NCBI RefSeq assembly: GCF_009797025.1
Contig: NZ_CP047027.1
Coordinates: forward strand, 3,596,001-3,660,000
From: Cellulophaga sp. L1A9
Lineage (GTDB): Bacteria; Bacteroidota; Bacteroidia; Flavobacteriales; Flavobacteriaceae
Length of the DNA: 64,000 nt
Direction: 5' to 3'
Shown here: in pieces, positions 1-64,000 of the stretch
How the letters are laid out: every line of letters begins with the position of its first letter
Position numbering within the stretch: position 1 is the first letter of the stretch
The notes under the pieces: generated by a model
Database searches by the model: none
Told to the model about the DNA's origin: nothing
What the model saw: the letters and a program-made list of their open reading frames with translations, nothing else
Made by a program: the position numbers and the translations under genes

Positions 1-753
1 AACATAACATCTAAACGTGTTAAATAATGCTTTTTCAAAAGGTAATTCCAACGTTGGGAAAATACCATTCTCCATATAATCTTTTTTATAGCTTTTTAGC
101 AAGGCTAATATTTCAGATACTTTTTTATAATGGTTTGGCTGGATGACCAATTCGGCACTATGGTCAGAAAGAGGAGTTACCACTTCGGAACCTTTAATCA
201 CATTGATAAACAATGCAACGAGTTCATTGATGTAAATAAGTCCTACTTCAGAATCATTCATCACGTTAGGCTCTTCTCCATGCGTAATTTTATGGCAGAA
301 AGTAGCCACCACCGAATTGTAGTTTGGTTTTCCAAAAGGACCAAAGACATTGGGAATGGTTAGCGAAGTAAATTTAGCTTTAGTACGATCTGCCCAAGCT
401 GTGAATTTTTCTTTTCCTTCCTTCTTAGATTTACCATAAAGATTATCATTTATCTCTTGAGATGACGAAGAAAAAATGATATGTGGTGTTGCTTTTTTTG
501 TTTCGCATGCCGCAATTAGTTGATCTACTAGAGCAATATTTGTCTCGTAAATTACATTGGCGTCTTCGTGACGGTTCATTGCGGCTAAATGAACAATGGT
601 ATCACAGGTGCTTACAAAATTTTCTAATGCTTTTGAATTCTCGAAAAAAGAACGTTCAAAAGGGATTAATTCTATGGTATCATCTAAAGATAGGGTAGTG
701 TAGAGGTGATTCCCTACAAAACCTGCTTGACCGGTGATGCCTACTTTTCTCAT
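1..753 (-). CDS. wbjC: WbjC/CapF-type UDP-sugar reductase, 3' end off window
   Basis: This is the N-terminal 251 codons of a short-chain dehydrogenase/epimerase; it starts at an ATG and stays open to the left edge. The start of the protein carries a Rossmann motif (GQAGFVG, residues 8-14), followed by HLAAMNRHED and SSSSQEINDNLYGKSK, which suit the extended-SDR fold. In family members (WbjC, CapF, FnlB) the protein reduces the 4-keto sugar made by WbjB/CapE on the way to UDP-L-FucNAc, and a C-terminal cupin domain follows. That C-terminal part is outside the window. A CapE homologue lies two genes upstream on the same strand, which supports the assignment. The UDP-GlcNAc 2-epimerase (WbjD) expected next to it would be further left. 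The pathway call is inferred from family and neighbours. Confidence 0.75.
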   Translation of the reverse strand, partial: MRKVGITGQAGFVGNHLYTTLSLDDTIELIPFERSFFENSKALENFVSTCDTIVHLAAMNRHEDANVIYETNIALVDQLIAACETKKATPHIIFSSSSQEINDNLYGKSKKEGKEKFTAWADRTKAKFTSLTIPNVFGPFGKPNYNSVVATFCHKITHGEEPNVMNDSEVGLIYINELVALFINVIKGSEVVTPLSDHSAELVIQPNHYKKVSEILALLKSYKKDYMENGIFPTLELPFEKALFNTFRCYV

Positions 754-890
754 GGTTTTGTGTTTTATATTTTGGCTTTGCTTAAGCTTAGCCGGTATTT
801 TCTATATTTTTTTAACTTCGACTACACTCAGTCCTTGTTTTTTAATTTTGATACCTGCTACCTTTTGCTACACTCAACCATCGGTTAATT

Positions 891-955
891 GCCACTTCGA
901 GTGAATGCGTTTGTAGCGTTAGTAAAAAACGATGTAGTATCAAAAAGCTTTTCAT
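891..955. repeat. degenerate REP-like palindromic unit
   Basis: The 233-bp gap between the wbjC-like gene and the cupin gene has no ORF. It contains CACTTCGAGTGAA and, inverted, a GATGTAGTATC block. These resemble the ends of the units in the 14.2-15.3 kb array (CACTTCGAGTG and GTATCGAGAAG). It is a single worn copy of that repeat family; I see no terminator here. Confidence 0.5.
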
Positions 956-986
956 GCTCCAATGACACTCCGACATCTTTCTTATT

Positions 987-1436
987 TTAATTGCCAAACG
1001 AACCCTGGTTACTCCAATCCGCCTTATACGCTGCTTCAGGAAATCTAAAATCATCAGCTACGGAGGCAGCTACACTAACATCAGAATAGACGAGTACCTT
1101 AGAATGTTCTTTTAACGCCTTAAACCCTGAAGCAAAACCTCCAGGCACCTGTAATATTACAGGATGAGAACTGTCAAGGATATACTGTTCTACATTAAGA
1201 TCTGGTCGTAAAGCACCCTCAGCATCAATAGCAATTAAATAGAATACAAAAGCCCCTTCACAGCAGTAAAACCATTTTGTTTCCTTTAAATGCCCTTGCC
1301 ATGCTCTAATAACACTAGTGCTACTGGGGTTAATTTCATAAAACCGTACAATAGGTTCCATAGAAAAGTCATTAAAGAAAACCAATTTGCCCCTTTCATC
1401 AGTATGTGCTGCGCCATGGGTTTTTGTAATCCCCAT
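987..1436 (-). CDS. WxcM-like cupin (sugar epimerase-like) protein
   Basis: This 149-residue single-domain cupin resembles WxcM-like/dTDP-sugar epimerase proteins (DERGKLVFFNDF near the N-terminus, WQGHLKETKWFYC and VPGGFASGFKAL further on). It starts two bases after the stop of the capE-like gene and lies just upstream of the wbjC-like gene, so it is surely co-transcribed with them. In CapF/WbjC proteins a cupin domain is fused to the reductase. A separate cupin between the dehydratase and the reductase may do the 3-epimerisation step or accompany a reductase lacking that domain. The exact reaction is inferred. Confidence 0.65.
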   Translation of the reverse strand: MGITKTHGAAHTDERGKLVFFNDFSMEPIVRFYEINPSSTSVIRAWQGHLKETKWFYCCEGAFVFYLIAIDAEGALRPDLNVEQYILDSSHPVILQVPGGFASGFKALKEHSKVLVYSDVSVAASVADDFRFPEAAYKADWSNQGSFGN

Positions 1437-1438
1437 AA

Positions 1439-2443
1439 TTATATATTCTCCTTAATGTATTCTAAGTTCAATAAGGTATTTTTTAATTCTTCATTGGTCA
1501 ACTGTGTGGTATTATGAGAATGATAATCTTCAATTTTGCTAATATCAGTTTCACCTTCGGAGAAATACCTGCTGTAGTTCAAATCTCTATTATCGGCAGG
1601 AATTCTATAAAATTCACCCATATCCTCTGCTTTTTGCATTTCTTCACGCGTACAAAGGGTTTCATATAGTTTTTCACCATGTCTGGTACCAATAACTTTT
1701 ATTTCCGTATTGGTTTTATAAATATCTTTTAATGCTTCTGCTAATTCTCCAATGGTGCTCGCTGGCGCCTTATTTACAAATAAATCGCCTTGATTTCCGT
1801 TGGTAAATGCAAAGATCACTAAATCTACGGCGTCTTCTAAGGACATTAAAAAACGGGTCATGTTTGGATCTGTAATGGTAAGCGGAGAATTTTCTTTAAT
1901 TTGTTTTACGAATAAAGGAATCACAGAACCTCTAGAAGCCATGACGTTACCATATCTGGTAAGACAAACGATGGTATCATCATTAGGAATATTCCTAGAC
2001 GCTGCAACCGCTACTTTTTCCATTAAAGCTTTACTTATTCCCATAGCATTTATAGGGTATGCTGCCTTGTCTGTACTTAAACAGATAATGCGTTTAACCT
2101 TATTAGCTACTGCTGCATCAATCGTATTTTGAGTACCAAAAACGTTTGTTTTAGTCGCTTCTAAAGGAAAAAATTCACAAGAAGGAACTTGTTTTAGGGC
2201 CGCTGCATGAAAAACATAATCTACACCATTCATGGCTCTATTGATACTATCGTAATCTCTTACATCACCGATGTAAAATTTTATTTTTTCGTTTTTTAAA
2301 GAGTTACGCATGTCATCTTGTTTTTTCTCGTCACGAGAAAAAATGCGAATCTCTTTTATATTGGTTTCTAAAAAGCGGTTTAAAACAGCGTTACCAAATG
2401 ATCCCGTTCCGCCTGTAATAAGTAGAGTTTTATCTTTAAACAT
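1439..2443 (-). CDS. capE: UDP-GlcNAc 4,6-dehydratase (5-inverting), CapE/WbjB/FnlA type
   Basis: The protein is a 334-residue SDR of the polysaccharide-biosynthesis CapD/CapE family. GGTGSFG lies at residues 11-17. The catalytic region has STDKAAYPINAMGISK, so the usual YxxxK is replaced by MxxxK (M134, K138), as known for CapE and FlaA1 dehydratases. I chose the ATG at 2443 because it precedes MFKDKTLLITGG; an in-frame ATG 36 bases upstream would overlap the previous gene. One base separates it from the acetyltransferase stop. The family converts UDP-GlcNAc to a 4-keto-6-deoxy sugar, the first step towards UDP-L-FucNAc or related sugars. Neighbouring cupin and wbjC-like genes agree with this. 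Confidence 0.85.
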   Translation of the reverse strand: MFKDKTLLITGGTGSFGNAVLNRFLETNIKEIRIFSRDEKKQDDMRNSLKNEKIKFYIGDVRDYDSINRAMNGVDYVFHAAALKQVPSCEFFPLEATKTNVFGTQNTIDAAVANKVKRIICLSTDKAAYPINAMGISKALMEKVAVAASRNIPNDDTIVCLTRYGNVMASRGSVIPLFVKQIKENSPLTITDPNMTRFLMSLEDAVDLVIFAFTNGNQGDLFVNKAPASTIGELAEALKDIYKTNTEIKVIGTRHGEKLYETLCTREEMQKAEDMGEFYRIPADNRDLNYSRYFSEGETDISKIEDYHSHNTTQLTNEELKNTLLNLEYIKENI

Positions 2444-2444
2444 G

Positions 2445-2990
2445 TTAGTGTTTTTTATTTTCTGTAAAGTTAACGTCAATATTTGTATTTAGTAACATTT
2501 TTTGGTGGAGTGCTATTTCTTCTTCGTTGAAACGCATTCTTATCAGTTTTGCGGGATTTCCTCCGTATATGCTATAAGGCTCAATATTTTTAGTAACAAT
2601 GGAACCGGCAGCAACGATTGCACCATCACCGATAACCAAACCAGCCATGATACAGGCATTTGCTCCAACCCAAACATCTTCTCCAATAGTGGTTTTTGGC
2701 ATACTTGGTCTTCCAGAAAAAATTATAGGACGTTCAGGATTATCAAAAATGTGATCTCCACCAAGTATAGAAACGTTTGCGGCAAACATGGTATATTTAC
2801 CAATCGTTACTTTTGGAGGAATAATGCAATTAGCTCCAATAAATACATAGGGCATAGCTACTAGATCCTGAGAAATGACACCTTTACCTCCCATATAAAA
2901 AGTAGTATCTACATTTTTGAGACCAAATTTTTTTCTATACCAAAACATTTTCAATGTTCTATAGATGTTTCTAATGGATAGCTTTTTCAT
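2445..2990 (-). CDS. hexapeptide-repeat acetyltransferase
   Basis: This 181-residue left-handed beta-helix protein has repeated hexapeptides (VFIGANCIIPPKVTIGKYTM, DVWVGANACIMAGLVIGDG) and ends in the Bacteroidota-typical YGGNPAKLIRMR. It belongs to the CatB/LpxA-like O-acetyltransferase group and probably acetylates a sugar of the exported polysaccharide. The start at 2990 gives an ATGA overlap with the upstream glycosyltransferase; an upstream in-frame ATG at 3005 is less likely. The acceptor sugar cannot be told. Confidence 0.8.
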   Translation of the reverse strand: MKKLSIRNIYRTLKMFWYRKKFGLKNVDTTFYMGGKGVISQDLVAMPYVFIGANCIIPPKVTIGKYTMFAANVSILGGDHIFDNPERPIIFSGRPSMPKTTIGEDVWVGANACIMAGLVIGDGAIVAAGSIVTKNIEPYSIYGGNPAKLIRMRFNEEEIALHQKMLLNTNIDVNFTENKKH

Positions 2991-4150
2991 GTGGTACGAA
3001 TGCAATTATTTATTAATTCCGTTTGATGTTTTGGATTATATTTTTCATCAATAATTGTATAGCAATTTTGTCTAATTGTTTCTCTTGATAAATTTTTGGA
3101 TAGAGAAAACCAATCTTCAATTTTAAGAACTAAATCCTCTTTGGACCCTCTTTCAAATAAGTTTCCATTAAATTTAGGGATTATTGCTTCATATTCAGGC
3201 ATTTGGAAGTTAAAATCGTCATGCGTGAGTACTGGAGTTCCATAGCCTAGTGAGGTAATTGCCGTTAATCCTACTTCTCCAGGGGAAACACATAAATCTG
3301 CAGCACTAACTAGGCTACACAATAGTTTTTCTTCATAAACGGCACCATAAAAATTAACTTGATTTTCTAAATGATATTCTTTGGTCAAATCTTTTAAAGT
3401 CTCTTTGGCCTCACCATCGCCTATAAATAAAACGTTTACATGGGTTCCGTTTTCGTTTAAGCTTTTAACAGCTTCCAAAATCATATCTAATTTTTTATAG
3501 TGAGTAAGCCTTCCTACAAAAAATATTATTGGAACATCTGGATTACTAAACAACTCTCGCCTTGTTTTATCCACTAAACTTTTAGAAATAGTAGATCTAT
3601 TTTCTACTTGTGCATCATAATCTAATGAATTATAAATAGCGGTTAACTTGTTTTCTTTAAAACCATTTGCCACCATGACTTTTTTAGCATTTTCGCCATA
3701 TAACAATACTCTGTCCCCTAATCCGTAAAACAATTTTCTTAATTTCCATTTTAGCCCTTGTTCATTAGAGGTTACACCATGTGTCCAAAAATAAATTTTT
3801 TTGCCTCTCATTTTTAAGTATAAAACGCAAATCCAAGTAGATAAATAATAGATGTTTCCTAAAAAAATGGCGCCGTCAAAATCATTGTTTCTAAAAATGG
3901 ATAATAGGCCTTTTTGATATAGAAATTTATTTTTAATAAAAGTTTTATTTTTTACAAACAACCAGCGAAGACCTCCTTCTTTTATTGTAAGTCGACTGTT
4001 TTTTGGGTCAATTGTTTTAATATTATTATCAGAACCTTTATCAGAAATTAATGTATACTCTATATCAGGTGTCTGCATTAGTTCTTGAAAAACTCCAAGA
4101 CGATAATGGGCCGCATAATGGTAGACTATGGCTATATTAAGTTCCTTCAT
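2987..4150 (-). CDS. glycosyltransferase family 4
   Basis: The 387-residue protein has the two-domain GT-B layout. FFVGRLTHYKKLDMIL near residue 215 opens the C-terminal nucleotide-sugar domain, followed by VLFIGDGEAKE, and the region SPGEVGLTAITSLGYGTPVLT holds the acidic donor-binding stretch typical of GT4. It overlaps the downstream acetyltransferase by four bases (ATGA). It is expected to add one sugar to the lipid-linked repeat unit in the cytoplasm; donor and acceptor are unknown. Confidence 0.8.
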   Translation of the reverse strand: MKELNIAIVYHYAAHYRLGVFQELMQTPDIEYTLISDKGSDNNIKTIDPKNSRLTIKEGGLRWLFVKNKTFIKNKFLYQKGLLSIFRNNDFDGAIFLGNIYYLSTWICVLYLKMRGKKIYFWTHGVTSNEQGLKWKLRKLFYGLGDRVLLYGENAKKVMVANGFKENKLTAIYNSLDYDAQVENRSTISKSLVDKTRRELFSNPDVPIIFFVGRLTHYKKLDMILEAVKSLNENGTHVNVLFIGDGEAKETLKDLTKEYHLENQVNFYGAVYEEKLLCSLVSAADLCVSPGEVGLTAITSLGYGTPVLTHDDFNFQMPEYEAIIPKFNGNLFERGSKEDLVLKIEDWFSLSKNLSRETIRQNCYTIIDEKYNPKHQTELINNCIRTT

Positions 4151-4174
4151 TTTACTAAGAATTACATTTTTTAA

Positions 4175-5266
4175 TTAGGATTCAAAAATATCTGATATTT
4201 TCTTCTCACATAATTCTTTCTGAAAAATACTGGTTGAATTAGCCTCATATGATAAGTTTTCGAAATCTTTATCAATTTTATCTATATCTTCAGGAGTAAA
4301 GAAAGTTTTTGGTATTATACTAGATCCAACACTTTCATAGACTCCTTTAATTTTATTTGTACTTATATTATTATCAATCAAAGGAAATGTTAAACTACTA
4401 TTTATGTATCCTAATAATAATACATGCAATCGATTACTTAGTACTGCTTTGAACTCAGAATATAGATTTATCCCATCAAGATCTAAAGATTGTTCTAAGA
4501 AACTGACATGTCTTTTTGTACTATGTTTAAGGAATAGTTCTTTTGTGAATTCGTAGTCTCGATCTACTTGGTAAAAGAAAACAACTTCTAAATCTTTCTG
4601 TAAGTAATGATTAACAAAATTATTGGTGGTTTCTATTATTTGATCATTCATCTTTTCATTTAAAAGATTTCTGAATGAAATCCCAACTTTATTTTTTGTT
4701 GTTATTTTTTGTTCACTTTTATTTTTTAATAAAAAACACATGTCAGGGATATATTCAGAATTTTTTATGTCTAAGGATTGTAGAAATTCTGTATTTTTTT
4801 TACTTCGGACAAGAAATTTTTCAACATATTTTGTTGAAGCTATAAAAGTATTGTTAAGGTTTTTAGATTCTATAGTAATTTCTGAACCAATTATAAATGT
4901 CTTTCCTCCAGAAGATTTTAATTGATTATAAATAATTTGAAAAACTTTACCTCTTATTTTTGATTTAAATGAGGTCTTGTTTCTGTAAAAAACTGGCCCT
5001 GGACTTTTGAAAATATAAGAGAATTCAGATTTATATTTGAAAATAAATTTGAAAAAGCTAGGGTCTTTAAATGAAAATTTATATTCTTTCTTTAAAGATT
5101 TTATTTTTTTATTTTTTTCTATATCATTAATAAACTCTTTTGAAACATTTTTAGTGTCGATATACAATTCTACATGTTTTGTTAATTCATCTATTAAGCA
5201 TTTATTAATAATTAAATCACCAAGATTATCATATTGTGTTGCAATTATAAAGGCAGCTTTCTTCAT
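4175..5266 (-). CDS. polysaccharide pyruvyl transferase family protein
   Basis: The 363-residue protein opens with AAFIIATQYDNLGDLIIN, the usual N-terminal pattern of the polysaccharide pyruvyltransferase (CsaB/WcaK-like) family. Later landmarks are KSPGPVFYRNK, FIIGSEITIES and a C-terminal SNRLHVLLLGY, matching the family's R-x-H motif. Such enzymes attach pyruvate ketals from PEP to sugars. Its place between two glycosyltransferases in one minus-strand operon suggests that the surface polymer is pyruvylated. It starts five bases after the upstream gene's stop. Confidence 0.7.
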   Translation of the reverse strand: MKKAAFIIATQYDNLGDLIINKCLIDELTKHVELYIDTKNVSKEFINDIEKNKKIKSLKKEYKFSFKDPSFFKFIFKYKSEFSYIFKSPGPVFYRNKTSFKSKIRGKVFQIIYNQLKSSGGKTFIIGSEITIESKNLNNTFIASTKYVEKFLVRSKKNTEFLQSLDIKNSEYIPDMCFLLKNKSEQKITTKNKVGISFRNLLNEKMNDQIIETTNNFVNHYLQKDLEVVFFYQVDRDYEFTKELFLKHSTKRHVSFLEQSLDLDGINLYSEFKAVLSNRLHVLLLGYINSSLTFPLIDNNISTNKIKGVYESVGSSIIPKTFFTPEDIDKIDKDFENLSYEANSTSIFQKELCEKKISDIFES

Positions 5267-5271
5267 TTTTT

Positions 5272-6363
5272 TTATTTAATTTCTAAATTACTTTGAAATA
5301 GGTTTATCCACTGATTAATAATTGATTTCATATTGAACTGCTCAATTAATTCATTGTTTTTAGTTGAAAATAAAATTTTTTTAGATTCATTTATGTGCAG
5401 TTCTATTATTTTATCAGCCATTTTATCGTATTCAAATGGTTGAATTAGATGACCATTTAAGTTTTCAATTATTATTTCATCAGGACCTGTTGGTATATCA
5501 AAACATACTAAAGGTAGTTTATTTGCCATTCCTTCTAAGAGCGTCATTGGAAAACCTTCATATTTTGACGTCATCACCATCATAGAATAATTAGGATACA
5601 ATTCATATAAATTATCTGATTGCCCTTTTAAAATTAACTTATCGGTTAATCCTTCTCTATTGATTTTATCCTGAATTAAATCTTTTTCGTTTCCGTCACC
5701 ATAGATATGCCATTTTATATCAGGTAATTCTAATAAAACTTTCTTAGCGACATCCACTAAGCCTAAAAAATTTTTTTGAGATGTTAGTCTACCAACACTT
5801 ATAATTAACTTACTATTCTTATCATAATTATGTTCTAAACCCTCTAGTTTAGAATCTATAGGATTGTAAATTTGAACTATTTTTTTTGCGGATGTATGAT
5901 TTCTATAATTAATTTCATCTCTTTTAGTCAGTGGCACTACCGTGTCAGCAAATCGAGCAGTAAAATTTTTACTTTTAATTTTAAAATTATGACTTGTGTT
6001 TTCAAAATAATTGGAATGATCCCAGTATATTAATTTTGTTTTACTTAAACGGGTACTCAAAACCCCTAATGGACCAAATAAAGAACCACAACTTATTAAA
6101 ATGTCAATCTTTTCAGAAGTTAGTATTTTTCTTAACCTTATTGTAGCTTTGAAAATACCAGTCTTCATTGACTGTCTTTTGGATATTAATGAATGAAATT
6201 TTATTTTTTTATTCCAGTTGTATCCTGTTTCTTTTTCGTCTAGGTACGAAACTATATGTATTTCTATATTAGGAATTAATAGCAAGTTATCTGAAAGTAG
6301 TGATACTACGCGAGGTATTCCTCCTATGTTGGTTTTTTTACCAATTAAAAACATTATTTTCAT
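5272..6363 (-). CDS. glycosyltransferase family 4
   Basis: This 363-residue GT-B enzyme starts with MKIMFLIGKKTNIGGIPRVV, with a glycine-rich acceptor loop. It has ISVGRLTSQKNFLGLVDV around residue 190 and TSKYEGFPMTLLEGMANKLP near residue 283, the GT4 E-x7-E donor-binding element. Its ATG overlaps the stop of the flippase gene by four bases. It probably extends the polysaccharide repeat unit; the linkage is unknown. Confidence 0.85.
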   Translation of the reverse strand: MKIMFLIGKKTNIGGIPRVVSLLSDNLLLIPNIEIHIVSYLDEKETGYNWNKKIKFHSLISKRQSMKTGIFKATIRLRKILTSEKIDILISCGSLFGPLGVLSTRLSKTKLIYWDHSNYFENTSHNFKIKSKNFTARFADTVVPLTKRDEINYRNHTSAKKIVQIYNPIDSKLEGLEHNYDKNSKLIISVGRLTSQKNFLGLVDVAKKVLLELPDIKWHIYGDGNEKDLIQDKINREGLTDKLILKGQSDNLYELYPNYSMMVMTSKYEGFPMTLLEGMANKLPLVCFDIPTGPDEIIIENLNGHLIQPFEYDKMADKIIELHINESKKILFSTKNNELIEQFNMKSIINQWINLFQSNLEIK

Positions 6364-7805
6364 GAAAATTTTTTATTTAAAAAAGTTGTAATTTTCCCTT
6401 TTATTTCTTTGTATTCTTTAACTTTTAAGAGTTCGTTAAGAACTATAAAAACTAAAAAACCAATAAACAATTGTGAAATTAACACATAAATACTGGAAAT
6501 ATTTAATAGGTTAATTGATAGCATAGAAAGAAATAAAATAATAGATGTTAAGAGGTATGGGAAAATATCTTTTAGTTGACTAATGATTGAATAGCCAATT
6601 ATTTTATTTGTATAAAAGCTATTAATAAAGAATTCTATAATTGAAAAGCATATTAAACCATATAGCATTGTTTCAACATTATAAAATGCAGAAGTAACAA
6701 TAATTGGAATTAATATAATTTTTTTAATAATTTCTAATTTAAGATTTAAGTTAGAAAACCCTTTTACGGTTAATAAATTTAAGTTCAAAATTTGTAACGG
6801 ATAGAACATTCCTGGAATGCATAGTAATTGCAGATAATATATAGAAGTGTACCATTTTTCACCTATTAATATTAAAATTAAAGGTTTTGAAATGGCAGCA
6901 ATACATGCCATAATGCTAAAGTTTATGAAAATACTAAATTTCAAAAATTTTATAAACACATGTTTTAATTTTTCTTTATCATTTTGAAATGACGAAAAAA
7001 TTGGGAAGCTTATTCTCCTAATTCCAATACTAATATTTGAAGAAAAGGGAGCTTGAAATTGGTCTGCTCTTGTATAATAACCGAGGCTTATTGCAGAAAA
7101 ATATTTTCCAATTAGAACATAATAAATATTTTTATATATAGTATTTATCAAATTTGCAATTAGAAGTTTATATCCAAAATCAAAAAGTTCAATAAAACTC
7201 TTTTTTGAAAATTCTATTTTTGGTCTCCACTGACCATTGAGCCATAATAAAATAGAATTTATTAATGGCCTTAATATAGATAGTGATACCAAGCTCCACA
7301 CTCCAAAATTTTTGTAAGCTATAATTACAGCAATTATTCCACTAATTAAGGAGGAAAGTATTGCAATTATTGCTTGAGTCTTGAAATCTAATTTTTTTGT
7401 TAAAATTGTTTTTTGTATTATAGAGAAGGCATTAATTATAAGAATTAACCCTGAAAATTTTAGTATTAACGATAATTGTGGTTCGGAAAAATATTCTCCA
7501 ATATAATCTGAAAAAACAAATAATATTAAATATAAAATTATTGATATAGTAATGTTAATGTAAAAAACTGTACTGTAATCTTTAGAATTTGCGTCTATTT
7601 TTCTAATTAAAGCACTGACAAAACCTCCTTCAATAATTGCATTAGAAATTGATACAAAAGCAGTTATGATTCCAATTATTCCAAAATCTTTTGGTCCTAG
7701 AAGTCTAGCTAGAATGATGCCGATAATAAGAATAATTCCTTGGCTAAGAATTCCTTCAACAACTGTCCAGCTAAATCCTAAGACAGCTTTATTTTTAATT
7801 GACAT
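6360..7805 (-). CDS. wzx: lipid-linked oligosaccharide flippase (Wzx/WzxC family)
   Basis: The 481-residue protein is almost wholly hydrophobic, with about 12-14 predicted membrane segments. It starts with MSIKNKAVLGFSWTVVEG and contains GYYTRADQFQAPF, typical of the colanic-acid-exporter branch of polysaccharide flippases. It should move undecaprenyl-linked repeat units to the periplasmic face. It overlaps the upstream polymerase by 11 bases and the downstream glycosyltransferase by 4, so translation is tightly coupled. The base composition is very AT-rich, usual for Wzx/Wzy genes. Confidence 0.85.
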   Translation of the reverse strand: MSIKNKAVLGFSWTVVEGILSQGIILIIGIILARLLGPKDFGIIGIITAFVSISNAIIEGGFVSALIRKIDANSKDYSTVFYINITISIILYLILFVFSDYIGEYFSEPQLSLILKFSGLILIINAFSIIQKTILTKKLDFKTQAIIAILSSLISGIIAVIIAYKNFGVWSLVSLSILRPLINSILLWLNGQWRPKIEFSKKSFIELFDFGYKLLIANLINTIYKNIYYVLIGKYFSAISLGYYTRADQFQAPFSSNISIGIRRISFPIFSSFQNDKEKLKHVFIKFLKFSIFINFSIMACIAAISKPLILILIGEKWYTSIYYLQLLCIPGMFYPLQILNLNLLTVKGFSNLNLKLEIIKKIILIPIIVTSAFYNVETMLYGLICFSIIEFFINSFYTNKIIGYSIISQLKDIFPYLLTSIILFLSMLSINLLNISSIYVLISQLFIGFLVFIVLNELLKVKEYKEIKGKITTFLNKKFS

Positions 7806-8997
7806 TGTTTATTTTTTCGTTATTTATTTGAGTATAATAATTTTGTAAACCAATGAATAGAAAAAAATACATCATTGAGTAAGAAAATTTATAAAATACA
7901 TAGGCATTATTATATAATAAAAATGAAATTATAAAAAGAAGATTTAATTTAAAGTAAGAATTTTTTTTATCTTTTTTGAAATTTATTATACTTATATATA
8001 AAGGTCTACCAAAGAAAAACATTAAAAGAATCGCCCCTATTATTCCTTGTTCTGCAAGTATTTCAGCGTAAGAATTATGCGTGAATTGGCCATAACTACT
8101 ATAACTAGGAAATTGCCCTAGTCCAACACCAAAAAATATGTTGTCACTAAAAACTTCAATCCCCTCTATTACTAGAGATCCTCTGGATTCATCAGCAGAA
8201 TCAGAGACTCTATTTTTAATTTGGGAATGGTTGTATATGTCAATAAGTTTTAATGAAAGAAAAATACTTACTGTAATTATTAATAAAGGTTTGGTTATTT
8301 TTACTAAGTAACTTTTTTTCTGACTTTTAAAAATAAAAAACCAGAATATACCATTTAATAATATGATAAAAAGTAAACCCGAACGCGATTGAGTTATAAA
8401 TGATAGGATAATTAATAAAACAGGAATTACTAGCAAGGGTATTAATGTAATTAATTTACGATATTTTAAATGTAAATAAAACAAAGAAAAGTTAGCAAAA
8501 AAGCTAATATATGAATAGTAATTTGCATTATAGTAAAACCTGCCTCTACTCGCTCTAATTTCAGCAAACCCACTTAAATTAAAATTTCCTAATATATATT
8601 CTATTGCTATTAGACATAATATTGATAATATATACCCTAAGTGAAAAAAATCTGAATACCCTTTTTTTGGATTTAGACCTATAGGAATAAACGATGCCAT
8701 AACAGTAGCTAATAAACCTCTAAAACTTACTCCGAATTGCTCGTAGTCTACATAATAATAAACAGTTGTTAAGGAAGTACAAACAATCAAGCAATATGCA
8801 ATAAATTCTTTTGGGATTTCATTTTTTGATTTACTGAAGGATATAATCGCAATTATAAACATTAATGGTAAATATACAAAAAGGACTAACTGTTGTATAC
8901 CAAAATATGGTCCAATGGATGTAATTAGAACAATCAACAGGATTAAAAAAAAACCAACCAAATAAATTGGTTCTTCCTCTTTAGTAATATTTTTCAA
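7795..8997 (-). CDS. wzy: O-antigen polymerase/ligase family (Wzy-like) membrane protein
   Basis: The 400-residue protein has about 11 membrane segments and the Wzy/WaaL-type motif FFGVGLGQFPSYSSYGQFTHNSY near residue 300, with the periplasmic G-x-G and H residues of the O-antigen ligase domain. Next to a Wzx flippase, with Wza and Wzc elsewhere in the locus, it is most simply the polymerase of a Wzy-dependent pathway. A ligase role cannot be excluded from sequence alone. It is the first gene of the 2.4-9.0 kb operon; about 160 bp without a gene lie upstream. Confidence 0.75.
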   Translation of the reverse strand: MKNITKEEEPIYLVGFFLILLIVLITSIGPYFGIQQLVLFVYLPLMFIIAIISFSKSKNEIPKEFIAYCLIVCTSLTTVYYYVDYEQFGVSFRGLLATVMASFIPIGLNPKKGYSDFFHLGYILSILCLIAIEYILGNFNLSGFAEIRASRGRFYYNANYYSYISFFANFSLFYLHLKYRKLITLIPLLVIPVLLIILSFITQSRSGLLFIILLNGIFWFFIFKSQKKSYLVKITKPLLIITVSIFLSLKLIDIYNHSQIKNRVSDSADESRGSLVIEGIEVFSDNIFFGVGLGQFPSYSSYGQFTHNSYAEILAEQGIIGAILLMFFFGRPLYISIINFKKDKKNSYFKLNLLFIISFLLYNNAYVFYKFSYSMMYFFLFIGLQNYYTQINNEKINNVN

Positions 8998-9157
8998 ATT
9001 ATCATTTTCAAATTATCAAACAAATATTACGAAAACAATTTGATAATAAGCTTTTTTAATAATGAAATGCATAAAATAACGACAGAGTGCTTTTTTGTAG
9101 TTAAAATCTATTTCAAAACCCGCCTTAAATTGATTTTTTGTATTTTATATAAATCCC

Positions 9158-11281
9158 TTAAGATGGGTTTTGGAAGCCAATATTTTGGAAGGTACAGCTT
9201 TCAAAAGAAACGTCTAAAGTAAGTTCTTCATTTATAGAATATCTTGAGGTTCTTAATGATTCTATATTACTAATTTTACAATTTATAAATTTATTTCCAG
9301 TGTTCACTCTGTCAACTTTAAATAAATTATCAGCACCCGAAAACGTACAATTTAAAAACGTATTATTTTTAGCATAGGATGTTAAACGTCCAGATTGATT
9401 ATTAAAGTGGAAATCTATAATAGCGCCACTATGTGTTACGGTGTTTGTAATTTCGCAATCAGTAAATGTATTATTAAATGCGGCAGTATTAATAATGTTA
9501 CTTCCATCACTTTCAACCCAATCTGAAAATACAATACCCTCTCCGGAATCATTGCTACATCTTAAGAATTTATTATCATATGAGTAATTTGTTATCTCCC
9601 AGCCTCCGCTAAGCGCTTCTCCAGTACCTTGTACGTGACAATCAGTAAATGTGTTATTATGTATATTATTATTCAATTCAAAGCTTGTGCCGTATGCTGT
9701 ACAATTTTCGTAAGAATTGTAGCTGCTATTAACCTTAACACTAAAACCGTGACCATAATGTGATAAATCTCCAATTCTGTTAACTATACAATTTTTAAAA
9801 TTAGAATTTTCAGTTTTGTAAGCCATTATATAATAATCCGTTGGATTTATATTATTGTCACAATAGACTGATGAGAAATTCATTTCAATGTTTTGACTTC
9901 CTACAATGGCAATTCCTCTAGCACCACAATTAATTGCGATAGAATTGTTAATATTACCATTCGTCGTGTCTGTCATCCAAATTCCCGAACCAGTTAAATT
10001 TAAAAATGCATTTGAAGTGTAATCTGGGTAGGAATGACTTTGGTAGAAATCTCCATGATCACTAGTAATTATATTATTTAAGTCAACATTGTTTCCAGTT
10101 GAGAATATTCCGTATTCAAAATATCTGATTTGAAAATTATTTATTTCAATATAATTTTTTCTGTTTTCTATACCCATGCCAATGCCTATATTATTGGTTC
10201 TATTCCCTTGCAATAAAGGCATAACAGTGGCATCCAATTTATCCCCATTGTTCTTGTAGTCCTCATAAGACACCGTTGGACCATTAGTACTTTCAATATC
10301 TCCAGGATTTGTCTTATACCCAATAAATTGAATTTTATTAGTAGAGGTGCCAGAGTTAGCGACAACAAGGTTTACAGCGCCATAATTTCCTGCTTTTATA
10401 TACACCACGTCACCAGCTTTTGCTGTACTAAAGGCGTGTGTAATGCTCCAAGCAGTAGCTTCAGTAGCTCCTGTGTTTGTGCTTTTTCCTGTAGTTGTTA
10501 CATATTTTATAGTAGCACCTGTAGGTTGTTCGCTACTTTGTATAGTTACTTTAAGGGTTCCGTTTTCTGTAGAGGTAGAGGCATCTGTATTGGTCACACT
10601 TGTTTTGTACAATATTTGATCCTCTCCCGTGGTATCTTTGTTAGGTGTGTAGGTAATGGTATTGTCTGCATTTAATACCGCAGTACCTTTATTGGCCAAA
10701 CTTATTTCTGTAATGGTAACATCAGATGCTTCAGAAAAAGTGTCGTTTGCTAAAGGGCTTATTGTTTTAGCAGTTTCAAAGGTAGTTGTTACAAGATCAT
10801 CTACTACATCTTTGGTTGGGGTAATGGTTACTTCAAAAGTATTTACTTGTTCTACCGTAGTTTCTGTAGAATCTTGTATGTTCATGGTATAGCTAAAACT
10901 ATCTGTACCATTATAATCTGCTGCCGGCGCATAAATAATTTCGTTATTATTATTCATTTCCGTTTTCCCATTTTTGGGTTGCGTAATACTTTTTAAAGAG
11001 TAGGTCTTTTTTTCTGTAGAATTTTCAGAGGCACCCTTGGTAATGTCTAAGGCTACTTTGGTGTCTTCAGAAAGTATTAGTGTGCCTTTTTGATAATCAA
11101 TTACAGGTTCAGCTGCAACGCCATCAGTGGCATCTTCATCAGGTGTAATTTCATCAGGAACTATTGTTTCTTCAACAATGAGTTCTGCAAAGGTCGTTTC
11201 GGTATCTTGAGAACAAGATAATGTGAGCAATGCAAAGGTTAGTAGGAAACCTAGACATTTAAGGAAATGGGGTATTTTCAT
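9158..11281 (-). CDS. lipoprotein with cadherin/Ig-like repeats and right-handed beta-helix
   Basis: The 707-residue protein has a lipoprotein signal (lipobox LTLSC, Cys23). After it come two Big_9/cadherin-like tandem domains with the NG(T/K)...YTP or YAP...ADYNGTDSF pattern (about residues 45-155 and 160-250). A DUF1565-like opening (YVTTTGKSTNTGATEATAW) follows, then a long N/G-rich parallel beta-helix to the C-terminus with repeating NNxFxxC units. The fold fits pectate-lyase-type enzymes such as PL6, or a polymer-binding protein. Set beside the polysaccharide export genes, it may trim or bind the exported polymer; no catalytic residues can be named. It sits alone between two gap regions. 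Confidence 0.7.
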   Translation of the reverse strand: MKIPHFLKCLGFLLTFALLTLSCSQDTETTFAELIVEETIVPDEITPDEDATDGVAAEPVIDYQKGTLILSEDTKVALDITKGASENSTEKKTYSLKSITQPKNGKTEMNNNNEIIYAPAADYNGTDSFSYTMNIQDSTETTVEQVNTFEVTITPTKDVVDDLVTTTFETAKTISPLANDTFSEASDVTITEISLANKGTAVLNADNTITYTPNKDTTGEDQILYKTSVTNTDASTSTENGTLKVTIQSSEQPTGATIKYVTTTGKSTNTGATEATAWSITHAFSTAKAGDVVYIKAGNYGAVNLVVANSGTSTNKIQFIGYKTNPGDIESTNGPTVSYEDYKNNGDKLDATVMPLLQGNRTNNIGIGMGIENRKNYIEINNFQIRYFEYGIFSTGNNVDLNNIITSDHGDFYQSHSYPDYTSNAFLNLTGSGIWMTDTTNGNINNSIAINCGARGIAIVGSQNIEMNFSSVYCDNNINPTDYYIMAYKTENSNFKNCIVNRIGDLSHYGHGFSVKVNSSYNSYENCTAYGTSFELNNNIHNNTFTDCHVQGTGEALSGGWEITNYSYDNKFLRCSNDSGEGIVFSDWVESDGSNIINTAAFNNTFTDCEITNTVTHSGAIIDFHFNNQSGRLTSYAKNNTFLNCTFSGADNLFKVDRVNTGNKFINCKISNIESLRTSRYSINEELTLDVSFESCTFQNIGFQNPS

Positions 11282-11591
11282 TAATTATACTATTTTATTA
11301 CTATATTTAAGCTTTGGGTTGTGCAATACTATTCTAAAAAATTGACTTAATCGATAAAAAGATTGATTTTTTCGATGAACTACCACAATCAACTTAAACT
11401 ATTACGTGCCATTTTGCTTTTTGGACTTTTAAGTGTCTGTTTTTTCGATGAAATACACTATTTTTTTTGATTTGGGTTAAAAAAAACAGCTTTTACTTCA
11501 GCTTATATTTATTTTATACATTTTCTAGTATCGTCTACTAACGTAACAATCATTATATTAAGTATTCAGGGAATGCTGGTTATTTTCTTGC
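11282..11591. other. gene-free interval
   Basis: About 310 AT-rich bases separate the beta-helix lipoprotein start from the terminator of the next gene. They should hold the promoter of the lipoprotein on the minus strand. I see no ORF and no clear TAnnTTTG box at a fixed distance; two near-identical TTTTTTCGATGAA stretches (around 11368 and 11440) form a short direct repeat. Confidence 0.4.
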
Positions 11592-11634
11592 ATAAAAAAA
11601 AGCCTTACTTAAGAAGATCTTAAATAAGGCTTTA
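11592..11634 (-). terminator. Rho-independent terminator after the uronate dehydrogenase gene
   Basis: On the minus strand, AAAGCCTTATTTAAGA pairs with TCTTAAGTAAGGCTTT across a tiny loop and is followed by a run of eight T. It lies 20 bases past the stop of the dehydrogenase gene and separates it from the lipoprotein gene. Confidence 0.85.
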
Positions 11635-11654
11635 ATAAGGGATTTATTTTTGTA

Positions 11655-12935
11655 TTATAATCTAGCGGTACTTTTATTCTTTAGTACGCCTTTAACATCA
11701 TAAATAACGCCATTATCTTCTAGGAAATCATTTAATTCTAAATGTTCGTATTCTTTATGTGCTACTGTTAAAACAATGGCACTGAATTTTTCTGTAGGCG
11801 TATTTTTTGTAGTTTCTAATTTGTATTCATGTAAAACTTCTTCTGGTGAAGCCCAAGGGTCATAAACGGTAGTCGTTATCCCGTATTCTTTTAGATTGTT
11901 AATGACATCTACTGCTTTGGTATTCCGAACATCAGGACAGTTTTCTTTAAAAGTGATGCCTAAAACCAAAATTTTAGCATTATTAATTTTCAAATCATTC
12001 TTAAGCATTAACTTAATTACTTCAGAAGCCACATAATTTCCCATACTATCGTTAAGCCTACGTCCTGCTAAGATTATTTCAGGATGGTAACCGTATTCTT
12101 GTGCTTTTTGGGCTAAGTAATAAGGATCAACACCAATACAGTGTCCGCCTACCAAGCCTGGTTTAAAGGGAAGGAAGTTCCATTTGGTGCCTGCTGCTTC
12201 TAAAACAGCATGCGTATCTATATGCATTAAATTAAAAATCTTTGCTAATTCGTTGACAAATGCAATATTGATATCACGTTGTGAATTTTCAATCACTTTT
12301 GCCGCCTCGGCTACTTTAATCGTAGGGGCTAGGTGTGTACCTGCCGTAATTACCGATTTATATAAATTGTCTACTAGTATTCCTATTTCTGGTGTAGATC
12401 CTGAAGTTACCTTAAGAATTTTCTCTACGGTATGTTCTTTATCTCCTGGGTTGATACGTTCTGGAGAGTATCCAGCAAAAAAATCAGTATTAAATTGCAA
12501 ACCACTCACTTTCTCTAAAACAGGAATACATTCTTCTTCTGTTGCGCCAGGGTAAACGGTAGATTCATAAATAACGATATCTCCTTTTTTAAGTACGGCA
12601 GCAACAGTTTCACTAGACTTGTATAATGGTGTTAAATCTGGTCTATTGTTTTTATCAACAGGGGTAGGTACCGTTACGATATAGTAGTTACACTGTTCTA
12701 AATCTTCTACATTGTGTGAACAATATAGGCCTATAGCCTCACTTGTGCTTGGTTTTAAAACAGATTTTAAAGTCTTAGCATCTATTTCTAAAGTGGCATC
12801 ATGACCTGAGTTTAGCTCATTAATTCTTTGCTCGTTAATATCAAAACCCACCACAGAATATTTTGTAGCAAACAATCGCGCCAAAGGCAAGCCAACATAA
12901 CCAAGACCAATAATTCCAATTTTTATCGAATTCAT
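11655..12935 (-). CDS. wbpO: nucleotide-sugar 6-dehydrogenase, WbpO/TviB (UDP-HexNAc uronate) type
   Basis: The 426-residue protein starts with IKIGIIGLGYVGLPLA (NAD-binding GxGYVG, residues 8-14) and holds the catalytic-cysteine motif GLVGGHCIGVDPYYLA near residue 265. The C-terminal domain has NTKAVDVINNLKEYG. Compared with UDP-glucose dehydrogenase (present separately at 15.4-16.8 kb), the GGHCIGVDPYY form fits the WbpA/WbpO/TviB branch. That branch oxidises UDP-GlcNAc or UDP-GalNAc to the uronic acid. The exact substrate is inferred. It has its own terminator, and 144 bp separate it from the upstream epimerase gene. Confidence 0.8.
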   Translation of the reverse strand: MNSIKIGIIGLGYVGLPLARLFATKYSVVGFDINEQRINELNSGHDATLEIDAKTLKSVLKPSTSEAIGLYCSHNVEDLEQCNYYIVTVPTPVDKNNRPDLTPLYKSSETVAAVLKKGDIVIYESTVYPGATEEECIPVLEKVSGLQFNTDFFAGYSPERINPGDKEHTVEKILKVTSGSTPEIGILVDNLYKSVITAGTHLAPTIKVAEAAKVIENSQRDINIAFVNELAKIFNLMHIDTHAVLEAAGTKWNFLPFKPGLVGGHCIGVDPYYLAQKAQEYGYHPEIILAGRRLNDSMGNYVASEVIKLMLKNDLKINNAKILVLGITFKENCPDVRNTKAVDVINNLKEYGITTTVYDPWASPEEVLHEYKLETTKNTPTEKFSAIVLTVAHKEYEHLELNDFLEDNGVIYDVKGVLKNKSTARL

Positions 12936-13079
12936 AATTTAGTACTTAAAGAAATAGGATTTCTAATATCATAAATTACGGATGAAATCAATTTTTAGAC
13001 TTGCGAGGATGGTCTTTATCGCATTTTTTTTTAACACAAAGCGGATTAAAATTTTATAGGCTTGCAAATGATAGCTGTT

Positions 13080-14108
13080 TTATGCTTTATAAAATTCTTT
13101 GTACCAGTCAATGAATTTTTTTATTCCTTCTGCGACTGTTGTTTTAGGAGAATAGTCATAATCTTTGATTAAATCATCTACATTGGCCCAAGTTTTTGCT
13201 ACATCTCCTGGTTGCATTGGAAGCAATTCTTTCTCCGCTTTTTTAGAAAGATTATTCTCAATTTCAGCAATAAAATCTGTTAACTTTACACTGTCGTTGT
13301 TCCCGATATTATAGATTTTATAACCTTCATTATTGGCTATTCTTTCTTTCGTATCTTTTTCAATAATTCTAAAAACACCCTCTACAATATCATCTACATA
13401 GGTGAAATCTCGCTCCATATCTCCATGATTAAATACTTTAATCGGTTGGTCCTTGCTAATTGCTTCTGTGAATAAAAAGAGTGCCATGTCTGGTCTTCCC
13501 CAAGGCCCATAAACCGTAAAGAAACGAAGCCCTGTAGTCGCAAAACCATAGAGATGGCTGTAGGTATGTGCCATTAATTCATTGGCTTTTTTACTTGCCG
13601 CATATAAACTGATAGGATGATCAACGGTATCTGTTGTTTTAAAAGGAATTTCTTTATTTAACCCATAAACACTAGAGCTACTGGCATAAACTAAATGCTT
13701 TACATTGTGGTGTCTACAGCATTCTAAAATATTTAAGAAACCAACAATATTACTATCAATATAGGTTTCAGGGTTTTCAATACTGTAGCGTACACCAGCT
13801 TGCGCGGCTAAATTGCATACAATATCAAATTTCTCATTAGCGAATAGTGTAGGTAAGTTTTCGCGATCTTCAATGTTTAATCGGATGAATTTATAGCGAT
13901 TACCAAAAGTTTCACTTTCGCAAATTTGATTAAACGAACTAGCTTCAGCTTTAGAGATACCAAGTTCTTTTAATCGGGCAAATTTTAGGTTAATATCGTA
14001 GTAATCATTTATGTTATCTAAACCAACAACGTCATGTCCGTTTGCTAATAATTTTTGAGCGGTATGGAAGCCGATAAAACCTGCAGCTCCTGTTACGAGT
14101 ACTTTCAT
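13080..14108 (-). CDS. UDP-glucuronate 4-epimerase-like SDR (CapI family)
   Basis: This 342-residue extended SDR has the NAD motif GAAGFIG at residues 7-13, then LDNINDYYDINLKFARL, typical of CapI/LspL-type UDP-GlcA epimerases. The active-site stretch SLYAASKKANELMAHTYSHL holds the YxxxK pair, and FTVYGPWGRPDMALFLF is the family signature. Paired with Ugd, which makes UDP-GlcA, it would supply UDP-galacturonate. It may instead act on the WbpO product. Confidence 0.8.
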   Translation of the reverse strand: MKVLVTGAAGFIGFHTAQKLLANGHDVVGLDNINDYYDINLKFARLKELGISKAEASSFNQICESETFGNRYKFIRLNIEDRENLPTLFANEKFDIVCNLAAQAGVRYSIENPETYIDSNIVGFLNILECCRHHNVKHLVYASSSSVYGLNKEIPFKTTDTVDHPISLYAASKKANELMAHTYSHLYGFATTGLRFFTVYGPWGRPDMALFLFTEAISKDQPIKVFNHGDMERDFTYVDDIVEGVFRIIEKDTKERIANNEGYKIYNIGNNDSVKLTDFIAEIENNLSKKAEKELLPMQPGDVAKTWANVDDLIKDYDYSPKTTVAEGIKKFIDWYKEFYKA

Positions 14109-14230
14109 AAGTATAGTGTTGTTGTGGCTAAATTTATATTTTCATTTTACAAGGATAAAAGTAATCAAACTATTATTAAGTTTTCTGCTTTTTAACAAAG
14201 CAATGTTTTTATTAATCATGTTTACATTGT

Positions 14231-15345
14231 GGTGTCTTTGCTTTTAATTTGAATGCTGTTGTCACTTCGAGTGAATTTAAAGCGTTTTTTAATGCTTTAA
14301 ATTAGTATCGAGAAGTACTCATGTTCTGGGTAATTCTCAGTAGTTCTACTTAGCGCAATTGAAATGAATTTTTTCTTTTAAACTTCTTAGTTGTAATGAG
14401 TTCTCGATACAGTTTTTACTTCGTTACGCTACATAAAAACCACTCGAACTGACATTGTGGTGTCTTGACTTTTAATCTGAATATGGTTGTCACTTCGAGT
14501 GAATTTTAAGCGTTTTTTAATGCTTTAAATGAGTATCGAGAAGTACTCATGTTCTGGATAATTCTCAGTAGTTCTACTGAGCGCAATTGAAGTGTGCTTT
14601 TTGTTTTGAACTTCTTAGTGATAATAAGTTCTCTATACAATTTTTACTTCGTTGCACTACGTAAAAACCACTCGAACTGACATTGTGGTGTTCTGGTTCT
14701 TGAACTTAAACTTTTTAGTTGTAATTAGTTCTCGATACAATTTTTACTTCGTTGTACTACGCTAAAATCACTGGAACTGACAAGGTATTCTTTTGGCTTT
14801 TAAATTGAATATAGTTGTCACTTCGAGTGAATTTAAAGCGTTTTTTAATGCTTTAAATTAGTATCGAGAAGTACTCATGTTTTGGATAATTCTCAGTAGT
14901 TCTGCTTAGCGCAGTTGGAGTGTGTTTTTTCTTTTGAACTTCTTAGTGGTAATGAGTTCTCGATACAATTTTCACTTCGTTACACTACGTGAAAATCACT
15001 CGAACTGACATTGTGGTGTTCTGGTTCTTGAACTTAAACTTATTAGTTGTAATTAGTTCTCGATACAATTTTTACTTCGTTGTACTACGCTAAAATCACT
15101 GGAACTGACAAGGTATTCTTTTGGCTTTTAAATTGAATATAGTTGTCACTTCGAGTGAATTTAAAGCATTTTTTAATGCCTTAAATTAGTATTGAGAAGT
15201 ACTTGTGTTCTGGGTAATTCTCAGTAGTTCTGCTGTGCGCAATTGAAATGTGTTTTTTGTTTTTAACTTTTTAGTTGTAATTAGTTTTCGATACAATTTT
15301 TACTTCGTTGCACTACATAAAAACCACTTGAATTGACATTGGTAC
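14231..15345. repeat. mosaic array of REP-like palindromic elements
   Basis: The 1.3-kb gap between capI and ugd is filled by repeats. A full unit of about 230 bp has a left block (TGTCACTTCGAGTGAAT ... TATCGAGAAGTACT) and a right block (AGTTCTCGATAC ... CACTCGAACTGACA) whose ends are inverted copies of each other. Each block has an inner hairpin (AAAGCGTTTTTTAATGCTTT; TTTTTACTTCG...GTAAAAA). Full units begin near 14257, 14487, 14815 and 15144. Two half units (right block only) lie near 14690-14785 and 15019-15115, so the half+full pair of about 328 bp is itself duplicated in tandem. No ORF lies inside. The layout resembles bacterial interspersed mosaic elements. Confidence 0.85.
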
Positions 15346-15349
15346 AATA

Positions 15350-15395
15350 AAAAAAATCGTTATTAAATTTGAGAATCAAATTTAATAACGATTTT
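15350..15395 (-). terminator. terminator after ugd
   Basis: On the minus strand an almost perfect 19-bp stem (AAATCGTTATTAAATTTGA and its complement) with a three-base loop is followed by a T run. It ends the ugd transcript 28 bases past its stop and isolates it from the repeat array. Confidence 0.85.
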
Positions 15396-15422
15396 ACAAG
15401 TAAGCCTTTTTTACAGATGAAC

Positions 15423-16820
15423 TTAAACTTGGCCTATTCTGTAATAGTTAAAACCAATTTTTTCCATTTTAGCTTTATCTAAAAGACGTCTTCCGTCAAA
15501 TATAAAAGCAGGCTTTAACATTTTGTCATATATTTTTTCCCAATCGTAGGTTTTAAATTCATCCCACTCTGTGAGTATCGCAATGGCATGTGCATTTTCT
15601 ACTTGCTCCATAGGGTCGTTTACTACCGTAAGTAAATTTCTATTTTCTTCTGGAGTACGTGTATTTAAATAATCTAAATCTCTAAATACCGTTTGTTCTT
15701 TTACTTGAGGATCAAAAACACTTAATTCTGCTCTTTCTTCTAGTAAAGCATCTGCTACATAGATAGCCGCAGATTCTCTAGTGTCATTGGTGTCTTTTTT
15801 AAATGCCCAGCCAAAGAAGACTATTTTTTTACCTGATACAGTGTTGTATAAAGTACTGATGATATTATCTGCAAACCTTCTTTTTTGATAGTCATTCATG
15901 ATGATGACTTGTTCCCAGTAATCTGCAACTTCTTGTAAGCCTAAGCTTTGAGAAATATACACGAGGTTTAAGATATCTTTTTGAAAACATGAACCTCCAA
16001 AACCAACGGAAGAACTTAAGAATTTAGAACCAATACGAGAATCAAATCCAATAGCTCTAGCAACTTCTTCAACATTCGCATCTGTTTTTTCGCAGAGTGC
16101 AGAAATAGAATTGATGGAAGATACCCGTTGTGCTAAAAATGCATTTGCTACTAATTTTGATAACTCAGAAGACCAAACATTCGTTTGCAAAATACGATCT
16201 TTAGGCAACCAGTTTTCATAAATTTGACTTAATAAATCTTTTGCTTTTTGACCAGTAGGAGTTTCATCACCACCAATTAAAACACGGTCAGCATGTAATA
16301 AATCTTGTATGGCCGTTCCTTCTGCTAAAAACTCAGGGTTTGATAGGATTTCAAAATTAACACCATTCCCCGTATTGTCAAGGATATTTTTTATAGCTCC
16401 AGCAGTACGTACTGGTAAAGTAGATTTTTCGACTACTATTTTATCCGTGGTCGCTACTTTTGCAATATTTCTAGCGCACAGTTCAATGAATTTTAGATCT
16501 GCGGCTTGTCCTTTTCCTTTCCCGTAGGTTTTTGTTGGAGTATTTACCGAGATGAAAATTACATCTGCTTCGTCAATAGCTTTATCTACTTCTGTAGAGA
16601 AAAATAAGTTTTTATTTCTAGTAGCTGCAACAATTTCTTTTAAGCCTGGCTCGTAAATTGGAAGTTTATCTAAGTCAGCCTCATTCCATTGTGCAATTCT
16701 ATCTGCATTGATATCTACAACAGTAACGGTAATATGTGGACATTTTTTAGCGATTACGGACATGGTTGGACCACCAACATAACCTGCGCCGATACAACAT
16801 ATTTTTGTGATTTCTTTCAT
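15423..16820 (-). CDS. ugd: UDP-glucose 6-dehydrogenase
   Basis: The 465-residue protein, counted from the ATG at 16820, starts [19 protein letters not shown]. Its length and motifs ([10 protein letters not shown] at the N-terminus, [25 protein letters not shown] with the catalytic Cys near residue 275, [16 protein letters not shown]) match the longer, eukaryote-like UDP-glucose dehydrogenases. It oxidises UDP-glucose to UDP-glucuronate using two NAD+. An upstream in-frame ATG adds ten residues before the conserved start and is less likely. It is divergent from the aminotransferase gene across 239 bp and has its own terminator. Confidence 0.9.
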
Positions 16821-17059
16821 TGGAATAATATCTTCAGTATTAAAATACAAATATTAAACTTTATTTTTTAACGAACCTTATCTTATCGAATAATTGAGGA
16901 TTTAAAAGGATGAAGTACTGTTTATCTTGCATTAACACAAATAGATGCGTATTTAATCGATAATTTAATAGCTTAAACGAATTCTATATATAATAGAAGT
17001 GGAAATAAAAAACTATGTCTATTTTTACCCTGAATTTTACACGATAATTAAAATACTAC

Positions 17060-18184
17060 ATGGCACATTCAAAAATATGGCTTTCTTCTCCGCATATGGG
17101 GACAAACGAAGAAATGTATGTTAAACAAGCATTTGACACCAATTGGGTAGCCCCTTTAGGGCCAAATGTAGATGCCTTTGAAGTAGCAATTCAAGACTAT
17201 GTAGGTGAAGGTGTTTCTGTAGCAGCCTTAAGTTCAGGTACTGGTGCCATCCATTTAGCCTTAGAAATATTAGGCGTAGCTTCGGGAGATGAAGTGCTTT
17301 GCCAAAGTTTTACTTTTTCAGCTTCGGCAAATCCTATCAAATATTTAGGAGCTCTTCCTGTATTTGTGGATAGTGAAAGAGCTACGTGGAATATGTGTCC
17401 CGTATTGTTGGAAGAGGCCATTAACGATCGAATTAAGAAAGGTAAAAAACCTAAAGCGATAGTTGCTGTACATTTGTATGGGATGCCTTATAAAATTAAA
17501 GAGATTACAGAACTCTCTAAAAAATATGATATTCCGGTGGTTGAAGATAGTGCAGAGGCATTAGGAAGTAGCTATAATGGCGTTAAATGTAGTAGTTTTG
17601 GGGATATTGGAATTTTATCCTTCAACGGAAATAAAATTATTACGACCTCTGGTGGGGGAGCCTTAGTTTCTAAAAATAAAGAATACAGAAAAAAAGCAAT
17701 TTTTCTAGCAACGCAAGCTAGAGATGATGCACCACATTATCAACATTCTAATGTGGGGTATAATTATAGAATGAGTAATATTTTGGCGGGCATTGGCCGG
17801 GGCCAAATGGAAGTACTTGACGATAGAGTCGCTGCACGAAGAGCGAATTACGAATTGTATGTGAATGGATTATCAGCAATTAATGAATTAGAATTTTTGC
17901 CAGAACCTGCCGGTTATTTTTCTAACAGATGGTTGAGTTGTATTTTAACTCCGTCATTTGAAATTAGAGAAGAAGTGCGGCTATTATTGTTAGAGCATAA
18001 TATAGAATCAAGACCTTTATGGAAACCAATGCATTTGCAGCCTATTTTTGAAAATGCACCAAATTATTCAAACGGAACCTCTGAAGATTTATTTAATAGA
18101 GGACTTTGTTTGCCAAGTGGTTCTAATCTAACAAAAGAAGAAGTTTTATCTATAATACAGTTAATTAAAACAGTATTCTCATGA
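17060..18184 (+). CDS. DegT/DnrJ/EryC1/StrS family sugar aminotransferase
   Basis: This 374-residue PLP enzyme of the sugar aminotransferase family has the PLP lysine in SFNGNKIITTSGGG (K192), and VEDSAEALGSSYNG upstream with the cofactor-binding Asp. The N-terminus (KIWLSSPHMGTNEEMYVKQA) matches PglE/WecE-like proteins. It overlaps the next gene, a FlaA1-like 4,6-dehydratase, by four bases. The pair fits UDP-4-amino-4,6-dideoxy-GlcNAc (bacillosamine-type) synthesis: dehydratase first, then transamination. The exact sugar is inferred. Confidence 0.85.
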   Translation: MAHSKIWLSSPHMGTNEEMYVKQAFDTNWVAPLGPNVDAFEVAIQDYVGEGVSVAALSSGTGAIHLALEILGVASGDEVLCQSFTFSASANPIKYLGALPVFVDSERATWNMCPVLLEEAINDRIKKGKKPKAIVAVHLYGMPYKIKEITELSKKYDIPVVEDSAEALGSSYNGVKCSSFGDIGILSFNGNKIITTSGGGALVSKNKEYRKKAIFLATQARDDAPHYQHSNVGYNYRMSNILAGIGRGQMEVLDDRVAARRANYELYVNGLSAINELEFLPEPAGYFSNRWLSCILTPSFEIREEVRLLLLEHNIESRPLWKPMHLQPIFENAPNYSNGTSEDLFNRGLCLPSGSNLTKEEVLSIIQLIKTVFS

Positions 18185-20133
18185 TTCAAAATTATTTAAA
18201 TTCAACAGCTAGTAAGTATGCCTCTAAATGGTTGGTACTTATTGTTGATGTTATTTTAGTGTCCTTTTCCTTTGTATTGGCTTATTTTATCTTATTCAAC
18301 TTAACAATGAATTTTGATATTAATAAGTTATTCGTTCAGTTGCCTTTTGTAGCTCTTATTTCTTTAATTTCCTTTTTAATTATAGGGTCGTATAAAGGGG
18401 TAGTGCGTCATACCGGAGTTAGAGATGTGTATAATATCTTCAATGCCATTTGTTTGTCGAGTATTATTACCATTGTTATTGTAGTAGCTAATAGAGCCTA
18501 TAACTTTCTGGATGGTTTTACGGTGCCTTTAACCATCATTATTATTCATAGTTTAATAAGTTTTATTGCCTTAACAGCGTCTCGGTATGTGTTTAAAGCT
18601 TTGTACTTTAATATTGTCATGAACAATTACAATTCAGCTACAAAGAATGTATTGATTTATGGTGCTGGAGAATCTGGAATTTTAACACACAATGCCTTAA
18701 CGAATGCATCAAAAAGTAAAGTGAAGGTTGTTGGGTATATTGATAAAGATGATCAAAAAGTAGGAAAGCATATTAACGGAGTTAAAGTATACAATCACGA
18801 TGCTTTGACGGAAAGCTTTATATTGAAAAAGGATATTTCAGAAGTTATCTTTTCTATTCAAAATATTGACCATAAAAAACTACGTGTTTTAGTTGAAAGT
18901 TTGGTGGATTATCCTGTGTTGGTGAAGATTGTTCCAGCGGTGGAAGATTGGATTAATGGGGAACTGAAATTATCTCAAATTAAACAAGTACAAATTGAAG
19001 ATCTTCTAGATAGAGCAACTATTGATATTAAAAATTCTAATATAGCCAACGAATTAAAAAATAAAACAGTTTTAGTTACTGGGGGTGCAGGCTCTATTGG
19101 GAGTGAAATAGTAAGACAAGTGTGTACCTATAATTACAAAGCTTTAATCGTAATTGATCAGGCAGAATCTGCACTTTATGATTTACAGCAAGAGTTAAAA
19201 CAAAATGGGTTCCATAATTTTATTCCTATTGTAGCAGATGTTAGGGATAAGAATAGAATGAATATTGTTTTTCAAGAATACGCTCCAAATATAGTATTTC
19301 ATGCCGCTGCGTATAAGCATGTCCCTTTAATGGAATACAATTCTTACGAAGCTATAAAAATTAACGTTGCCGGAACAAAGGTGTTGTGTGATTTATCAGC
19401 ACATTACAATGTAGATAAATTTGTATTTGTATCTACCGATAAAGCCGTTAACCCAACAAATGTGATGGGCGCTACAAAGCGAATTGCAGAAATGTACATT
19501 AGCTGTATGCAACAATTGAAGAAGACGAAATTTATTACCACTCGTTTTGGTAATGTATTGGGTTCTAATGGTTCTGTTATTCCGCTGTTTAAAAAACAAA
19601 TTGAAAAAGGGGGACCTTTAACCGTTACCCACGAAGATGTAACCCGTTTCTTTATGACGATTCCTGAAGCGTCTCAATTAGTATTGGAAGCAGGGTCTAT
19701 GGGAGAAGGCGGTGAGATTTTTATATTTGATATGGGAGAATCTGTTAAAATATTTGACCTTGCCAAGAATATGATTAAGCTTTCTGGATTGAAATATCCA
19801 GAAGATATTGATATTAAAGTGACAGGTTTGAGACCAGGAGAAAAATTGTACGAAGAACTTTTAGCCAATGGGGAAAATATCTTGCCTACATATCATAAGA
19901 AGATTATGATTAGCAAGGTGCGTGAGTTAGATTATTCTACCATCCGTTCTAATATTAATCAACTTTGTGTGTCAAATATGTTTTTTGATACGGATGTGGT
20001 ACGATTAATGAAAGAAATTGTGCCAGAATATATCTCAAAAAATTCTGACCTTTGTAAAATAGATGACCAGATTGAAGAGAAGACGAAAAAAAATGATGCA
20101 TCTAGCTTAGAAAAAAATGTTTTACAATCCTAA
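18181..20133 (+). CDS. membrane nucleoside-diphosphate-sugar 4,6-dehydratase (FlaA1/CapD/PglF family)
   Basis: The 650-residue protein has four N-terminal membrane segments (about residues 17-130), then a CoA-binding-like Rossmann domain (VLIYGAGESGILTH, near 157). The catalytic SDR domain follows (TVLVTGGAGSIGSEIV, near 297). The active site reads STDKAVNPTNVMGATKR, again MxxxK instead of YxxxK, which is normal for this family. It probably dehydrates UDP-GlcNAc for the aminotransferase encoded immediately upstream (ATGA overlap). Wza and Wzc follow on the same strand. Confidence 0.88.
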   Translation: MIQNYLNSTASKYASKWLVLIVDVILVSFSFVLAYFILFNLTMNFDINKLFVQLPFVALISLISFLIIGSYKGVVRHTGVRDVYNIFNAICLSSIITIVIVVANRAYNFLDGFTVPLTIIIIHSLISFIALTASRYVFKALYFNIVMNNYNSATKNVLIYGAGESGILTHNALTNASKSKVKVVGYIDKDDQKVGKHINGVKVYNHDALTESFILKKDISEVIFSIQNIDHKKLRVLVESLVDYPVLVKIVPAVEDWINGELKLSQIKQVQIEDLLDRATIDIKNSNIANELKNKTVLVTGGAGSIGSEIVRQVCTYNYKALIVIDQAESALYDLQQELKQNGFHNFIPIVADVRDKNRMNIVFQEYAPNIVFHAAAYKHVPLMEYNSYEAIKINVAGTKVLCDLSAHYNVDKFVFVSTDKAVNPTNVMGATKRIAEMYISCMQQLKKTKFITTRFGNVLGSNGSVIPLFKKQIEKGGPLTVTHEDVTRFFMTIPEASQLVLEAGSMGEGGEIFIFDMGESVKIFDLAKNMIKLSGLKYPEDIDIKVTGLRPGEKLYEELLANGENILPTYHKKIMISKVRELDYSTIRSNINQLCVSNMFFDTDVVRLMKEIVPEYISKNSDLCKIDDQIEEKTKKNDASSLEKNVLQS

Positions 20134-20175
20134 TAACACTATATTTTTAAAACAATCAAATAATAAAGAGAGAAC

Positions 20176-20961
20176 ATGTTAAACACTACATTAAAAATGA
20201 AAATTACCTTAGTACTAGGTGCAGCCCTACTATTTTTATCATCTTGTGGCTCTAAAAAAGACGTCGTATACTTTCAAGATATCAGTGATTATGAAACTTT
20301 AATAGATGAAACTCAGTTTGTGCCAAAGTTTAAAGTAGATGATTTGGTGAGTATTTTTATTTCTACCTTAAACCCAGAAGCAAGTGCTCCTTTTAATTTA
20401 TTTACAGGAGGTTCTACAGGAGGTATAGGCGGCGGAGTAGCGCAGCAAGTAGATTATTTGGTAGATCAGAACGGGAATATAGATTTTCCGGTTATTGGTC
20501 AAATTAAAATATCAGGATTATCTTCTGATGAATTAAGAGAATTACTTAAAGGAAAATTATCTGATTATTTAAAAGATCCTATTATTAATATTCGCTTACA
20601 AAACTTTTCAATTTCTATACTAGGTCAAGTAAACAGACCAGGTACTTATCCTGTAACTGGAGAGCAAATTACTATTTTAGAAGCTATAGGTTTAGCAGGA
20701 GATTTAAATATCAAAGGGATGCGCGAAAACATCTTAGTCATTAGAGAATTTAATGGCACATTTGTACATCACAGAATTAATATTTTAAGTAAAGAAGCCA
20801 TGAAATCGCCAGTGTTTTATCTAACTCAGAATGATGTAGTGTATGTAGAACCTAACAAATCTGCAATTACCTCGTCTTCATTAGATAATAGAGCGACTAT
20901 TGCCATCTCTATTGCTTCTGTATTAATTACCTCGTCTGTGTTATTGTTAACGCGTAATTAA
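20176..20961 (+). CDS. wza: outer-membrane polysaccharide export lipoprotein (Wza/SLBB)
   Basis: The 261-residue lipoprotein (lipobox LSSC near residue 24) has a Poly_export domain (FKVDDLVSIFISTLNPEAS, DQNGNIDFPVIGQI) and an SLBB motif (ISILGQVNRPGTYPV). A C-terminal hydrophobic segment (IAISIASVLITSSVLLLT) may span the outer membrane. An alternative in-frame start at 20197 would shorten the signal by seven residues. It forms the outer-membrane channel for polysaccharide and is coupled to the Wzc protein encoded next. Confidence 0.88.
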   Translation: MLNTTLKMKITLVLGAALLFLSSCGSKKDVVYFQDISDYETLIDETQFVPKFKVDDLVSIFISTLNPEASAPFNLFTGGSTGGIGGGVAQQVDYLVDQNGNIDFPVIGQIKISGLSSDELRELLKGKLSDYLKDPIINIRLQNFSISILGQVNRPGTYPVTGEQITILEAIGLAGDLNIKGMRENILVIREFNGTFVHHRINILSKEAMKSPVFYLTQNDVVYVEPNKSAITSSSLDNRATIAISIASVLITSSVLLLTRN

Positions 20962-21013
20962 TTTTTAGTAGTTCTTTTTTAATTGTACTAATTCGATTCC
21001 TTATTTAAACTCC

Positions 21014-23383
21014 ATGGAGAATTCCGATTTAAATGAAATTATAAAAAAATATACTAAAAACTGGTATTGGTTTTTATTGTGTGTTATAATTGCATTAGTG
21101 TGTGCCTTTTTCTTTATCAGATATTCTGTTCCGCAATACTCGGCACAAAGTAAAATCCAGATATTAGAAGACGATCAGTCCGGATCTTCCATGGATGTTT
21201 TTCAAGATCTGGATCTTTTTTCTGGCAGTAAAAATAATATTGAAGATGAGATAGAAATCATAAAATCTAGATCGAACATCACGGATGTTGTTTTAAAATT
21301 AGGGTTAAACACCTCTTTTATGGTAAAAGGGACCATAAAGGATTCAGAAATATATAAGGATCAACCTATTAAGTTAAACTTTATCGGGGTAGATTCCTTA
21401 TTGTATAATGCGAAATTAAATTTATTGATTACGATCAAGAATGATCATGAATTTTCGCTTGTTGAAGGTGAAAATAAAGGTTCTAAAACCTATGCCTTTG
21501 GGAAGAACATTCCTTCGAAATTAGGGGATTTAATCATTACTCCAAATCCACCATTTTTTAAGAAATATATAGGTAAAGATTTGAGGGTCGAAGTTTCGCC
21601 TTTAGAAAATGTGGTTATCGGTTTACAAAAAAGAATTTTAATATCACCTGCAGATGATAAATCTAATATCATCAATTTATCTTTAACAGATCCTGTTCAA
21701 GAGAAAGCTAGAGATATTTTGAATAGTTTGGTCGTTATTTATAATGAAAATGCTGTAGCTGATAAAAAGGAAATAGCCGATAGAACCTCTGATTTTATAA
21801 ACGATAGAATTACCAATATTTATGATAATTTGGCTTCTGTAGATCAGAATGCTGAAGATTTTAAGACGGGTAAGGGCTTAACAGATATTGCTTCGGAAGC
21901 AAATATAAATTTAAATGTAGGTGCGGCAAATGAGCAACAATTACAAAGCATGACGACGCAACTACAAATGGCGTCCTCTATGAAAGAAATTGTAGATACG
22001 CAAAGTGGGTATGATATTTTACCCACCAATATTGGTTTGTCTGACCCTTCTATAGCAAATACTACGAATAAATACAATGAGCTTGTTTTAGAGCGTAAGC
22101 GCTTGTTAAAGAGTTCTAATGAAAAAAACCCCATCATTGTAAATTTAGACCAAGAATTATCAGGCTTAAAGCGTACCATGCAGTCTAGTTTGAGTGGGAT
22201 GACCAACAACTTAGGTTTGCAAGTAAATAGTTTAAGTAGCCAGCGTTCTGTAATTAATTCTAAAATTTATTCCGCCCCAAGAAATGAAAGGGCGCTAAGA
22301 GACATTACGCGCAAGCAGCAAACGACAGAATCGTTATACTTATACTTACTTCAAAAACGTGAGGAATCGCAAATTACTTTCGCTTCTGCAAGTGCAAAAT
22401 CTAAAATTGTGGAATGGGCTTATAATACAAGCAAAGCTCCTGTATCTCCAAAGAAACCCATTATCTTTTTGGCTTCTTTTATTTTAGGCTTACTGGTTCC
22501 TTTTTCTATTATTTATCTTAAGGATTTGATGGATAATAAAATTTCTAACAAAATAAGATTAGAGAAAATTGTAGAAAACAATGCTGTATTAGCAGAGTTG
22601 CCTAAAGTTTCTAGGAGTGACTCTAAAATGGTTTTAAATGATGATCGGTCCGTATTGGCAGAATCACTTCGGATATTGAGAACGAACTTAGATTATTTGA
22701 TTAAGAATAATAGAGTAGGGGATGAGAAGGGCAATGTGATCTATATTACTTCTAGCGTATCTGGAGAAGGTAAAACGTTTTTATCTTCCAATTTAGCGAT
22801 GATTTTGGCCAACACCAATAAGAAAGTTTTATTAATTGGTGCCGATATTAGAAACCCTAAAATTGGAACCTTCTTTAGTGACAACCAGAAGAATGTTGAC
22901 AAGTTAAAATATGCAGCTAACGAGAAAAATAATATTGGATTAACAGAATATTTGAATGATGATAGCCTTAGTTCAAAAGAAGTAATTAATTCTCTTTTAG
23001 TCAATAAAAACACCGTAGATATTATTTATTCAGGAAAAATACCTGCTAATCCAGCGGAGCTTTTAATGAGTGATAGAGTTGAAAGTTTATTGAAAGAAAT
23101 GAGTGCATTATATGACTATGTAATCGTAGATACCGCACCTTTAATGGTGGTTTCTGATACCTTAATTATTAGTCCGTATGCCAATCATATCTTATATGTG
23201 ACAAGAGCCGGAGTCACAGAGAATAGCGTAATACAATTTCCATTAAAATTACAAGCCGAAGGAAAACTTAAGAATTTATCATTTGTAGTAAATGATGTCA
23301 AGAATTCAGATTTAGGCTATGGTGGTAAGTACGGTTATGGCTATTCTGCTGAAGAAAAGAAATGGTGGAAGTTTTGGGCTTAA
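21014..23383 (+). CDS. wzc: polysaccharide co-polymerase with BY-kinase domain (Wzc)
   Basis: The 789-residue protein has an N-terminal Wzz domain between two membrane segments (near residues 18-38 and 490-510). A long coiled-coil-prone periplasmic part includes the GNVR-like stretch APRNERALRDITRKQQ. The cytoplasmic BY-kinase has Walker A (SVSGEGKTFLSSNLA, about 578-592), Walker A' (LLIGADIRNPK, about 606) and Walker B (YVIVDTAPLMV, about 702). The C-terminus is tyrosine-rich (YGGKYGYGYS), as expected for autophosphorylation. It controls chain length and export together with Wza. Its stop codon overlaps that of the convergent phosphatase gene. Confidence 0.9.
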   Translation: MENSDLNEIIKKYTKNWYWFLLCVIIALVCAFFFIRYSVPQYSAQSKIQILEDDQSGSSMDVFQDLDLFSGSKNNIEDEIEIIKSRSNITDVVLKLGLNTSFMVKGTIKDSEIYKDQPIKLNFIGVDSLLYNAKLNLLITIKNDHEFSLVEGENKGSKTYAFGKNIPSKLGDLIITPNPPFFKKYIGKDLRVEVSPLENVVIGLQKRILISPADDKSNIINLSLTDPVQEKARDILNSLVVIYNENAVADKKEIADRTSDFINDRITNIYDNLASVDQNAEDFKTGKGLTDIASEANINLNVGAANEQQLQSMTTQLQMASSMKEIVDTQSGYDILPTNIGLSDPSIANTTNKYNELVLERKRLLKSSNEKNPIIVNLDQELSGLKRTMQSSLSGMTNNLGLQVNSLSSQRSVINSKIYSAPRNERALRDITRKQQTTESLYLYLLQKREESQITFASASAKSKIVEWAYNTSKAPVSPKKPIIFLASFILGLLVPFSIIYLKDLMDNKISNKIRLEKIVENNAVLAELPKVSRSDSKMVLNDDRSVLAESLRILRTNLDYLIKNNRVGDEKGNVIYITSSVSGEGKTFLSSNLAMILANTNKKVLLIGADIRNPKIGTFFSDNQKNVDKLKYAANEKNNIGLTEYLNDDSLSSKEVINSLLVNKNTVDIIYSGKIPANPAELLMSDRVESLLKEMSALYDYVIVDTAPLMVVSDTLIISPYANHILYVTRAGVTENSVIQFPLKLQAEGKLKNLSFVVNDVKNSDLGYGGKYGYGYSAEEKKWWKFWA

Positions 23384-24117
23384 CTGAAATGATTAACTGT
23401 TTTGTCTAATATTGGAAGTAAATAATCAATTGTTTTTTGATTAAGTTGAATTTTCTTAAGTTCATTTATATGCTGTATGCGATGTACGTCTGAAGCAATA
23501 AAATCAATTTGATTATTTTCCAATAACTGATAAGCGCATTTCTTTACAGATTCGCCATAATACCCTCCTAAGGATAGCATATTCAATTGAAACGAGATTC
23601 CCATTTGTTTGTACTGCTCATATTTTTTTGTCTTATGCAGGTAATTGTAACGTTCAGGATGTGCTAGAATAGGAAAATACTTGGAAGAGGCAATCTTTTG
23701 AATGGCGTCTTCAAAATTAATCGAAGCTTGTAAATAAGACATTTCAACCAACAAATATTCATTGCGAATAGGCATCACCTCAGAACGTTCTAACAAATGA
23801 TCAAAATTAGCATCAATCATATGTTCCGCTGCTGCTTCAATGGAAATTTGAGTCAGCCCCTTTTTCATCAATTCATTTTTTAATAACGCTAATGATTTAG
23901 AAATCGTTTTAGGAGTATTGGGGTAGTAATTGTCCATGATGTGTGGGGTAGCCACAAATTTAGAAACGCCTAGTTCGTTAAATTCATGAATCAGAGTCAT
24001 AGCATCTTCTACCGTCTTTGCGCCGTCATCAATTCCTGGAAGGATATGATTGTGAATATCAACAAAACCATGAAGAAAATCTACTAAAAATTTTTTCTTT
24101 TGAAAAATATGAAACAT
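23380..24117 (-). CDS. tyrosine phosphatase CpsB/YwqE (PHP domain)
   Basis: The 245-residue PHP-superfamily phosphatase shows FVDIHNHILPGIDDGAKT (metal-binding HxH), ATPHIMDNYYPNT, PILAHPERYNYL and FIASDVHR, the metal-ligand set of the CpsB/YwqE family. These enzymes dephosphorylate the Wzc tyrosine cluster. The gene converges on wzc, and the two stop codons share the palindrome TTAA (23380-23383). So kinase and phosphatase are adjacent but transcribed head-on. Confidence 0.88.
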   Translation of the reverse strand: MFHIFQKKKFLVDFLHGFVDIHNHILPGIDDGAKTVEDAMTLIHEFNELGVSKFVATPHIMDNYYPNTPKTISKSLALLKNELMKKGLTQISIEAAAEHMIDANFDHLLERSEVMPIRNEYLLVEMSYLQASINFEDAIQKIASSKYFPILAHPERYNYLHKTKKYEQYKQMGISFQLNMLSLGGYYGESVKKCAYQLLENNQIDFIASDVHRIQHINELKKIQLNQKTIDYLLPILDKTVNHFS

Positions 24118-24245
24118 GCATGCAAATTAGAGTACAAAAATACCTTATATATTAAGAAATATCCACGCACCAACTACTTTTAAAATTATTTTATGATATT
24201 ATTACAACTTAGTACATTTTCTAACCTTATTTTTGCAAAAAAAAA

Positions 24246-24704
24246 GTGATCATAGATTATATTATAGCCATGTTATGGAGTATTTCCCCTTTTGGAGAGG
24301 CAAAAGTGGGGATTCCTTTTGGTATGTTGCGCGGGTTAAATATCTATTTGGTTTTTGTACTTTGTTTTACAGCAAACGTCTTAGTTTTTCCGTTGATGAT
24401 GTTTTTTCTTGATAAAATCAACCATTATTTTTTACGTTGGAATTTTTATAAAAAATCTGCGATATACGTTGCTAGAAAAGCAAAAATAGGATCGGGAGAT
24501 AAAATTAAAAAATATGGATTTTGGGGGCTTATATTTTTTGTAATGTTGCCTGTTCCTGGTACTGGTGTGTATGCGGGTAGTATTGCGACTTATTTATTTA
24601 AGATTGAAAAGAAAAAAGCTTTTTTAGCCAATACCATAGGGATCTTTTTCTCCTCTTTAATTATTTGGGTTACTACCATTCTAACGATGAAAGGAATTTC
24701 ATAA
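24246..24704 (+). CDS. small multidrug export protein family (PF06695-like) membrane protein
   Basis: The protein is about 152 residues long with four membrane segments. Motifs include SPFGEAKVGIPFGML and VMLPVPGTGVYAGSIATYLF, conserved in the COG2426/small multidrug exporter family (transport role poorly tested). The reading frame opens with GTG at 24246; an ATG at 24270 is an alternative. A TAnnTTTG box (TATTTTTG, 24228-24235) sits just upstream and would favour the ATG start, giving a leader of about 25-30 nt. It stands alone between the polysaccharide locus and the nos operon. Confidence 0.7.
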   Translation: MIIDYIIAMLWSISPFGEAKVGIPFGMLRGLNIYLVFVLCFTANVLVFPLMMFFLDKINHYFLRWNFYKKSAIYVARKAKIGSGDKIKKYGFWGLIFFVMLPVPGTGVYAGSIATYLFKIEKKKAFLANTIGIFFSSLIIWVTTILTMKGIS

Positions 24705-25102
24705 AGAAATACGATAGTCCTCTTTTTCCTTTGTCTTTCATTCTTAAATAAGCAATTTGTTCTTAGATAATCATAATAGCTATTAATTAAAATGACATTA
24801 AGCCTTAGGCTTCTACTCCTTAGCTATCATTTGTCATCTTACTAGCCGTCAAGAACACGTACTAAGGGGATCTTTAATCTTCCTGTAAACCTTATATACG
24901 CACATACTTGAATATAGAACAGCGACACCCTACTATTTAAAATAGCAGGGTGTCGCTGTTCATGCGCTTGTTTCTTACAATTTCTTTTCATGTTCTATAG
25001 CTGCACTACTTAATTTTTAAGGAGAAATATTTGAGCTTATAGGGGTACACCAAATCTACTTTATTTTAAAAGGATTGATAAAAAAGACATTTTTATCCTT
25101 TA
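24705..25102. other. gene-free interval with strong inverted repeat at 24918-24960
   Basis: About 400 bases lack a gene. A 20-bp near-perfect inverted repeat (AACAGCGACACCCTACTATT and its partner, three-base loop) lies at 24918-24960 and has no T run after it on either strand. It could be a terminator of the upstream exporter gene, a bidirectional stop, or a small structured RNA; I cannot decide. Confidence 0.5.
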
Positions 25103-25118
25103 TATGATTCTTATCATA
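25103..25118. promoter_or_regulatory. FNR/CRP-type operator upstream of the nos operon
   Basis: TATGATTCTTATCATA is a perfect inverted repeat with core TGAT-N4-ATCA, very close to the known FNR-family box TTGAT-N4-ATCAA. It lies about 50 bp before the cytochrome c start that opens the nos operon. Denitrification genes are often switched on by FNR-type regulators under low oxygen or NO, so it is probably the activator site. The function is inferred. Confidence 0.6.
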
Positions 25119-25168
25119 TAATTAACATTTCTAAGGCGCTACTTTTGAGGAATAATTTAAAAACTAAT

Positions 25169-25684
25169 ATGATGAAAATAGTAATTAGAAGTGCCGCAAT
25201 CATTTTTTCACTTTTATTAACGGCCTGCGGAGGCAAAGAAGAAAAGAAGAAAGATGACTTTAACATCAATCGTGAAAAAACTAAAACTGAAAAGCCAGCA
25301 GAAACGGCTTCGACCACCAGTGCAGTTCCTGCATCTAAGCGAATAGATCTTGAAAATAAAGGGGTAGGTCCTGTAACGTCAGTAACCTTAACTCCAGATA
25401 TTGATCAGGCTTTGGCTAAAAAAGGGGAAGAGGTTTACACGCAAATGTGTCTTGCTTGTCATAAGACAGACAAAAAGTTTATTGGTCCTGCACCAACAGG
25501 TATTTTAAAAAGACGTAGTCCAGAATGGGTAATGAACATGATTCTGAACCCTGAAGTTATGATTAAAGAAGATCCTTTAGCAAAAGAGCTTATGGCTGAG
25601 TTTAATGGTGCGCCAATGGCGAATCAAGGACTTACCGAAGATCAGGCACGTAGTGTCCTTGAATTTTTTAGAACCCTAGAATAA
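25169..25684 (+). CDS. lipoprotein cytochrome c of the nos cluster
   Basis: The protein is about 171 residues, counted from the ATG at 25169; an ATG one codon later is equally possible, and the frame extends up to a TTG that I do not use. A lipobox (LLTAC) is followed by a charged linker rich in K, E and T. A single haem site CLACH (about C94-H98) follows, and APMANQG near the C-terminus is a likely Met ligand region. In clade II nos clusters such cytochromes are thought to pass electrons to NosZ. It is the first gene of the operon, 59 bases ahead of nosZ. Confidence 0.85.
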   Translation: MMKIVIRSAAIIFSLLLTACGGKEEKKKDDFNINREKTKTEKPAETASTTSAVPASKRIDLENKGVGPVTSVTLTPDIDQALAKKGEEVYTQMCLACHKTDKKFIGPAPTGILKRRSPEWVMNMILNPEVMIKEDPLAKELMAEFNGAPMANQGLTEDQARSVLEFFRTLE

Positions 25685-25743
25685 TAAACGATTAGTTTTT
25701 AATGCACTTACGCTTAAATAAAATAACCACAAATACAATACAA

Positions 25744-27705
25744 ATGAAAAAGTATTCATTTTACCTAGTAACCCTATTGGGGTCGGTCCTGTTTCTTTCA
25801 GGTTGCGGCGATCAAAACGGTAATGCATCATCAAATGGTGCGCTTGCTTCTAATAATGCAGAAAAAGTATATGTAGCTCCTGGCGAACATGATGAATTTT
25901 ACGCCTTTATGTCTGGTGGATATAGCGGTAATGTAACCGTTTATGGTCTTCCTTCTGGACGTATGTTTAAAGAGATTCCTGTTTTTTCTCAGTTTCCGAC
26001 CAATGGTTATGGCTATTCTGAAGAAACAAAACCTATGTTAGAGACTTCTTTTGGCTTTATCCCGAATGATGATTCTCACCACCCGGATATTTCTCAGACC
26101 AATGGAGAATTAGATGGCAGATGGTTATTTATAAATGGAAATAATACGCCACGTATTGCGCGAATTGATTTAAAAACATTTGAAACTGCAGAGATTATTG
26201 AAGTCCCTAATAGCGCGGGTAACCACAGTTCTTCCTATATCACAGAGAATTCAGAGTATGTGGTAGCAGGAACTCGTTTTTCCGTTCCTATTCCTCAAAG
26301 AGACATGCCTATAAAAGACTATAAAGGAAACTTTAAGGGTGCCTTGTCTTTTATTAGTGTAGCGCCTGAAACTGGTCATATGGATATCAAATTCCAGTTG
26401 ATTATGCCAGGGTTTAATTATGATCTTTCACATCCAGGACGTGGAAAATCTCACGGCTGGTTTTTCTTTACGACCTATAATACAGAGGAAGCTAATTCGC
26501 TGTTAGAGGTGAATGCTTCTCAAAATGATAAAGATTTTATCGCAGCAGTAAACTGGAAGAAGATAGAAGAATATGTAGAAAATGGTGGAGGTACTATGGT
26601 GCCTGCTAATTATACACATAATTTGTATAGTGATGAGACCCATAGCGCTACTTCAACGATGAAAAAAGAGGTGCTTACTGTAGATCCTACAAAAGTGCCT
26701 GGTGCTGTATTCTTTATGCCAACGCCAAAATCTCCACACGGGGTAGATGTTAATCCAACAGGAGATTATATTATTGGTAACGGAAAGCTTTCTGCGGATC
26801 TTACGGTTTTCTCATTTGATAAAATGATTGCTGCAATTGACGGTAAAAAATATGATGGTGAAGCTTATGGTCTTCCTATTTTAAAATTTGAAGATGTATT
26901 AGCTGGTCAAGTAAAAAGTGGAGGATTAGGTCCATTGCATACCGAGTTTGATGGTAAGGGTAATGCGTATACTACGTTCTTTATTTCTTCGGAAGTGGTA
27001 AAATGGAAAGTAGGTACTTGGGAGGTTATTGATAGAAAACCAACTTTTTACTCTGTTGGTCACTGTATGATTCCTGGCGGAAATTCTGCAAAACCTTTCG
27101 GTAAATATTTGATATCCTTAAATAAGATTACCAAAGATAGATATCTGCCAACTGGCCCTGAGTTAGAACACTCTGCACAGTTGTATGATATTACTGGAGA
27201 TAAAATGGAGCTTATTTATGACTTTCCAACCCATGGTGAACCACATTACGCAGCAGCTATTCCTGCCTCCATATTAGCACCTAAATCGCAGAAAATTTAT
27301 AAACTGGCAGAAAACGAACATCCATTCGCTACCAAGAGTGTTTCAGATGCAAGAGTGGTTCGTGATGGTAATGTTGTACATGTGTATATGGCCATGATAC
27401 GTAGTCACTTTACTCCAGATAATATAGAAGGTATTAAAGTTGGTGATAAAGTATATTTTCATATTACAAATCATGAACAAGATTTTGATGTTCCGCATGG
27501 TTTTATGATGATAGGAGCCACTAATTCTGGACTATTGATTATGCCAGGACAAACAAAAACTACCGTATGGGAACCTAAGCAAGAAGGTGTATGGCCATTT
27601 TATTGTACCGATTTTTGCTCTGCTTTGCACCAAGAGATGCAAGGGTATGTGCGTGTTTCACCTGCTAGTTCTAACATTGATCTGTCATGGTCTTTAGGAG
27701 AATAA
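25744..27705 (+). CDS. nosZ: nitrous-oxide reductase, clade II (Sec-dependent, lipoprotein)
   Basis: The 653-residue protein, counted from the ATG at 25744, has a Sec/lipoprotein signal (LFLSGCG) instead of a twin-arginine signal, the hallmark of clade II NosZ. His-rich patches DDSHHPDIS, GNHSSSY, LSHPGRGKSHGW, SPHGVDVNP, GPLHTEF and HGEPHYAA fit the seven-His CuZ site. The C-terminal cupredoxin has PHGFMM and CTDFCSALHQEM (about residues 621-632), the CuA ligands. It reduces N2O to N2 in the periplasm or at the membrane. An in-frame ATG at 25702 would add 14 residues before the signal and is unlikely. Confidence 0.97.
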   Translation: MKKYSFYLVTLLGSVLFLSGCGDQNGNASSNGALASNNAEKVYVAPGEHDEFYAFMSGGYSGNVTVYGLPSGRMFKEIPVFSQFPTNGYGYSEETKPMLETSFGFIPNDDSHHPDISQTNGELDGRWLFINGNNTPRIARIDLKTFETAEIIEVPNSAGNHSSSYITENSEYVVAGTRFSVPIPQRDMPIKDYKGNFKGALSFISVAPETGHMDIKFQLIMPGFNYDLSHPGRGKSHGWFFFTTYNTEEANSLLEVNASQNDKDFIAAVNWKKIEEYVENGGGTMVPANYTHNLYSDETHSATSTMKKEVLTVDPTKVPGAVFFMPTPKSPHGVDVNPTGDYIIGNGKLSADLTVFSFDKMIAAIDGKKYDGEAYGLPILKFEDVLAGQVKSGGLGPLHTEFDGKGNAYTTFFISSEVVKWKVGTWEVIDRKPTFYSVGHCMIPGGNSAKPFGKYLISLNKITKDRYLPTGPELEHSAQLYDITGDKMELIYDFPTHGEPHYAAAIPASILAPKSQKIYKLAENEHPFATKSVSDARVVRDGNVVHVYMAMIRSHFTPDNIEGIKVGDKVYFHITNHEQDFDVPHGFMMIGATNSGLLIMPGQTKTTVWEPKQEGVWPFYCTDFCSALHQEMQGYVRVSPASSNIDLSWSLGE

Positions 27706-27734
27706 AGTAAGAATAAGATAGTTGTTCTAAAGAA

Positions 27735-27770
27735 AAGCAGGTCGCAAATGAAGACCGACCTGCTTTTTTT
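27735..27770 (+). terminator. terminator between nosZ and the assembly genes
   Basis: AGCAGGTCG pairs with CGACCTGCT around an 11-base loop and is followed by seven T. It lies 30 bases after the nosZ stop and should uncouple nosZ expression from the downstream nos genes, letting nosZ be made in excess. Confidence 0.9.
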
Positions 27771-27818
27771 ATGGAGCACTAAAATGTTTGATAGAAATGA
27801 TTTTTAAGAGAATATAAG

Positions 27819-28436
27819 ATGAAAAAAGCAAGTATATTAATGATCATTGGTTCTTTGTGTTTATTAGGGTTGTTTAAATTTCCACTTTGGAATATCATGC
27901 TAGGCGCACCACAATATCCAGACCCATTAGGTATGAATATTCATATAACAGGGATACAAGGCGTTTCTGAATTTGATTTGCAAAATATAGATGGTCTTAA
28001 CCATTATATTGGTATGAAGACCATTCCTAAGGCCGATGAAATGTGGGAATTTAAAGCTTTTCCTATCGTAATTATAAGCATGTCAGTTTTAGGGGTGTTG
28101 TTAGGTTTACTAGGATTCGTTGGAAAAGTAGATTACCGCTATTTTTTGGGTTGGTTTATCTTGATGTCTATTTTAGGCGTCATGGGGATGTATGATTTTA
28201 ATGTGTGGTTAACGGACTATGGTTCTAATTTAGACCCACACGCTATTATTAAAGTAACCAATGAGGATGGAACTCCTATGACCTATAAACCACCGCTTTT
28301 TGGATATAAAAAGCTATTGAATTTTAATGTAAGTTCTATGCCCGCACTGGGTGCTTGGGCAATGTTTTTAGGAATGTCTCTCACCGTAGTTGCTTTTTTA
28401 GTAGGATGGAAAAGTAAACGTTCACCATCTTCGTAA
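27819..28436 (+). CDS. conserved membrane protein of clade II nos clusters
   Basis: The 205-residue protein has four predicted membrane segments (about residues 5-24, 82-104, 112-130 and 172-195). Between the first two is a periplasmic loop with GLNHYIGMKTIPKADEMWEFKAFP. Proteins with this layout recur in nos clusters with Sec-type NosZ, and the position may correspond to NosB. Its function is not known; I infer a role in NosZ maturation or electron supply from position only. It follows a terminator, so it probably has its own promoter or relies on readthrough. Confidence 0.65.
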   Translation: MKKASILMIIGSLCLLGLFKFPLWNIMLGAPQYPDPLGMNIHITGIQGVSEFDLQNIDGLNHYIGMKTIPKADEMWEFKAFPIVIISMSVLGVLLGLLGFVGKVDYRYFLGWFILMSILGVMGMYDFNVWLTDYGSNLDPHAIIKVTNEDGTPMTYKPPLFGYKKLLNFNVSSMPALGAWAMFLGMSLTVVAFLVGWKSKRSPSS

Positions 28437-28457
28437 GTATACATAAATTAATTGATC

Positions 28458-28895
28458 ATGAAAAACCAAACATTTATAGCAGTACTAAGTTTTCTGATAG
28501 TATCTGCGTGCAACAGGGAACCTAAAGCCATCGCATATGGTGCAGAAGGATGTCATTTCTGTAGCATGACTATTGTGGATACCCAACATGCTGCACAGTT
28601 TATGACCAAAAAAGGGAGAAGTTATTCTTTTGATGCCACGGAATGTATGTTAAATTATTTACAGGACGTAGCCCCAGAAACTATTGGGCTATATCGGGTA
28701 AATGACTACAACAATCCGGGAGTTTTTATTGATGCTAAAGAAGCTACCTATCTAATTAGCAAAAATATTCCTAGCCCTATGGGAGGAAATTTAAGTGCTT
28801 TTTCAACAAAAGCAGCAGCAGAGAAAATGCAAGAAGAGAATACGGGTAGCGTGTATTCATGGAAAGAATTACAATCTAAATTTAATAAAGGCTAG
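28458..28895 (+). CDS. nosL: NosL copper-binding lipoprotein
   Basis: The 145-residue protein has a lipobox (VSAC, Cys18) and the NosL signature GCHFCSMTI (C32, C35, M37). Then come HAAQFMTKKGRSYSFDATECML and, near the C-terminus, GGNLSAFSTKAAAEK. NosL is the Cu(I) donor for the CuZ site of NosZ. The start is the ATG at 28458; the frame also has a TTG two codons upstream. Confidence 0.92.
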   Translation: MKNQTFIAVLSFLIVSACNREPKAIAYGAEGCHFCSMTIVDTQHAAQFMTKKGRSYSFDATECMLNYLQDVAPETIGLYRVNDYNNPGVFIDAKEATYLISKNIPSPMGGNLSAFSTKAAAEKMQEENTGSVYSWKELQSKFNKG

Positions 28896-28919
28896 TAAAT
28901 TAATACATACACAAGATTA

Positions 28920-30158
28920 ATGCACCTAAAACCTAAATTTCTTTTAATAGCCATATGTTTTGTAAGTACTTCATTATGGGCAAAAACGATAACCGTTTGT
29001 TCAGAATGTGCTGTAAAATCTATTGCTACTGCCATTAAAACGGCGGTAGCCTATGATACAATTGCTGTAAAAAAAGGAACCTATTACGAATATAATTTAC
29101 TTATAGATAAGCCCTTAGTGCTGATTGGTGAAAATTTTCCAGTGATTGATGGGCAAGATAAAGGTGAAATCATCAGAATTACCTCTGATAATGTAACTGT
29201 AGACGGACTTTTTATTATAAATGTAGGAACAAGTTATACCTCAGATTATGCCGCTATTCGCGTGGTGAGAAGTGATTCTTTTTTAATACAAAATGTAGTG
29301 CTAGAAAAATTATTTTTTGGCATTTATTTAGAAAAATCAAATAATGGTAGGGTATATCATAATAAAATAATAGGGGATGCAAAAGATGAGTATAACTCAG
29401 GAAATGGCATCCAATTATGGTATTCAAAGAATGTCGTAGTAGAAAAAAATATTGTGCAAGGTGCGCGAGATGGTATCTATTTGGAGTTTTCTGATAACAT
29501 AACAATCAACGATAATATAAGTACAAAAAACCTCCGGTATGGTTTGCATTTTATGTTTTCTGATGATGATGTGTATACCAATAATATCTTTGAAAGTAAT
29601 GGAGCTGGAGTTGCTGTAATGTTTTCAAAAAATATTAAGATGACAGGGAATACTTTTAAAAAAAATTGGGGTACTGCTGCATTTGGTCTCTTATTAAAAG
29701 AAATTAATGATGCTGAGATTAGTGGAAATATCTTTGAAGAAAATACTATCGGGATCAACATAGAAGGGTCTAACCGAATAACGTATTCCAACAATAATTT
29801 TATCAATAACGGATGGGCTATAAAAGTCCTTGGCGCATGTTATGATAATTCATTTTTGAAGAATAATTTTTTGTACAACAGTTTTGATGTTTCTTATAAC
29901 AGCAATATCAATGACAACGTTTTTGAACAAAATTACTGGAGTAATTATACCGGCTATGATTTAGATAAAAATGGGATTGGAGACATTCCTTATAGACCCG
30001 TAAAATTGTTTTCCTATATCGTAAATAAAACTCCGGAATCTATTGTGCTTCTCCGAAGTTTATTTATGGATATTATTGATTTCTCTGAAAAAGTATCTCC
30101 TGTTTTTACCCCCGATAACCTAGTGGATGCAAAACCATCAATGAAAAGAATAGAATGA
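28920..30158 (+). CDS. nosD: NosD periplasmic beta-helix maturation protein
   Basis: The 412-residue protein has an N-terminal Sec signal (cleavage near LWAKT). It is built from parallel beta-helix (CASH/PbH1) repeats such as NGIQLWYSKNVVVEKNIVQG and YGLHFMFSDDDVYTNNIF, typical of NosD. In the family it works with the NosF/NosY ABC transporter and NosL to build the CuZ centre. It overlaps nosF by four bases. Confidence 0.92.
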   Translation: MHLKPKFLLIAICFVSTSLWAKTITVCSECAVKSIATAIKTAVAYDTIAVKKGTYYEYNLLIDKPLVLIGENFPVIDGQDKGEIIRITSDNVTVDGLFIINVGTSYTSDYAAIRVVRSDSFLIQNVVLEKLFFGIYLEKSNNGRVYHNKIIGDAKDEYNSGNGIQLWYSKNVVVEKNIVQGARDGIYLEFSDNITINDNISTKNLRYGLHFMFSDDDVYTNNIFESNGAGVAVMFSKNIKMTGNTFKKNWGTAAFGLLLKEINDAEISGNIFEENTIGINIEGSNRITYSNNNFINNGWAIKVLGACYDNSFLKNNFLYNSFDVSYNSNINDNVFEQNYWSNYTGYDLDKNGIGDIPYRPVKLFSYIVNKTPESIVLLRSLFMDIIDFSEKVSPVFTPDNLVDAKPSMKRIE

Positions 30159-30865
30159 TTAAGATAGAAAATTTACATAAAAAATTTGGAAAGACTCCTA
30201 TTCTCATGGGGTTAGATCTAAGCATTAAACAAAGTGGCATTTTTGCCATTTTAGGACCTAATGGCTCTGGTAAGACGACGTTAATTAAGTGCATATTAGG
30301 TATGGTAGTCCCGAACAAAGGTACTATTGCCATAAATGGAGATTTAATTAAAAATAAATGGAAATATAGACAAGAAATTGAATATTTACCTCAGATTGCC
30401 AACTTTCCTAGTAATCTTAAAGTCAAAGAATTAATTCGGATGATTAAAGATTTAAGGCAGAAACCAAGCGATGAAGAACGTTTAATTGAACGCTTTGAAT
30501 TGGAGCCATTTCTAGATAAAAAATTATCCATTCTTTCTGGAGGTACCAAACAGAAAGTGAATATTGTTATTGCATTTATGTTTGATAATCCTTTGATTAT
30601 TCTTGATGAACCTACTACAGGTCTAGATCCTGTGGCATTAATCAAATTAAAAGAACTCATTCAAATAGAAAAACAAAAAGGAAAGACCATACTTGTTTCC
30701 TCACACATCATGCAGTTTGTAGAAGAGATAGCAGATGAAATTGTATATCTTTTAGAAGGGAAAATATACTTTAAAGGAAGTATAGCAGCGCTAAAAGAAA
30801 AAACACAACAAACGAATGTAGAACATGCCATTGCGGCAATTGCAAAACCTGTGTCACATGTTTAA
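30155..30865 (+). CDS. nosF: NosF ABC transporter ATPase
   Basis: The 236-residue ATPase has Walker A GPNGSGKTT (residues 34-42), signature LSGGTKQK near 128 and Walker B IILDEPTTGLDP near 150, with an H-loop in VSSHIMQ. It is the energising subunit of NosFY, which supports NosD in CuZ assembly. Its 3' end overlaps the nosY start by eight bases. Confidence 0.92.
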   Translation: MIKIENLHKKFGKTPILMGLDLSIKQSGIFAILGPNGSGKTTLIKCILGMVVPNKGTIAINGDLIKNKWKYRQEIEYLPQIANFPSNLKVKELIRMIKDLRQKPSDEERLIERFELEPFLDKKLSILSGGTKQKVNIVIAFMFDNPLIILDEPTTGLDPVALIKLKELIQIEKQKGKTILVSSHIMQFVEEIADEIVYLLEGKIYFKGSIAALKEKTQQTNVEHAIAAIAKPVSHV

Positions 30866-31640
30866 GATATTAAAATATAGTTTTTATGATCTTATGCGCA
30901 GCCGTTGGAGCTACGTTTATTTTCTGTTCTATTTATTATTAGGTTTTGTATTGTTGTTTTTAAACAACGATGTATCAAAAGCGGTCATCACGTTAATGAA
31001 CATTATTATTGTTTTGGTTCCTTTAATTAGTACAATTTTCGGAATTATGTACTATTACAATTCTAAAGAATTCACAGAACTTTTATTAGCGCAACCCATT
31101 AAAAGAACATCCATATTCTTAGGGCAATATTTGGGAGTAGCAGCCTCTTTAGCACTAAGTCTTATTTTAGGATTGGGAATTCCTTTTGTGCTCTATGGGC
31201 TTTTTAAGAGTAGTGCCATTTTTGACTTTTCACTTTTATTAGTAACTGGTACTTTCTTAACCCTTATTTTTTCCGCACTATCTTTTAATATTGCAATCTC
31301 TAATGAAAATAAGATTAAAGGATTTGGGTATGCCGTTTTGTTATGGTTATTTATGGCCGTTATTTATGATGGATTATTTTTAATGTCACTCATCATTTTT
31401 AACGAATACCCTCTTGATAATTTTTCATTAGTGGCCTCAATGTTTAATCCTATTGATTTGTCACGGACCTTAATTTTATTGAAATTAGATATCTCAGCAT
31501 TATTAGGATACACAGGAGCCGTCTTCAAACAATTTTTTGGCACGAATATGGGAGTGATTATTTCAATGTTGGTACTTGTTTTATGGACGATACTCCCTAT
31601 ATGGAGATTGCTTTATAAATCTAAAAGAAAGGATTTTTAG
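30858..31640 (+). CDS. nosY: NosY ABC transporter permease
   Basis: The 260-residue protein has six predicted membrane segments and starts MFKILKYSFYDLMRSRWSY, as in NosY/ABC-2 permeases. I chose the ATG at 30858 over an upstream in-frame start at 30825 because it begins at the conserved N-terminus and gives a short overlap with nosF. It ends the nos operon. Confidence 0.9.
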   Translation: MFKILKYSFYDLMRSRWSYVYFLFYLLLGFVLLFLNNDVSKAVITLMNIIIVLVPLISTIFGIMYYYNSKEFTELLLAQPIKRTSIFLGQYLGVAASLALSLILGLGIPFVLYGLFKSSAIFDFSLLLVTGTFLTLIFSALSFNIAISNENKIKGFGYAVLLWLFMAVIYDGLFLMSLIIFNEYPLDNFSLVASMFNPIDLSRTLILLKLDISALLGYTGAVFKQFFGTNMGVIISMLVLVLWTILPIWRLLYKSKRKDF

Positions 31641-31673
31641 TAGTCAACTTATAGTATTTCGGTGACCTAGTAC

Positions 31674-31704
31674 ATGAATAAGATTGCTTAGCAATCTTAT
31701 TCAT
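31674..31704 (+). terminator. hairpin after nosY
   Basis: ATGAATAAGATTGC and its exact complement flank a three-base loop 34 bases after nosY. No T run follows, so it may act as a 3' stabilising hairpin or a weak terminator rather than a classical one. Confidence 0.5.
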
Positions 31705-31809
31705 AGGTTATGTTTCTAGAAACACTTACAGGTTTAGGATATTTACATATTTGCGCAAAAACACGATAAAAAAGTATCCTTATTATTTAGAAAAGAATAA
31801 ATTCAAACA

Positions 31810-31817
31810 TATATTTG
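31810..31817 (+). promoter_or_regulatory. TAnnTTTG promoter-like box
   Basis: TATATTTG matches the Bacteroidota -7 consensus TAnnTTTG and lies only four bases before the ATG of the next gene. If used, the transcript would be nearly leaderless. No convincing -33 TTTG is visible, so support is weak. Confidence 0.3.
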
Positions 31818-31821
31818 CAGC

Positions 31822-32187
31822 ATGAAGCATAGTTTAATCATAATAGCAATTCTCATTTGCTTAAAACCTACTTTCCCATTGTTGGAGTATGTTTTTAATT
31901 ATGATTATATCTCAGAAGTCCTTTGTATTAATAAAGATAAACCAGAACTAAACTGTAATGGGAAATGTTATTTAATGACAAAATTAGCGGAGGAATCTAA
32001 AGCGAATGATGCAAATAAAAAAACACCTATTGAAAATGCTTTTTCTTTAGTCTATTTTTCAGCGTATACTGCATATTTTAATGCAGCTTCTAATACAACG
32101 GAATATATAGTTTTACCTATGACGTATAGCGAAACCTTATATTCATTTAATTTCTACAACAACCTTATTAAGCCACCTATTGCGTAG
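31822..32187 (+). CDS. small exported protein with CNGKCYL motif, copper locus
   Basis: The 121-residue protein has an N-terminal hydrophobic signal or anchor and a short conserved-looking segment EVLCINKDKPELNCNGKCYL, with three Cys and the pair CNGKC. The rest is polar with aromatic residues. I do not recognise a named family. It stands between the nos operon and mbnP/mbnH genes, and the Cys spacing could bind copper. The copper link is inferred from context and the CxxxC motif only. Confidence 0.55.
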   Translation: MKHSLIIIAILICLKPTFPLLEYVFNYDYISEVLCINKDKPELNCNGKCYLMTKLAEESKANDANKKTPIENAFSLVYFSAYTAYFNAASNTTEYIVLPMTYSETLYSFNFYNNLIKPPIA

Positions 32188-32399
32188 TATTTTTTAATAG
32201 AAGTATAACGATAGCATTTTTATTCAAACAACAGGAGAATCCACATTTTGGCTTTTTTTGCTGCGCGGATTTTTATATGCTGTAATCTTTTCTATTTCTT
32301 AGTTTTATTCAAAACTCAAACTTTTTAATACTTAAAAAACGATGTGCTAGCGCTTATTGAGCTACACGTACTTACGCAATATTCTTAATAAATAATCAA

Positions 32400-33191
32400 A
32401 TGAAAAATTTTAAAATAGCCTTATTGGCAATGATATCCATAGTGGCAATTTCTTGTAATAATGACGATGATGCTGATGAAGCATTAACAGGATCTGGAGA
32501 GATTTCAGTAACTTTTGACAATGGGTATGAAGGGAATGACCTAATTCTAGCTACAGCAAATACAGCCAATGCCAATGGAGAAGCACTAACCGTAACACGT
32601 TTGAATTACATTGTAAGCAATTTTGTTTTGACTGATGTTGACGGAAATGAATATGTTTATCCTAAAGATGATAGTTATTTTATCATTAGCCAAGAATCAG
32701 ATTTAGAAGATATTTCATTATCAGATATACCTGCAGGAGAATACACAACTATAAAATTTGGTATAGGAATAGATGACGAAAAATTCCAACAAGGTGCTGA
32801 TGGTCAAGGTGATTTATGGACACAAGCTGAGGCATATAATTTAACATGGTCCTGGACATCTGGTTACAAGTACATTAATTATGAAGGTACTTTTACTTCA
32901 GAAACGGTAACTGAAGAAACTAACTTTAGAATTCATTTAGGTAGATTGGGTGACCAGGTGAACTACGAAGAAGTAACACTAGCGTTACCGACCAATGTAA
33001 CTGTTAGTGATGAAATGGATTCTAATATTCATTTAAAAATAGATGCCTCTAAAATACTTACTTCTATTAACAATCTTAGTCTTTCAGAAGAAGCAACGTA
33101 TATGACAGATCCTGCAACGGCTCCTTTAGTTGCGGAAAATACAGCTACAATGTTTACAGTAGATCACGTGCATAACGGTAGTGATCACTAA
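32400..33191 (+). CDS. mbnP: MbnP-like copper-binding lipoprotein
   Basis: The 263-residue lipoprotein (lipobox AISC) has the MbnP-like domain: LNYIVSNFVLTDVDGNEY, DIPAGEYTTIKFGIGID, and WTQAEAYNLTWSWTSGYKYIN with several Trp. The C-terminus ends in a His-rich tail (DHVHNGSDH). In methanobactin-type systems MbnP is a periplasmic copper-binding partner of MbnH, which oxidises one of its Trp residues. Bacteroidota homologues without methanobactin genes are known to be common. The immediate downstream gene is MbnH-like, which supports the call. Confidence 0.85.
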   Translation: MKNFKIALLAMISIVAISCNNDDDADEALTGSGEISVTFDNGYEGNDLILATANTANANGEALTVTRLNYIVSNFVLTDVDGNEYVYPKDDSYFIISQESDLEDISLSDIPAGEYTTIKFGIGIDDEKFQQGADGQGDLWTQAEAYNLTWSWTSGYKYINYEGTFTSETVTEETNFRIHLGRLGDQVNYEEVTLALPTNVTVSDEMDSNIHLKIDASKILTSINNLSLSEEATYMTDPATAPLVAENTATMFTVDHVHNGSDH

Positions 33192-33213
33192 TCAAACAAT
33201 TTATATTAATACT

Positions 33214-33240
33214 CCTGCAATACTCTTAGGGTATTGCAGG
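33214..33240 (+). promoter_or_regulatory. intercistronic hairpin between mbnP and mbnH
   Basis: CCTGCAATAC and GTATTGCAGG form a perfect 10-bp stem with a seven-base loop between the two genes. There is no T run; it could tune mbnP/mbnH mRNA stability or act as a weak terminator. Confidence 0.5.
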
Positions 33241-33256
33241 TACTAATAGAATACGG

Positions 33257-34294
33257 ATGAAAAAAATACTATTTTTTTTAAGTTTGATTCTTGCTTTCTC
33301 GTGTAATGATTCTGATGATTATATTGAAATAAATGAATTACTAACTATTGAACAGCCCAGTAATTTTCCGGCATTAGAATATGATATTGATGCTAATCCA
33401 CCAACAGAAAACGGATTTGAATTAGGGAAAAAATTGTTCTATGACGGAGATTTATCAAGAGTAGGGTATATCTCCTGTGGGTTTTGTCATGAACAAAGTT
33501 CAGCCTTTACACATCATGGGCATCAATTTAGTCATGGTGTAGACGGGTTAGAAGGAACAAGAAATACACCTTCCATACAAAATATGGCATATATGACGCA
33601 TTTCATGTGGGATGGAGCTATAGATCATTTAGACTTATTTCCAATAGCACCCATTACAAATGAAGTAGAGATGGATGAAACGATTACAAATGTTTTGTCA
33701 AAATTATCGGCAGACAGTGAGTATCCAAGTTTATTTGCTCAAGCTTTTGATGACGGTGAAATTAATTCAGAAAACTTTTTAAAGGCCCTCTCACAATTTA
33801 TGGTGATGATGGTTTCCTCAAATTCTAAATATGATAAATATGTTAGAAATGAGGATGCGATTATATTAACAGATTTAGAACTCGAAGGTTTAGCAATTTT
33901 TAAAACGAATTGTGCTACATGCCATGCTACAGATTTATTTACAGATAGATCATTTAGAAATAATGGTTTAGCACCTTATACAACAATAAATGATTTAGGG
34001 AGGTATAATGTAACCGGTTTAGTAGAAGATAAATATAAATTTAAAGTGCCTAGTTTGCGAAATGTAGCTCTAACGGCTCCATATATGCACGATGGGAGAT
34101 TTGGGAGCTTAGAGGCTGTGTTGGATTTCTACACGGATGGAGTCGTGGAGTCGGCCACATTAGATCCAGAACTACAGATTGATGGAGCCTTAGGATTACT
34201 ACTATCAATTACAGATAAAGCGGCGCTGGTTGCTTTTTTGAATACATTAACAGATGAAGAATATATAGATGATGAACGCTTTGCAGAATTTTAA
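33257..34294 (+). CDS. mbnH: MbnH-like di-haem cytochrome c peroxidase family protein
   Basis: The 345-residue lipoprotein (lipobox FSC) has two c-type haem sites: CGFCH (C74, C77, H78) and CATCH (C219, C222, H223). KVPSLRNVALTAPYMHDGRFGSLEAVLDFY is typical of the CcpA/MauG family. Next to an MbnP-like gene it most likely represents MbnH, which oxidises Trp in MbnP to kynurenine for copper binding. A plain peroxidase role remains possible. Confidence 0.82.
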   Translation: MKKILFFLSLILAFSCNDSDDYIEINELLTIEQPSNFPALEYDIDANPPTENGFELGKKLFYDGDLSRVGYISCGFCHEQSSAFTHHGHQFSHGVDGLEGTRNTPSIQNMAYMTHFMWDGAIDHLDLFPIAPITNEVEMDETITNVLSKLSADSEYPSLFAQAFDDGEINSENFLKALSQFMVMMVSSNSKYDKYVRNEDAIILTDLELEGLAIFKTNCATCHATDLFTDRSFRNNGLAPYTTINDLGRYNVTGLVEDKYKFKVPSLRNVALTAPYMHDGRFGSLEAVLDFYTDGVVESATLDPELQIDGALGLLLSITDKAALVAFLNTLTDEEYIDDERFAEF

Positions 34295-35291
34295 GAAAAA
34301 TAGAATACTCTTTTCCCTTTTAGTAACTATGCTTGGTTTTTTAACCGTGTATGCTATTGATAAATTACCCACTGTACCTCCTAATCCAATACCTTGTTTA
34401 GGTCATTTTCATGGTCTAGATTATGTATATGACTTTTGTGATACTTGTGGTTGTGGGAGTAGTGGAGGAAGTATGGGGTACGGTACAGGATTAAACACCA
34501 ATTTTATAGGTGTTAGATACATAGGACAGCAGTACCGTTCTAGAGACGGAATTTTTAATGATTCGCCGTGGATTGATGAAAATTTTAATACCATGCAGTT
34601 GTGGGGTAATTTTCCAATATCAAAGAGAACAGTGGTAAATGTGATTGTCCCTTACCAATTTCACAGCAGAAAATTTTCGGACAATACCACTCAAAATATT
34701 AATGGTTTAGGAGATGTAAGTGTTCTTGCTATGTATAACATAATAAAAGCAAGACCAGATAGTATTGTAACTATAGTTCCGGAACATTATGTGCAAGTAG
34801 GAGGTGGCGTAAAAATACCTACAGGAACATTTGATAAAGCGAATAATACCGGAAGCGTTAATCCTAGTTTTCAATTAGGGAATGGGAGTTGGGATTATGT
34901 TTTGGCCGCTAATTATGGCTTTAACTATAGAAATTGGGGGATTAGTACTCTTTTTAACTATTCCCTTAAGACAGAGAATCCAAAAGAGTACCAGTTTGGG
35001 AATCAGTTTAACTATGCAGTTAACGCCTTTAAAACGTATTATCCAGCAAATAATTTCACCATTACACCTATAGTTGGTGTTGCAGGAGAGCTTTATGAAA
35101 CGAATAAAGAATACGGAGAAGACGTGGCAGATACCAAGGGAAATATTTTCTTAGGAAAAGTAAGTTTAGAAGCGTCTTACAGCAGGTATGCTTTAGGTGT
35201 AGTCTCTATGTTACCTATAAGTCAGCATTTGAATAACGATAAGGTAGAACTAAAAAATAGGCTGTCCATTTACTTAAATGTGAATTTTTAA
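34269..35291 (+). CDS. outer-membrane beta-barrel protein with Cys-rich N-terminus
   Basis: The 340-residue protein starts inside the mbnH gene (26-base overlap) and has an N-terminal hydrophobic segment. The sequence CLGHFHGLDYVYDFCDTCGC follows. Alternating-residue strands fill the rest, ending LKNRLSIYLNVNF with a terminal Phe, as in outer-membrane barrels. No family name comes with certainty. The coupling to mbnH suggests copper uptake or sensing across the outer membrane; His and Cys near the N-terminus may bind metal. Confidence 0.7.
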   Translation: MMNALQNFKKNRILFSLLVTMLGFLTVYAIDKLPTVPPNPIPCLGHFHGLDYVYDFCDTCGCGSSGGSMGYGTGLNTNFIGVRYIGQQYRSRDGIFNDSPWIDENFNTMQLWGNFPISKRTVVNVIVPYQFHSRKFSDNTTQNINGLGDVSVLAMYNIIKARPDSIVTIVPEHYVQVGGGVKIPTGTFDKANNTGSVNPSFQLGNGSWDYVLAANYGFNYRNWGISTLFNYSLKTENPKEYQFGNQFNYAVNAFKTYYPANNFTITPIVGVAGELYETNKEYGEDVADTKGNIFLGKVSLEASYSRYALGVVSMLPISQHLNNDKVELKNRLSIYLNVNF

Positions 35292-35316
35292 AGCTAGTAT
35301 TTTCCATTTGTCTTAC

Positions 35317-35362
35317 AAAGGCTATCTGTATTTTAAGAATGCTACAGATAGTCTTTTTTTTA
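35317..35362 (+). terminator. terminator ending the copper gene set
   Basis: AAAGGCTATCTGTA pairs with TACAGATAGTCTTT (one G-T pair) and is followed by T residues. It lies 25 bases after the barrel-protein stop and marks the end of the plus-strand block. Confidence 0.85.
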
Positions 35363-35531
35363 TAGTTGTATTCTAGCATGAAAAATAGAAAAGAAGCTTC
35401 TTTAAATTTTTCCATTTAAAGAAGTTAATCGGTTCAAAGCATCAAATTCAGCACTTAACACCTTTGTGTTTTTAAGACCTTCTATTTTTTGCTCTGTTTG
35501 GTGTATTTTAAAACTACGATCTATTAAATAA

Positions 35532-36118
35532 TTAAGGAACGCATTTTTTATGATGTACGCTTATTCCTCCGATTAATTGCGGAAAACAAGTCAATACTTT
35601 TTCAACCTTATCCATTTCAATTTCAGGAATCCGATCATCATCTATCGTAACTACGAGCGTTCCTTGCCCGTAATTAGCACAGTAATAACTTTTAGATGAA
35701 AATTGACCACAGGCCAGCATTCCTATTTTGTGCTCAAAACCTTCATCCACATTAAAATGACCGTCTGTAAGTTCTTTGATTTTTTTTCTTCTCCTAAAGC
35801 TTTGAGCTGCCTAGAGTGCACTAATAAATTCTCTGGAATACCACTTTGCGTATTTGCCCAGCCCCACATCCAAGAACTCGTGTTAAAAGATAGAGAGCCT
35901 ATTACTTGAATAGGGAGTTCTATGTCTCCAAAGAGAATACTTCCTTTTCCTAAATCTAATTGCCAACCATGAGAACCAATAAAGTCGCCAAAAATAAGTT
36001 GTTTTTCAAAAGATAAGCCTGCGTGTGATTCAAAAAGGCCTTCTAAGCTATTCCATTCAGCTTTACGAAGGGTATTAAAATTGTTCAATTCTGGCCTGTT
36101 ATCTTTATTTTCCGACAT
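35532..36118 (-). pseudogene. DUF6882 family gene, interrupted by a frameshift
   Basis: Two overlapping frames together match one DUF6882-like protein of about 195 residues. The N-terminal part ends near LKALGEEKK, including VIGSLSFNTSSWMWGWAN. The C-terminal part starts in the other frame (TDGHFNVDEGFEHKIG ... GGISVHHK). The switch falls at a run of eight A on the coding strand (35780-35787); one extra A restores one frame (EEKKIKELTDG). The function of the family is unknown. It may be a true pseudogene, a phase-variable tract or a sequencing error. Confidence 0.7.
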
Positions 36119-36248
36119 CTGTTATTATTTTAAAATCGTTTTGTTCAAATAGAAGGGAGTCTAGTGGTGTGTTTTTTAGCTGCGCACAAAGAGGAGCAAT
36201 GCCAAATAGTAGGGTGACGAGTAGGTAGCTCTGGCCTTTAATTTTCAT
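36105..36248 (-). CDS. short secreted ORF upstream of the DUF6882 gene
   Basis: A 47-residue frame has a convincing signal peptide (LLVTLLFGIAPLCAQ) followed by LKNTPLDSLLFEQNDFKIITD. Its end overlaps the DUF6882 start by 14 bases in another frame. It could be a real small exported protein, a translational leader, or a truncated remnant of a larger gene. No homology is recognised. Confidence 0.35.
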   Translation of the reverse strand: MKIKGQSYLLVTLLFGIAPLCAQLKNTPLDSLLFEQNDFKIITDVGK

Positions 36249-36606
36249 GTGGTGTGGTCTGTGCATATGTTATAAACAGATTCTGTTTTATCTTATTTTA
36301 TTCCCGCCTAAATTCTTTTGCAATTTAAAAGGAATGCCTTGTTTCTACATCCCTGAAAAAAGGGATATTTTGTTTTTTTTAATGAAAATACGAGACCTAG
36401 ATTTAATAGAGTATTCAAGAAATTCGCTAAAGATGATCTACCTGTAGTAAGTACTTTCTAAACGTATCGTAAAAAACTAGAATTGTGGCGCTGCATAGCA
36501 ACTATGATCTATTGCTTCTGTTATCTAAAAATACTTGTCACAACACTTTAACACTTATCGTATTAAAAACGGAAACTTTTGTAAATTAGCGCGCCTAATT
36601 TAGGGC
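36249..36606. other. gene-free interval before the CstA gene
   Basis: About 360 bases hold no credible gene; the short plus-strand frame across it has no domain features. The upstream region of the CstA gene has CTTTTGTAAATTAG but no clean TAnnTTTG box. Confidence 0.4.
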
Positions 36607-38121
36607 ATGGGCTATTTTAGTCCCCTGTATAAATTTTTTGATGAATACCATAAAAGACTAGAACGTTCCTTGCGGTCTGTTTTTTGGAGACCAATAACAC
36701 AAAATATGATCACATTTATAACGGCTTTTATTCTATTGATACTAGGCTATTTCACCTATGGTAAATTCGTAGACAAAACTTTTAAATCTGATGCCAACAA
36801 AACTACACCAGCACATACCTTACAAGATGGGGTAGATTTTGTTCCTATGAATAGCAACAAAAACTCTTTTATTCAAATTTTAAATATTGCAGGAGTCGGA
36901 CCCATATTTGGGCCAATCTTGGGGGCATTGTACGGCCCTTCTGCTTTTTTATGGATTGTTTTTGGGTCTATTTTTGCTGGAGGAGTTCATGATTACCTTA
37001 CAGGAATGATTTCCATACGCTATGGAGGAGCACATTTACCAGCTATGGCATCACGGTTCTTGGGCAAAGCATTTAGCCATGTGGTAAACTTATTTACGCT
37101 ATTACTTTTAGTATTAGTAGGGACTGTTTTTGTTACCGCACCTGCCGAAATGATCAATGCCTTACTCGGTGATACGGATTATTTGAAAGTCATCATTTTA
37201 TGTATTTTTATCTACTATATCATTGCTACCGTATTGCCTATAGATAAAATAATTGGAAAAATATATCCTGTTTTGGGCGTGCTTTTAATTCTTAGTGCTA
37301 TTGGGATTTGTATTGGGATGTTTATTTACGGGAATCCACTGCCAGAATTAACGCTGGAAAATTTACACCCTAAAAAAATACCGTATTACCCGGTAATCTT
37401 TCTAACCATCTCTTGTGGTGCCCTATCTGGTTTTCATGCCACACAGTCGCCTATAATTTCACGTACGATAGATAATGAAAAGGACGGTAGAAAAGTGTTT
37501 TATGGGATGATGATTTTGGAAGCTTTTATTGCTATGATATGGGCAGCGGCTTCTATGAGTTTGTTAGATACAGAAGAGCTCAGTGCGCTATTGGCAGAAG
37601 GTGGCCCTGCTGCGGTTGTTAATAAAATTGCCATTATATTATTAGGAACCGTTGGGGGTACGGTGGCTATTATTGGGGTAATTGTATTGCCTATTACTTC
37701 AGGAGATACTTCTTTTAGAGCCGCACGTATGATTATTGCAGATTACTTAAACATAGATCAAAAAGTGTTGCGCAATAGGTTTGCTGTAGCCATCCCTTTA
37801 TTTGCTATTTCTTTTATCCTTACCAATATGGATTTTCAGTTGCTATGGCGTTATTTTTCATGGTCTAACCAAGTGACTGCCGCTATTGCCTTATGGATAG
37901 GAACCGTATATCTATATGAAAACAAAAAACAGTACATCATTGCTTTAGTACCTGCATTTTTTATCACTTCAGTAATATTTTCCTATATATTTTATGATCC
38001 AACCATTGGTTTTAATATGAGTCCTACTACGTCAAACTGGATAGGGCTGATAATTACCTGCTTACTGACTGCTTTATTTTTCATGATGATGAAAAAAAGA
38101 AAAACAGCAGAAGCGCTTTAA
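36607..38121 (+). CDS. CstA-family carbon starvation transporter
   Basis: The 504-residue protein has about 13-15 membrane segments. Motifs include IAGVGPIFGPILGALYGP, FAGGVHDYLTGMISIRYGG, SCGALSGFHATQSP and ITSGDTSFRAARMI, all characteristic of CstA. It is shorter than E. coli CstA (about 700 residues), as usual for the short branch. CstA proteins import peptides or pyruvate during carbon shortage; the substrate here is unknown. A terminator follows. Confidence 0.88.
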   Translation: MGYFSPLYKFFDEYHKRLERSLRSVFWRPITQNMITFITAFILLILGYFTYGKFVDKTFKSDANKTTPAHTLQDGVDFVPMNSNKNSFIQILNIAGVGPIFGPILGALYGPSAFLWIVFGSIFAGGVHDYLTGMISIRYGGAHLPAMASRFLGKAFSHVVNLFTLLLLVLVGTVFVTAPAEMINALLGDTDYLKVIILCIFIYYIIATVLPIDKIIGKIYPVLGVLLILSAIGICIGMFIYGNPLPELTLENLHPKKIPYYPVIFLTISCGALSGFHATQSPIISRTIDNEKDGRKVFYGMMILEAFIAMIWAAASMSLLDTEELSALLAEGGPAAVVNKIAIILLGTVGGTVAIIGVIVLPITSGDTSFRAARMIIADYLNIDQKVLRNRFAVAIPLFAISFILTNMDFQLLWRYFSWSNQVTAAIALWIGTVYLYENKKQYIIALVPAFFITSVIFSYIFYDPTIGFNMSPTTSNWIGLIITCLLTALFFMMMKKRKTAEAL

Positions 38122-38145
38122 ATTTACAGCATTTACAAAGTATAC

Positions 38146-38175
38146 AAGCCACCTCTCTAGGTGGCTTCTTTGTTT
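38146..38175 (+). terminator. terminator after the CstA gene
   Basis: AAGCCACCT pairs with AGGTGGCTT around a four-base loop, followed by CTTTGTTT. It is a short GC-rich stem 24 bases past the stop. Confidence 0.8.
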
Positions 38176-38248
38176 ACGCCCTAGTTTTTAGGATAGTTTT
38201 ATTAGGAAGTACGAGTAGTATTAAATCCTGTTTTTCCAAAGTCCGTGT

Positions 38249-38264
38249 TCACGGAATTCCGTGA
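38249..38264. promoter_or_regulatory. 16-bp perfect palindrome, candidate operator
   Basis: TCACGGAATTCCGTGA is a perfect inverted repeat. It lies 23 bases before a TAnnTTTG box and so covers the expected -33 region of the next gene's promoter. It is much more GC-rich than its surroundings. A dimeric regulator probably binds here; which one is unknown. Confidence 0.55.
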
Positions 38265-38286
38265 TAGCCAATAGAAAATGATATAG

Positions 38287-38294
38287 TACATTTG
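38287..38294 (+). promoter_or_regulatory. Bacteroidota-type -7 promoter box
   Basis: TACATTTG matches TAnnTTTG and lies six bases before the ATG at 38300. With the palindrome just upstream it defines a likely regulated promoter with a very short leader. No TTTG is seen at the normal -33 distance. Confidence 0.4.
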
Positions 38295-38299
38295 ATTTT

Positions 38300-39295
38300 A
38301 TGGAAATAGGATTTAAAGAGGTGTTAGTAGGCATCGTTATTTTATTGGTCGTGGTTTTTTACAGCCTGAAAGCAAAATATATGTTGACGGAAAAGGTAGC
38401 TGCTAAAAACTTCGAATCCTTTTTAGCAGCCAATTATGGAGACCTCTTAGGGTATACGGATTTAAGGCGATTTTTTAATACAAGCAATATGAATCCTAAT
38501 TGTTTCAGGGTAAGCGTATATCAGAAAAAAGAGCCCAGGGTAGAACTATTTATTAAGTTTGATGCGAAGACCGTGGCAACACAAACAGATCTTCCTCCTG
38601 ATTATCCAGACGGATTCACTTTTCAGGAACGGTACGTAGCCCGCATTAAGCTAGTAGAAATTTACGATGTTATTTCAGCAAAAATGAAGCCTCTTGGCGT
38701 AGCGCTCTTGTGGGATTATAATGAGGTGTTTTTTACGCTTGAAGCGCCATTTACGGAAGCTGAGGTTTTAGAGAAATCGGATTATTTTTTAAGCTTGTTT
38801 CAAGCCGAAGATTCTGAATTTCTAGGGTATTATCATGAATTGCCACTGGTCATAAGGTATCCACATAAAAATGCGATTCCCTTAGTGCGAGAGTTAGCAC
38901 AAGAAGACGGTAATTGGCGCTTTAGAACCTTAAAACTATACACAGGAGCTACTGACTTTGAAACGGTAAGAGAGACGCTTACCAAGGAGCTACAGACCTA
39001 TTTAGAAAAGAGTTATCCTACGCAGCAACTGTATGATCATTTTGACACGTATGTGAACCCCCAAGATTTTTCTAAGGTGTTGTATATTGAATTTACAGAA
39101 GCTAAGAAAACAAAAAAGGAAGCAGCGCAACAACAACTAGGCGTTTGGGTTTCTCCAATTACGGGCTATACGCTTATGTATAGGAACTTACACCAAGGGA
39201 GTGTAAAACAAGTAAGCTTTGTCGCTACAGCTAATAGTATTCTTATGGAGGATATTTTGGCCAAAGAAATACCTAGGTTTTTAGCATTGGCCTAG
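38300..39295 (+). CDS. membrane-anchored protein of unknown function
   Basis: The 331-residue protein has one N-terminal membrane segment (VGIVILLVVVFYSL) and a mainly soluble remainder with two similar-looking halves of mixed alpha/beta character. I do not recognise a family. It stands alone, with a palindrome and -7 box upstream. Base composition is slightly higher in GC than the neighbouring accessory region. Confidence 0.6.
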   Translation: MEIGFKEVLVGIVILLVVVFYSLKAKYMLTEKVAAKNFESFLAANYGDLLGYTDLRRFFNTSNMNPNCFRVSVYQKKEPRVELFIKFDAKTVATQTDLPPDYPDGFTFQERYVARIKLVEIYDVISAKMKPLGVALLWDYNEVFFTLEAPFTEAEVLEKSDYFLSLFQAEDSEFLGYYHELPLVIRYPHKNAIPLVRELAQEDGNWRFRTLKLYTGATDFETVRETLTKELQTYLEKSYPTQQLYDHFDTYVNPQDFSKVLYIEFTEAKKTKKEAAQQQLGVWVSPITGYTLMYRNLHQGSVKQVSFVATANSILMEDILAKEIPRFLALA

Positions 39296-39405
39296 AGCAG
39301 TTTTGATTGATGGAAGTACTCTGCTGATGCTTTTTGAAAAAACGCTTGTTGTATTAGCATGGGAAAGTAGCAAAGCCAGAACACTCGTTATTCTAAGACC
39401 CTTAG

Positions 39406-40413
39406 TTAAAACTGGTCCAAGGCTTCGAAGATTTCCTTCAAAGGTATCTTTTTTGGTTCAGGTTCGCCATATTCCGTAAAAATTAGCTGGTTCTCTAAGA
39501 TTTTAAAGGTATCCATACCTCCTTCATCCGACCAATTATTATAGGACGGTTCAAATTTTAAGCGTGCCACTTTTTGCGTTTCTATATTTACAATTTGTAT
39601 GTTATACACATTATCTGGCGGTACGTCTTGGTGTATTATCAAGTAGTTATCTATTAATTGAATCTGATTTATAGCCTGCCAACTATGTCTATCAGGAGCA
39701 CCCATTACATTATCATCGGATATAAATAGCCATTTATACGTCTTTCCTTTTTTTACGAAAACGCAATGTGATGTTTTGTAAATTTCGTATTCTGTATTTT
39801 TTATGATGGGTGTCAAGTTCGCTAACTGCGCTCTAGAGTCCGCTATTGGGTAGTAGACCAAAAAGGCAGTAGTATATTCTTGATTAAAGTAATTGCCATA
39901 AGGGTGATCTAGCTTTTGCAGGCTGTCTCCGGAAACCGTAATGTAATACGCTTCTGGTAGGGTTAGTTCGTTAGGTATCCAATTGGTTTTAGGGACTGCG
40001 ATGCGATCAAAAAGTGGATGTTCTTCTACTACTTTTAAAGATAAAGAACCGCTTAATAACCAGTTTAGCGAACTATCTGGGCGACTTCTTTTTTTAGGGA
40101 GAACAGTATCTTTTAGTACTTTTAAAAAAGGAGCATTGGTTTCTAAGTTCAAGGCAGTAGGCACTCTTATTAATCGCATAAAGCTAGAATAGCATCCTTC
40201 ATTATATAGTGTGAGCTTTTCTTTGGTTTTACCATTAATAATAGATACATCTCCGCCACTACAGGCGCTTCCGTATTCATAGTAGTTGATAAGGGTATCT
40301 AATACGGTATCTTTATTAAAATCTACAACAGTGGTGTCTATTTTGTATCGCTGACCCATTGCTAGTTGTGGTAGGCCTACTAGAATAATAAGGAACAAAA
40401 TACTCTTTTTCAT
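39406..40413 (-). CDS. exported protein of unknown function
   Basis: The 335-residue protein has a clear Sec signal (FLIILVGLPQLAMGQ). It then reads as a beta-rich periplasmic protein with two Cys (ACSGGD, EGCYSS). The N-terminus YKIDTTVVDFNKDTVLDTL resembles calcium-dependent FG-GAP-like starts. No family is recognised. It is the first of a long run of minus-strand genes. Confidence 0.55.
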   Translation of the reverse strand: MKKSILFLIILVGLPQLAMGQRYKIDTTVVDFNKDTVLDTLINYYEYGSACSGGDVSIINGKTKEKLTLYNEGCYSSFMRLIRVPTALNLETNAPFLKVLKDTVLPKKRSRPDSSLNWLLSGSLSLKVVEEHPLFDRIAVPKTNWIPNELTLPEAYYITVSGDSLQKLDHPYGNYFNQEYTTAFLVYYPIADSRAQLANLTPIIKNTEYEIYKTSHCVFVKKGKTYKWLFISDDNVMGAPDRHSWQAINQIQLIDNYLIIHQDVPPDNVYNIQIVNIETQKVARLKFEPSYNNWSDEGGMDTFKILENQLIFTEYGEPEPKKIPLKEIFEALDQF

Positions 40414-40434
40414 GTGTATGGTTGCTTGTTGATG

Positions 40435-41253
40435 TTATTCGATTAGTTTTTCAGTTATTTTTTTGAAATGATCAGCACTGTATTCTATTTCTTTTTCTAA
40501 TTCTTCAAAACTAATTCTATTTGAATTGCTGAAACCTGAAGTTTTATCTTTTGCTAATTGAGGAGGACTACCCGTTATTAAAGCCGTTTCGATAACTTCA
40601 AATGATGTTGGATCAGCATCTTTAATTAGTCTGTTCATATAAAATATTTTGTCGCCATCTTTTGAGTAATAATATTCTTGTTTTAGTTTTTTCCACGTGT
40701 TAGGTTTTGCTTTGAGAATTGTTGCAAAGCCATAGAATGCAAAATTTTTATCTAAGCCAAAATGGCCATCGTTTAGCGATACAAAAGAGTGGATATCTGC
40801 TTTTTTAACAATTTTTGTTTTACCACTGAAGTTGTAGTAATAAACATTTTTTTTATCTTTTCCGTAGCCATATGGCACGTAAGTTTCGTTATATAAGTAT
40901 AATTTTTTATCAACCCATTCTACGGACTTACCCATTGATTTCATTCCGTTATCACAAACTTCAAAGGTTTTGGTATCGGCATCATTTATTAGGCCGCCTA
41001 ATGTCCAAACGTTGTCTTTGTCTTTCGCATAAGCTAAATTAAGGGCTAGAAAAGTTTTTGGGTCCGTATTATTTAATTTTGAAGAACCACAATAACAATT
41101 TTTTTTATCTTTTGCCCATAGTCCATAAAAGTGTTGAAAAGTATCTATGTCGGCACCTTTTATTTCATAGCCTCTGTGAAAAACACTTTTTCCGTCTGTC
41201 CAATAGTGCTTATCTAAATCAATATTATCGAAGGTTGTTGAGAGTTTATTCAA
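40435..41253 (-). CDS. DKNYY-repeat family protein
   Basis: The 272-residue protein is built of repeats of the DKNYY type: KDKKNCYC, KDKDNVWT, KDKKNVYYY, LDKNFAFY and KDGDKIFY, each followed by a hydrophobic strand and a D-x-x-(S/T)F turn. There is no signal peptide. The family function is not known. Its start lies 16 bp from the stop of the next gene, which suggests co-transcription. Confidence 0.75.
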   Translation of the reverse strand: MNKLSTTFDNIDLDKHYWTDGKSVFHRGYEIKGADIDTFQHFYGLWAKDKKNCYCGSSKLNNTDPKTFLALNLAYAKDKDNVWTLGGLINDADTKTFEVCDNGMKSMGKSVEWVDKKLYLYNETYVPYGYGKDKKNVYYYNFSGKTKIVKKADIHSFVSLNDGHFGLDKNFAFYGFATILKAKPNTWKKLKQEYYYSKDGDKIFYMNRLIKDADPTSFEVIETALITGSPPQLAKDKTSGFSNSNRISFEELEKEIEYSADHFKKITEKLIE

Positions 41254-41269
41254 GTGTTACTTACAGTTT

Positions 41270-41965
41270 TTATAAATCGCTTAGCTCGTTAATTTTATAC
41301 AACTTAAAATCAACATCCATTTCTTTTAAATATTCTTCAAGATTTTGTTCAAATCCTACTTCTTTTCTCCAAATATTTATTGAGTCAATATTTTTTATTG
41401 GCCATAAAAAATAGACCCATTCACCTTTTTTATTCGCTTGTCCTTTTATCTGCGTTCCATAAATTTGTTCAATCCCTTTATGCATTAAATTTCTATCCTC
41501 CATCAGGGCTAATGCAGTTTTAGAGATATTACCATTATCAGTTGCTTTTCTAATTACAGGAAGATATTTGTCTACTTTATTAGAATGTTGAATTACATAA
41601 AAAGCAGCTTGGTTGGCTGGTTCTCCTACTAGTGATTTACTTGGATACCCGTATTCTTTTATAATGCTTTCTATTTCCAGTAAATTGATGCTGTCAATTT
41701 CGCGCATTAGTTCAAATCTTGCTTCTCCCTCAATATCCGTTTCACTTAAATTCATTTGAGTTAGTAATTCAGCTTTTCTTTCAATAGATAAATTTCCGTT
41801 TGAAGCTATTATTTCTCGAATTCCTTGGTCTTTTAATAAAATGGTTTCAAGTTTACTTTTTAATTCACTATTCATCTGGATTTGTTCAGAATTAGCTTCA
41901 TTTTTTTCTTTACAAGAACTTAAGATTATTGACAGTATTAAGAAAATTATTTTAACGGACTTCAT
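41270..41965 (-). CDS. DUF6624-like lipoprotein
   Basis: The 231-residue lipoprotein (lipobox LSSC) matches the DUF6624 pattern: LKDQGIREI near the N-terminus, YGYPSKSLVGEPANQAAFYVIQH, YLPVIRKATDNGNI, ALMEDRNLMHKGIEQIYGTQ. The family function is unknown. It is followed downstream by the DKNYY protein; upstream (to the right) is a truncated spacer repeat. Confidence 0.7.
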   Translation of the reverse strand: MKSVKIIFLILSIILSSCKEKNEANSEQIQMNSELKSKLETILLKDQGIREIIASNGNLSIERKAELLTQMNLSETDIEGEARFELMREIDSINLLEIESIIKEYGYPSKSLVGEPANQAAFYVIQHSNKVDKYLPVIRKATDNGNISKTALALMEDRNLMHKGIEQIYGTQIKGQANKKGEWVYFLWPIKNIDSINIWRKEVGFEQNLEEYLKEMDVDFKLYKINELSDL

Positions 41966-41980
41966 TTTTTTAATTGGTTA

Positions 41981-42099
41981 CAACGTTAAGTATAAGAAAT
42001 CGTAGGGCAGGTGATAAGCACTTACGTTTCGGTTTATCACTTAGCTAAATATAAATATTTTGCTTTTATCTTTTGTCCTATAAACGCCATATTTTATAT
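41981..42099. repeat. truncated attC-like spacer (family C)
   Basis: The left end reads ACAACGTTAAGTATAAG. The stretch after it aligns by eye with the 59.3-kb spacer (GTAGGGCA, CTTTCGGTTTAT, ACTTAG, CTTTTATC/CTTCTATC blocks). The right half with the GTTGTG/GTTAGC end is missing, because the adenylate kinase remnant is fused into it. Confidence 0.6.
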
Positions 42100-42251
42100 T
42101 CAGATGCCTTAATTCCCAATTCTGATTTTTGAGCTTTTTCTTGTCTTAACACATCTCCTGTAGAGAGGTGGATTACCCCGAAATCATTAATAATCTTTTT
42201 ACTTTGTGTTCCTTTTCCAGCAAGGGGTGGTCCGAAAATAATAATGTTCAT
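42078..42251 (-). pseudogene. truncated adenylate kinase
   Basis: The 57-residue frame from the ATG at 42251 is the start of an adenylate kinase: [20 protein letters not shown] (P-loop GPPLAGKGT) and [12 protein letters not shown]. Normal enzymes have about 190-215 residues, so lid and core are absent. The last codons (after GIKASE) come from the neighbouring spacer repeat, so recombination or deletion inside the spacer removed the rest. It cannot be catalytic. Confidence 0.8.
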
Positions 42252-42263
42252 AGTGTATATTAG

Positions 42264-42390
42264 CGTGTTTATGCACCTCAAAAATAATCAATTACTTAAC
42301 TAATTGAAAAATGGTACCGCCTTAAAAGGCGGTTATAAAGGCCATTGTTTTGTAAATTATGGAGTTGTGTAACGGTTACCATTGTTGTAC
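42264..42390. repeat. spacer element, family A (copy 1)
   Basis: A 127-bp spacer nearly identical to that at 47311-47436. Shared parts are GTGTTTATGCACCTCAAAAA at the left, the palindrome ACCGCCTTAAAAGGCGGT (42316-42333) in the middle, and TATGGAGTTGT near the right end, finishing at GTTGTAC. It separates the adenylate kinase remnant from the next gene. Confidence 0.8.
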
Positions 42391-42395
42391 TTTCG

Positions 42396-43163
42396 TTATC
42401 TTTCAATTATCGCTACTTGATGAGTGATTGAGAATAAATCTATTTTAGAACCATATTCATTCTTTTCGGGTAATCCATAGCAATAAATCAGTTTGTTTTC
42501 AATTTTATTAATATTTTTATCATTCTTAGATTTATAACTAGAAGGAATAAATAAATCGAATTTTTGGCTATTCCCATATTTTCCACCAAAAGTCATAGGT
42601 ATTTTTATGTTTTCTCCAATCTCTACTGCTTTTGTGGTGTATCCTTTTAAAATACAAACAAAACTTTCATCATTTGAATTTAATTTGTTAATGATTTCAT
42701 CCTGCCTCATTATCAAGTCTATAATTTTGACAGTCGTTTTGTTTTCAGTTCTTATAGTTAGATTTTTTAATTCTTCGTAAGATATAGAGGTGAGAGAGTT
42801 TAAGAACTGCTTACTTCTTTTTCCAAAATACCTGTTTCGTGCTTTTCTTATTTTTTCAATAGAATTAAGTTTCTGCAACCTTTCGGCTCTTGGTAAAATA
42901 GTAGATATTAAAACCTCTATATCGTTATTATTACCCTTATTATGCTGTTTGTGAATTTTTAGTATTTCACAATTTGATAAATGACTTTTTTTAGGCCAAT
43001 TCTTGAAATGTGGATCTATTGCATTTATACCACGATTAAATTGGATTTGTACATTACATTCAGGGCATTTAAATTTATCTTTTTTAAAAGAATCATATTG
43101 ATCATCAACTTCATAAGCGTCAATTATCTCACTTTCATATTTTGATGAATTTATTCTAGGCAT
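42396..43163 (-). CDS. CoiA-like zinc-motif protein of unknown function
   Basis: The 255-residue protein has an N-terminal KFKCPECNVQIQFN followed by DPHFKNWPKKSHLSNCEI. This CxxC...H...H...C arrangement resembles the N-terminal zinc-like part of competence protein CoiA and related nuclease-associated families. The middle (about 85-165) is helical and charged; the C-terminus is strand-rich. No catalytic motif is seen. It lies alone between two spacers, directly downstream of the Septu cassette. A defence role is possible but unproven. Confidence 0.5.
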   Translation of the reverse strand: MPRINSSKYESEIIDAYEVDDQYDSFKKDKFKCPECNVQIQFNRGINAIDPHFKNWPKKSHLSNCEILKIHKQHNKGNNNDIEVLISTILPRAERLQKLNSIEKIRKARNRYFGKRSKQFLNSLTSISYEELKNLTIRTENKTTVKIIDLIMRQDEIINKLNSNDESFVCILKGYTTKAVEIGENIKIPMTFGGKYGNSQKFDLFIPSSYKSKNDKNINKIENKLIYCYGLPEKNEYGSKIDLFSITHQVAIIER

Positions 43164-43180
43164 ATTTTTTTTCTAATGAA

Positions 43181-43378
43181 GCACAACGGCACGTATATGA
43201 AATGTAGCGCTGAAAATAAGTGATAACTTTTCGAATAATAAACAAGCCGAATTTTTGAATTTTATTAATTATTTTATTTTTGTGAATTTGTCAAATTTAA
43301 AAATTTAGCGACTTTCCGAAAATTCCTAAACCCTCGTGTTAGTAACTAATTGCGCTATTTTTTTATACACTGTTGTGG
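43181..43378. repeat. attC-like spacer (family C)
   Basis: This 198-bp spacer has inverted ends: GCACAACGGCACGTATATGA on the left and TTTTATACACTGTTGTGG on the right, so CACAAC/GTTGTG and GTATA/TATAC pair in the manner of attC R and L boxes. AT-rich sequence fills the middle. It separates the CoiA-like gene from the Septu pair. Confidence 0.7.
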
Positions 43379-43386
43379 ATAGTTTT

Positions 43387-44031
43387 TTATAGGTTATATT
43401 TTTCAATCAATACATCAAACATCAATGAAAATGAATTATTTGGCATTTTAAATTTATGTATTGCATTTAATTCTTCAGTTGTCAATGTGTTTCGATTTTC
43501 AATAACTTGATTATTTTTTATTTCGTAAATAAGTTTATAAAACATTTTGAGACTTTTTAATCTTCTAGTGTCTAGTAATTCATTATCTAGTCTGTACTTT
43601 TTTATTGTACTTAAACCTAACTGAGAATTATTTCGTGGCTCAATTATTTCATCATTAAATGTAATATGCTCTTTAATTTCAATATCTGTATTTGCACAAG
43701 GATTCAAGGCGTCATTTATTGATATCGTTGAATGTGGTATTTTGTTATTGCAATTATCACAAGATAGAAATAAATTTGTCCACTGAAATGAAAAACTCTT
43801 ATCGACACTTACTTCAATATGATGGTCAACTTCTTTACGTTTACCTTTGAGTTTTGTCTCACAATAAAAACATTTATTATGACTTATTGAATTCAGCTGT
43901 ATTTTAATTGAATTATGAGCATATTTACTTGAATCTGGTCGTTTTTTTCCTGAAGCTAAAAAATTAGATAGCCAAGTCACTTTTCTATCAATTAAAATTT
44001 GAGGCTCAGGAAGTCTCTGAAGTCCTCTCAT
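43387..44031 (-). CDS. ptuB: PtuB, HNH nuclease of a Septu anti-phage system
   Basis: The 214-residue protein has a typical HNH core: CFYCETKLKG (C54, C57), EVDHHIEVS (D69, H70, H71), TNLFLSCDNCNNK (N86, C91, C94). In Septu systems PtuB is the nuclease and PtuA the ATPase; together they abort phage infection by cutting DNA. Its ATG overlaps the ptuA stop (ATGA), so the two are translationally coupled. The pair is flanked by spacers at both sides like a two-gene cassette. Confidence 0.88.
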   Translation of the reverse strand: MRGLQRLPEPQILIDRKVTWLSNFLASGKKRPDSSKYAHNSIKIQLNSISHNKCFYCETKLKGKRKEVDHHIEVSVDKSFSFQWTNLFLSCDNCNNKIPHSTISINDALNPCANTDIEIKEHITFNDEIIEPRNNSQLGLSTIKKYRLDNELLDTRRLKSLKMFYKLIYEIKNNQVIENRNTLTTEELNAIHKFKMPNNSFSLMFDVLIEKYNL

Positions 44032-45248
44032 TTTTTAATGGATTTTATTATTGAATCTAGATTTAAATAGTCAAAATATTCAGGATTTATTCTTAAAAGT
44101 TCGTCCTCAATTCTTTTTATTTCTTTTTTATTATTCTTATTTACAGCTTCTTTCCTTAGCTCAAGAAGTTTTGAAATTTCAGAATTAAAATTTCTTGTGT
44201 CAAATAAAGGGCTAAGTAAGACTTCCTCAATTGGTTTATTGGAATAGAAGTCTGTTTCCTCTTCAATAATTGAATAATCAATTTTGCTTTTACAAACAAA
44301 AACTCGACAATTACTTATAGAAGAAACTATAAAAGGTGAATGAGTTGAAACTATTATTTGAAGCTTAGGAAAGAGCTTCTGAATATTTTTTAAAAATACT
44401 TTTTGCCATTTCGGATGTAAATGATTTTCTGCTTCATCAATTAATAATATACCTTTAATTTGTTTATAATCATTAATTGGAATGTTGTTTAAAGAGCAAA
44501 CTGCATAGACTTGACTCAATAAACTAGCAAACCTTTGTATTAGATATAAATTTCCGCTACTCAACTTATCAAGGGAAATTTCGTTATTACCAACTTTAAT
44601 TATTGGTTGTAAATTAATTCTAGATACGTGAGAAAGACTACCGTTGGAAATGGATAGATTTATAATTTCTTCTAATATATTGTATAATGATTGTCCTAAT
44701 TCTTTTTCATCTTTATTTTTACTATCCTTGAGATAATCAAAAAAGGATATTACTTTGGTAAGCTCAACATTCTTATGTATTCCAGAAATTGAATTGTCGA
44801 GATACTTGTCAATTTCTAAAGATGTGATATTTGATATGTTAAATGAGTCATTAGATAGTTTTGAAGTCCAATAATCAAAAATGAAATCTTTGTTTAAAGT
44901 TGATTCCAATGTTGACACAAACAATTGATTAATATCGTTATTGTTAGTTACAAGTGCATTATTGTTTTTTCCAGTTTTTTTAGTTGCAGTAAAAGTAAAA
45001 TGTTTGTCGTTTAGAATTATTTCCGACTTAACTTCAAATTTGTCGTTAGAGGTAATATCTCTTTCGATACCATTTCTAAAAACACCATTGAATAGAGCTC
45101 GAATAGCGTCAATTATGATTGATTTACCTGTACCATTCTCACCTGTAATGCATATTATTGGTAAGTCATCTGTGTCTTCACTTATAAATTCAAGTTCAGC
45201 CTTTTTAAAAGGTCCAATATTTACAAGATTTAAATTTTTTATTCTCAT
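44028..45248 (-). CDS. ptuA: PtuA, ATPase of a Septu anti-phage system
   Basis: The 406-residue AAA/ABC-type ATPase has Walker A GENGTGKS (residues 36-43), a signature-like LSSGNLYLIQRFA, Walker B GILLIDEAENHLHP (about 262) and the switch histidine in STHSPFIVSS. The layout and length fit PtuA, and the HNH partner follows with a four-base overlap. In known Septu systems PtuA assembles into a ring-like or filamentous complex and senses nucleotide levels. Confidence 0.88.
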   Translation of the reverse strand: MRIKNLNLVNIGPFKKAELEFISEDTDDLPIICITGENGTGKSIIIDAIRALFNGVFRNGIERDITSNDKFEVKSEIILNDKHFTFTATKKTGKNNNALVTNNNDINQLFVSTLESTLNKDFIFDYWTSKLSNDSFNISNITSLEIDKYLDNSISGIHKNVELTKVISFFDYLKDSKNKDEKELGQSLYNILEEIINLSISNGSLSHVSRINLQPIIKVGNNEISLDKLSSGNLYLIQRFASLLSQVYAVCSLNNIPINDYKQIKGILLIDEAENHLHPKWQKVFLKNIQKLFPKLQIIVSTHSPFIVSSISNCRVFVCKSKIDYSIIEEETDFYSNKPIEEVLLSPLFDTRNFNSEISKLLELRKEAVNKNNKKEIKRIEDELLRINPEYFDYLNLDSIIKSIKK

Positions 45249-45269
45249 TTAGTTGGTTTTTCAAATAAC

Positions 45270-45465
45270 CCACAACGACTGAGCTATGAACAGTACGGGA
45301 GCAAACTAGCGTTTGCTTTCCGCCACGCACGTAGCGAAATCTTTTGGTTTTGTTTTTTCTTTTTTGTGTCAAAGCGAAATCCCAAAGATTTCGCGACCTT
45401 ATAAAAATACGCAAACCATTCGTTACAGCCCGAAACCAGTATTGTTTATAGGTTTTGTTGTAACC
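45270..45465. repeat. attC-like spacer (family C)
   Basis: The left end reads CCACAACGACTGAGCTATGA; the right end is ATTGTTTATAGG...GTTGTAACC. A hairpin (GCGAAATC...GATTTCGC) lies inside. The middle-right block GCGACCTTATAAAAATACGCAAACC is shared, with changes, with the 52.1-52.3 kb spacer. It lies just upstream of ptuA. Confidence 0.65.
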
Positions 45466-45496
45466 AGTTTTATTCTTCAGTCTTGTTTAATTCTAA

Positions 45497-45895
45497 TTAA
45501 TTTAATTTATTGCGTTTAAATATTTTATCTCTCCAAGTTTGGAATTTAGTCCAGCTCTCAGCGTTAATATTTTTCAAATCCACAAATTCTCCAGTAGAAC
45601 AATCTAGCGCCTCCCATTCCATTTTTTTCATAATCATCCCTATAATATAATGAGGGTTTCCACCACCACGAATATGAAGCATAATAGAGTCAACTTTTTC
45701 TTCCTTTCCTGTATTGAATTCTATGGAAAACCCATCTCCATTTAAAATCCCCCAGTCTTTTACTGAATAATCTAATTCAGGTAATAATATGCATAATTCG
45801 TTAATTATATTATCCCTTATTCCTAAAGAAATTGGTTCATAATCCTTGTCGTTAGTGTCAAATTGTTCTTTTATTAGAATTACATCCCAACTCAC
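45497..45895 (-). CDS. small protein, immunity-like, unknown
   Basis: The protein is about 132 residues from a GTG at 45895 (MSWDVILIKEQF). The longer frame from 45967 starts inside the adjacent spacer and would add non-conserved residues. Features are a beta-alpha protein with SIEFNTGKEEKVDSIMLHIRGGG and a C-terminal SWTKFQTWRDK, resembling small immunity or SUKH-like proteins. No toxin is adjacent. The cassette sits between a family C spacer and a family B spacer. Confidence 0.5.
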   Translation of the reverse strand: MSWDVILIKEQFDTNDKDYEPISLGIRDNIINELCILLPELDYSVKDWGILNGDGFSIEFNTGKEEKVDSIMLHIRGGGNPHYIIGMIMKKMEWEALDCSTGEFVDLKNINAESWTKFQTWRDKIFKRNKLN

Positions 45896-45930
45896 ATTTG
45901 TTTGTTTTTTGGTTATTTTAAATTGGTTAC

Positions 45931-46280
45931 AACAATTATATAATAAACATATGTTCATTATATCCATTATAAATTTACAATAATAAGATTAGCTTCTACG
46001 TGATGAACAGATGCTCTAATCTAAGCGCTCTATCATACCAATCCTTAGCTATCACTATAACGTTAATCGAATGATGCATCTGTAACATCATCCTATAAAA
46101 ATAAAAAAATTACAGAGCGTCTAATTTTCTTAGTTTTGTTTATTGGTCTTGTTTCAAAATACACATTAAAACATACCGTAAACTATCTAAATTTTTGTGG
46201 GGGGAATATTACGTTGCTAATATAAAACATAATAGTATTCAAAACCTTGCGGAAATCCGCAGAATTGAAAAAAGATAAAA
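45931..46280. repeat. family B spacer, long copy
   Basis: About 350 bp that match the 49.2-49.6 kb copy almost throughout. Hallmarks: AACATATGTTCATTATA at the left, GATGCATCTGTAACATCATC hairpin, CAAAATACACATTAAAACAT, TTTGTGGGGGGA, TATTACGTTGCTAATATA and a TGCGGAAATCCGCA hairpin at the right. It holds no ORF. Confidence 0.85.
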
Positions 46281-46598
46281 TAAACTAATGGACTAAGATT
46301 GTTTTTATTTACATGAATCTACTTTTCATATTTTGACTTCCTAATTCGATAATTAATATCATTTAAGAATATTAAATACCAAGAGTCAAATGAAACCCTT
46401 TTTCATGGTCAAATATATATCCATATATTTTTTGGTCTTTCTTGAACATTTTGTTTTAATGTATTACAAAGTTTTGGACATAATTAATTCGGTTACTAAA
46501 AGCACTAAGTTTTAAAATAAGCACTCAGCGAATTTTCTTATAGTGCCTTATATATTTTATTCAGGTTCCGATTTTACAAACGAACTAAAAATTCCGAT
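46281..46598. other. gene-free interval
   Basis: About 320 AT-rich bases follow the family B spacer. I see no ORF, repeat or promoter with support; it may be the worn remains of a lost cassette. Confidence 0.35.
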
Positions 46599-46748
46599 TT
46601 AATTTATTTGTTTATTTTGATTTTCAGTTTCTTTTACTCTTTTTATATATCCCGATTTTTTACCCACAAAAAAACCTAAAAAGAAAATTCCAACTGGAAC
46701 TATTAGTATTAAAATCAATTGAATAGGTCCTACCATTTGTAAAATCAT
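46599..46748 (-). CDS. small membrane protein, 49 residues
   Basis: A 49-residue frame from the ATG at 46748 reads as one membrane helix (LILILIVPVGIFFLGFFVG) followed by KKSGYIKRVKE and a basic, Asn-rich tail. This is a plausible single-pass protein. It lies between two family B copies as a cassette of its own. Function unknown; homology not recognised. Confidence 0.45.
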   Translation of the reverse strand: MILQMVGPIQLILILIVPVGIFFLGFFVGKKSGYIKRVKETENQNKQIN

Positions 46749-46810
46749 ATGTTTGTTTTTTTAATTAATTTTTATTTCCTATTTCGAGCTAATTCCACAA
46801 TTAATCGAAA

Positions 46811-46912
46811 CTTATCGTAAACCACGTTAATTTTTGTAGGATAAGTATTACGTTGCTAATATAAAACATAATAGTATTTAAAACCTTGCGGGAATCCGCA
46901 GAATTGGAAAAA
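46811..46912. repeat. family B spacer, short copy
   Basis: About 100 bp carrying the right half of family B: ATCGTAAACCACG, TTTTTGTAGGATAAG, TATTACGTTGCTAATATA and the CCTTGCGGGAATCCGCAG hairpin. The left 240 bp of the long form are missing. Confidence 0.8.
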
Positions 46913-47171
46913 TAATGAATTATATTTATTTTGATTAGGTTTACTAAGAAGTTATATCCCAGTTTTTTATACAAATTTGAATATTATTAATCAATTCTTA
47001 TTTCGAAATTTTTGCCCTTTTATTATTTATTCCCCATCGTATTTTCGCCTTTTGAAAAAATTGAATTTAATTGTATAATCTTGAATAGAAATACATCTTA
47101 GTTATTTAATTTATCAATTTTAGACAATATTAATTTAGATTCATACGCAGATATTAAAACCTCCTTTTCGT

Positions 47172-47310
47172 TTAGTTTTTATCGTAAATTTTTTCTTGAA
47201 TGTTTTTTGCTACGTTACCTATTTCTTTCTCTAATAAATGTATTTTATCATTCACATTTTTTAGTTTTTCTTGCTTTTTTAAAATTTCTATTTTAATAGT
47301 TGATGCTAAG
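47172..47310 (-). pseudogene. C-terminal fragment of a coiled-coil protein
   Basis: The frame has no ATG of its own; it reads STIKIEILKKQEKLKNVNDK and LLEKEIGNVAKNIQEK, a coiled-coil tail ending at a TAA at 47172-47174. Its upstream boundary is exactly a family A spacer. This looks like a cassette whose 5' part was lost at the spacer, matching the fate of the adenylate kinase. The 46913-47171 stretch beyond it shows nothing else. Confidence 0.4.
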
Positions 47311-47436
47311 GTGTTTATGCACCTCAAAAATAACCAATTTCTCAACTAATTAAAAAATGATACTGCCTTAAAAGGCGGTTATAAAGGTCATTATTTTATA
47401 AAATATGGAGTTGTACAATGGTTGCTAGTGTTGGCT
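47311..47436. repeat. spacer element, family A (copy 2)
   Basis: A second copy of the 42.3-kb spacer: GTGTTTATGCACCTCAAAAA, the worn palindrome CTGCCTTAAAAGGCGG, TATGGAGTTGT. It ends at GTTGGCT at the stop codon of mmpB. Confidence 0.8.
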
Positions 47437-48033
47437 TTAGTTTTTTGCAAATTTAATTAATGGTGCAACGTTTCCATCGTCAGCTTTTTTTAAAGCGTTA
47501 ATATATTCTTTTCTTATTTCGTTAGATTTAACCATATTTGATTGATGCCACGAGAATATTTCTTTCTGAAATATTGATTCTATTATGATGTCCACCATCA
47601 TTCTAGAATGTCTTCCATTTCCATTAGGAAAACAATGAATAGATACTATTCGATGTTTAAATCTAATAGCAACTTCTTCTGGTACATAGGTTTTGTTTTC
47701 AATCCAATACTTTGTGTCGTCCAATAAATTTTTTAATTCAATTCCAATTTGTGTCCAAGATATTCCGATGTTTTTTTCAGTTCTTCTAAATTCGCCTGCC
47801 CATTTCCAGACATCACCATACATTCTTTTGTGTAAGTTTTTAATAAACTTTTCTGTCAATATATTTTCAGGTTTAAATTTTGTGTGAATAGTCCACTCGA
47901 CTACTTTTTCAATGTTTTATTGCTCAAATTCATCCAACTCTCCTTGAGTTGTAATCGACTTTATTTTAAGACCTTCCTTTTCTTCCTCGTCTAGTGCTGT
48001 TTGTCCATCCTTATAATCGAATTTTAATCCCAT
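47437..48033 (-). pseudogene. mobile mystery protein B (Fic family) with internal stop
   Basis: From the ATG at 48033 (MGLKFDYKDGQTALDEEEKE) the frame is open for 38 codons, meets TAA at 47917-47919, then continues to 47437. The downstream part holds the Fic motif HCFPNGNGRHSR (about residues 133-144), a slight variant of HPFxxGNGRxxR. The family is about 190-200 residues, so a single nonsense change breaks it. A restart near 47859 would give a 140-residue Fic domain without the N-terminal segment. Fic proteins usually AMPylate targets. It overlaps mmpA by ten bases. Confidence 0.75.
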
Positions 48034-48485
48034 AATGACTTTCTCATCTCTCGTTTGATTTCACTAGCAAGTTCCTTTATAGTTCTGGCTATTTTTTCAT
48101 CTCCAATTCCTTGGTCCTCTAGTTTCATATTTTGATTGGTCCGCAACACTATTTTTTGAGCCAGTTTTTCTGCTTCGATTTGGATTAAATCGTTGATGGT
48201 CCCATTTTTTGGGACAAATCCATATACAAATTTCATATCCAGTGCTTGACCTACATCTCTTAATTTGTTAATGGTTATTTGACCTAAAGCCTCTCGCTCT
48301 TCTATCTTTTGTATAGCTCCTTTAGTCATTTCAAGTTTGGTCCCTAACTGATCCCTAGTCATATTAAGTGTGGTCCGGATAGTGTTTATCCATCCTTTTG
48401 TTGGAATCTGGACCATTGCTGAATCTTTAAATTTCTCTAATTTTTTGTCTAGTTGTTCAATTAGAAGTTGTTTTTTGTTTCTCAT
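48024..48485 (-). CDS. mobile mystery protein A (HTH regulator)
   Basis: The 153-residue protein matches mobile mystery protein A: a helix-turn-helix at about residues 35-75 (IRTTLNMTRDQLGTKLEMTK, then GAIQKIEEREALGQITINKL), followed by ALDMKFVYGFVPKNGT. It is paired with the Fic protein B and probably represses the pair. Three phased palindromes and a -33/-7 promoter lie just upstream, consistent with autoregulation. In this family A/B pairs travel on mobile DNA and may act like a toxin-antitoxin module; that role is inferred. Confidence 0.85.
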   Translation of the reverse strand: MRNKKQLLIEQLDKKLEKFKDSAMVQIPTKGWINTIRTTLNMTRDQLGTKLEMTKGAIQKIEEREALGQITINKLRDVGQALDMKFVYGFVPKNGTINDLIQIEAEKLAQKIVLRTNQNMKLEDQGIGDEKIARTIKELASEIKREMRKSLWD

Positions 48486-48500
48486 AATTTTTTAGAAAAC

Positions 48501-48581
48501 ATACATATGTATATAATAATATTGACAAAAGTATACAAATATGTATAAAAAACAAAAATATAAGAATACATATATGTATTC
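48501..48581 (-). promoter_or_regulatory. mmpA promoter with three phased operators
   Basis: Three inverted repeats of the form TACA...TGTA lie at 48501-48512 (ATACATATGTAT), 48532-48547 (TATACAAATATGTATA) and 48564-48581 (GAATACATATATGTATTC, perfect over 18 bp). Their centres are 33 bp apart each time. On the minus strand a -33 TTTTTG (48553-48558) and a -7 TACTTTTG (48526-48533) are spaced by 19 bases. Operator 2 lies inside the promoter and the others flank it. The start site would be near 48520, 35 bases before the mmpA ATG. Confidence 0.7.
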
Positions 48582-48671
48582 TTTTTAAATAAAAAGTGTA
48601 TGGATAAGTATGCTTATTAAAGTTAGTTTGTTAAAATCAAAGTCAGCGGTTCTTAGATACCTCCGTTTTAG

Positions 48672-49187
48672 TTATACATTGTTGGCTATATTTTTTTCAT
48701 TCTCATCATTAGATTTTACAAAACGATATTCAAATGTATAATCTAAAGCTTCCGCAACTTTTTTTAAACTATTAATTGATATTGCTCCTGATTTCTCACT
48801 TTGTTGTATTTTGTAAACTCCTTGCCTTGTCATATCAAGTTTAGACCCAAGTGATTCCAGCGATATCTTATGTCTTTTTCTTAATGTTAAAATTTGTTCG
48901 TTTCCTGCAAAATCTTCATTTACAAATCCGAACTCGTATTTTCTGTCTTCAGAACTATTTTGGCTTATAAAATTCTTAATAGGTTCAGAGTATTCGAACC
49001 ATTCTCCACTTTTCCTGAATGCTTCAAATTTTTGATGAAGTTCTCTTTCTCTATCATAATTCCCGTCAATTATTAATAAAACTTCTAATTCAAATGGACT
49101 GGATGTCTGAATAGATGGAATTCTTTGAGTCGGATCATTTGCATATCCAATTTTTATTCTATTATTTGCCTTTAAAAAATATATCAT
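48672..49187 (-). CDS. GIY-YIG/MUG113-like domain fused to an MmpA-type HTH
   Basis: The 171-residue protein has an N-terminal part (MIYFLKANNRIKIGYANDPT ... ELHQKF ... GEWFEYS, residues 1-72) typical of MUG113/T5orf172 GIY-YIG-like nucleases. The C-terminal part (residues 95-165) is an HTH with ISLESLGSKLDMTRQGVYKI and ALDYTFEYRFV. That HTH closely resembles the HTH of the neighbouring mmpA protein. Canonical GIY-YIG catalytic residues are only partly recognisable, so activity is uncertain. It lies upstream of mmpA in the same orientation. Confidence 0.65.
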   Translation of the reverse strand: MIYFLKANNRIKIGYANDPTQRIPSIQTSSPFELEVLLIIDGNYDRERELHQKFEAFRKSGEWFEYSEPIKNFISQNSSEDRKYEFGFVNEDFAGNEQILTLRKRHKISLESLGSKLDMTRQGVYKIQQSEKSGAISINSLKKVAEALDYTFEYRFVKSNDENEKNIANNV

Positions 49188-49219
49188 TATTTACTTTGGT
49201 GTGTTTTTTCAAATTAAAG

Positions 49220-49556
49220 CCAACTATTATATATTCAACATATGTTCATTATAGCTATTATAAATTTACAACACTAAGATTAGTTTCTATATCAAGAACA
49301 GCTGCCTTAAATTAATCGCTCTATCAGACCAATGCTTAGCTGTCACTATGACGTTCACCTAATGATGCATCTGTAGCATCATCCTATAAAATTACAGGAC
49401 GTCTAATTCTCTTAGTCTTGTTTCCTGGTCTTGTTTCAAAATACACATTAAAACATACCGTAAACTATGTAAATTTTTGTGGGGGGAGTATTACGTTGCT
49501 ACTATAGAAAATAATAGGATTTAAAACCTCACGGATTCTGCAGAATTGGAAAAAGG
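49220..49556. repeat. family B spacer, long copy
   Basis: About 340 bp closely matching the 45.9-46.3 kb copy, with the same AACATATGTTCATTATA start, TGATGCATCTGTAGCATCATC hairpin, TTTGTGGGGGGA core and a worn CGGATTCTGCAG end. The tail up to about 49610 (AAAGGTAGCACGGTATTACAG) is also shared with other B copies. The remaining 130 bp to the next gene show nothing else. Confidence 0.85.
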
Positions 49557-49741
49557 TTTTAAAATTTAAAGGTAGCACGGTATTACAGAGGTTCTATTTT
49601 TTAAGAAAAAGGAGAGGTACTACCTATACTCTAAACTTTTGTGCCTAAGCAGCTTGAATGATGGCGGTATTAACAAGCTAGGAATTGGGTTTGTTTTTAG
49701 TTTAGTTGTTTGCTATACCTGTTTAAAGTAGCGGGGCGTTC

Positions 49742-50932
49742 TTAAAGACCTTGTTTTTTATGCTGTGCTTTTTGTTTTAATACCTTTGCGGCTCTAGTAT
49801 ACCCACTACTACCACCATCTACAAAATGGATGTGTTTTGCATTTCTATTTTGAACATAACAAGACATGATACTTTTTTTGCTAACATAAATGCCATAAAT
49901 AATTAGCTCATTTTTTTCTAAACCATCTAAATATTTAGTAAACAATTGTCTTTGTTTTGGACTGCCAGATATCACCATATTGATACGCCCATCCATTACT
50001 AAAATATCAGATAATTGCTTTAACTCATTTAAATATTTTTGACCTTGATCATTAGGTAAGTACATATATTTACCAATCATCCCACTAAACCAAACCTTTA
50101 AGAAATTTATAAGGCTAAATTTTTTATGACCAGCTTTCAGCTCTGTTTTAATCCTTTTATAATTAAATTTCAATTCTAATTTATCAATAGAAATAGGGCT
50201 TCTGCTCTGTAAGGGACCATATATTTCATCTGTTTTTTCTAAAATGTTTTGAAAGATAGAAGCTTGTTCCGACTCCTGCATGGCGTTTATTAATAATGAA
50301 ACTACTTCATTTGAGTTCTCTGGAGGTGGAATTTTATTCCATCTGCATTCCATACCGTTTAAATCTAAAAGAGCCTTTTGTTTGTTTTTCACTTCAAATT
50401 CAAAATCTAGATCTCTAGATTTTATTGTTTTTTCGGCAAAGTGAAGCCCATTACCTAAAATTACAGGAATTGTATGTAGCTCATTAATGCTTGCCTTAGC
50501 AATTTTTAATTCTTGGTTGTTTTTATACGCATGAGAGACAGCTATATTTCCAACTCTTAAATCGATACCAAATTCTTTTTGAATGTTTTCTTGATGTATA
50601 ATCAAAGCCTCCATAATTTCTTGAAGTAACATAGAGGGAATTAATAGCGTAGCTCCATCTCCACCAAAGAAAAAAGGAATATCTATAGTATGTTTTTTAG
50701 CGATATTTAGCGCAGCGACAATACTACCTGTGGCTATTAGATTTACTAATTCAGATAACCCTTTTTCTACAGATACCGTAGAACCTTTTATATCGGTTAC
50801 TATAATATACCAATCATCCGGAATTCGTTGGAAATTGTCCGTTTTTGAAAGTAATACCGTTATGGGTTCTTTGTGATTTTTAAGCTTGGTATAAAACAAA
50901 GTGTTGTCCATAAAATTCTGATTTGAGGTCAA
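49742..50932 (-). CDS. DUF3095 protein, cyclase-like
   Basis: The 396-residue protein matches DUF3095. It has YIIVTDIKGSTVSVEKGL near residue 45 and FFFGGDGATLLIPS near residue 87, two elements that resemble the metal-binding Asp pair of class III nucleotidyl cyclases. The C-terminal half holds VMDGRINMVISG and AKHIHFVDGGSSGYTRAAK. No function is established; a cyclic-nucleotide role is an inference from these motifs. It is a single-gene unit between family B spacers. Confidence 0.75.
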   Translation of the reverse strand: MTSNQNFMDNTLFYTKLKNHKEPITVLLSKTDNFQRIPDDWYIIVTDIKGSTVSVEKGLSELVNLIATGSIVAALNIAKKHTIDIPFFFGGDGATLLIPSMLLQEIMEALIIHQENIQKEFGIDLRVGNIAVSHAYKNNQELKIAKASINELHTIPVILGNGLHFAEKTIKSRDLDFEFEVKNKQKALLDLNGMECRWNKIPPPENSNEVVSLLINAMQESEQASIFQNILEKTDEIYGPLQSRSPISIDKLELKFNYKRIKTELKAGHKKFSLINFLKVWFSGMIGKYMYLPNDQGQKYLNELKQLSDILVMDGRINMVISGSPKQRQLFTKYLDGLEKNELIIYGIYVSKKSIMSCYVQNRNAKHIHFVDGGSSGYTRAAKVLKQKAQHKKQGL

Positions 50933-51055
50933 TTTATGTAGGTAGCTTCTTTTAGTTTTAAGACTTCTTATAAGAATATTTAATTAGGAAACCTTCATTT
51001 TTATTCTTGCCAAGCACATGCTTTCTATTCTATACTTTTTTTGCAGCTAATGCTC

Positions 51056-51170
51056 AAAAATACACATGAATAACACTTGTAAGTTACATAAATATTTATG
51101 AGGTGAACTATGTAGCTACCATAACACATAATACGCTTTAAAACGGTGCAGAGAACTGCAGAAGTACATA
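51056..51170. repeat. family B spacer, diverged copy
   Basis: About 115 bp with the order of family B blocks (AAAAATACACATGAA, ATAAATATTTATGAGG, TAGCTACCATAACACATAATACG, GCAGAGAACTGCAG hairpin), more diverged than the long copies. A shared tail (CGGTAGTACAGCCG) follows. Confidence 0.65.
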
Positions 51171-51267
51171 AAAGAAACGCGGTAGTACAGCCGTTTCTAT
51201 TTTAAAGAGTGAGGTCTTTAAGAATACGTAGGGGTTTTTTAGCTTAGCCTTTTATTGGCAGCAGTTT

Positions 51268-52086
51268 TTATTTATCGTAAAACTCTTTTATGATAATATT
51301 TTTGTCTTCGGTTAATTTTTTCAATTCACTTAAAATATAATATCTGTGCATAAACCCACAGAGTACTACAATTTTTTTGCCTTGTTGCTGTTCAGAAATC
51401 TGCATTATATTTTTGGCCATTGTTTGATTTCTTAAATCCCAGAAATCACCGGCCAACTGATATCCATCTCGATAACTTATTTTTTCACCATTTGGTTTCG
51501 TGTGAAAACGTGTTGCAAATTCATTTCTTTGATTCGTTATTTTTGATAGCATTGTATACTGATAATATTGTCTTTCTTCGCAAATGCTGTCCGTTGATGG
51601 GTTATTGAAATTTTCAGGAGATTTAGATGCTACTATGATTAATGGTTCTATGAGCGCTTTATATTTATTATGAATTTCAGCTTCTGTTTCGGATAATAAA
51701 TCAACGTTATTTAAACTATCTATTAGTTTTGTTGTTAATCCATCTGTTGGTCGTGAGCCAATATTTATCCTATATTCATTTCTTCCTTCAAATTCATAGG
51801 GTCTCAATTTAGTGGTTGGGTATTTCGCAATATATTTTTCAGAGGCCATACGTTCATTACTATTTGAAACATCTTTGTGTTTAAAATCTGAAGTAAAAAA
51901 AGAAGTGTCTAGTTCCTCTAATATAAAATCTGGCTGAATATTTTCTAAGATATGGAAGAGAATCTCTGGGTTGAAATTAGATTCTGGTTTATGAAGTGTT
52001 CCAATAACAATTATTTCGGTAGTTTTTTCTGTTTTACAAGATAAAATTGTTGCTAAAACCAGTAATAGTAGTAGTATTTTATTCAT
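51268..52086 (-). CDS. DUF5694-like / TraB-like lipoprotein
   Basis: The 272-residue lipoprotein (start ATG 52086, lipobox ILSC) has IIVIGTLHKPESNFN near the N-terminus, PDFILEELD, and a C-terminal GKKIVVLCGFMHRYYILSEL. This pattern resembles DUF5694 and more distantly TraB/GumN-type proteins (GxxH near both ends). The upstream extension of the frame to 52206 runs into the spacer and is not coding. Function unknown. Confidence 0.55.
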   Translation of the reverse strand: MNKILLLLLVLATILSCKTEKTTEIIVIGTLHKPESNFNPEILFHILENIQPDFILEELDTSFFTSDFKHKDVSNSNERMASEKYIAKYPTTKLRPYEFEGRNEYRINIGSRPTDGLTTKLIDSLNNVDLLSETEAEIHNKYKALIEPLIIVASKSPENFNNPSTDSICEERQYYQYTMLSKITNQRNEFATRFHTKPNGEKISYRDGYQLAGDFWDLRNQTMAKNIMQISEQQQGKKIVVLCGFMHRYYILSELKKLTEDKNIIIKEFYDK

Positions 52087-52094
52087 TAGGTAAT

Positions 52095-52281
52095 TGTTAC
52101 TTAAGCTGGAGCCAAGTGTATCGTGGAGCATGCGAAAGTTTTTTACTTCCGCCCGCGCGGATAGCAAAAGCTTGTTGTTTGTATTTTCTACTAAAACTAA
52201 ACCCATAAGCTTTAGCGACTTTATAAAAATAAGTAAACCTTTTGATTAAGACTGAAATCCGTGTTGTTTTTAGGTTGTGTT
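52095..52281. repeat. attC-like spacer (family C)
   Basis: About 187 bp. The right half (AGCGACTTTATAAAAATAAGTAAACC ends shortly before GTGTTG) matches the 45.3-kb spacer, ending in TTTTTAGGTTGTG. The left end (AAGCTGGAGCCAAGTGTAT) is diverged. Confidence 0.55.
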
Positions 52282-52304
52282 CTTTACAGTTTTTATTATT
52301 GACG

Positions 52305-52979
52305 TTATTTCATTTTCGTTTCTAATACTGATTGATTGAATCCTTTAAAAATTAACCATAGAGGAAGAGTTAATTGAATCAATGCCATTGGAAGAAGCAT
52401 GTTCATACTTATACCGTGTCCGAAAATAGAAAGCAATTCTTCGATGAACATAATTAGTACAGCGAATATTCCAAAAATTGAGAGGATTCTTGGAACTAGT
52501 TTATAAAGGTACAATGTGTAGTACAAAATAAAGACAGGAAAGCAAGAAATCAAAAGATAAAAATAGTGTGTCCATCGATGCTTTTGATAAACGAAAGTCT
52601 CCAAAATTTTTAAGGAACTATCATTTCCATTTTTCACGTATTCATTACTCAATTCCAGCATAGAAACTACGCTCATATTATCAATCATGATAGCTATAAA
52701 ATTTAAAATACAAAAGGCTATATATAAATATGCCAAATTGGAACTATGTCTTTTAAAAATTGGTAAAAGTATTGTTGCAATGACTATAGATACTATTCCA
52801 TTGATAATTCCGAGTAAAGTAGAACTAATAATTTTGTTAGAGTTTTCTGAGGTGATAGTAATAAAGTCTTCTGAAAAAAGCACAGCACCTTGTAAAACCT
52901 GAAAAATGGTAATGCCCGATATAAAAACGAATAATAACAACACTCCTGTAATTCTACCAATTTTTTGATTTGATTTCAT
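52305..52979 (-). CDS. DUF4386 membrane protein
   Basis: The 224-residue protein has six predicted membrane segments and begins IGRITGVLLLFVFISGI, the usual DUF4386 opening. PRILSIFGIFAVLIMF is near the C-terminus. The function is unknown. A Crp-family regulator lies 84 bp upstream on the same strand and is probably its partner; the pair forms one cassette-like unit. Confidence 0.75.
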   Translation of the reverse strand: MKSNQKIGRITGVLLLFVFISGITIFQVLQGAVLFSEDFITITSENSNKIISSTLLGIINGIVSIVIATILLPIFKRHSSNLAYLYIAFCILNFIAIMIDNMSVVSMLELSNEYVKNGNDSSLKILETFVYQKHRWTHYFYLLISCFPVFILYYTLYLYKLVPRILSIFGIFAVLIMFIEELLSIFGHGISMNMLLPMALIQLTLPLWLIFKGFNQSVLETKMK

Positions 52980-53063
52980 TTTAGCGATTTTTGATTGATT
53001 TACAAACCTAAAACTTCAATAATAGAAACAACTTCACAAATGTGAAGAAATTAAAGATTGAAT

Positions 53064-53648
53064 TTAATTACTTAACTCATTACGTATACGACTCAAACTA
53101 CCAGGGTTGATCCCTAAATAAGATGCAATATATTTTAGAGGTATATTTTGAATGATTGTGGGATGTTCTTTTTGCAGTTTTACAAACCGTTGTTGGGCAG
53201 AAAGCGTAGTATGATCTATTGCACGTTGTTTGTTTTTTTCCAACTGTTCTTGTAAAACATGCATTGTATACTTCATTTGAGTGATTCCTAGTTTTGCAGT
53301 AACATCTACATCGTCTCGTTTAATTCGGAGTAATTCACAATCGGTAATGCAATGAAGATTTTCATTTGATGGAGTTTTATGCATGAAATGATTATATGAA
53401 GTAAAGAATCGAGGCCCATCATTGACATCAGTTGTGATTTCTTGACCTTGCTCATTAGTATAAAAATTTCTCATATAACCTGAAACAATAAAGTTATGAT
53501 ATTCAGGTATTTTTCCGGAAGGTTCAATTATGGTGTCTTTCGTAATGGAAAAAGGTTTAAAATACTCACGACATATTTTTTGGTCAATTTCAGGAATATC
53601 TATAAGTAAACGTATATAGTTAAAAAGCACCTCAAAATTGTTACTCAT
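53064..53648 (-). CDS. Crp/Fnr-family transcription regulator
   Basis: The 194-residue protein has an N-terminal cyclic-nucleotide-binding-like domain (EPSGKIPEYHNFIVSGYMRNFY) and a short C-terminal winged helix (LSAQQRFVKLQKEHPTIIQN, LKYIASYLGINPGSLSRIRN). It has no Cys cluster, so it is not an oxygen-sensing FNR. It likely controls the DUF4386 gene downstream. It is a typical Bacteroidota CRP-like regulator of small gene pairs. Confidence 0.85.
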   Translation of the reverse strand: MSNNFEVLFNYIRLLIDIPEIDQKICREYFKPFSITKDTIIEPSGKIPEYHNFIVSGYMRNFYTNEQGQEITTDVNDGPRFFTSYNHFMHKTPSNENLHCITDCELLRIKRDDVDVTAKLGITQMKYTMHVLQEQLEKNKQRAIDHTTLSAQQRFVKLQKEHPTIIQNIPLKYIASYLGINPGSLSRIRNELSN

Positions 53649-53840
53649 TTGTAGTGTGATTTATAAGGATTAGTATTAAAAAATGACGACTGTCATAATT
53701 TTAGTATATATAAAATTCAATTCTTCGTTCGATTTTTTGAAATAACACATAACATAAAGCTAAGCGTATGTTTTCTATTATTCTCTATAAGCTTAATACT
53801 ACGATTTTTTAATTTTCTAATTATTGTTTATAGCTAATGC

Positions 53841-53960
53841 CCCAAAATACACATTAAAAAATACATTAAACTATATAAATATTTGTGGGGGGAAGTATTA
53901 GGTAGCTAAGAAAAAATTAATGCTATTTAAAGACTTTCAGAAAACCGTAGAATTGAAAAA
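53841..53960. repeat. family B spacer, short copy
   Basis: About 120 bp: CAAAATACACATTAAAAAAT, ACTATATAAATATTTGTGGGG, GAAGTATTAGGTAGCTA, worn hairpin AGAAAACCGTAGAATTG. A 190-bp stretch to its left (53649-53840) shows no gene. Confidence 0.75.
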
Positions 53961-54044
53961 AAAGATTAAAAATTTTAAAGTAGTGGAGCGGTAAAGGGCT
54001 TTTTTTGAATTCAGCTAAGGCCAATTTTTTTTATAGAGTTGTGC

Positions 54045-55265
54045 TCATTTTTCATCTTGTATTACGATACCTCCAAATTTAGCTTCAGTTGCTATATAGC
54101 GTTTCCCTTCAATAAAGCAGAGCTTTTCCAATTCACTGCTATCTTCTTTAATTATTTGACCATCTTTTTTATACGTTATTTTTAGTCCACCAGACATTCC
54201 AATATTTGAAAACGAAAGTTCTAACCCATTCTCATCAGTAATTGTTTTAGATGCGCAGTCTCTACAAATATGTTTTGGATATCTGGGATGATACGAAACA
54301 GTTTTCTTACAATTAGCACAAAACTGTTTATAGGCTTCTGGCTTCACACTATCACGCTGGTAAAAATGATTCTCCCATTGTTGTATTTTATAATATTCAT
54401 CAAAAGTAAAATCATGCTTAGCCCTTAGTCTATTGAAAAATTCCACAATAAACTTTTTTAATAATTGATTACTTTTTGAGCCATCTCGTTTTAGGTTTAA
54501 GGGAGTGTGATTTATAAACCAAGCTTTATTTGTGAGAAATTTAAAAACAAAGTCTTCAATGGTGGTAAACGATTCCTCTTTTTGGTAATTAAGAGAATTA
54601 CGATCTAAGTCATACCGAAATTTCGAGTGGACTTTAAACAGTTTAAATAATGATTCTTTATAGACTAGTTTGAATATAAATTCTGAATTATAGTATTCAA
54701 GAATAAGCGCTCCTTGCCTTAGCTTTTTAACCTCATTTTCATAAAATTCCGCGAGCGTGGGCATGGAGGCAAGTTTTGATTTTCTTATTTCACGTTCTTT
54801 TTCTCTGCGGTAAAGCGATTCAAGTAAATTTTCCCTTTTTTCTTTTGTAAAAGCAATACTCTCAGAAGATGAAACTTTTTTAGCTGATTTAAGTTCAATT
54901 AATTCTTCTTTTATGCTATCTGTATTTCTTTCAGGTTCATGAACTCTAGTGGTAATTAACTTATACTTTCCATCAGTACTTATTTGTTCTTTTGTTTTAT
55001 AAGAGAAATGCTTAGTCCATTCTTCAGCGGGTAAGATATTCCCTGTTTTGATATCAACTTTATATATTCTATTTGGAATACTTAGACTTCCAAATCCTGT
55101 ATCCGTCCAGTTTTTTTTATTTTCATCACTCTCATTTACCACTAAAAGTCCAGATTCAAAATCTATAAATGAATGAGATATTTTCCAGCCAATTTCAGGC
55201 ACTAATTCGAAGTTTCCGAATTCACTCTTTCGTTTTTTGAATAGGGTGCTTTTTAAAGTTTTCAT
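54045..55265 (-). CDS. uncharacterised protein with C-terminal zinc ribbon
   Basis: The 406-residue protein has a strand-rich N-terminal half with ISTDGKYKLITTRVHEPE, a helical middle (residues about 130-290), and a CxxC-17-CxxC zinc ribbon near residue 318 (CANCKKTVSYHPRYPKH ICRDC). I do not recognise a family. It stands as a single-gene unit after a family B spacer. Confidence 0.5.
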   Translation of the reverse strand: MKTLKSTLFKKRKSEFGNFELVPEIGWKISHSFIDFESGLLVVNESDENKKNWTDTGFGSLSIPNRIYKVDIKTGNILPAEEWTKHFSYKTKEQISTDGKYKLITTRVHEPERNTDSIKEELIELKSAKKVSSSESIAFTKEKRENLLESLYRREKEREIRKSKLASMPTLAEFYENEVKKLRQGALILEYYNSEFIFKLVYKESLFKLFKVHSKFRYDLDRNSLNYQKEESFTTIEDFVFKFLTNKAWFINHTPLNLKRDGSKSNQLLKKFIVEFFNRLRAKHDFTFDEYYKIQQWENHFYQRDSVKPEAYKQFCANCKKTVSYHPRYPKHICRDCASKTITDENGLELSFSNIGMSGGLKITYKKDGQIIKEDSSELEKLCFIEGKRYIATEAKFGGIVIQDEK

Positions 55266-55385
55266 GATTAAATATAAGGTTTAATAAAAGAAATCTGAAG
55301 GCCGGGGAGAAGCACTGCCTATCAATTAAACCCAAACCCTATTTGTACTCTAGTCCTTTTTAACAATGGTTTTCTAGTCAGCGCA

Positions 55386-56357
55386 TTATTTTTTATAGGA
55401 CTTTTCTAGATTCAATTTTAAGACGCCATCAAGCAATTCATAATGGTTTTTGATCAGTACGATACCTTCTTCATAAATAAATTCATTGTAATATTCATAC
55501 ACCTGATCAAATTGAAAGAGGTGACCGGTATAGGGGTCGCCCTCTTTAAAATTAATTTCAACGGTTTTACCGTTTAATGGGTTTTTAGATCTTTCTAAAA
55601 CCACGACATCATTTACAAAGGTTTGTTCTGCTAGCAGTGCATCTTTATAAAAAACTTGTTGAATACCTTCTCTTTTACTGTCTTTATAATGGGTATGTAC
55701 AGCTATTGAAGAATTATTCTCAATTTTTAATCCTTCTATAATTTCAGTGCTAGAACTTGGGTAAATGCCTATACCTATTAGTTTATCTCCTTTAGTGTTC
55801 CTCCAGTATACAGTATCTTTCTCTATACCAAATACGCGTGTTTTAAGGTTGTGGAAATCATATCTTGCTTTAAATTCTACTTGTTTAAGTAATCTTCCAT
55901 GCGCATAATACTGCTTAAAATAGGCATCAGAATATCTACCAGAATAGATACCATCATAAATTTCTCCGTTTCTATACTCGGTCGTATAATCTATTTTACC
56001 ATTTTCTAGATACGTTATAGACGGTCCGTGTAATATGCCCTTTTTATAGGTTGCGGAATTTGTTATTTTTCCCTCAGCAGTGTACCAAACTATCTTATCT
56101 TCTAAGGTTTCATTTTCTAGCTCAGAAATGTGCCCTTCCATTTGTAGCTTCCCATTGATGTAAAAATCTTGTATATGAAAAAGAGAGTCGTTTTTTTTAG
56201 TTAGAAGCCTGTAAAATTCCGCTTTTTCTTTTGTTGTCGTGTTCCAGTCTTTATCAAAGTAAATTTTGGATTGCGCATACGTATGTTGAGAAATAAAAAG
56301 ATAGGATATAATAACGAGTAAGCCTTTTAAGTACTTTATAAAGCTATTTTTTTTCAT
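55386..56357 (-). CDS. YwqK/MORN-like repeat exported protein
   Basis: The 323-residue protein has a Sec signal (VIISYLFISQHTYAQ) and repeats of the YwqK type, each with an opening G(K/R)-hydrophobic turn: YINGKLQMEGHI, YTAEGKITNSATYKKGILHG, YLENGKIDYTTEYRNGEI and further ones. Such repeats are common in exported Bacteroidota proteins and are sometimes called antitoxin-like. The role here is unknown. It is the second gene of a two-gene unit with the membrane protein on the right. Confidence 0.65.
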   Translation of the reverse strand: MKKNSFIKYLKGLLVIISYLFISQHTYAQSKIYFDKDWNTTTKEKAEFYRLLTKKNDSLFHIQDFYINGKLQMEGHISELENETLEDKIVWYTAEGKITNSATYKKGILHGPSITYLENGKIDYTTEYRNGEIYDGIYSGRYSDAYFKQYYAHGRLLKQVEFKARYDFHNLKTRVFGIEKDTVYWRNTKGDKLIGIGIYPSSSTEIIEGLKIENNSSIAVHTHYKDSKREGIQQVFYKDALLAEQTFVNDVVVLERSKNPLNGKTVEINFKEGDPYTGHLFQFDQVYEYYNEFIYEEGIVLIKNHYELLDGVLKLNLEKSYKK

Positions 56358-56471
56358 TTTTTAGTAAAATTTATAGGCAATTGCTATGCTTTTATTATTA
56401 GAATTAATACAGGGTTTGTTAATGGTTGATTTTATATATCTGTTTACTGAGTGGTCAAGACCACATTTTTT

Positions 56472-58337
56472 TTATTTAGTAATTGTTTTTTTGATTAGTG
56501 GAATTGAATAATATAAAAATATAAAACCAGAAATAAGGAGAATTGGATGCAGGTTATCGCCAAGTTTTGTTAATATATCATTGTATACATATTTTGGAAA
56601 ATATTCACTACCCGTTTTTGTTGAAAGTACCTGAAGAGAGGAAATACAAAAGAGTAATGTGTAGACTAGAGGAAGAAAACAGATGAGTCCTAGGTTGAAA
56701 AGTACACCAAAAATAAATTTGTTTTTTTTGTAGAGTATATAAGGCAGGACTATAAAACTCGTATATAAAATTAATAAGCAAATGATTTGAACGTATACTT
56801 CTTCAAAATAAGTTTTACTGTGATCTATTGGACCAATGGAAATGCTAAAAACAACAGCAGTTAGAATTAACGAGGTAATAAAGATTTTAATATTCGAAAC
56901 TCGGAATATAAATACTATTATAGAATAAATAAATGCTAAATATAAATAGTAATTCCAATTGGATCGTATTTTCTTTAATAAATTGCCTTTTAGGCTATTA
57001 TTAATAGGGTGGAATATACTCGTCAAGGAAAAAACATCTATATAAGGATTTTTACCTTCTACTTTTTTGCTATAGCCGGCTGTTCCATAAGTCATTAAAG
57101 CATCAGTACTATTAGGGTCTGTACCGAAAATAATATTTCTAACAACAGATTGCTCATTATATACTAGGTCAAACCACTCTTCTGCATCTATATTTCTCTT
57201 TATTTCATACTTATCTGTAAGTGAAATAAAGTCAGCCATTATTTTTTTTATTTGTTCTTCCCTGTCCTCACTATTTAAAAGTTCGTGAACAAATTTGTTC
57301 ATGTTATACCTTTTTTTAAGGTGAGCATTATGATATCCTTCTGCTTGAAATTTATAATTAGTATCTGCAATAGTAGTTTTTACAGGTATTAAAACACTTG
57401 AGTAATTGTAATAATTTAATTGATATTCTTTATAACTTTTAGCTTTTGAAAGCTGATAGTTAGTGTAATTTTTGATTTCTACAATGGCTTTTTTTATGTT
57501 ACCATTTTCTTTATAAATAATTTCTCCTATTTGGAAATCCTTAGTATGCGTTGTATCAAGTTTTAGATGTGGTAAGGGTTTAAAAATTAAATAATCACCA
57601 GGAATAGTATCAAAAGGATTTCTAATAACATTGGTAATGGAATCAAAAGAAATGATAGTAATTTTAGTGCTATCAGAATTTATTTTTGTTCTTACGGTAC
57701 GGTTATCACTTCTGTATTTTTCATTATAGGTTTCTTCTGTTTCTTTAACGGACCAGAACCGATATTTTCTATCTTCATAATTATAGAAGTAATCTTCAGT
57801 AGCATCACTTGATATTTCCGTAGATGTTAACTTATCAAAAGGAAAGTCATAGGTACGATTGCTTAAAGAATAATAAGCTTTATCAAAATTTAAAAATACA
57901 CCAGCCTTATTCACTATTTCTATGTCCTTAGCCAGCTCTTTATTGGAATAATTAGATTTAATACCACACATTAATCCAATGCTAAACGAATAGTAAAATG
58001 AGGTTAGGCAAAATGAGATAAAAAAATAACATAAAAATTGAAAGAAAATTTTTCTATTGGAAAATTGAAAGAAAGATTTGAATGATTTTTGTTTACTCAT
58101 TAAAAATATCCAAAATATAAATAGTAGTAGCGATGTTAGTGCTCCTATTAGGAGTAAGTTGTTTTCATAGTACTTATGAAACTCATATTCTTGAAATACT
58201 TTTGGATCATCTGTTAACAGAAAACCGTAAATAAAATAGATCAAGTGAAAAATACCTGTTATTAGTAGTATAGGTAATAACTTAGTATTTTTTAAAGCGA
58301 TATGTTTATTTTCTAAATTTTTAAAAAAGGTTTTCAT
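56472..58337 (-). CDS. large membrane protein of unknown function
   Basis: The 621-residue protein has about four N-terminal membrane segments (residues 15-125), a long periplasmic or cytosolic soluble domain (about 130-450) and four more membrane segments at the C-terminus (about 460-615). The soluble part has no recognised motif. It ends 114 bp before the YwqK-like start, so both may be one unit. Confidence 0.55.
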   Translation of the reverse strand: MKTFFKNLENKHIALKNTKLLPILLITGIFHLIYFIYGFLLTDDPKVFQEYEFHKYYENNLLLIGALTSLLLFIFWIFLMSKQKSFKSFFQFSNRKIFFQFLCYFFISFCLTSFYYSFSIGLMCGIKSNYSNKELAKDIEIVNKAGVFLNFDKAYYSLSNRTYDFPFDKLTSTEISSDATEDYFYNYEDRKYRFWSVKETEETYNEKYRSDNRTVRTKINSDSTKITIISFDSITNVIRNPFDTIPGDYLIFKPLPHLKLDTTHTKDFQIGEIIYKENGNIKKAIVEIKNYTNYQLSKAKSYKEYQLNYYNYSSVLIPVKTTIADTNYKFQAEGYHNAHLKKRYNMNKFVHELLNSEDREEQIKKIMADFISLTDKYEIKRNIDAEEWFDLVYNEQSVVRNIIFGTDPNSTDALMTYGTAGYSKKVEGKNPYIDVFSLTSIFHPINNSLKGNLLKKIRSNWNYYLYLAFIYSIIVFIFRVSNIKIFITSLILTAVVFSISIGPIDHSKTYFEEVYVQIICLLILYTSFIVLPYILYKKNKFIFGVLFNLGLICFLPLVYTLLFCISSLQVLSTKTGSEYFPKYVYNDILTKLGDNLHPILLISGFIFLYYSIPLIKKTITK

Positions 58338-58379
58338 CTGCAGTTGGTAAATAAGTTGATTAGAGTGAGAAAATTAAAT

Positions 58380-58470
58380 TATTAAACTAAAACGTTTTTT
58401 GTGACTATATATTAGTAGCATCACCTAATACATTACGAAGCGTTTAATTTTTTCATTTATAAATTATATG
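58380..58470. repeat. degenerate family B spacer
   Basis: The 228-bp gap between two genes holds TAGTAGCATCACCTAATAC followed by TTACGAAGCGTTTAATT, a worn version of the family B GATGCATC...CATCATC and GCGTCTAATT blocks. The rest of the gap shows nothing. Confidence 0.4.
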
Positions 58471-58565
58471 CAAAGGGTACTGTAAATAATTTTTTTCGAG
58501 TAAATAATAGGTCTTTCGTTAGATTACAGCGTACTTAGAAATCTGTAACTTTTTTTGATTGGTAT

Positions 58566-59264
58566 TTAACAGATCAGCAACAAACGATGTTGTCCTGTTA
58601 TTTCGTTAGGTGCGCGGTGAATACACGGAAGAGATTGACTTTCGGGATGATCTACGGCTAATTTCCATAAATGGCCAATGCCTAAGTTAATAATAGGTGC
58701 TTTAGGTTTAGGTTGATAATGGAGATCAAAGAAATACTCACTTAAAAATGCTTCAAAACCTTCAGCTGCACCACCATACAGTTTTCTGAGTTCCTCCCGA
58801 ATTTCAGGAACCAATACTTTTTGAATGGCTTGTGAATTGGGGATTATATCACTCGAATCACCGTGATAGGTACATAAAAAGGTATCGGTAGGGATAGGAG
58901 AACGATCTACATGAAAAGAATACACATCTGTTGGGAAAAATGGGTACGCATCATCTCTTTCATAACACTTGATTAGATTTAGTACTGGAGAAGCACCATG
59001 ATTTTTTAAGGCCTGCAAATCATTTAAAAGAATTTCACGAGCAAGTTGTCCCTGATCGCTTAATTCTAGTTCACGAAGCTCTTCTTGACCAATTTCCGCT
59101 ATGTTTTCGTGAAGTTCTAATTGCTTGATAATCTCAGAAAAATCGCCTACTAATTCACGAGTCCAACAAGCCGCGTTAATTTTTCCAATAAAAGGCAAGG
59201 AAATAAGGTCGTCAAAATTCGTGACACAGCGAATTTGATGCTCTGCATGAGATAAATCTATCAT
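58566..59264 (-). CDS. DUF1826-like protein
   Basis: The 232-residue soluble protein has YSFHVDRSPIPTDTFLCTYHG and a C-terminal DHPESQSLPCIHRAP, which together resemble the DUF1826 pattern (FHVD...LCTY, HRAP). His and Asp residues could bind a metal. The function is unknown. It is slightly richer in GC than the flanking genes and sits between spacers. Confidence 0.5.
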   Translation of the reverse strand: MIDLSHAEHQIRCVTNFDDLISLPFIGKINAACWTRELVGDFSEIIKQLELHENIAEIGQEELRELELSDQGQLAREILLNDLQALKNHGASPVLNLIKCYERDDAYPFFPTDVYSFHVDRSPIPTDTFLCTYHGDSSDIIPNSQAIQKVLVPEIREELRKLYGGAAEGFEAFLSEYFFDLHYQPKPKAPIINLGIGHLWKLAVDHPESQSLPCIHRAPNEITGQHRLLLIC

Positions 59265-59278
59265 AATGGTTTATAAAA

Positions 59279-59465
59279 ATTGTATCCTAAATGTAGGGCA
59301 TAAAATAAGCAATTACTTTCGGTTTATTACTTAGGTACCTATAAATATATTGCTTCTATCTTTTCCGCTATAAATATCAAGATTTTATAATTGGCGGTCT
59401 TTGTAAATAGCACTGAACTTTCGTAAACCACCGAACGCCCTATTTGCTATATACCGTGTTAGCAG
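59279..59465. repeat. attC-like spacer (family C)
   Basis: About 187 bp with GTAGGGCATAAAATAAGCAA on the left, CTTTCGGTTTATTACTTAGG in the middle, and GCCCTATTTGCTATATACCG then GTGTTAGCAGC on the right. It aligns with the spacers at 41981 and 59884. Confidence 0.7.
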
Positions 59466-59471
59466 CTTTTA

Positions 59472-59852
59472 TTAATTATCAAGTTCTCGATAGAAAGCAA
59501 AGAGATTTTGGTAATGTTCCTTTGTTTTCAATCCCATAATTGATTTTAGATACTCTTTAGGTTCCTTTTTTTGTTCCATTATCGTTACTAAAAAATCTGT
59601 GTATAGGTAATTGGTTACCGTTGACTCAGCTATTTCAAAAGCATTTTCCACTGCGTTCATAAATTGAATTGCTTCTTCACACTCACCATCTTGTACAAAC
59701 TGTGTTAATTGCTTCGCAAGTTTTGTCATAATTCCACAGTTCTCGAATCCATCTTCATCAAGGTCAATATCTTTAAGAAGGTATAGTTGTTTGACTTTAG
59801 GAAATTGATTTTCTAAAGCGGTATAAAATTCAAATGCTGTCTGTTTTGCCAT
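59472..59852 (-). CDS. DUF7674-like small protein
   Basis: The 126-residue all-helical protein has a hydrophobic-heptad pattern and KLAKQLTQFVQDGECEEAIQ, NYLYTDFLVTIMEQ and a C-terminal YQNLFAFYRELDN, as in DUF7674 (immunity-like) proteins. It has no signal. Single-gene unit between two family C spacers. Confidence 0.55.
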   Translation of the reverse strand: MAKQTAFEFYTALENQFPKVKQLYLLKDIDLDEDGFENCGIMTKLAKQLTQFVQDGECEEAIQFMNAVENAFEIAESTVTNYLYTDFLVTIMEQKKEPKEYLKSIMGLKTKEHYQNLFAFYRELDN

Positions 59853-59883
59853 TCCTTGAATTGCTGCGAACTGTCTCGGCCAT

Positions 59884-60060
59884 GATTAGTACGGAAATAA
59901 ATAAGCGATTAATTTCCGATTAAGCACTTAGCCAAATCTTTTAAATTTGTTTTAATTTTTCTCTTTAAATACCAAATCAAAAGATTTGGCGACTTTGCAA
60001 ATAAACAATGACCTTTCGGTTAAACACTAATCGCCCAATTTGCTATATATTGTGTTGTGC
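59884..60060. repeat. attC-like spacer (family C)
   Basis: About 177 bp. A long inner inverted repeat (CTTAGCCAAATCTTTTAAATT and ATCAAAAGATTTGGCGACTT) gives a strong hairpin. The right end reads GCCCAATTTGCTATATATTG then TGTTGTGC, matching the 59.4-kb spacer end. Confidence 0.75.
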
Positions 60061-60075
60061 TTAGTACTTTTTTTA

Positions 60076-60702
60076 TTATTTCGCTATAATTTGATATGGT
60101 ATTTCAGGAAAACCATAAAGGATTGCTTTCTCTTCGGTAATTTCTTTAATACCAATTAGAGTTCTTCTTTTTCCATTGTCATAAACTGAAGCGAAATAAG
60201 TTCCTTGCAGATTTTCTAATACTAATTTTTGCCCTTCTCTGTTTAGTTCATTATTAATTTCTTTTATTGATTTGCTGTCAAGTTCTGTATTAAAAACGAA
60301 AGGAATTTTCTCATTATTCCACTCAGCTTTGAATTCAAGTTTTTGTATTTTATTTGCAGTTAATTCGGTTTCAGTAGGTGTAATTCTTTCGTAATCTATT
60401 CCATATTCAGTGTCCTCTATTTTAGATTCCGCTTCACTAATAACAGTATGGGTTTTTCCCATTCTATAAATTCTTATCCGATTGTCATTTATAAACTCAT
60501 ATTTGGATTCAATTAGTTTTTCATTCCATTCAGAAGTTTTTTTCACTAATTTATCTCCGCTTTTTTTCTCTAAATCAAAGTGAATAATTTGGTCATTCTT
60601 GAATTCAATGAATTCAGGAGGTCCATAATCATCTCCTGTTTTTACCATTAACCAAGTTCCATTAAGACTTTTCATTTTTCTATTTTTCTGATGATTTTTC
60701 AT
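60076..60702 (-). CDS. uncharacterised lipocalin-like protein
   Basis: The protein is about 208 residues from the ATG at 60702; the frame opens slightly earlier at a TTG inside the spacer, and an ATG at 60675 is also possible. It starts with a basic stretch then LNGTWLMVKTGDDYGPPEFI, a lipocalin-like opening, followed by alternating strands. No signal peptide. Function unknown; single-gene unit. Confidence 0.5.
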   Translation of the reverse strand: MKNHQKNRKMKSLNGTWLMVKTGDDYGPPEFIEFKNDQIIHFDLEKKSGDKLVKKTSEWNEKLIESKYEFINDNRIRIYRMGKTHTVISEAESKIEDTEYGIDYERITPTETELTANKIQKLEFKAEWNNEKIPFVFNTELDSKSIKEINNELNREGQKLVLENLQGTYFASVYDNGKRRTLIGIKEITEEKAILYGFPEIPYQIIAK

Positions 60703-60705
60703 TAT

Positions 60706-60831
60706 GCACAACGTTGTTGTGTATGGTTAGTTTCGTGTTTCAGTAACTAATTTAGTAAACAAAAACCGAATAGAAAATCCGCTAGGATTTTCGTAAGTAG
60801 GCTAAAATTAGCAATAAATTATATACGTTGT
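60706..60831. repeat. attC-like spacer interrupted by group II intron 1
   Basis: The left end is GCACAACGTTGTTGTGTATG; an inner hairpin GAAAATCCGCTAGGATTTTC lies near 60773-60792; the right end is TTATATACGTTGT, where the intron begins. With the intron removed, the spacer continues TAGCAAATG at 61537. Nearly identical to the spacer at 62014-62138. Confidence 0.8.
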
Positions 60832-61536
60832 GTGTGCCCAGCATGGGCATCTTTTGATTTACTGAAAGGTAAATAATTAATCTAGAGGGTGCAAGTCCCT
60901 TATGGGCAGGTGTAACGCCTTGAACCATTAGTAAGCTGCAAGGTTGCTAGTTGTGAAGCTAGGACTGAAGGAAGCAGGACTACAAAACTCGGTACTGACG
61001 AACACTTTTTTGTGCTGTTTTACGTAGTAAAACCAAATGTCTGGTAGACATTTGAACAAATAAAGCGGTGATGTGGCTGGGAGATATGAGGCATAATTAT
61101 CTGGGTAAGCAACCACATCATTGTAACGCCCTAAAGATTACCAAAATGATAGTTATGTAGATACGGCAGGGATCGAGAGAAAGAAGATGTTCTTACCTGG
61201 GGAGATCTCTACAACCACGAGTTGGTATAGTAGAGAAGTCAGCAGAGGTCATAGTACTCACGAGAAACGAGTTGCAGCATATCTGCATAGGTCTCACAAG
61301 TGAGGAAGGACTGAAAGTAATCCTTTCTGAAATGCCAGATGGAGCATTAATTTTCGTTATTGGGTGACCGATTCCCTAGAAAATTTGTAGCCATTTGATA
61401 AAGTAAGAAATAGTTTTGATTGGAGTAAAGAGCAATTGGAAAGATGGGTTACTAACCGCCGTATACGAGACCCGTATGTACGGTGGTGTGAGAGGCGCAC
61501 TCCGTTCCTAATTAGGGGCGGAGCCGTCTACTCGAT
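60832..61536 (+). mobile_element. ORF-less group II intron, copy 1 (705 bp)
   Basis: The 5' end GTGTGCCCAGCATGGGC fits the group II GUGYG start. The 3' part contains a domain V hairpin (61455-61487: ACCGCCGTATACGAG...TACGGTGGT) and a domain VI hairpin (GGGGCGGAGCC), and ends at ...CTACTCGAT. No reverse transcriptase is encoded, so movement would need a helper in trans. It lies on the plus strand, opposite to all surrounding genes, inside a spacer. Two short minus-strand frames over it are not genes. Confidence 0.88.
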
Positions 61537-61555
61537 TAGCAAATGTTTTTTCATT

Positions 61556-61990
61556 TCACGGAGTTGTTATCATTCCAGTAAATAAATATTTTTCGTCAGA
61601 TTTATCAAACATATAAATTATGCTTGATGATTCATTTCCGAACGATTTTTCGAAATTGTAAGTTATTCTAATAATGGAATCCGTTTTGTAATTTGAATAT
61701 TCCATTCCTTTTAGAAGTTCAGCGTTATACAATTTTTCAAGATGTTTTTTAAATATCAATTCGCTAGATTGTAATTTTTCATTCTCCGATGAAATACAGT
61801 CAATACATTTAATTGAGTCGATTGAATTATCCAATAAATACATTAAATCTTTATTCTCAATTCCTATTTTGAATTTTTCCCAAATTGTATTTTTTTCAGT
61901 CAAGTTATTAGATTCCCGCTTACAGGAGAACACTAAGAATGTAAATATTATTAGAATTGAAAATTGGTAATTTACTGTTTTCAGTTTCAT
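61556..61990 (-). CDS. lipoprotein of unknown function
   Basis: The 144-residue protein has a lipobox (LVFSC) and a short polar domain with two Cys (CIDCISS). No family is recognised. It is a single-gene unit between the two intron-bearing spacers. Confidence 0.55.
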   Translation of the reverse strand: MKLKTVNYQFSILIIFTFLVFSCKRESNNLTEKNTIWEKFKIGIENKDLMYLLDNSIDSIKCIDCISSENEKLQSSELIFKKHLEKLYNAELLKGMEYSNYKTDSIIRITYNFEKSFGNESSSIIYMFDKSDEKYLFTGMITTP

Positions 61991-62013
61991 TTGGAGTTTT
62001 TTGACTAATATTT

Positions 62014-62138
62014 GCTAACGGTTTTGTATATGATTTGTTGCGTGGTTAAGCACGTAATTTAGCAAATAAAAATCGAATAGAAAATCCGCGAGGATTTTCG
62101 TAAGTAGGCTAGAACTAGCAATAAATTATATACGGTGT
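62014..62138. repeat. attC-like spacer interrupted by group II intron 2
   Basis: The left end GCTAACGGTTTTGTATATGA has the AACG...GTATATGA pattern. The inner hairpin GAAAATCCGCGAGGATTTTC and the end ATTATATACGGTGT are the same as in the first intron-bearing spacer, with few changes. Confidence 0.8.
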
Positions 62139-62843
62139 GTGTGCCCAGCATGGGCATCTTTTGATTTACTGAAAGGTAAATAATTAATCTAGAGGGTGCA
62201 AGTCCCTTATGGGCAGGTGTAACGCCCTGAAGCATTAGTAAGCTGCAAGGTTGCTAGTTGTGAGACTAGGACTAAAGGAAGCAGGACTACAAAACTCGGT
62301 ACTGACGAACACTTTTTTGTGCTGTTTTACGTAGTAAAACCAAATGTCTGGTAGACATTTGAACAAATAAAGCGGTGATGTGGCTGGGAGATATGAGGCA
62401 TAATTATCTGGGTAAGCAACCACATCATTGTAATGCCCTAAAGAGTACAAAAATGGTAGTTATGTAGATACGGCAGGGATCGAGAGAAAGAAGATGTTCT
62501 TACCTGGGGAGGTCTCTACAACCACGAGTTGGTATAGTAGAGAAGTCAGCAGAGGTCATAGTACTCACGAGAAACGAGTTGCAGCATATCTGCATAGGTC
62601 TCACAAGTGAGGAAGGACTGAAAGTAATCCTTTCTGAAATGCCAGATGGAGCATTAATTTTCGTTATTGGGTGACCGATTCCCTAGAAAATTTGTAGCCA
62701 TTTGATAAAGTAAGAAATAGTTTTGATTGGTGTAAAGAGCAATTGGAAAGATGGGTTACTAACCGCCGTATACGAGACCCGTATGTACGGTGGTGTGAGA
62801 GGCGCACTCCGTTCCTAATTAGGGGCGGAGCCGTCTACTCGAT
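62139..62843 (+). mobile_element. ORF-less group II intron, copy 2 (705 bp)
   Basis: Same length as copy 1, with about eleven substitutions seen by eye and no length change. It has the same GTGTG start and the domain V and VI hairpins, and ends in CTACTCGAT. It lies on the plus strand, at the same point of the spacer as copy 1. No ORF inside encodes a reverse transcriptase. Confidence 0.88.
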
Positions 62844-62857
62844 TGGTTTTAGTTTTT

Positions 62858-63316
62858 TTATATAACTTCAAATTCTACTTTTCTAATTGCAGAAGTAGGA
62901 GCACTTATGGTAATTTTAACATTATCAATTATTGTGGTTGTCTTATGAATATTGTAATTTGTTTTAACCCAATGAACTATGTTTGAAGATATCACACCTT
63001 TATTAACCATTGAAGAAGCAAATTGTATAACTATATCTTGTTCAGTAAAATCAGGATCAATTTTTACACTAATCATAAAATAACTTACATTTTTTGAATC
63101 GGGGCTGATTGCTTTAACGTTGAAATCTCCTCCGCCTCCTTTTTGCTTCCATTGCCATTCGTTAGGTTCAGTCTTTGTAAGTTTAAAACCAAGTTTTGAT
63201 TCAAAACCATAGCTTATTTCTTCTATAGAAAGTTCTGGTATGAAATTATTTTTTTCATTATAACAAGAATAGATAAATAAAGAAAGTGTAAATAGTAATG
63301 TTTTTCTATATTTCAT
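62858..63316 (-). CDS. lipoprotein of unknown function
   Basis: The 152-residue protein has a lipoprotein-like N-terminus (FIYSC), then ELSIEEISYGFESKLGFKLTK and WQWKQKGGGGDFNVKAIS. No family is recognised. It is the last intact cassette-like gene before the IS remnant. Confidence 0.55.
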   Translation of the reverse strand: MKYRKTLLFTLSLFIYSCYNEKNNFIPELSIEEISYGFESKLGFKLTKTEPNEWQWKQKGGGGDFNVKAISPDSKNVSYFMISVKIDPDFTEQDIVIQFASSMVNKGVISSNIVHWVKTNYNIHKTTTIIDNVKITISAPTSAIRKVEFEVI

Positions 63317-63389
63317 TTAATATTGTTTTTTGTAACTATTTTTTAATGTTCGTTAAGGGACATGGTTTACACAAGTTAAAGATTAGACT

Positions 63390-64000
63390 TTACACTAAAT
63401 TAGTTTCTAACCTTGTTGATTGTTGTTTATTTCTAAGATGTTTTTCATCAAAGTAACCTAAAAATACATTTCTATAAAACACTTTCCAAATTCCATTGCC
63501 AAGTTCTTCAATTGCAACGTGTTTACCTTTTAAAGCAGCGGATACATATACCCAATAATAAGATTTCCATCTCACAGCTCCACTTTCTGTTACTTTGAGT
63601 ATTTTATACTTCGTGTCATACTCAAAGTTGGGTATTCTTTCGGGGAAGGGTCTAGTAGAGAAATTATGTATATCAGCAGGTGTTTTCATATCTAAGGCTT
63701 CATGTGGTCTTACGTTATTATATTGTTTTACAAAGTGATTTAAACGTTTTGTTGGGCTTTTAAATCATATGCTGAAGGCTTAGCACAAGCAGCCTTTAAA
63801 TCACGATGCATGCGTTCATGTCTTCCGTTTTGTTGTGGACTAGCAGGATCAGAAAACACAGGACTAATACCTAGTTCAATAAACCAGTAGGAGAGTTGTG
63901 TAAAACGTTGTATTGCCTTACAGAACCAAAAGGGCTACCATTATCTGTGTGTATTTGTTTAGGAATACCATATATTCTAAAAACCCTTTTAAACTCTGCC
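63390..64000 (-). pseudogene. IS481-like transposase, frameshifted and cut by window edge
   Basis: The minus strand encodes the C-terminal half of an integrase-core (DDE) transposase: IHTDNGSPFGS with the catalytic Asp, DPASPQQNGRHERMHRDLK with the Glu, then HEALDMKTPADIHN. The frame changes near 63916 (a missing base in GTAAGG-CA) and near 63747-63750 (one A fewer than needed), so no intact protein is made unless these are read errors. The N-terminal part is beyond the window. Confidence 0.75.

Follow-up and report, generated by a model that had tools for sequence, protein, structure and literature searches.

Probable integron-like gene cassettes in Bacteroidota: a partly decayed array in Cellulophaga sp. 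L1A9 and the Xer/XerA-like recombinase of related arrays

Integrons are usually recognised by their recombinase, IntI, and an insert of this enzyme is reportedly called necessary for IntI activity in a title by Messier and Roy from 2001. Group IIC-attC introns insert in the R box of attC, with the cassette genes lying on the other strand.

Integrons are reported to be rare in Bacteroidota; for Bacteroidetes, the IntegronFinder 2.0 survey mentions a single complete one, that of Salinibacter ruber (PMC9024848). A review counts Bacteroidota as one of the phyla in which integrons occur (PMC8618304). No description of the cassette system considered here was found in the open-access literature without preprints, and it may be in print elsewhere.

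The stretch of DNA analysed (the window) comprises 64,000 nt of Cellulophaga sp. L1A9 (GCF_009797025.1, NZ_CP047027.1, positions 3,596,001 to 3,660,000 of the forward strand). It very probably contains an array of mobile gene cassettes, now in partial decay, that belongs to an integron-like system of Bacteroidota and would be worked by a Xer/XerA-like recombinase. Judged from its sequence, this system is one that would work like an integron without being an integron in the strict sense.

The array in the window and at the same place in a sister genome

The window was searched with two covariance models, R1 and R2, and window sites were excluded from their training. Eight attC-like sites were found on the minus strand at 41978-62144, three of them degenerate (Table 1), and the next-best match elsewhere in the window has E = 0.25. 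The sites occur in a short form (about 132 nt) and a long form (about 196 nt), with arms identical in kind. The spacers named as sites in the original prediction (43181, 45270, 59279, 59884, 60706, and 62014) all lie inside these matches, on the minus strand, and the adenylate kinase gene that it described as cut at a spacer is indeed cut, at site 41978. By eye, every likely gene of the ORF list between 41270 and 63689 is encoded by the minus strand, as claimed. The recurring spacers fared less evenly: many contain a site (8 of the 20 non-empty spacers) and others do not. The middle region, from about 46.0 to 58.5 kb, has a single weak site (52100-52285) and other repeats. The repeats of 46.1-53.9 kb were rejected as attC-like sites because the covariance models give no match; those at 46.1, 46.7, 49.4, 51.0, and 53.8 kb form a distinct family.

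Table 1. Attributed features of the window array (positions in the window; end comparisons by eye where stated)
Feature	Position	Strand	Evidence and remarks
attC-like site, degenerate	41978..42109	-	R'' end GTTGTAACCAATTA, R' half missing; overlaps cut adenylate kinase fragment; R2 45.3, R1 23.4 bits
Cassette gene, 255 aa	42396..43163	-	No Pfam or PADLOC match; by eye, 5' end GTTGTGCTTC versus 3' end (reverse complement) GTTGTACTTT
attC-like site, long form	43181..43378	-	R2 131.9 bits, E 1.6e-25
Two-gene cassette, Septu-like PtuB + PtuA	43387..45248	-	Cassette ends GTTGTGG / CCACAAC, by eye
PtuB (HNH)	43387-44031	-	PADLOC 107.1 bits
PtuA (AAA ATPase)	44028-45248	-	PADLOC 463.1 bits
attC-like site, long form	45270..45463	-	R2 144.5 bits, E 3.6e-28
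attC-like site, degenerate	52100..52285	-	R'' end without GTT; R2 46.9 bits, E 9e-08
attC-like site, long form	59271..59464	-	R'' end degenerate, without GTT; R2 59.6 bits, E 2e-10
Cassette gene, 126 aa, DUF7674-like (under Pfam cut-off)	59472..59852	-	Ends GTTCGCAGC / GCTGCTAAC, 8/9 complementary, by eye
attC-like site, long form	59865..60060	-	R2 119.1 bits, E 7.2e-23
Cassette gene, 211 aa	60076..60711	-	Cassette ends GTTGTGC / GCACAAC, by eye
attC-like site, short form, R' box split by group II intron	60706..60837	-	R1 80.4 bits, E 1.8e-16
Group II intron	60832..61536	+	RF02001 40.8 bits at 60947-61191; at GT^T of R' box; first base inferred
Cassette gene, 144 aa, lipoprotein-like	61556..61990	-	Ends GTTAGCAAATA / CATTTGCTAAC, 10/11 complementary with intron left out, by eye
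attC-like site, short form, R' box split by second group II intron	62013..62144	-	R1 105.2 bits, E 2.6e-22
Group II intron, second copy	62139..62843	+	RF02001 37.6 bits at 62391-62469; same GT^T point; first base inferred
Cassette-like gene, 152 aa	62858..63316	-	ORF list and end comparison; start after next upstream site mismatches its R'

By its profile matches, the pair at 43387-45248, a PtuA ATPase beside a PtuB HNH nuclease, has the composition of a Septu defence system. A transposase-like gene sits between the gene at 62858-63316 and the next upstream site; transposase genes occur in the region. Scanned blindly for stems, the window by itself yields 19 sites versus 22.3 in shuffles, hence no excess, and the blind cassette-end test matched 0/13 of the window's own pairs; the case for the window rests on the covariance models and on the ends compared by eye.

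These null results fit a rival reading in which the window array is a relic, i.e., a genomic or defence island of the usual kind that retains old sites, and the recombinase only ever served another array. The Septu pair, the degenerate sites, the introns and the transposase genes are in line with it, and so is the state of the enzyme: there is no recombinase gene beside the array in the window, and the sole copy in the genome is frameshifted and lies about 240 kb away, at another array. The absence of an integrase, as originally described, holds for the window and not for the genome. We regard the relic as unlikely, although it is the strongest of the rivals, because the sister genome G100 keeps the flanks of the syntenic interval (79-87% DNA identity) and has, at the window's place, an array of 10 sites with mostly different genes, which indicates that exchange at this place continued after the species split. 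The spacers accordingly do not behave as fixed intergenic repeats. With its recombinase frameshifted and distant, the window array of mobile cassettes is probably stranded today, exchange having ceased.

The recombinase and the array head

In relatives, a tyrosine recombinase of about 375 aa heads the arrays and is read in the same direction as the array, and it lies outside IntI, as the suggestion of a non-canonical recombinase had anticipated. The alignment comprises 23 of 30 recombinase stretches (left out were L084, L085, L086, L093, the truncated L101, L108, and the broken own copy), and the catalytic residues R235, K260, H324, R327, H350, and Y359 are present in 23/23 type-A recombinases. 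The recombinase scores 188.8 and 204 bits with the IntI profile TIGR02249, whose cut-off is 265, and passes the cut-off of the XerA profile NF040815; nothing in the own genome exceeds the TIGR02249 cut-off. The interval between the catalytic lysine and the first histidine measures 64-65 residues in all 23 type-A recombinases, 64 in 16/16 further recombinases of the phylum, and 64-65 in 17 of 18 named loci of the phylum (69 in the other), versus 106 in 3/3 IntI controls, which come from 2 of 15 control genomes. The gap at the IntI-specific insert is also visible in the alignment to 2a3v, and the recombinase lacks the IntI-specific additional domain. Similar spacing is shared more widely, with 62-65 residues in archaeal XerA-like rows and 70-72 in Xer rows.

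The predicted recombinase structure is of moderate quality (pLDDT 78.2, pTM 0.49), and the structure alignments (VIA-align) cover residues 103-375. The best profile and structure matches of this catalytic part are XerA/XerC/XerD (NF040815, PDB 4a8e, 5hxy), relative to which the N-terminal 100 residues or so are an extension. In a tree of 17 of the 23 aligned recombinases and only three IntI rows, the recombinases and IntI form separate groups with support of 100/100 and 100/99. The backbone and the order among the recombinase groups are unresolved, five rows are on long branches, and the rows L147 and L154 do not line up with the others at the catalytic positions.

A classical integron, or a CALIN (an attC cluster lacking an integrase), in which IntI is merely divergent, would share the general plan of a recombinase, attI-like and attC-like sites, and one-direction, one-gene cassettes ending at G^TT; IntI4 (2a3v) is also among the nearest solved structures, and the tree order would allow it. 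Such a reading is nevertheless rather improbable, for it leaves the missing insert, the TIGR02249 scores, the separate tree groups and the co-directional recombinase to be accounted for. Moreover, GTTRRRY, which the original prediction had already found not to be strictly kept, occurs as R core in one of 109 sites, and GTTR in 108 (112 sites with matched ends, picked by match at positions 4-10, minus 3 discarded by eye as false).

At least 80 named recombinase loci were listed, of which 37 were given to the models. The R1 matches at named loci are downstream of the recombinase and on the same strand in 51/51 cases, and 22 of the 37 loci have no site by either model, in some cases because the contig ends there. 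In 17/18 loci the DNA that follows the stop codon of the recombinase contains an inverted repeat whose arms, for the best one, reach at least 8, compared with 30/360 shuffles and 41/320 random pieces; the repeat precedes the first GTT in 16/18. This palindrome is a candidate attI-like insertion site. By a motif rule, a small divergent zinc-ribbon-like gene adjoins the recombinase in 21/30 stretches.

Sites, cassette units and distribution in relatives

The attC-like site is an imperfect palindrome with R', L', L'', and R'' arms, and its layout consists of a cassette-specific R arm of about 14 nt, a conserved L arm, an inner stem, and a variable tip. In relatives, short sites (n = 39) are 96.4% paired with 104 both-side and zero one-side changes, and long sites (n = 15) are 94.0% paired with 71 both-side changes, the pairs being counted on the very alignments from which the structure was predicted. 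The inverted ends CACAAC...GTATA and TATAC...GTTGTG, likened earlier to R and L boxes, correspond to the R'-L' and L''-R'' arms of this covarying helix. The many compensatory changes, and the fact that models from other arrays match the window sites, support a single family of folded spacers. Among 67 matched cassettes, pairing extends to position 14 (0.88, 0.87, 0.67), and position 11 is matched in none of them, an invariant mismatch that may tell the strands apart. As the sites were picked by positions 4-10, independent evidence comes from position 11 onwards. Of the blind sites whose inner stem is long, a set that includes false ones, 27/46 have A at position 11.

Exchange as circles that open at G^TT predicts that the start of a cassette pairs with its own end. 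In relatives, the first 14 nt or so of a cassette do pair with its own last 14 nt or so and not with those of the next cassette, so that the start is complementary to the own R' box, as a crossover at G^TT would have it; in the window this was seen by eye only. For the blind test, sites were picked by AAC, GTT, and an inner stem. In 69/318 neighbouring pairs, R' agrees with the start of its own cassette at 6-7 of 7 variable positions, versus 5/318 for R' and R'' of the same spacer (Fisher p 5e-17). Leaving out L094, the source of 21 pairs and an array with near-identical sites, the counts are 48/291 versus 4. The blind scan over 34 stretches gave 380 sites for the array strand and 324 for its opposite, compared with 185 in shuffles; it is thus neither clean nor strand-specific, and the cassette test rests on the excess. 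A looser blind rule gave 558 pairs, mostly noise (at least 9/13 matching: own end 89, same spacer 41), and was dropped.

The 11 copied blocks inspected (84.6-100% identity) consist of a gene and its spacer. Identity ends at most 4 nt past CGTT in six of them, one of which is common to two species (98.8% over 931 bp), and a visible break is found there in four more. The ORFs of the 67 matched cassettes are on the array strand in 62 cases and opposite in none. Covariance models, turnover in the sister genome and copies that end at the GTT of a site together support the original suggestion of a cassette array. MITE-like or REP-like hairpins strewn between genes, without being exchange points, would explain repeats with inverted ends that are numerous in the genus, but this reading has almost nothing left to it and is already contradicted by R' pairing across the adjacent gene unit to its distant end instead of within its own spacer, by a single orientation relative to genes, by sites placed behind recombinases, and by copies of gene plus spacer that mostly end at GTT.

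Sites are present in at least 86 of 100 Flavobacteriaceae genomes, where up to 33 candidates were scored each and per-genome counts are lower bounds, and in most flavobacterial genera sampled; among the candidates scored (at most 150 per genome), none was found in 15 genomes outside the phylum. The recombinase reaches at least 204 bits in 21 of the 100 genomes, the own one included. Within the genus, 8/18 genomes lack a type-A recombinase yet have attC-like sites, so recombinase presence alone does not predict sites. A different recombinase is found at the array head in 5/8 stretches of genomes without type A, and the enzyme may therefore differ.

The proposed system and its nearest known relatives

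In the proposed cassette system, the Xer/XerA-like recombinase at the array head would cut attC-like sites between G and TT, releasing and inserting circular cassettes that usually consist of one gene and its site. Insertion would take place at the palindromic attI-like site just behind the recombinase gene. The attC-like site would be used as a folded single strand, this recombinase would be the acting enzyme, and the cassettes would be expressed by read-through. Cassette exchange has its support in sequence comparison, mostly in relatives: helices covary, each start pairs with its own end, copies end at G^TT, cassette genes keep one direction, a recombinase heads the arrays, and genes have turned over at the locus of the window itself. 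With appreciably less assurance, we favour the broader view that Bacteroidota carry their own cassette-exchange system, built apart from IntI integrons on a Xer/XerA-like lineage, with its own palindromic attI, long R arms that differ from cassette to cassette but keep an invariant mismatch, and swappable recombinase subfamilies sharing one site type, in most Flavobacteriaceae genera. If true, a large share of flavobacterial gene exchange, including defence genes, has been missed so far, and surveys seeking IntI and GTTRRRY sites could be expected to miss this system. As the recombinase lacks the insert said to be necessary for IntI activity, it would also become testable which recombinase parts the use of folded sites requires.

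The introns seen here resemble group IIC-attC introns: 3/3 copies interrupt the R box at GT^T and are oriented against the cassette genes. In contrast, the three copies all lack a reverse-transcriptase gene and are recognised by their Rfam match to D1-D4-3 alone; the two in the window are about 705 nt long. The window array resembles a CALIN in that its sites cluster without an adjoining recombinase, the sites here being called by our own models. The recombinase shares its best-matching catalytic part with XerA/XerC/XerD, and differs in the N-terminal extension of about 100 aa and in its position at the array head. Integrons have in common with this system that cassettes, mostly of a single gene, are arrayed in one direction, that the sites are hairpins made of R and L arms with a crossover at G^TT, and that a cassette start pairs with its own R' box; a candidate site at the head of the array, and sites that are nearly identical throughout one array (here L094), are further parallels. 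In contrast to integrons, the recombinase here is without the IntI-specific insert, falls outside the IntI group, has the additional N-terminal part and is read in the array direction; the core is GTTR without RRY, the R arm of about 14 nt has its invariant mismatch at position 11, the candidate attI-like site is palindromic, and the recombinase has a divergent zinc-ribbon-like gene as its neighbour.

The cassette array and its sites

The genome of strain L1A9 is a single contig of 5,072,468 bases, and the likely genes at 41270-63689 of the window, with open reading frames judged by eye, all lie on the minus strand, as the original prediction had claimed for 41981-63000. Most attC-like sites are either ~132 or ~196 nt long. 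Covariance models for the short form (R1, trained on 39 sites) and the long form (R2, trained on 15) were built entirely from other arrays; no training site came from the window, and one site from the second array of the same genome was included in R2. Together the two models place eight sites in the window; every one is on the minus strand and in the range 41978-62144 (Table). The array continues past the window, with sites at positions 5665 and 7546 of the adjoining stretch (genome positions 3,660,665 and 3,662,546).

Table. attC-like sites and introns of the array (window positions unless marked)
Feature	Position	Strand	Score or placement
attC-like site	41978-42109	-	R2 45.3 bits
attC-like site	43181-43378	-	R2 131.9 bits
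attC-like site	45270-45463	-	R2 144.5 bits
attC-like site	52100-52285	-	R2 46.9 bits
attC-like site	59271-59464	-	R2 59.6 bits
attC-like site	59865-60060	-	R2 119.1 bits
attC-like site	60706-60837	-	R1 80.4 bits
attC-like site	62013-62144	-	R1 105.2 bits
Group II intron, ORF-less	60832-61536	opposite to genes	at GT^T of R' box
Group II intron, ORF-less	62139-62843	opposite to genes	at GT^T of R' box
Group II intron, ORF-less	genome 3660854-3661558	opposite to genes	at GT^T of R' box

The ends of cassettes fit by eye at 60076-60711, 59472-59852, 43387-45248 (a two-gene, Septu-like PtuA/PtuB pair) and 42396-43163, the last with its end at a different repeat. With the introns left out, the ends of 61556-61990 and of one cassette just beyond the window also fit; those of 62858-63316, likewise compared by eye, do not. 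The three introns are near-identical, and the sister genome of the same genus (G100) has related ones, behind some of which lies a 417-aa frame resembling, by eye, a reverse transcriptase.

Other repeats occur in the same region. A 153-nt repeat at 42235-42387 and 47281-47433, seen by eye also at ~930-1060 of the stretch holding the second array (L024), adjoins either the R' box of an attC-like site or a GTTGTAC stretch resembling one, and carries a GCCTTTTAAGGC hairpin; it may be a mobile element with the R box as its target, or a cassette without a gene. A separate intergenic family of ~150 nt (up to ~330 nt) is present at 46106-46253, 46745-46892, 49388-49535, 51028-51111 and 53794-53941, and at 3659542-3659872 in G100, and has no match to the site models.

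Pairing and structure of the sites

Each site has the arms R', L', L'' and R''. If units moved as circles opening at G^TT, R' would have to be complementary to the beginning of its own cassette, which is R'' of the previous site; in a fixed hairpin its partner would be the R'' found in the same spacer. Sites were picked blind, with AAC, GTT and an inner stem as the sole criteria, giving 318 neighbouring pairs in 34 stretches. R' matches the start of its own cassette at 6-7 of 7 variable positions in 69 pairs, and R'' of the same spacer in 5 (Fisher p 5e-17). One array of genome G040, with ~20 near-identical sites, supplies 21 of the 69 matches; without it the counts are 48 of 291 versus 4. In the same blind test none of the 13 pairs in the window matched, and 1 of 5 did in the second array of the genome.

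In 67 matched cassettes the pairing continues to position 14 (0.88, 0.87 and 0.67 at positions 12-14, which had no role in choosing them) and falls to background from position 15. Position 11 matches in none of the 67, with A on the R'' side and, in 58 cassettes, C on the R' side. Among 109 sites with matched ends (112 minus 3 judged false), R'' has A at position 11 in all, and its end conforms to GTTR in 108 of them and to GTTRRRY in 1, in agreement with the departure from GTTRRRY noted from the sequence earlier. Position 11 is also A in all eight sites comprising the six window sites that have GTT and the two just beyond. This position would form a G-T wobble on the bottom strand and an A-C mismatch on the top strand, so one may guess that it favours the folding of one strand.

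In the helix that the L arm and inner stem form, 96.4% of cells are paired in short sites (n=39), with 104 both-side and 0 one-side changes, where shuffles give 27.9 both-side changes and slid versions 5-29; in long sites (n=15) the figures are 94.0% paired and 71 both-side changes. All these values have a bias in favour of the structure, which was predicted from the same alignments. G-T pairs are absent from 504 cells in short sites and number 14 among 430 in long ones, mostly in tip hairpins; this rarity suggests that the hairpin is better read as DNA than as RNA.

Recombinase, turnover and spread

The genome's own tyrosine recombinase gene (3,902,747-3,903,873, minus) is frameshifted into two open frames of 219 and 147 aa, and a second array, richer than that of the window, lies downstream on the same strand; the G100 gene is intact (375 aa). 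With the N-terminal half as query, orthologs of at least 204 bits occur in 21 of 100 genomes of the family (Flavobacteriaceae), L1A9 included (next best match 98), and, within the genus, orthologs of at least 240 bits in 10 of 18. Where genes follow the recombinase, the majority are co-directional with it, except in two stretches (L097, a minority; L104, half). Within 110 bases past its stop, the best inverted repeat has arms of at least 8 in 17 of 18 loci (controls: 30 of 360 shuffles, 41 of 320 random pieces) and precedes the first GTT in 16 of 18. A small zinc-ribbon-like gene (CxxC...GR[ST]DKxxC), at most ~1 kb upstream on the opposite strand at 21 of 30 loci (L024:8959-9342 in this genome), resembles DUF2116 below the cut-off and is possibly an accessory factor or regulator. 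In L1A9 a tRNA gene lies ~0.7 kb upstream of the recombinase (L024:9591-9664).

The flanks of the window's locus are kept in G100 (left, 87% over 4.3 kb; right, 84% over 0.9 kb and 79% over 1.1 kb) and enclose an array with 10 same-strand sites, plus one weak opposite-strand echo of one site. Introns and the repeat family that begins at 46.1 kb aside, common blocks of at least 200 bp are limited to a piece of an adenylate kinase gene and a two-gene stretch of 1.2 kb. The adenylate kinase gene is truncated at the same place in both (42078-42281; G100 3659966-3660253; 91% DNA identity over 280 bp), although most neighbouring genes are different, and the 1.2-kb stretch includes a Fic-like gene (47437-47859) with weak PADLOC matches (PDC-S04). 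Eleven blocks repeated inside an array or across arrays of the genus, at 84.6-100% identity, were inspected. Identity ends at most 4 nt past CGTT of a site in six; in four the BLAST block overruns CGTT by 13-17 nt, yet the letters diverge at CGTT; one shows no such fit. The block start is also within a few bases of GTT in three. One of the six, common to G100 and another genome (G111), is 98.8% identical over 931 bp, despite a G111 recombinase merely 58% like that of L1A9 (half compared).

R1 sites occur at E <= 1e-6 in 86 of 100 family genomes (one per genus) and, at E <= 0.01, in none of 15 genomes outside Bacteroidota, two of which carry the classical integrase IntI above its cut-off. The recombinase profile at E <= 1e-60 finds 91 of 296 Bacteroidota genomes, wider family included. 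Named loci, at least 80 among the matches listed, have recombinases 34-68% identical and hosts including Winogradskyella ursingii, Seonamhaeicola aphaedonensis, Algibacter onchidii, two Flavobacterium, Algoriphagus, Rufibacter, Aquiflexum and Bacteroidota MAGs. In the 37 scanned with the models, all 51 R1 matches are on the recombinase strand and downstream of the gene; 24 loci have no R1 match, and 22 none by R1 or R2. In genomes of the genus lacking this ~375-aa Xer-like recombinase (type A), sites lie directly downstream of another recombinase in 5 of 8 stretches fetched.

Relation to integrons

Judged from sequence, this is a cassette system that works like an integron. The near-identical sites of the G040 array are similar to repeats in Vibrio chromosomal integrons, and group IIC-attC introns have the same placement, at the attC R box opposite to the genes. 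Two tested points of the integron definition, the IntI-specific domain and GTTRRRY, failed. In the relevant passages of two surveys, IntI is chosen by its additional domain (PMC2426708), or the criterion is IntI genes and/or attC clusters (PMC9668308). From the catalytic lysine to the first histidine there are 64-65 residues in all 39 recombinases here, 70-72 in Xer recombinases and 106 in all three IntI. In the tree, type A forms a group of its own (100/100), as does IntI (100/99), and the groups have no firm branching order. Given the two failed points and the distinct tree groups, the system likely has an origin separate from that of IntI integrons.
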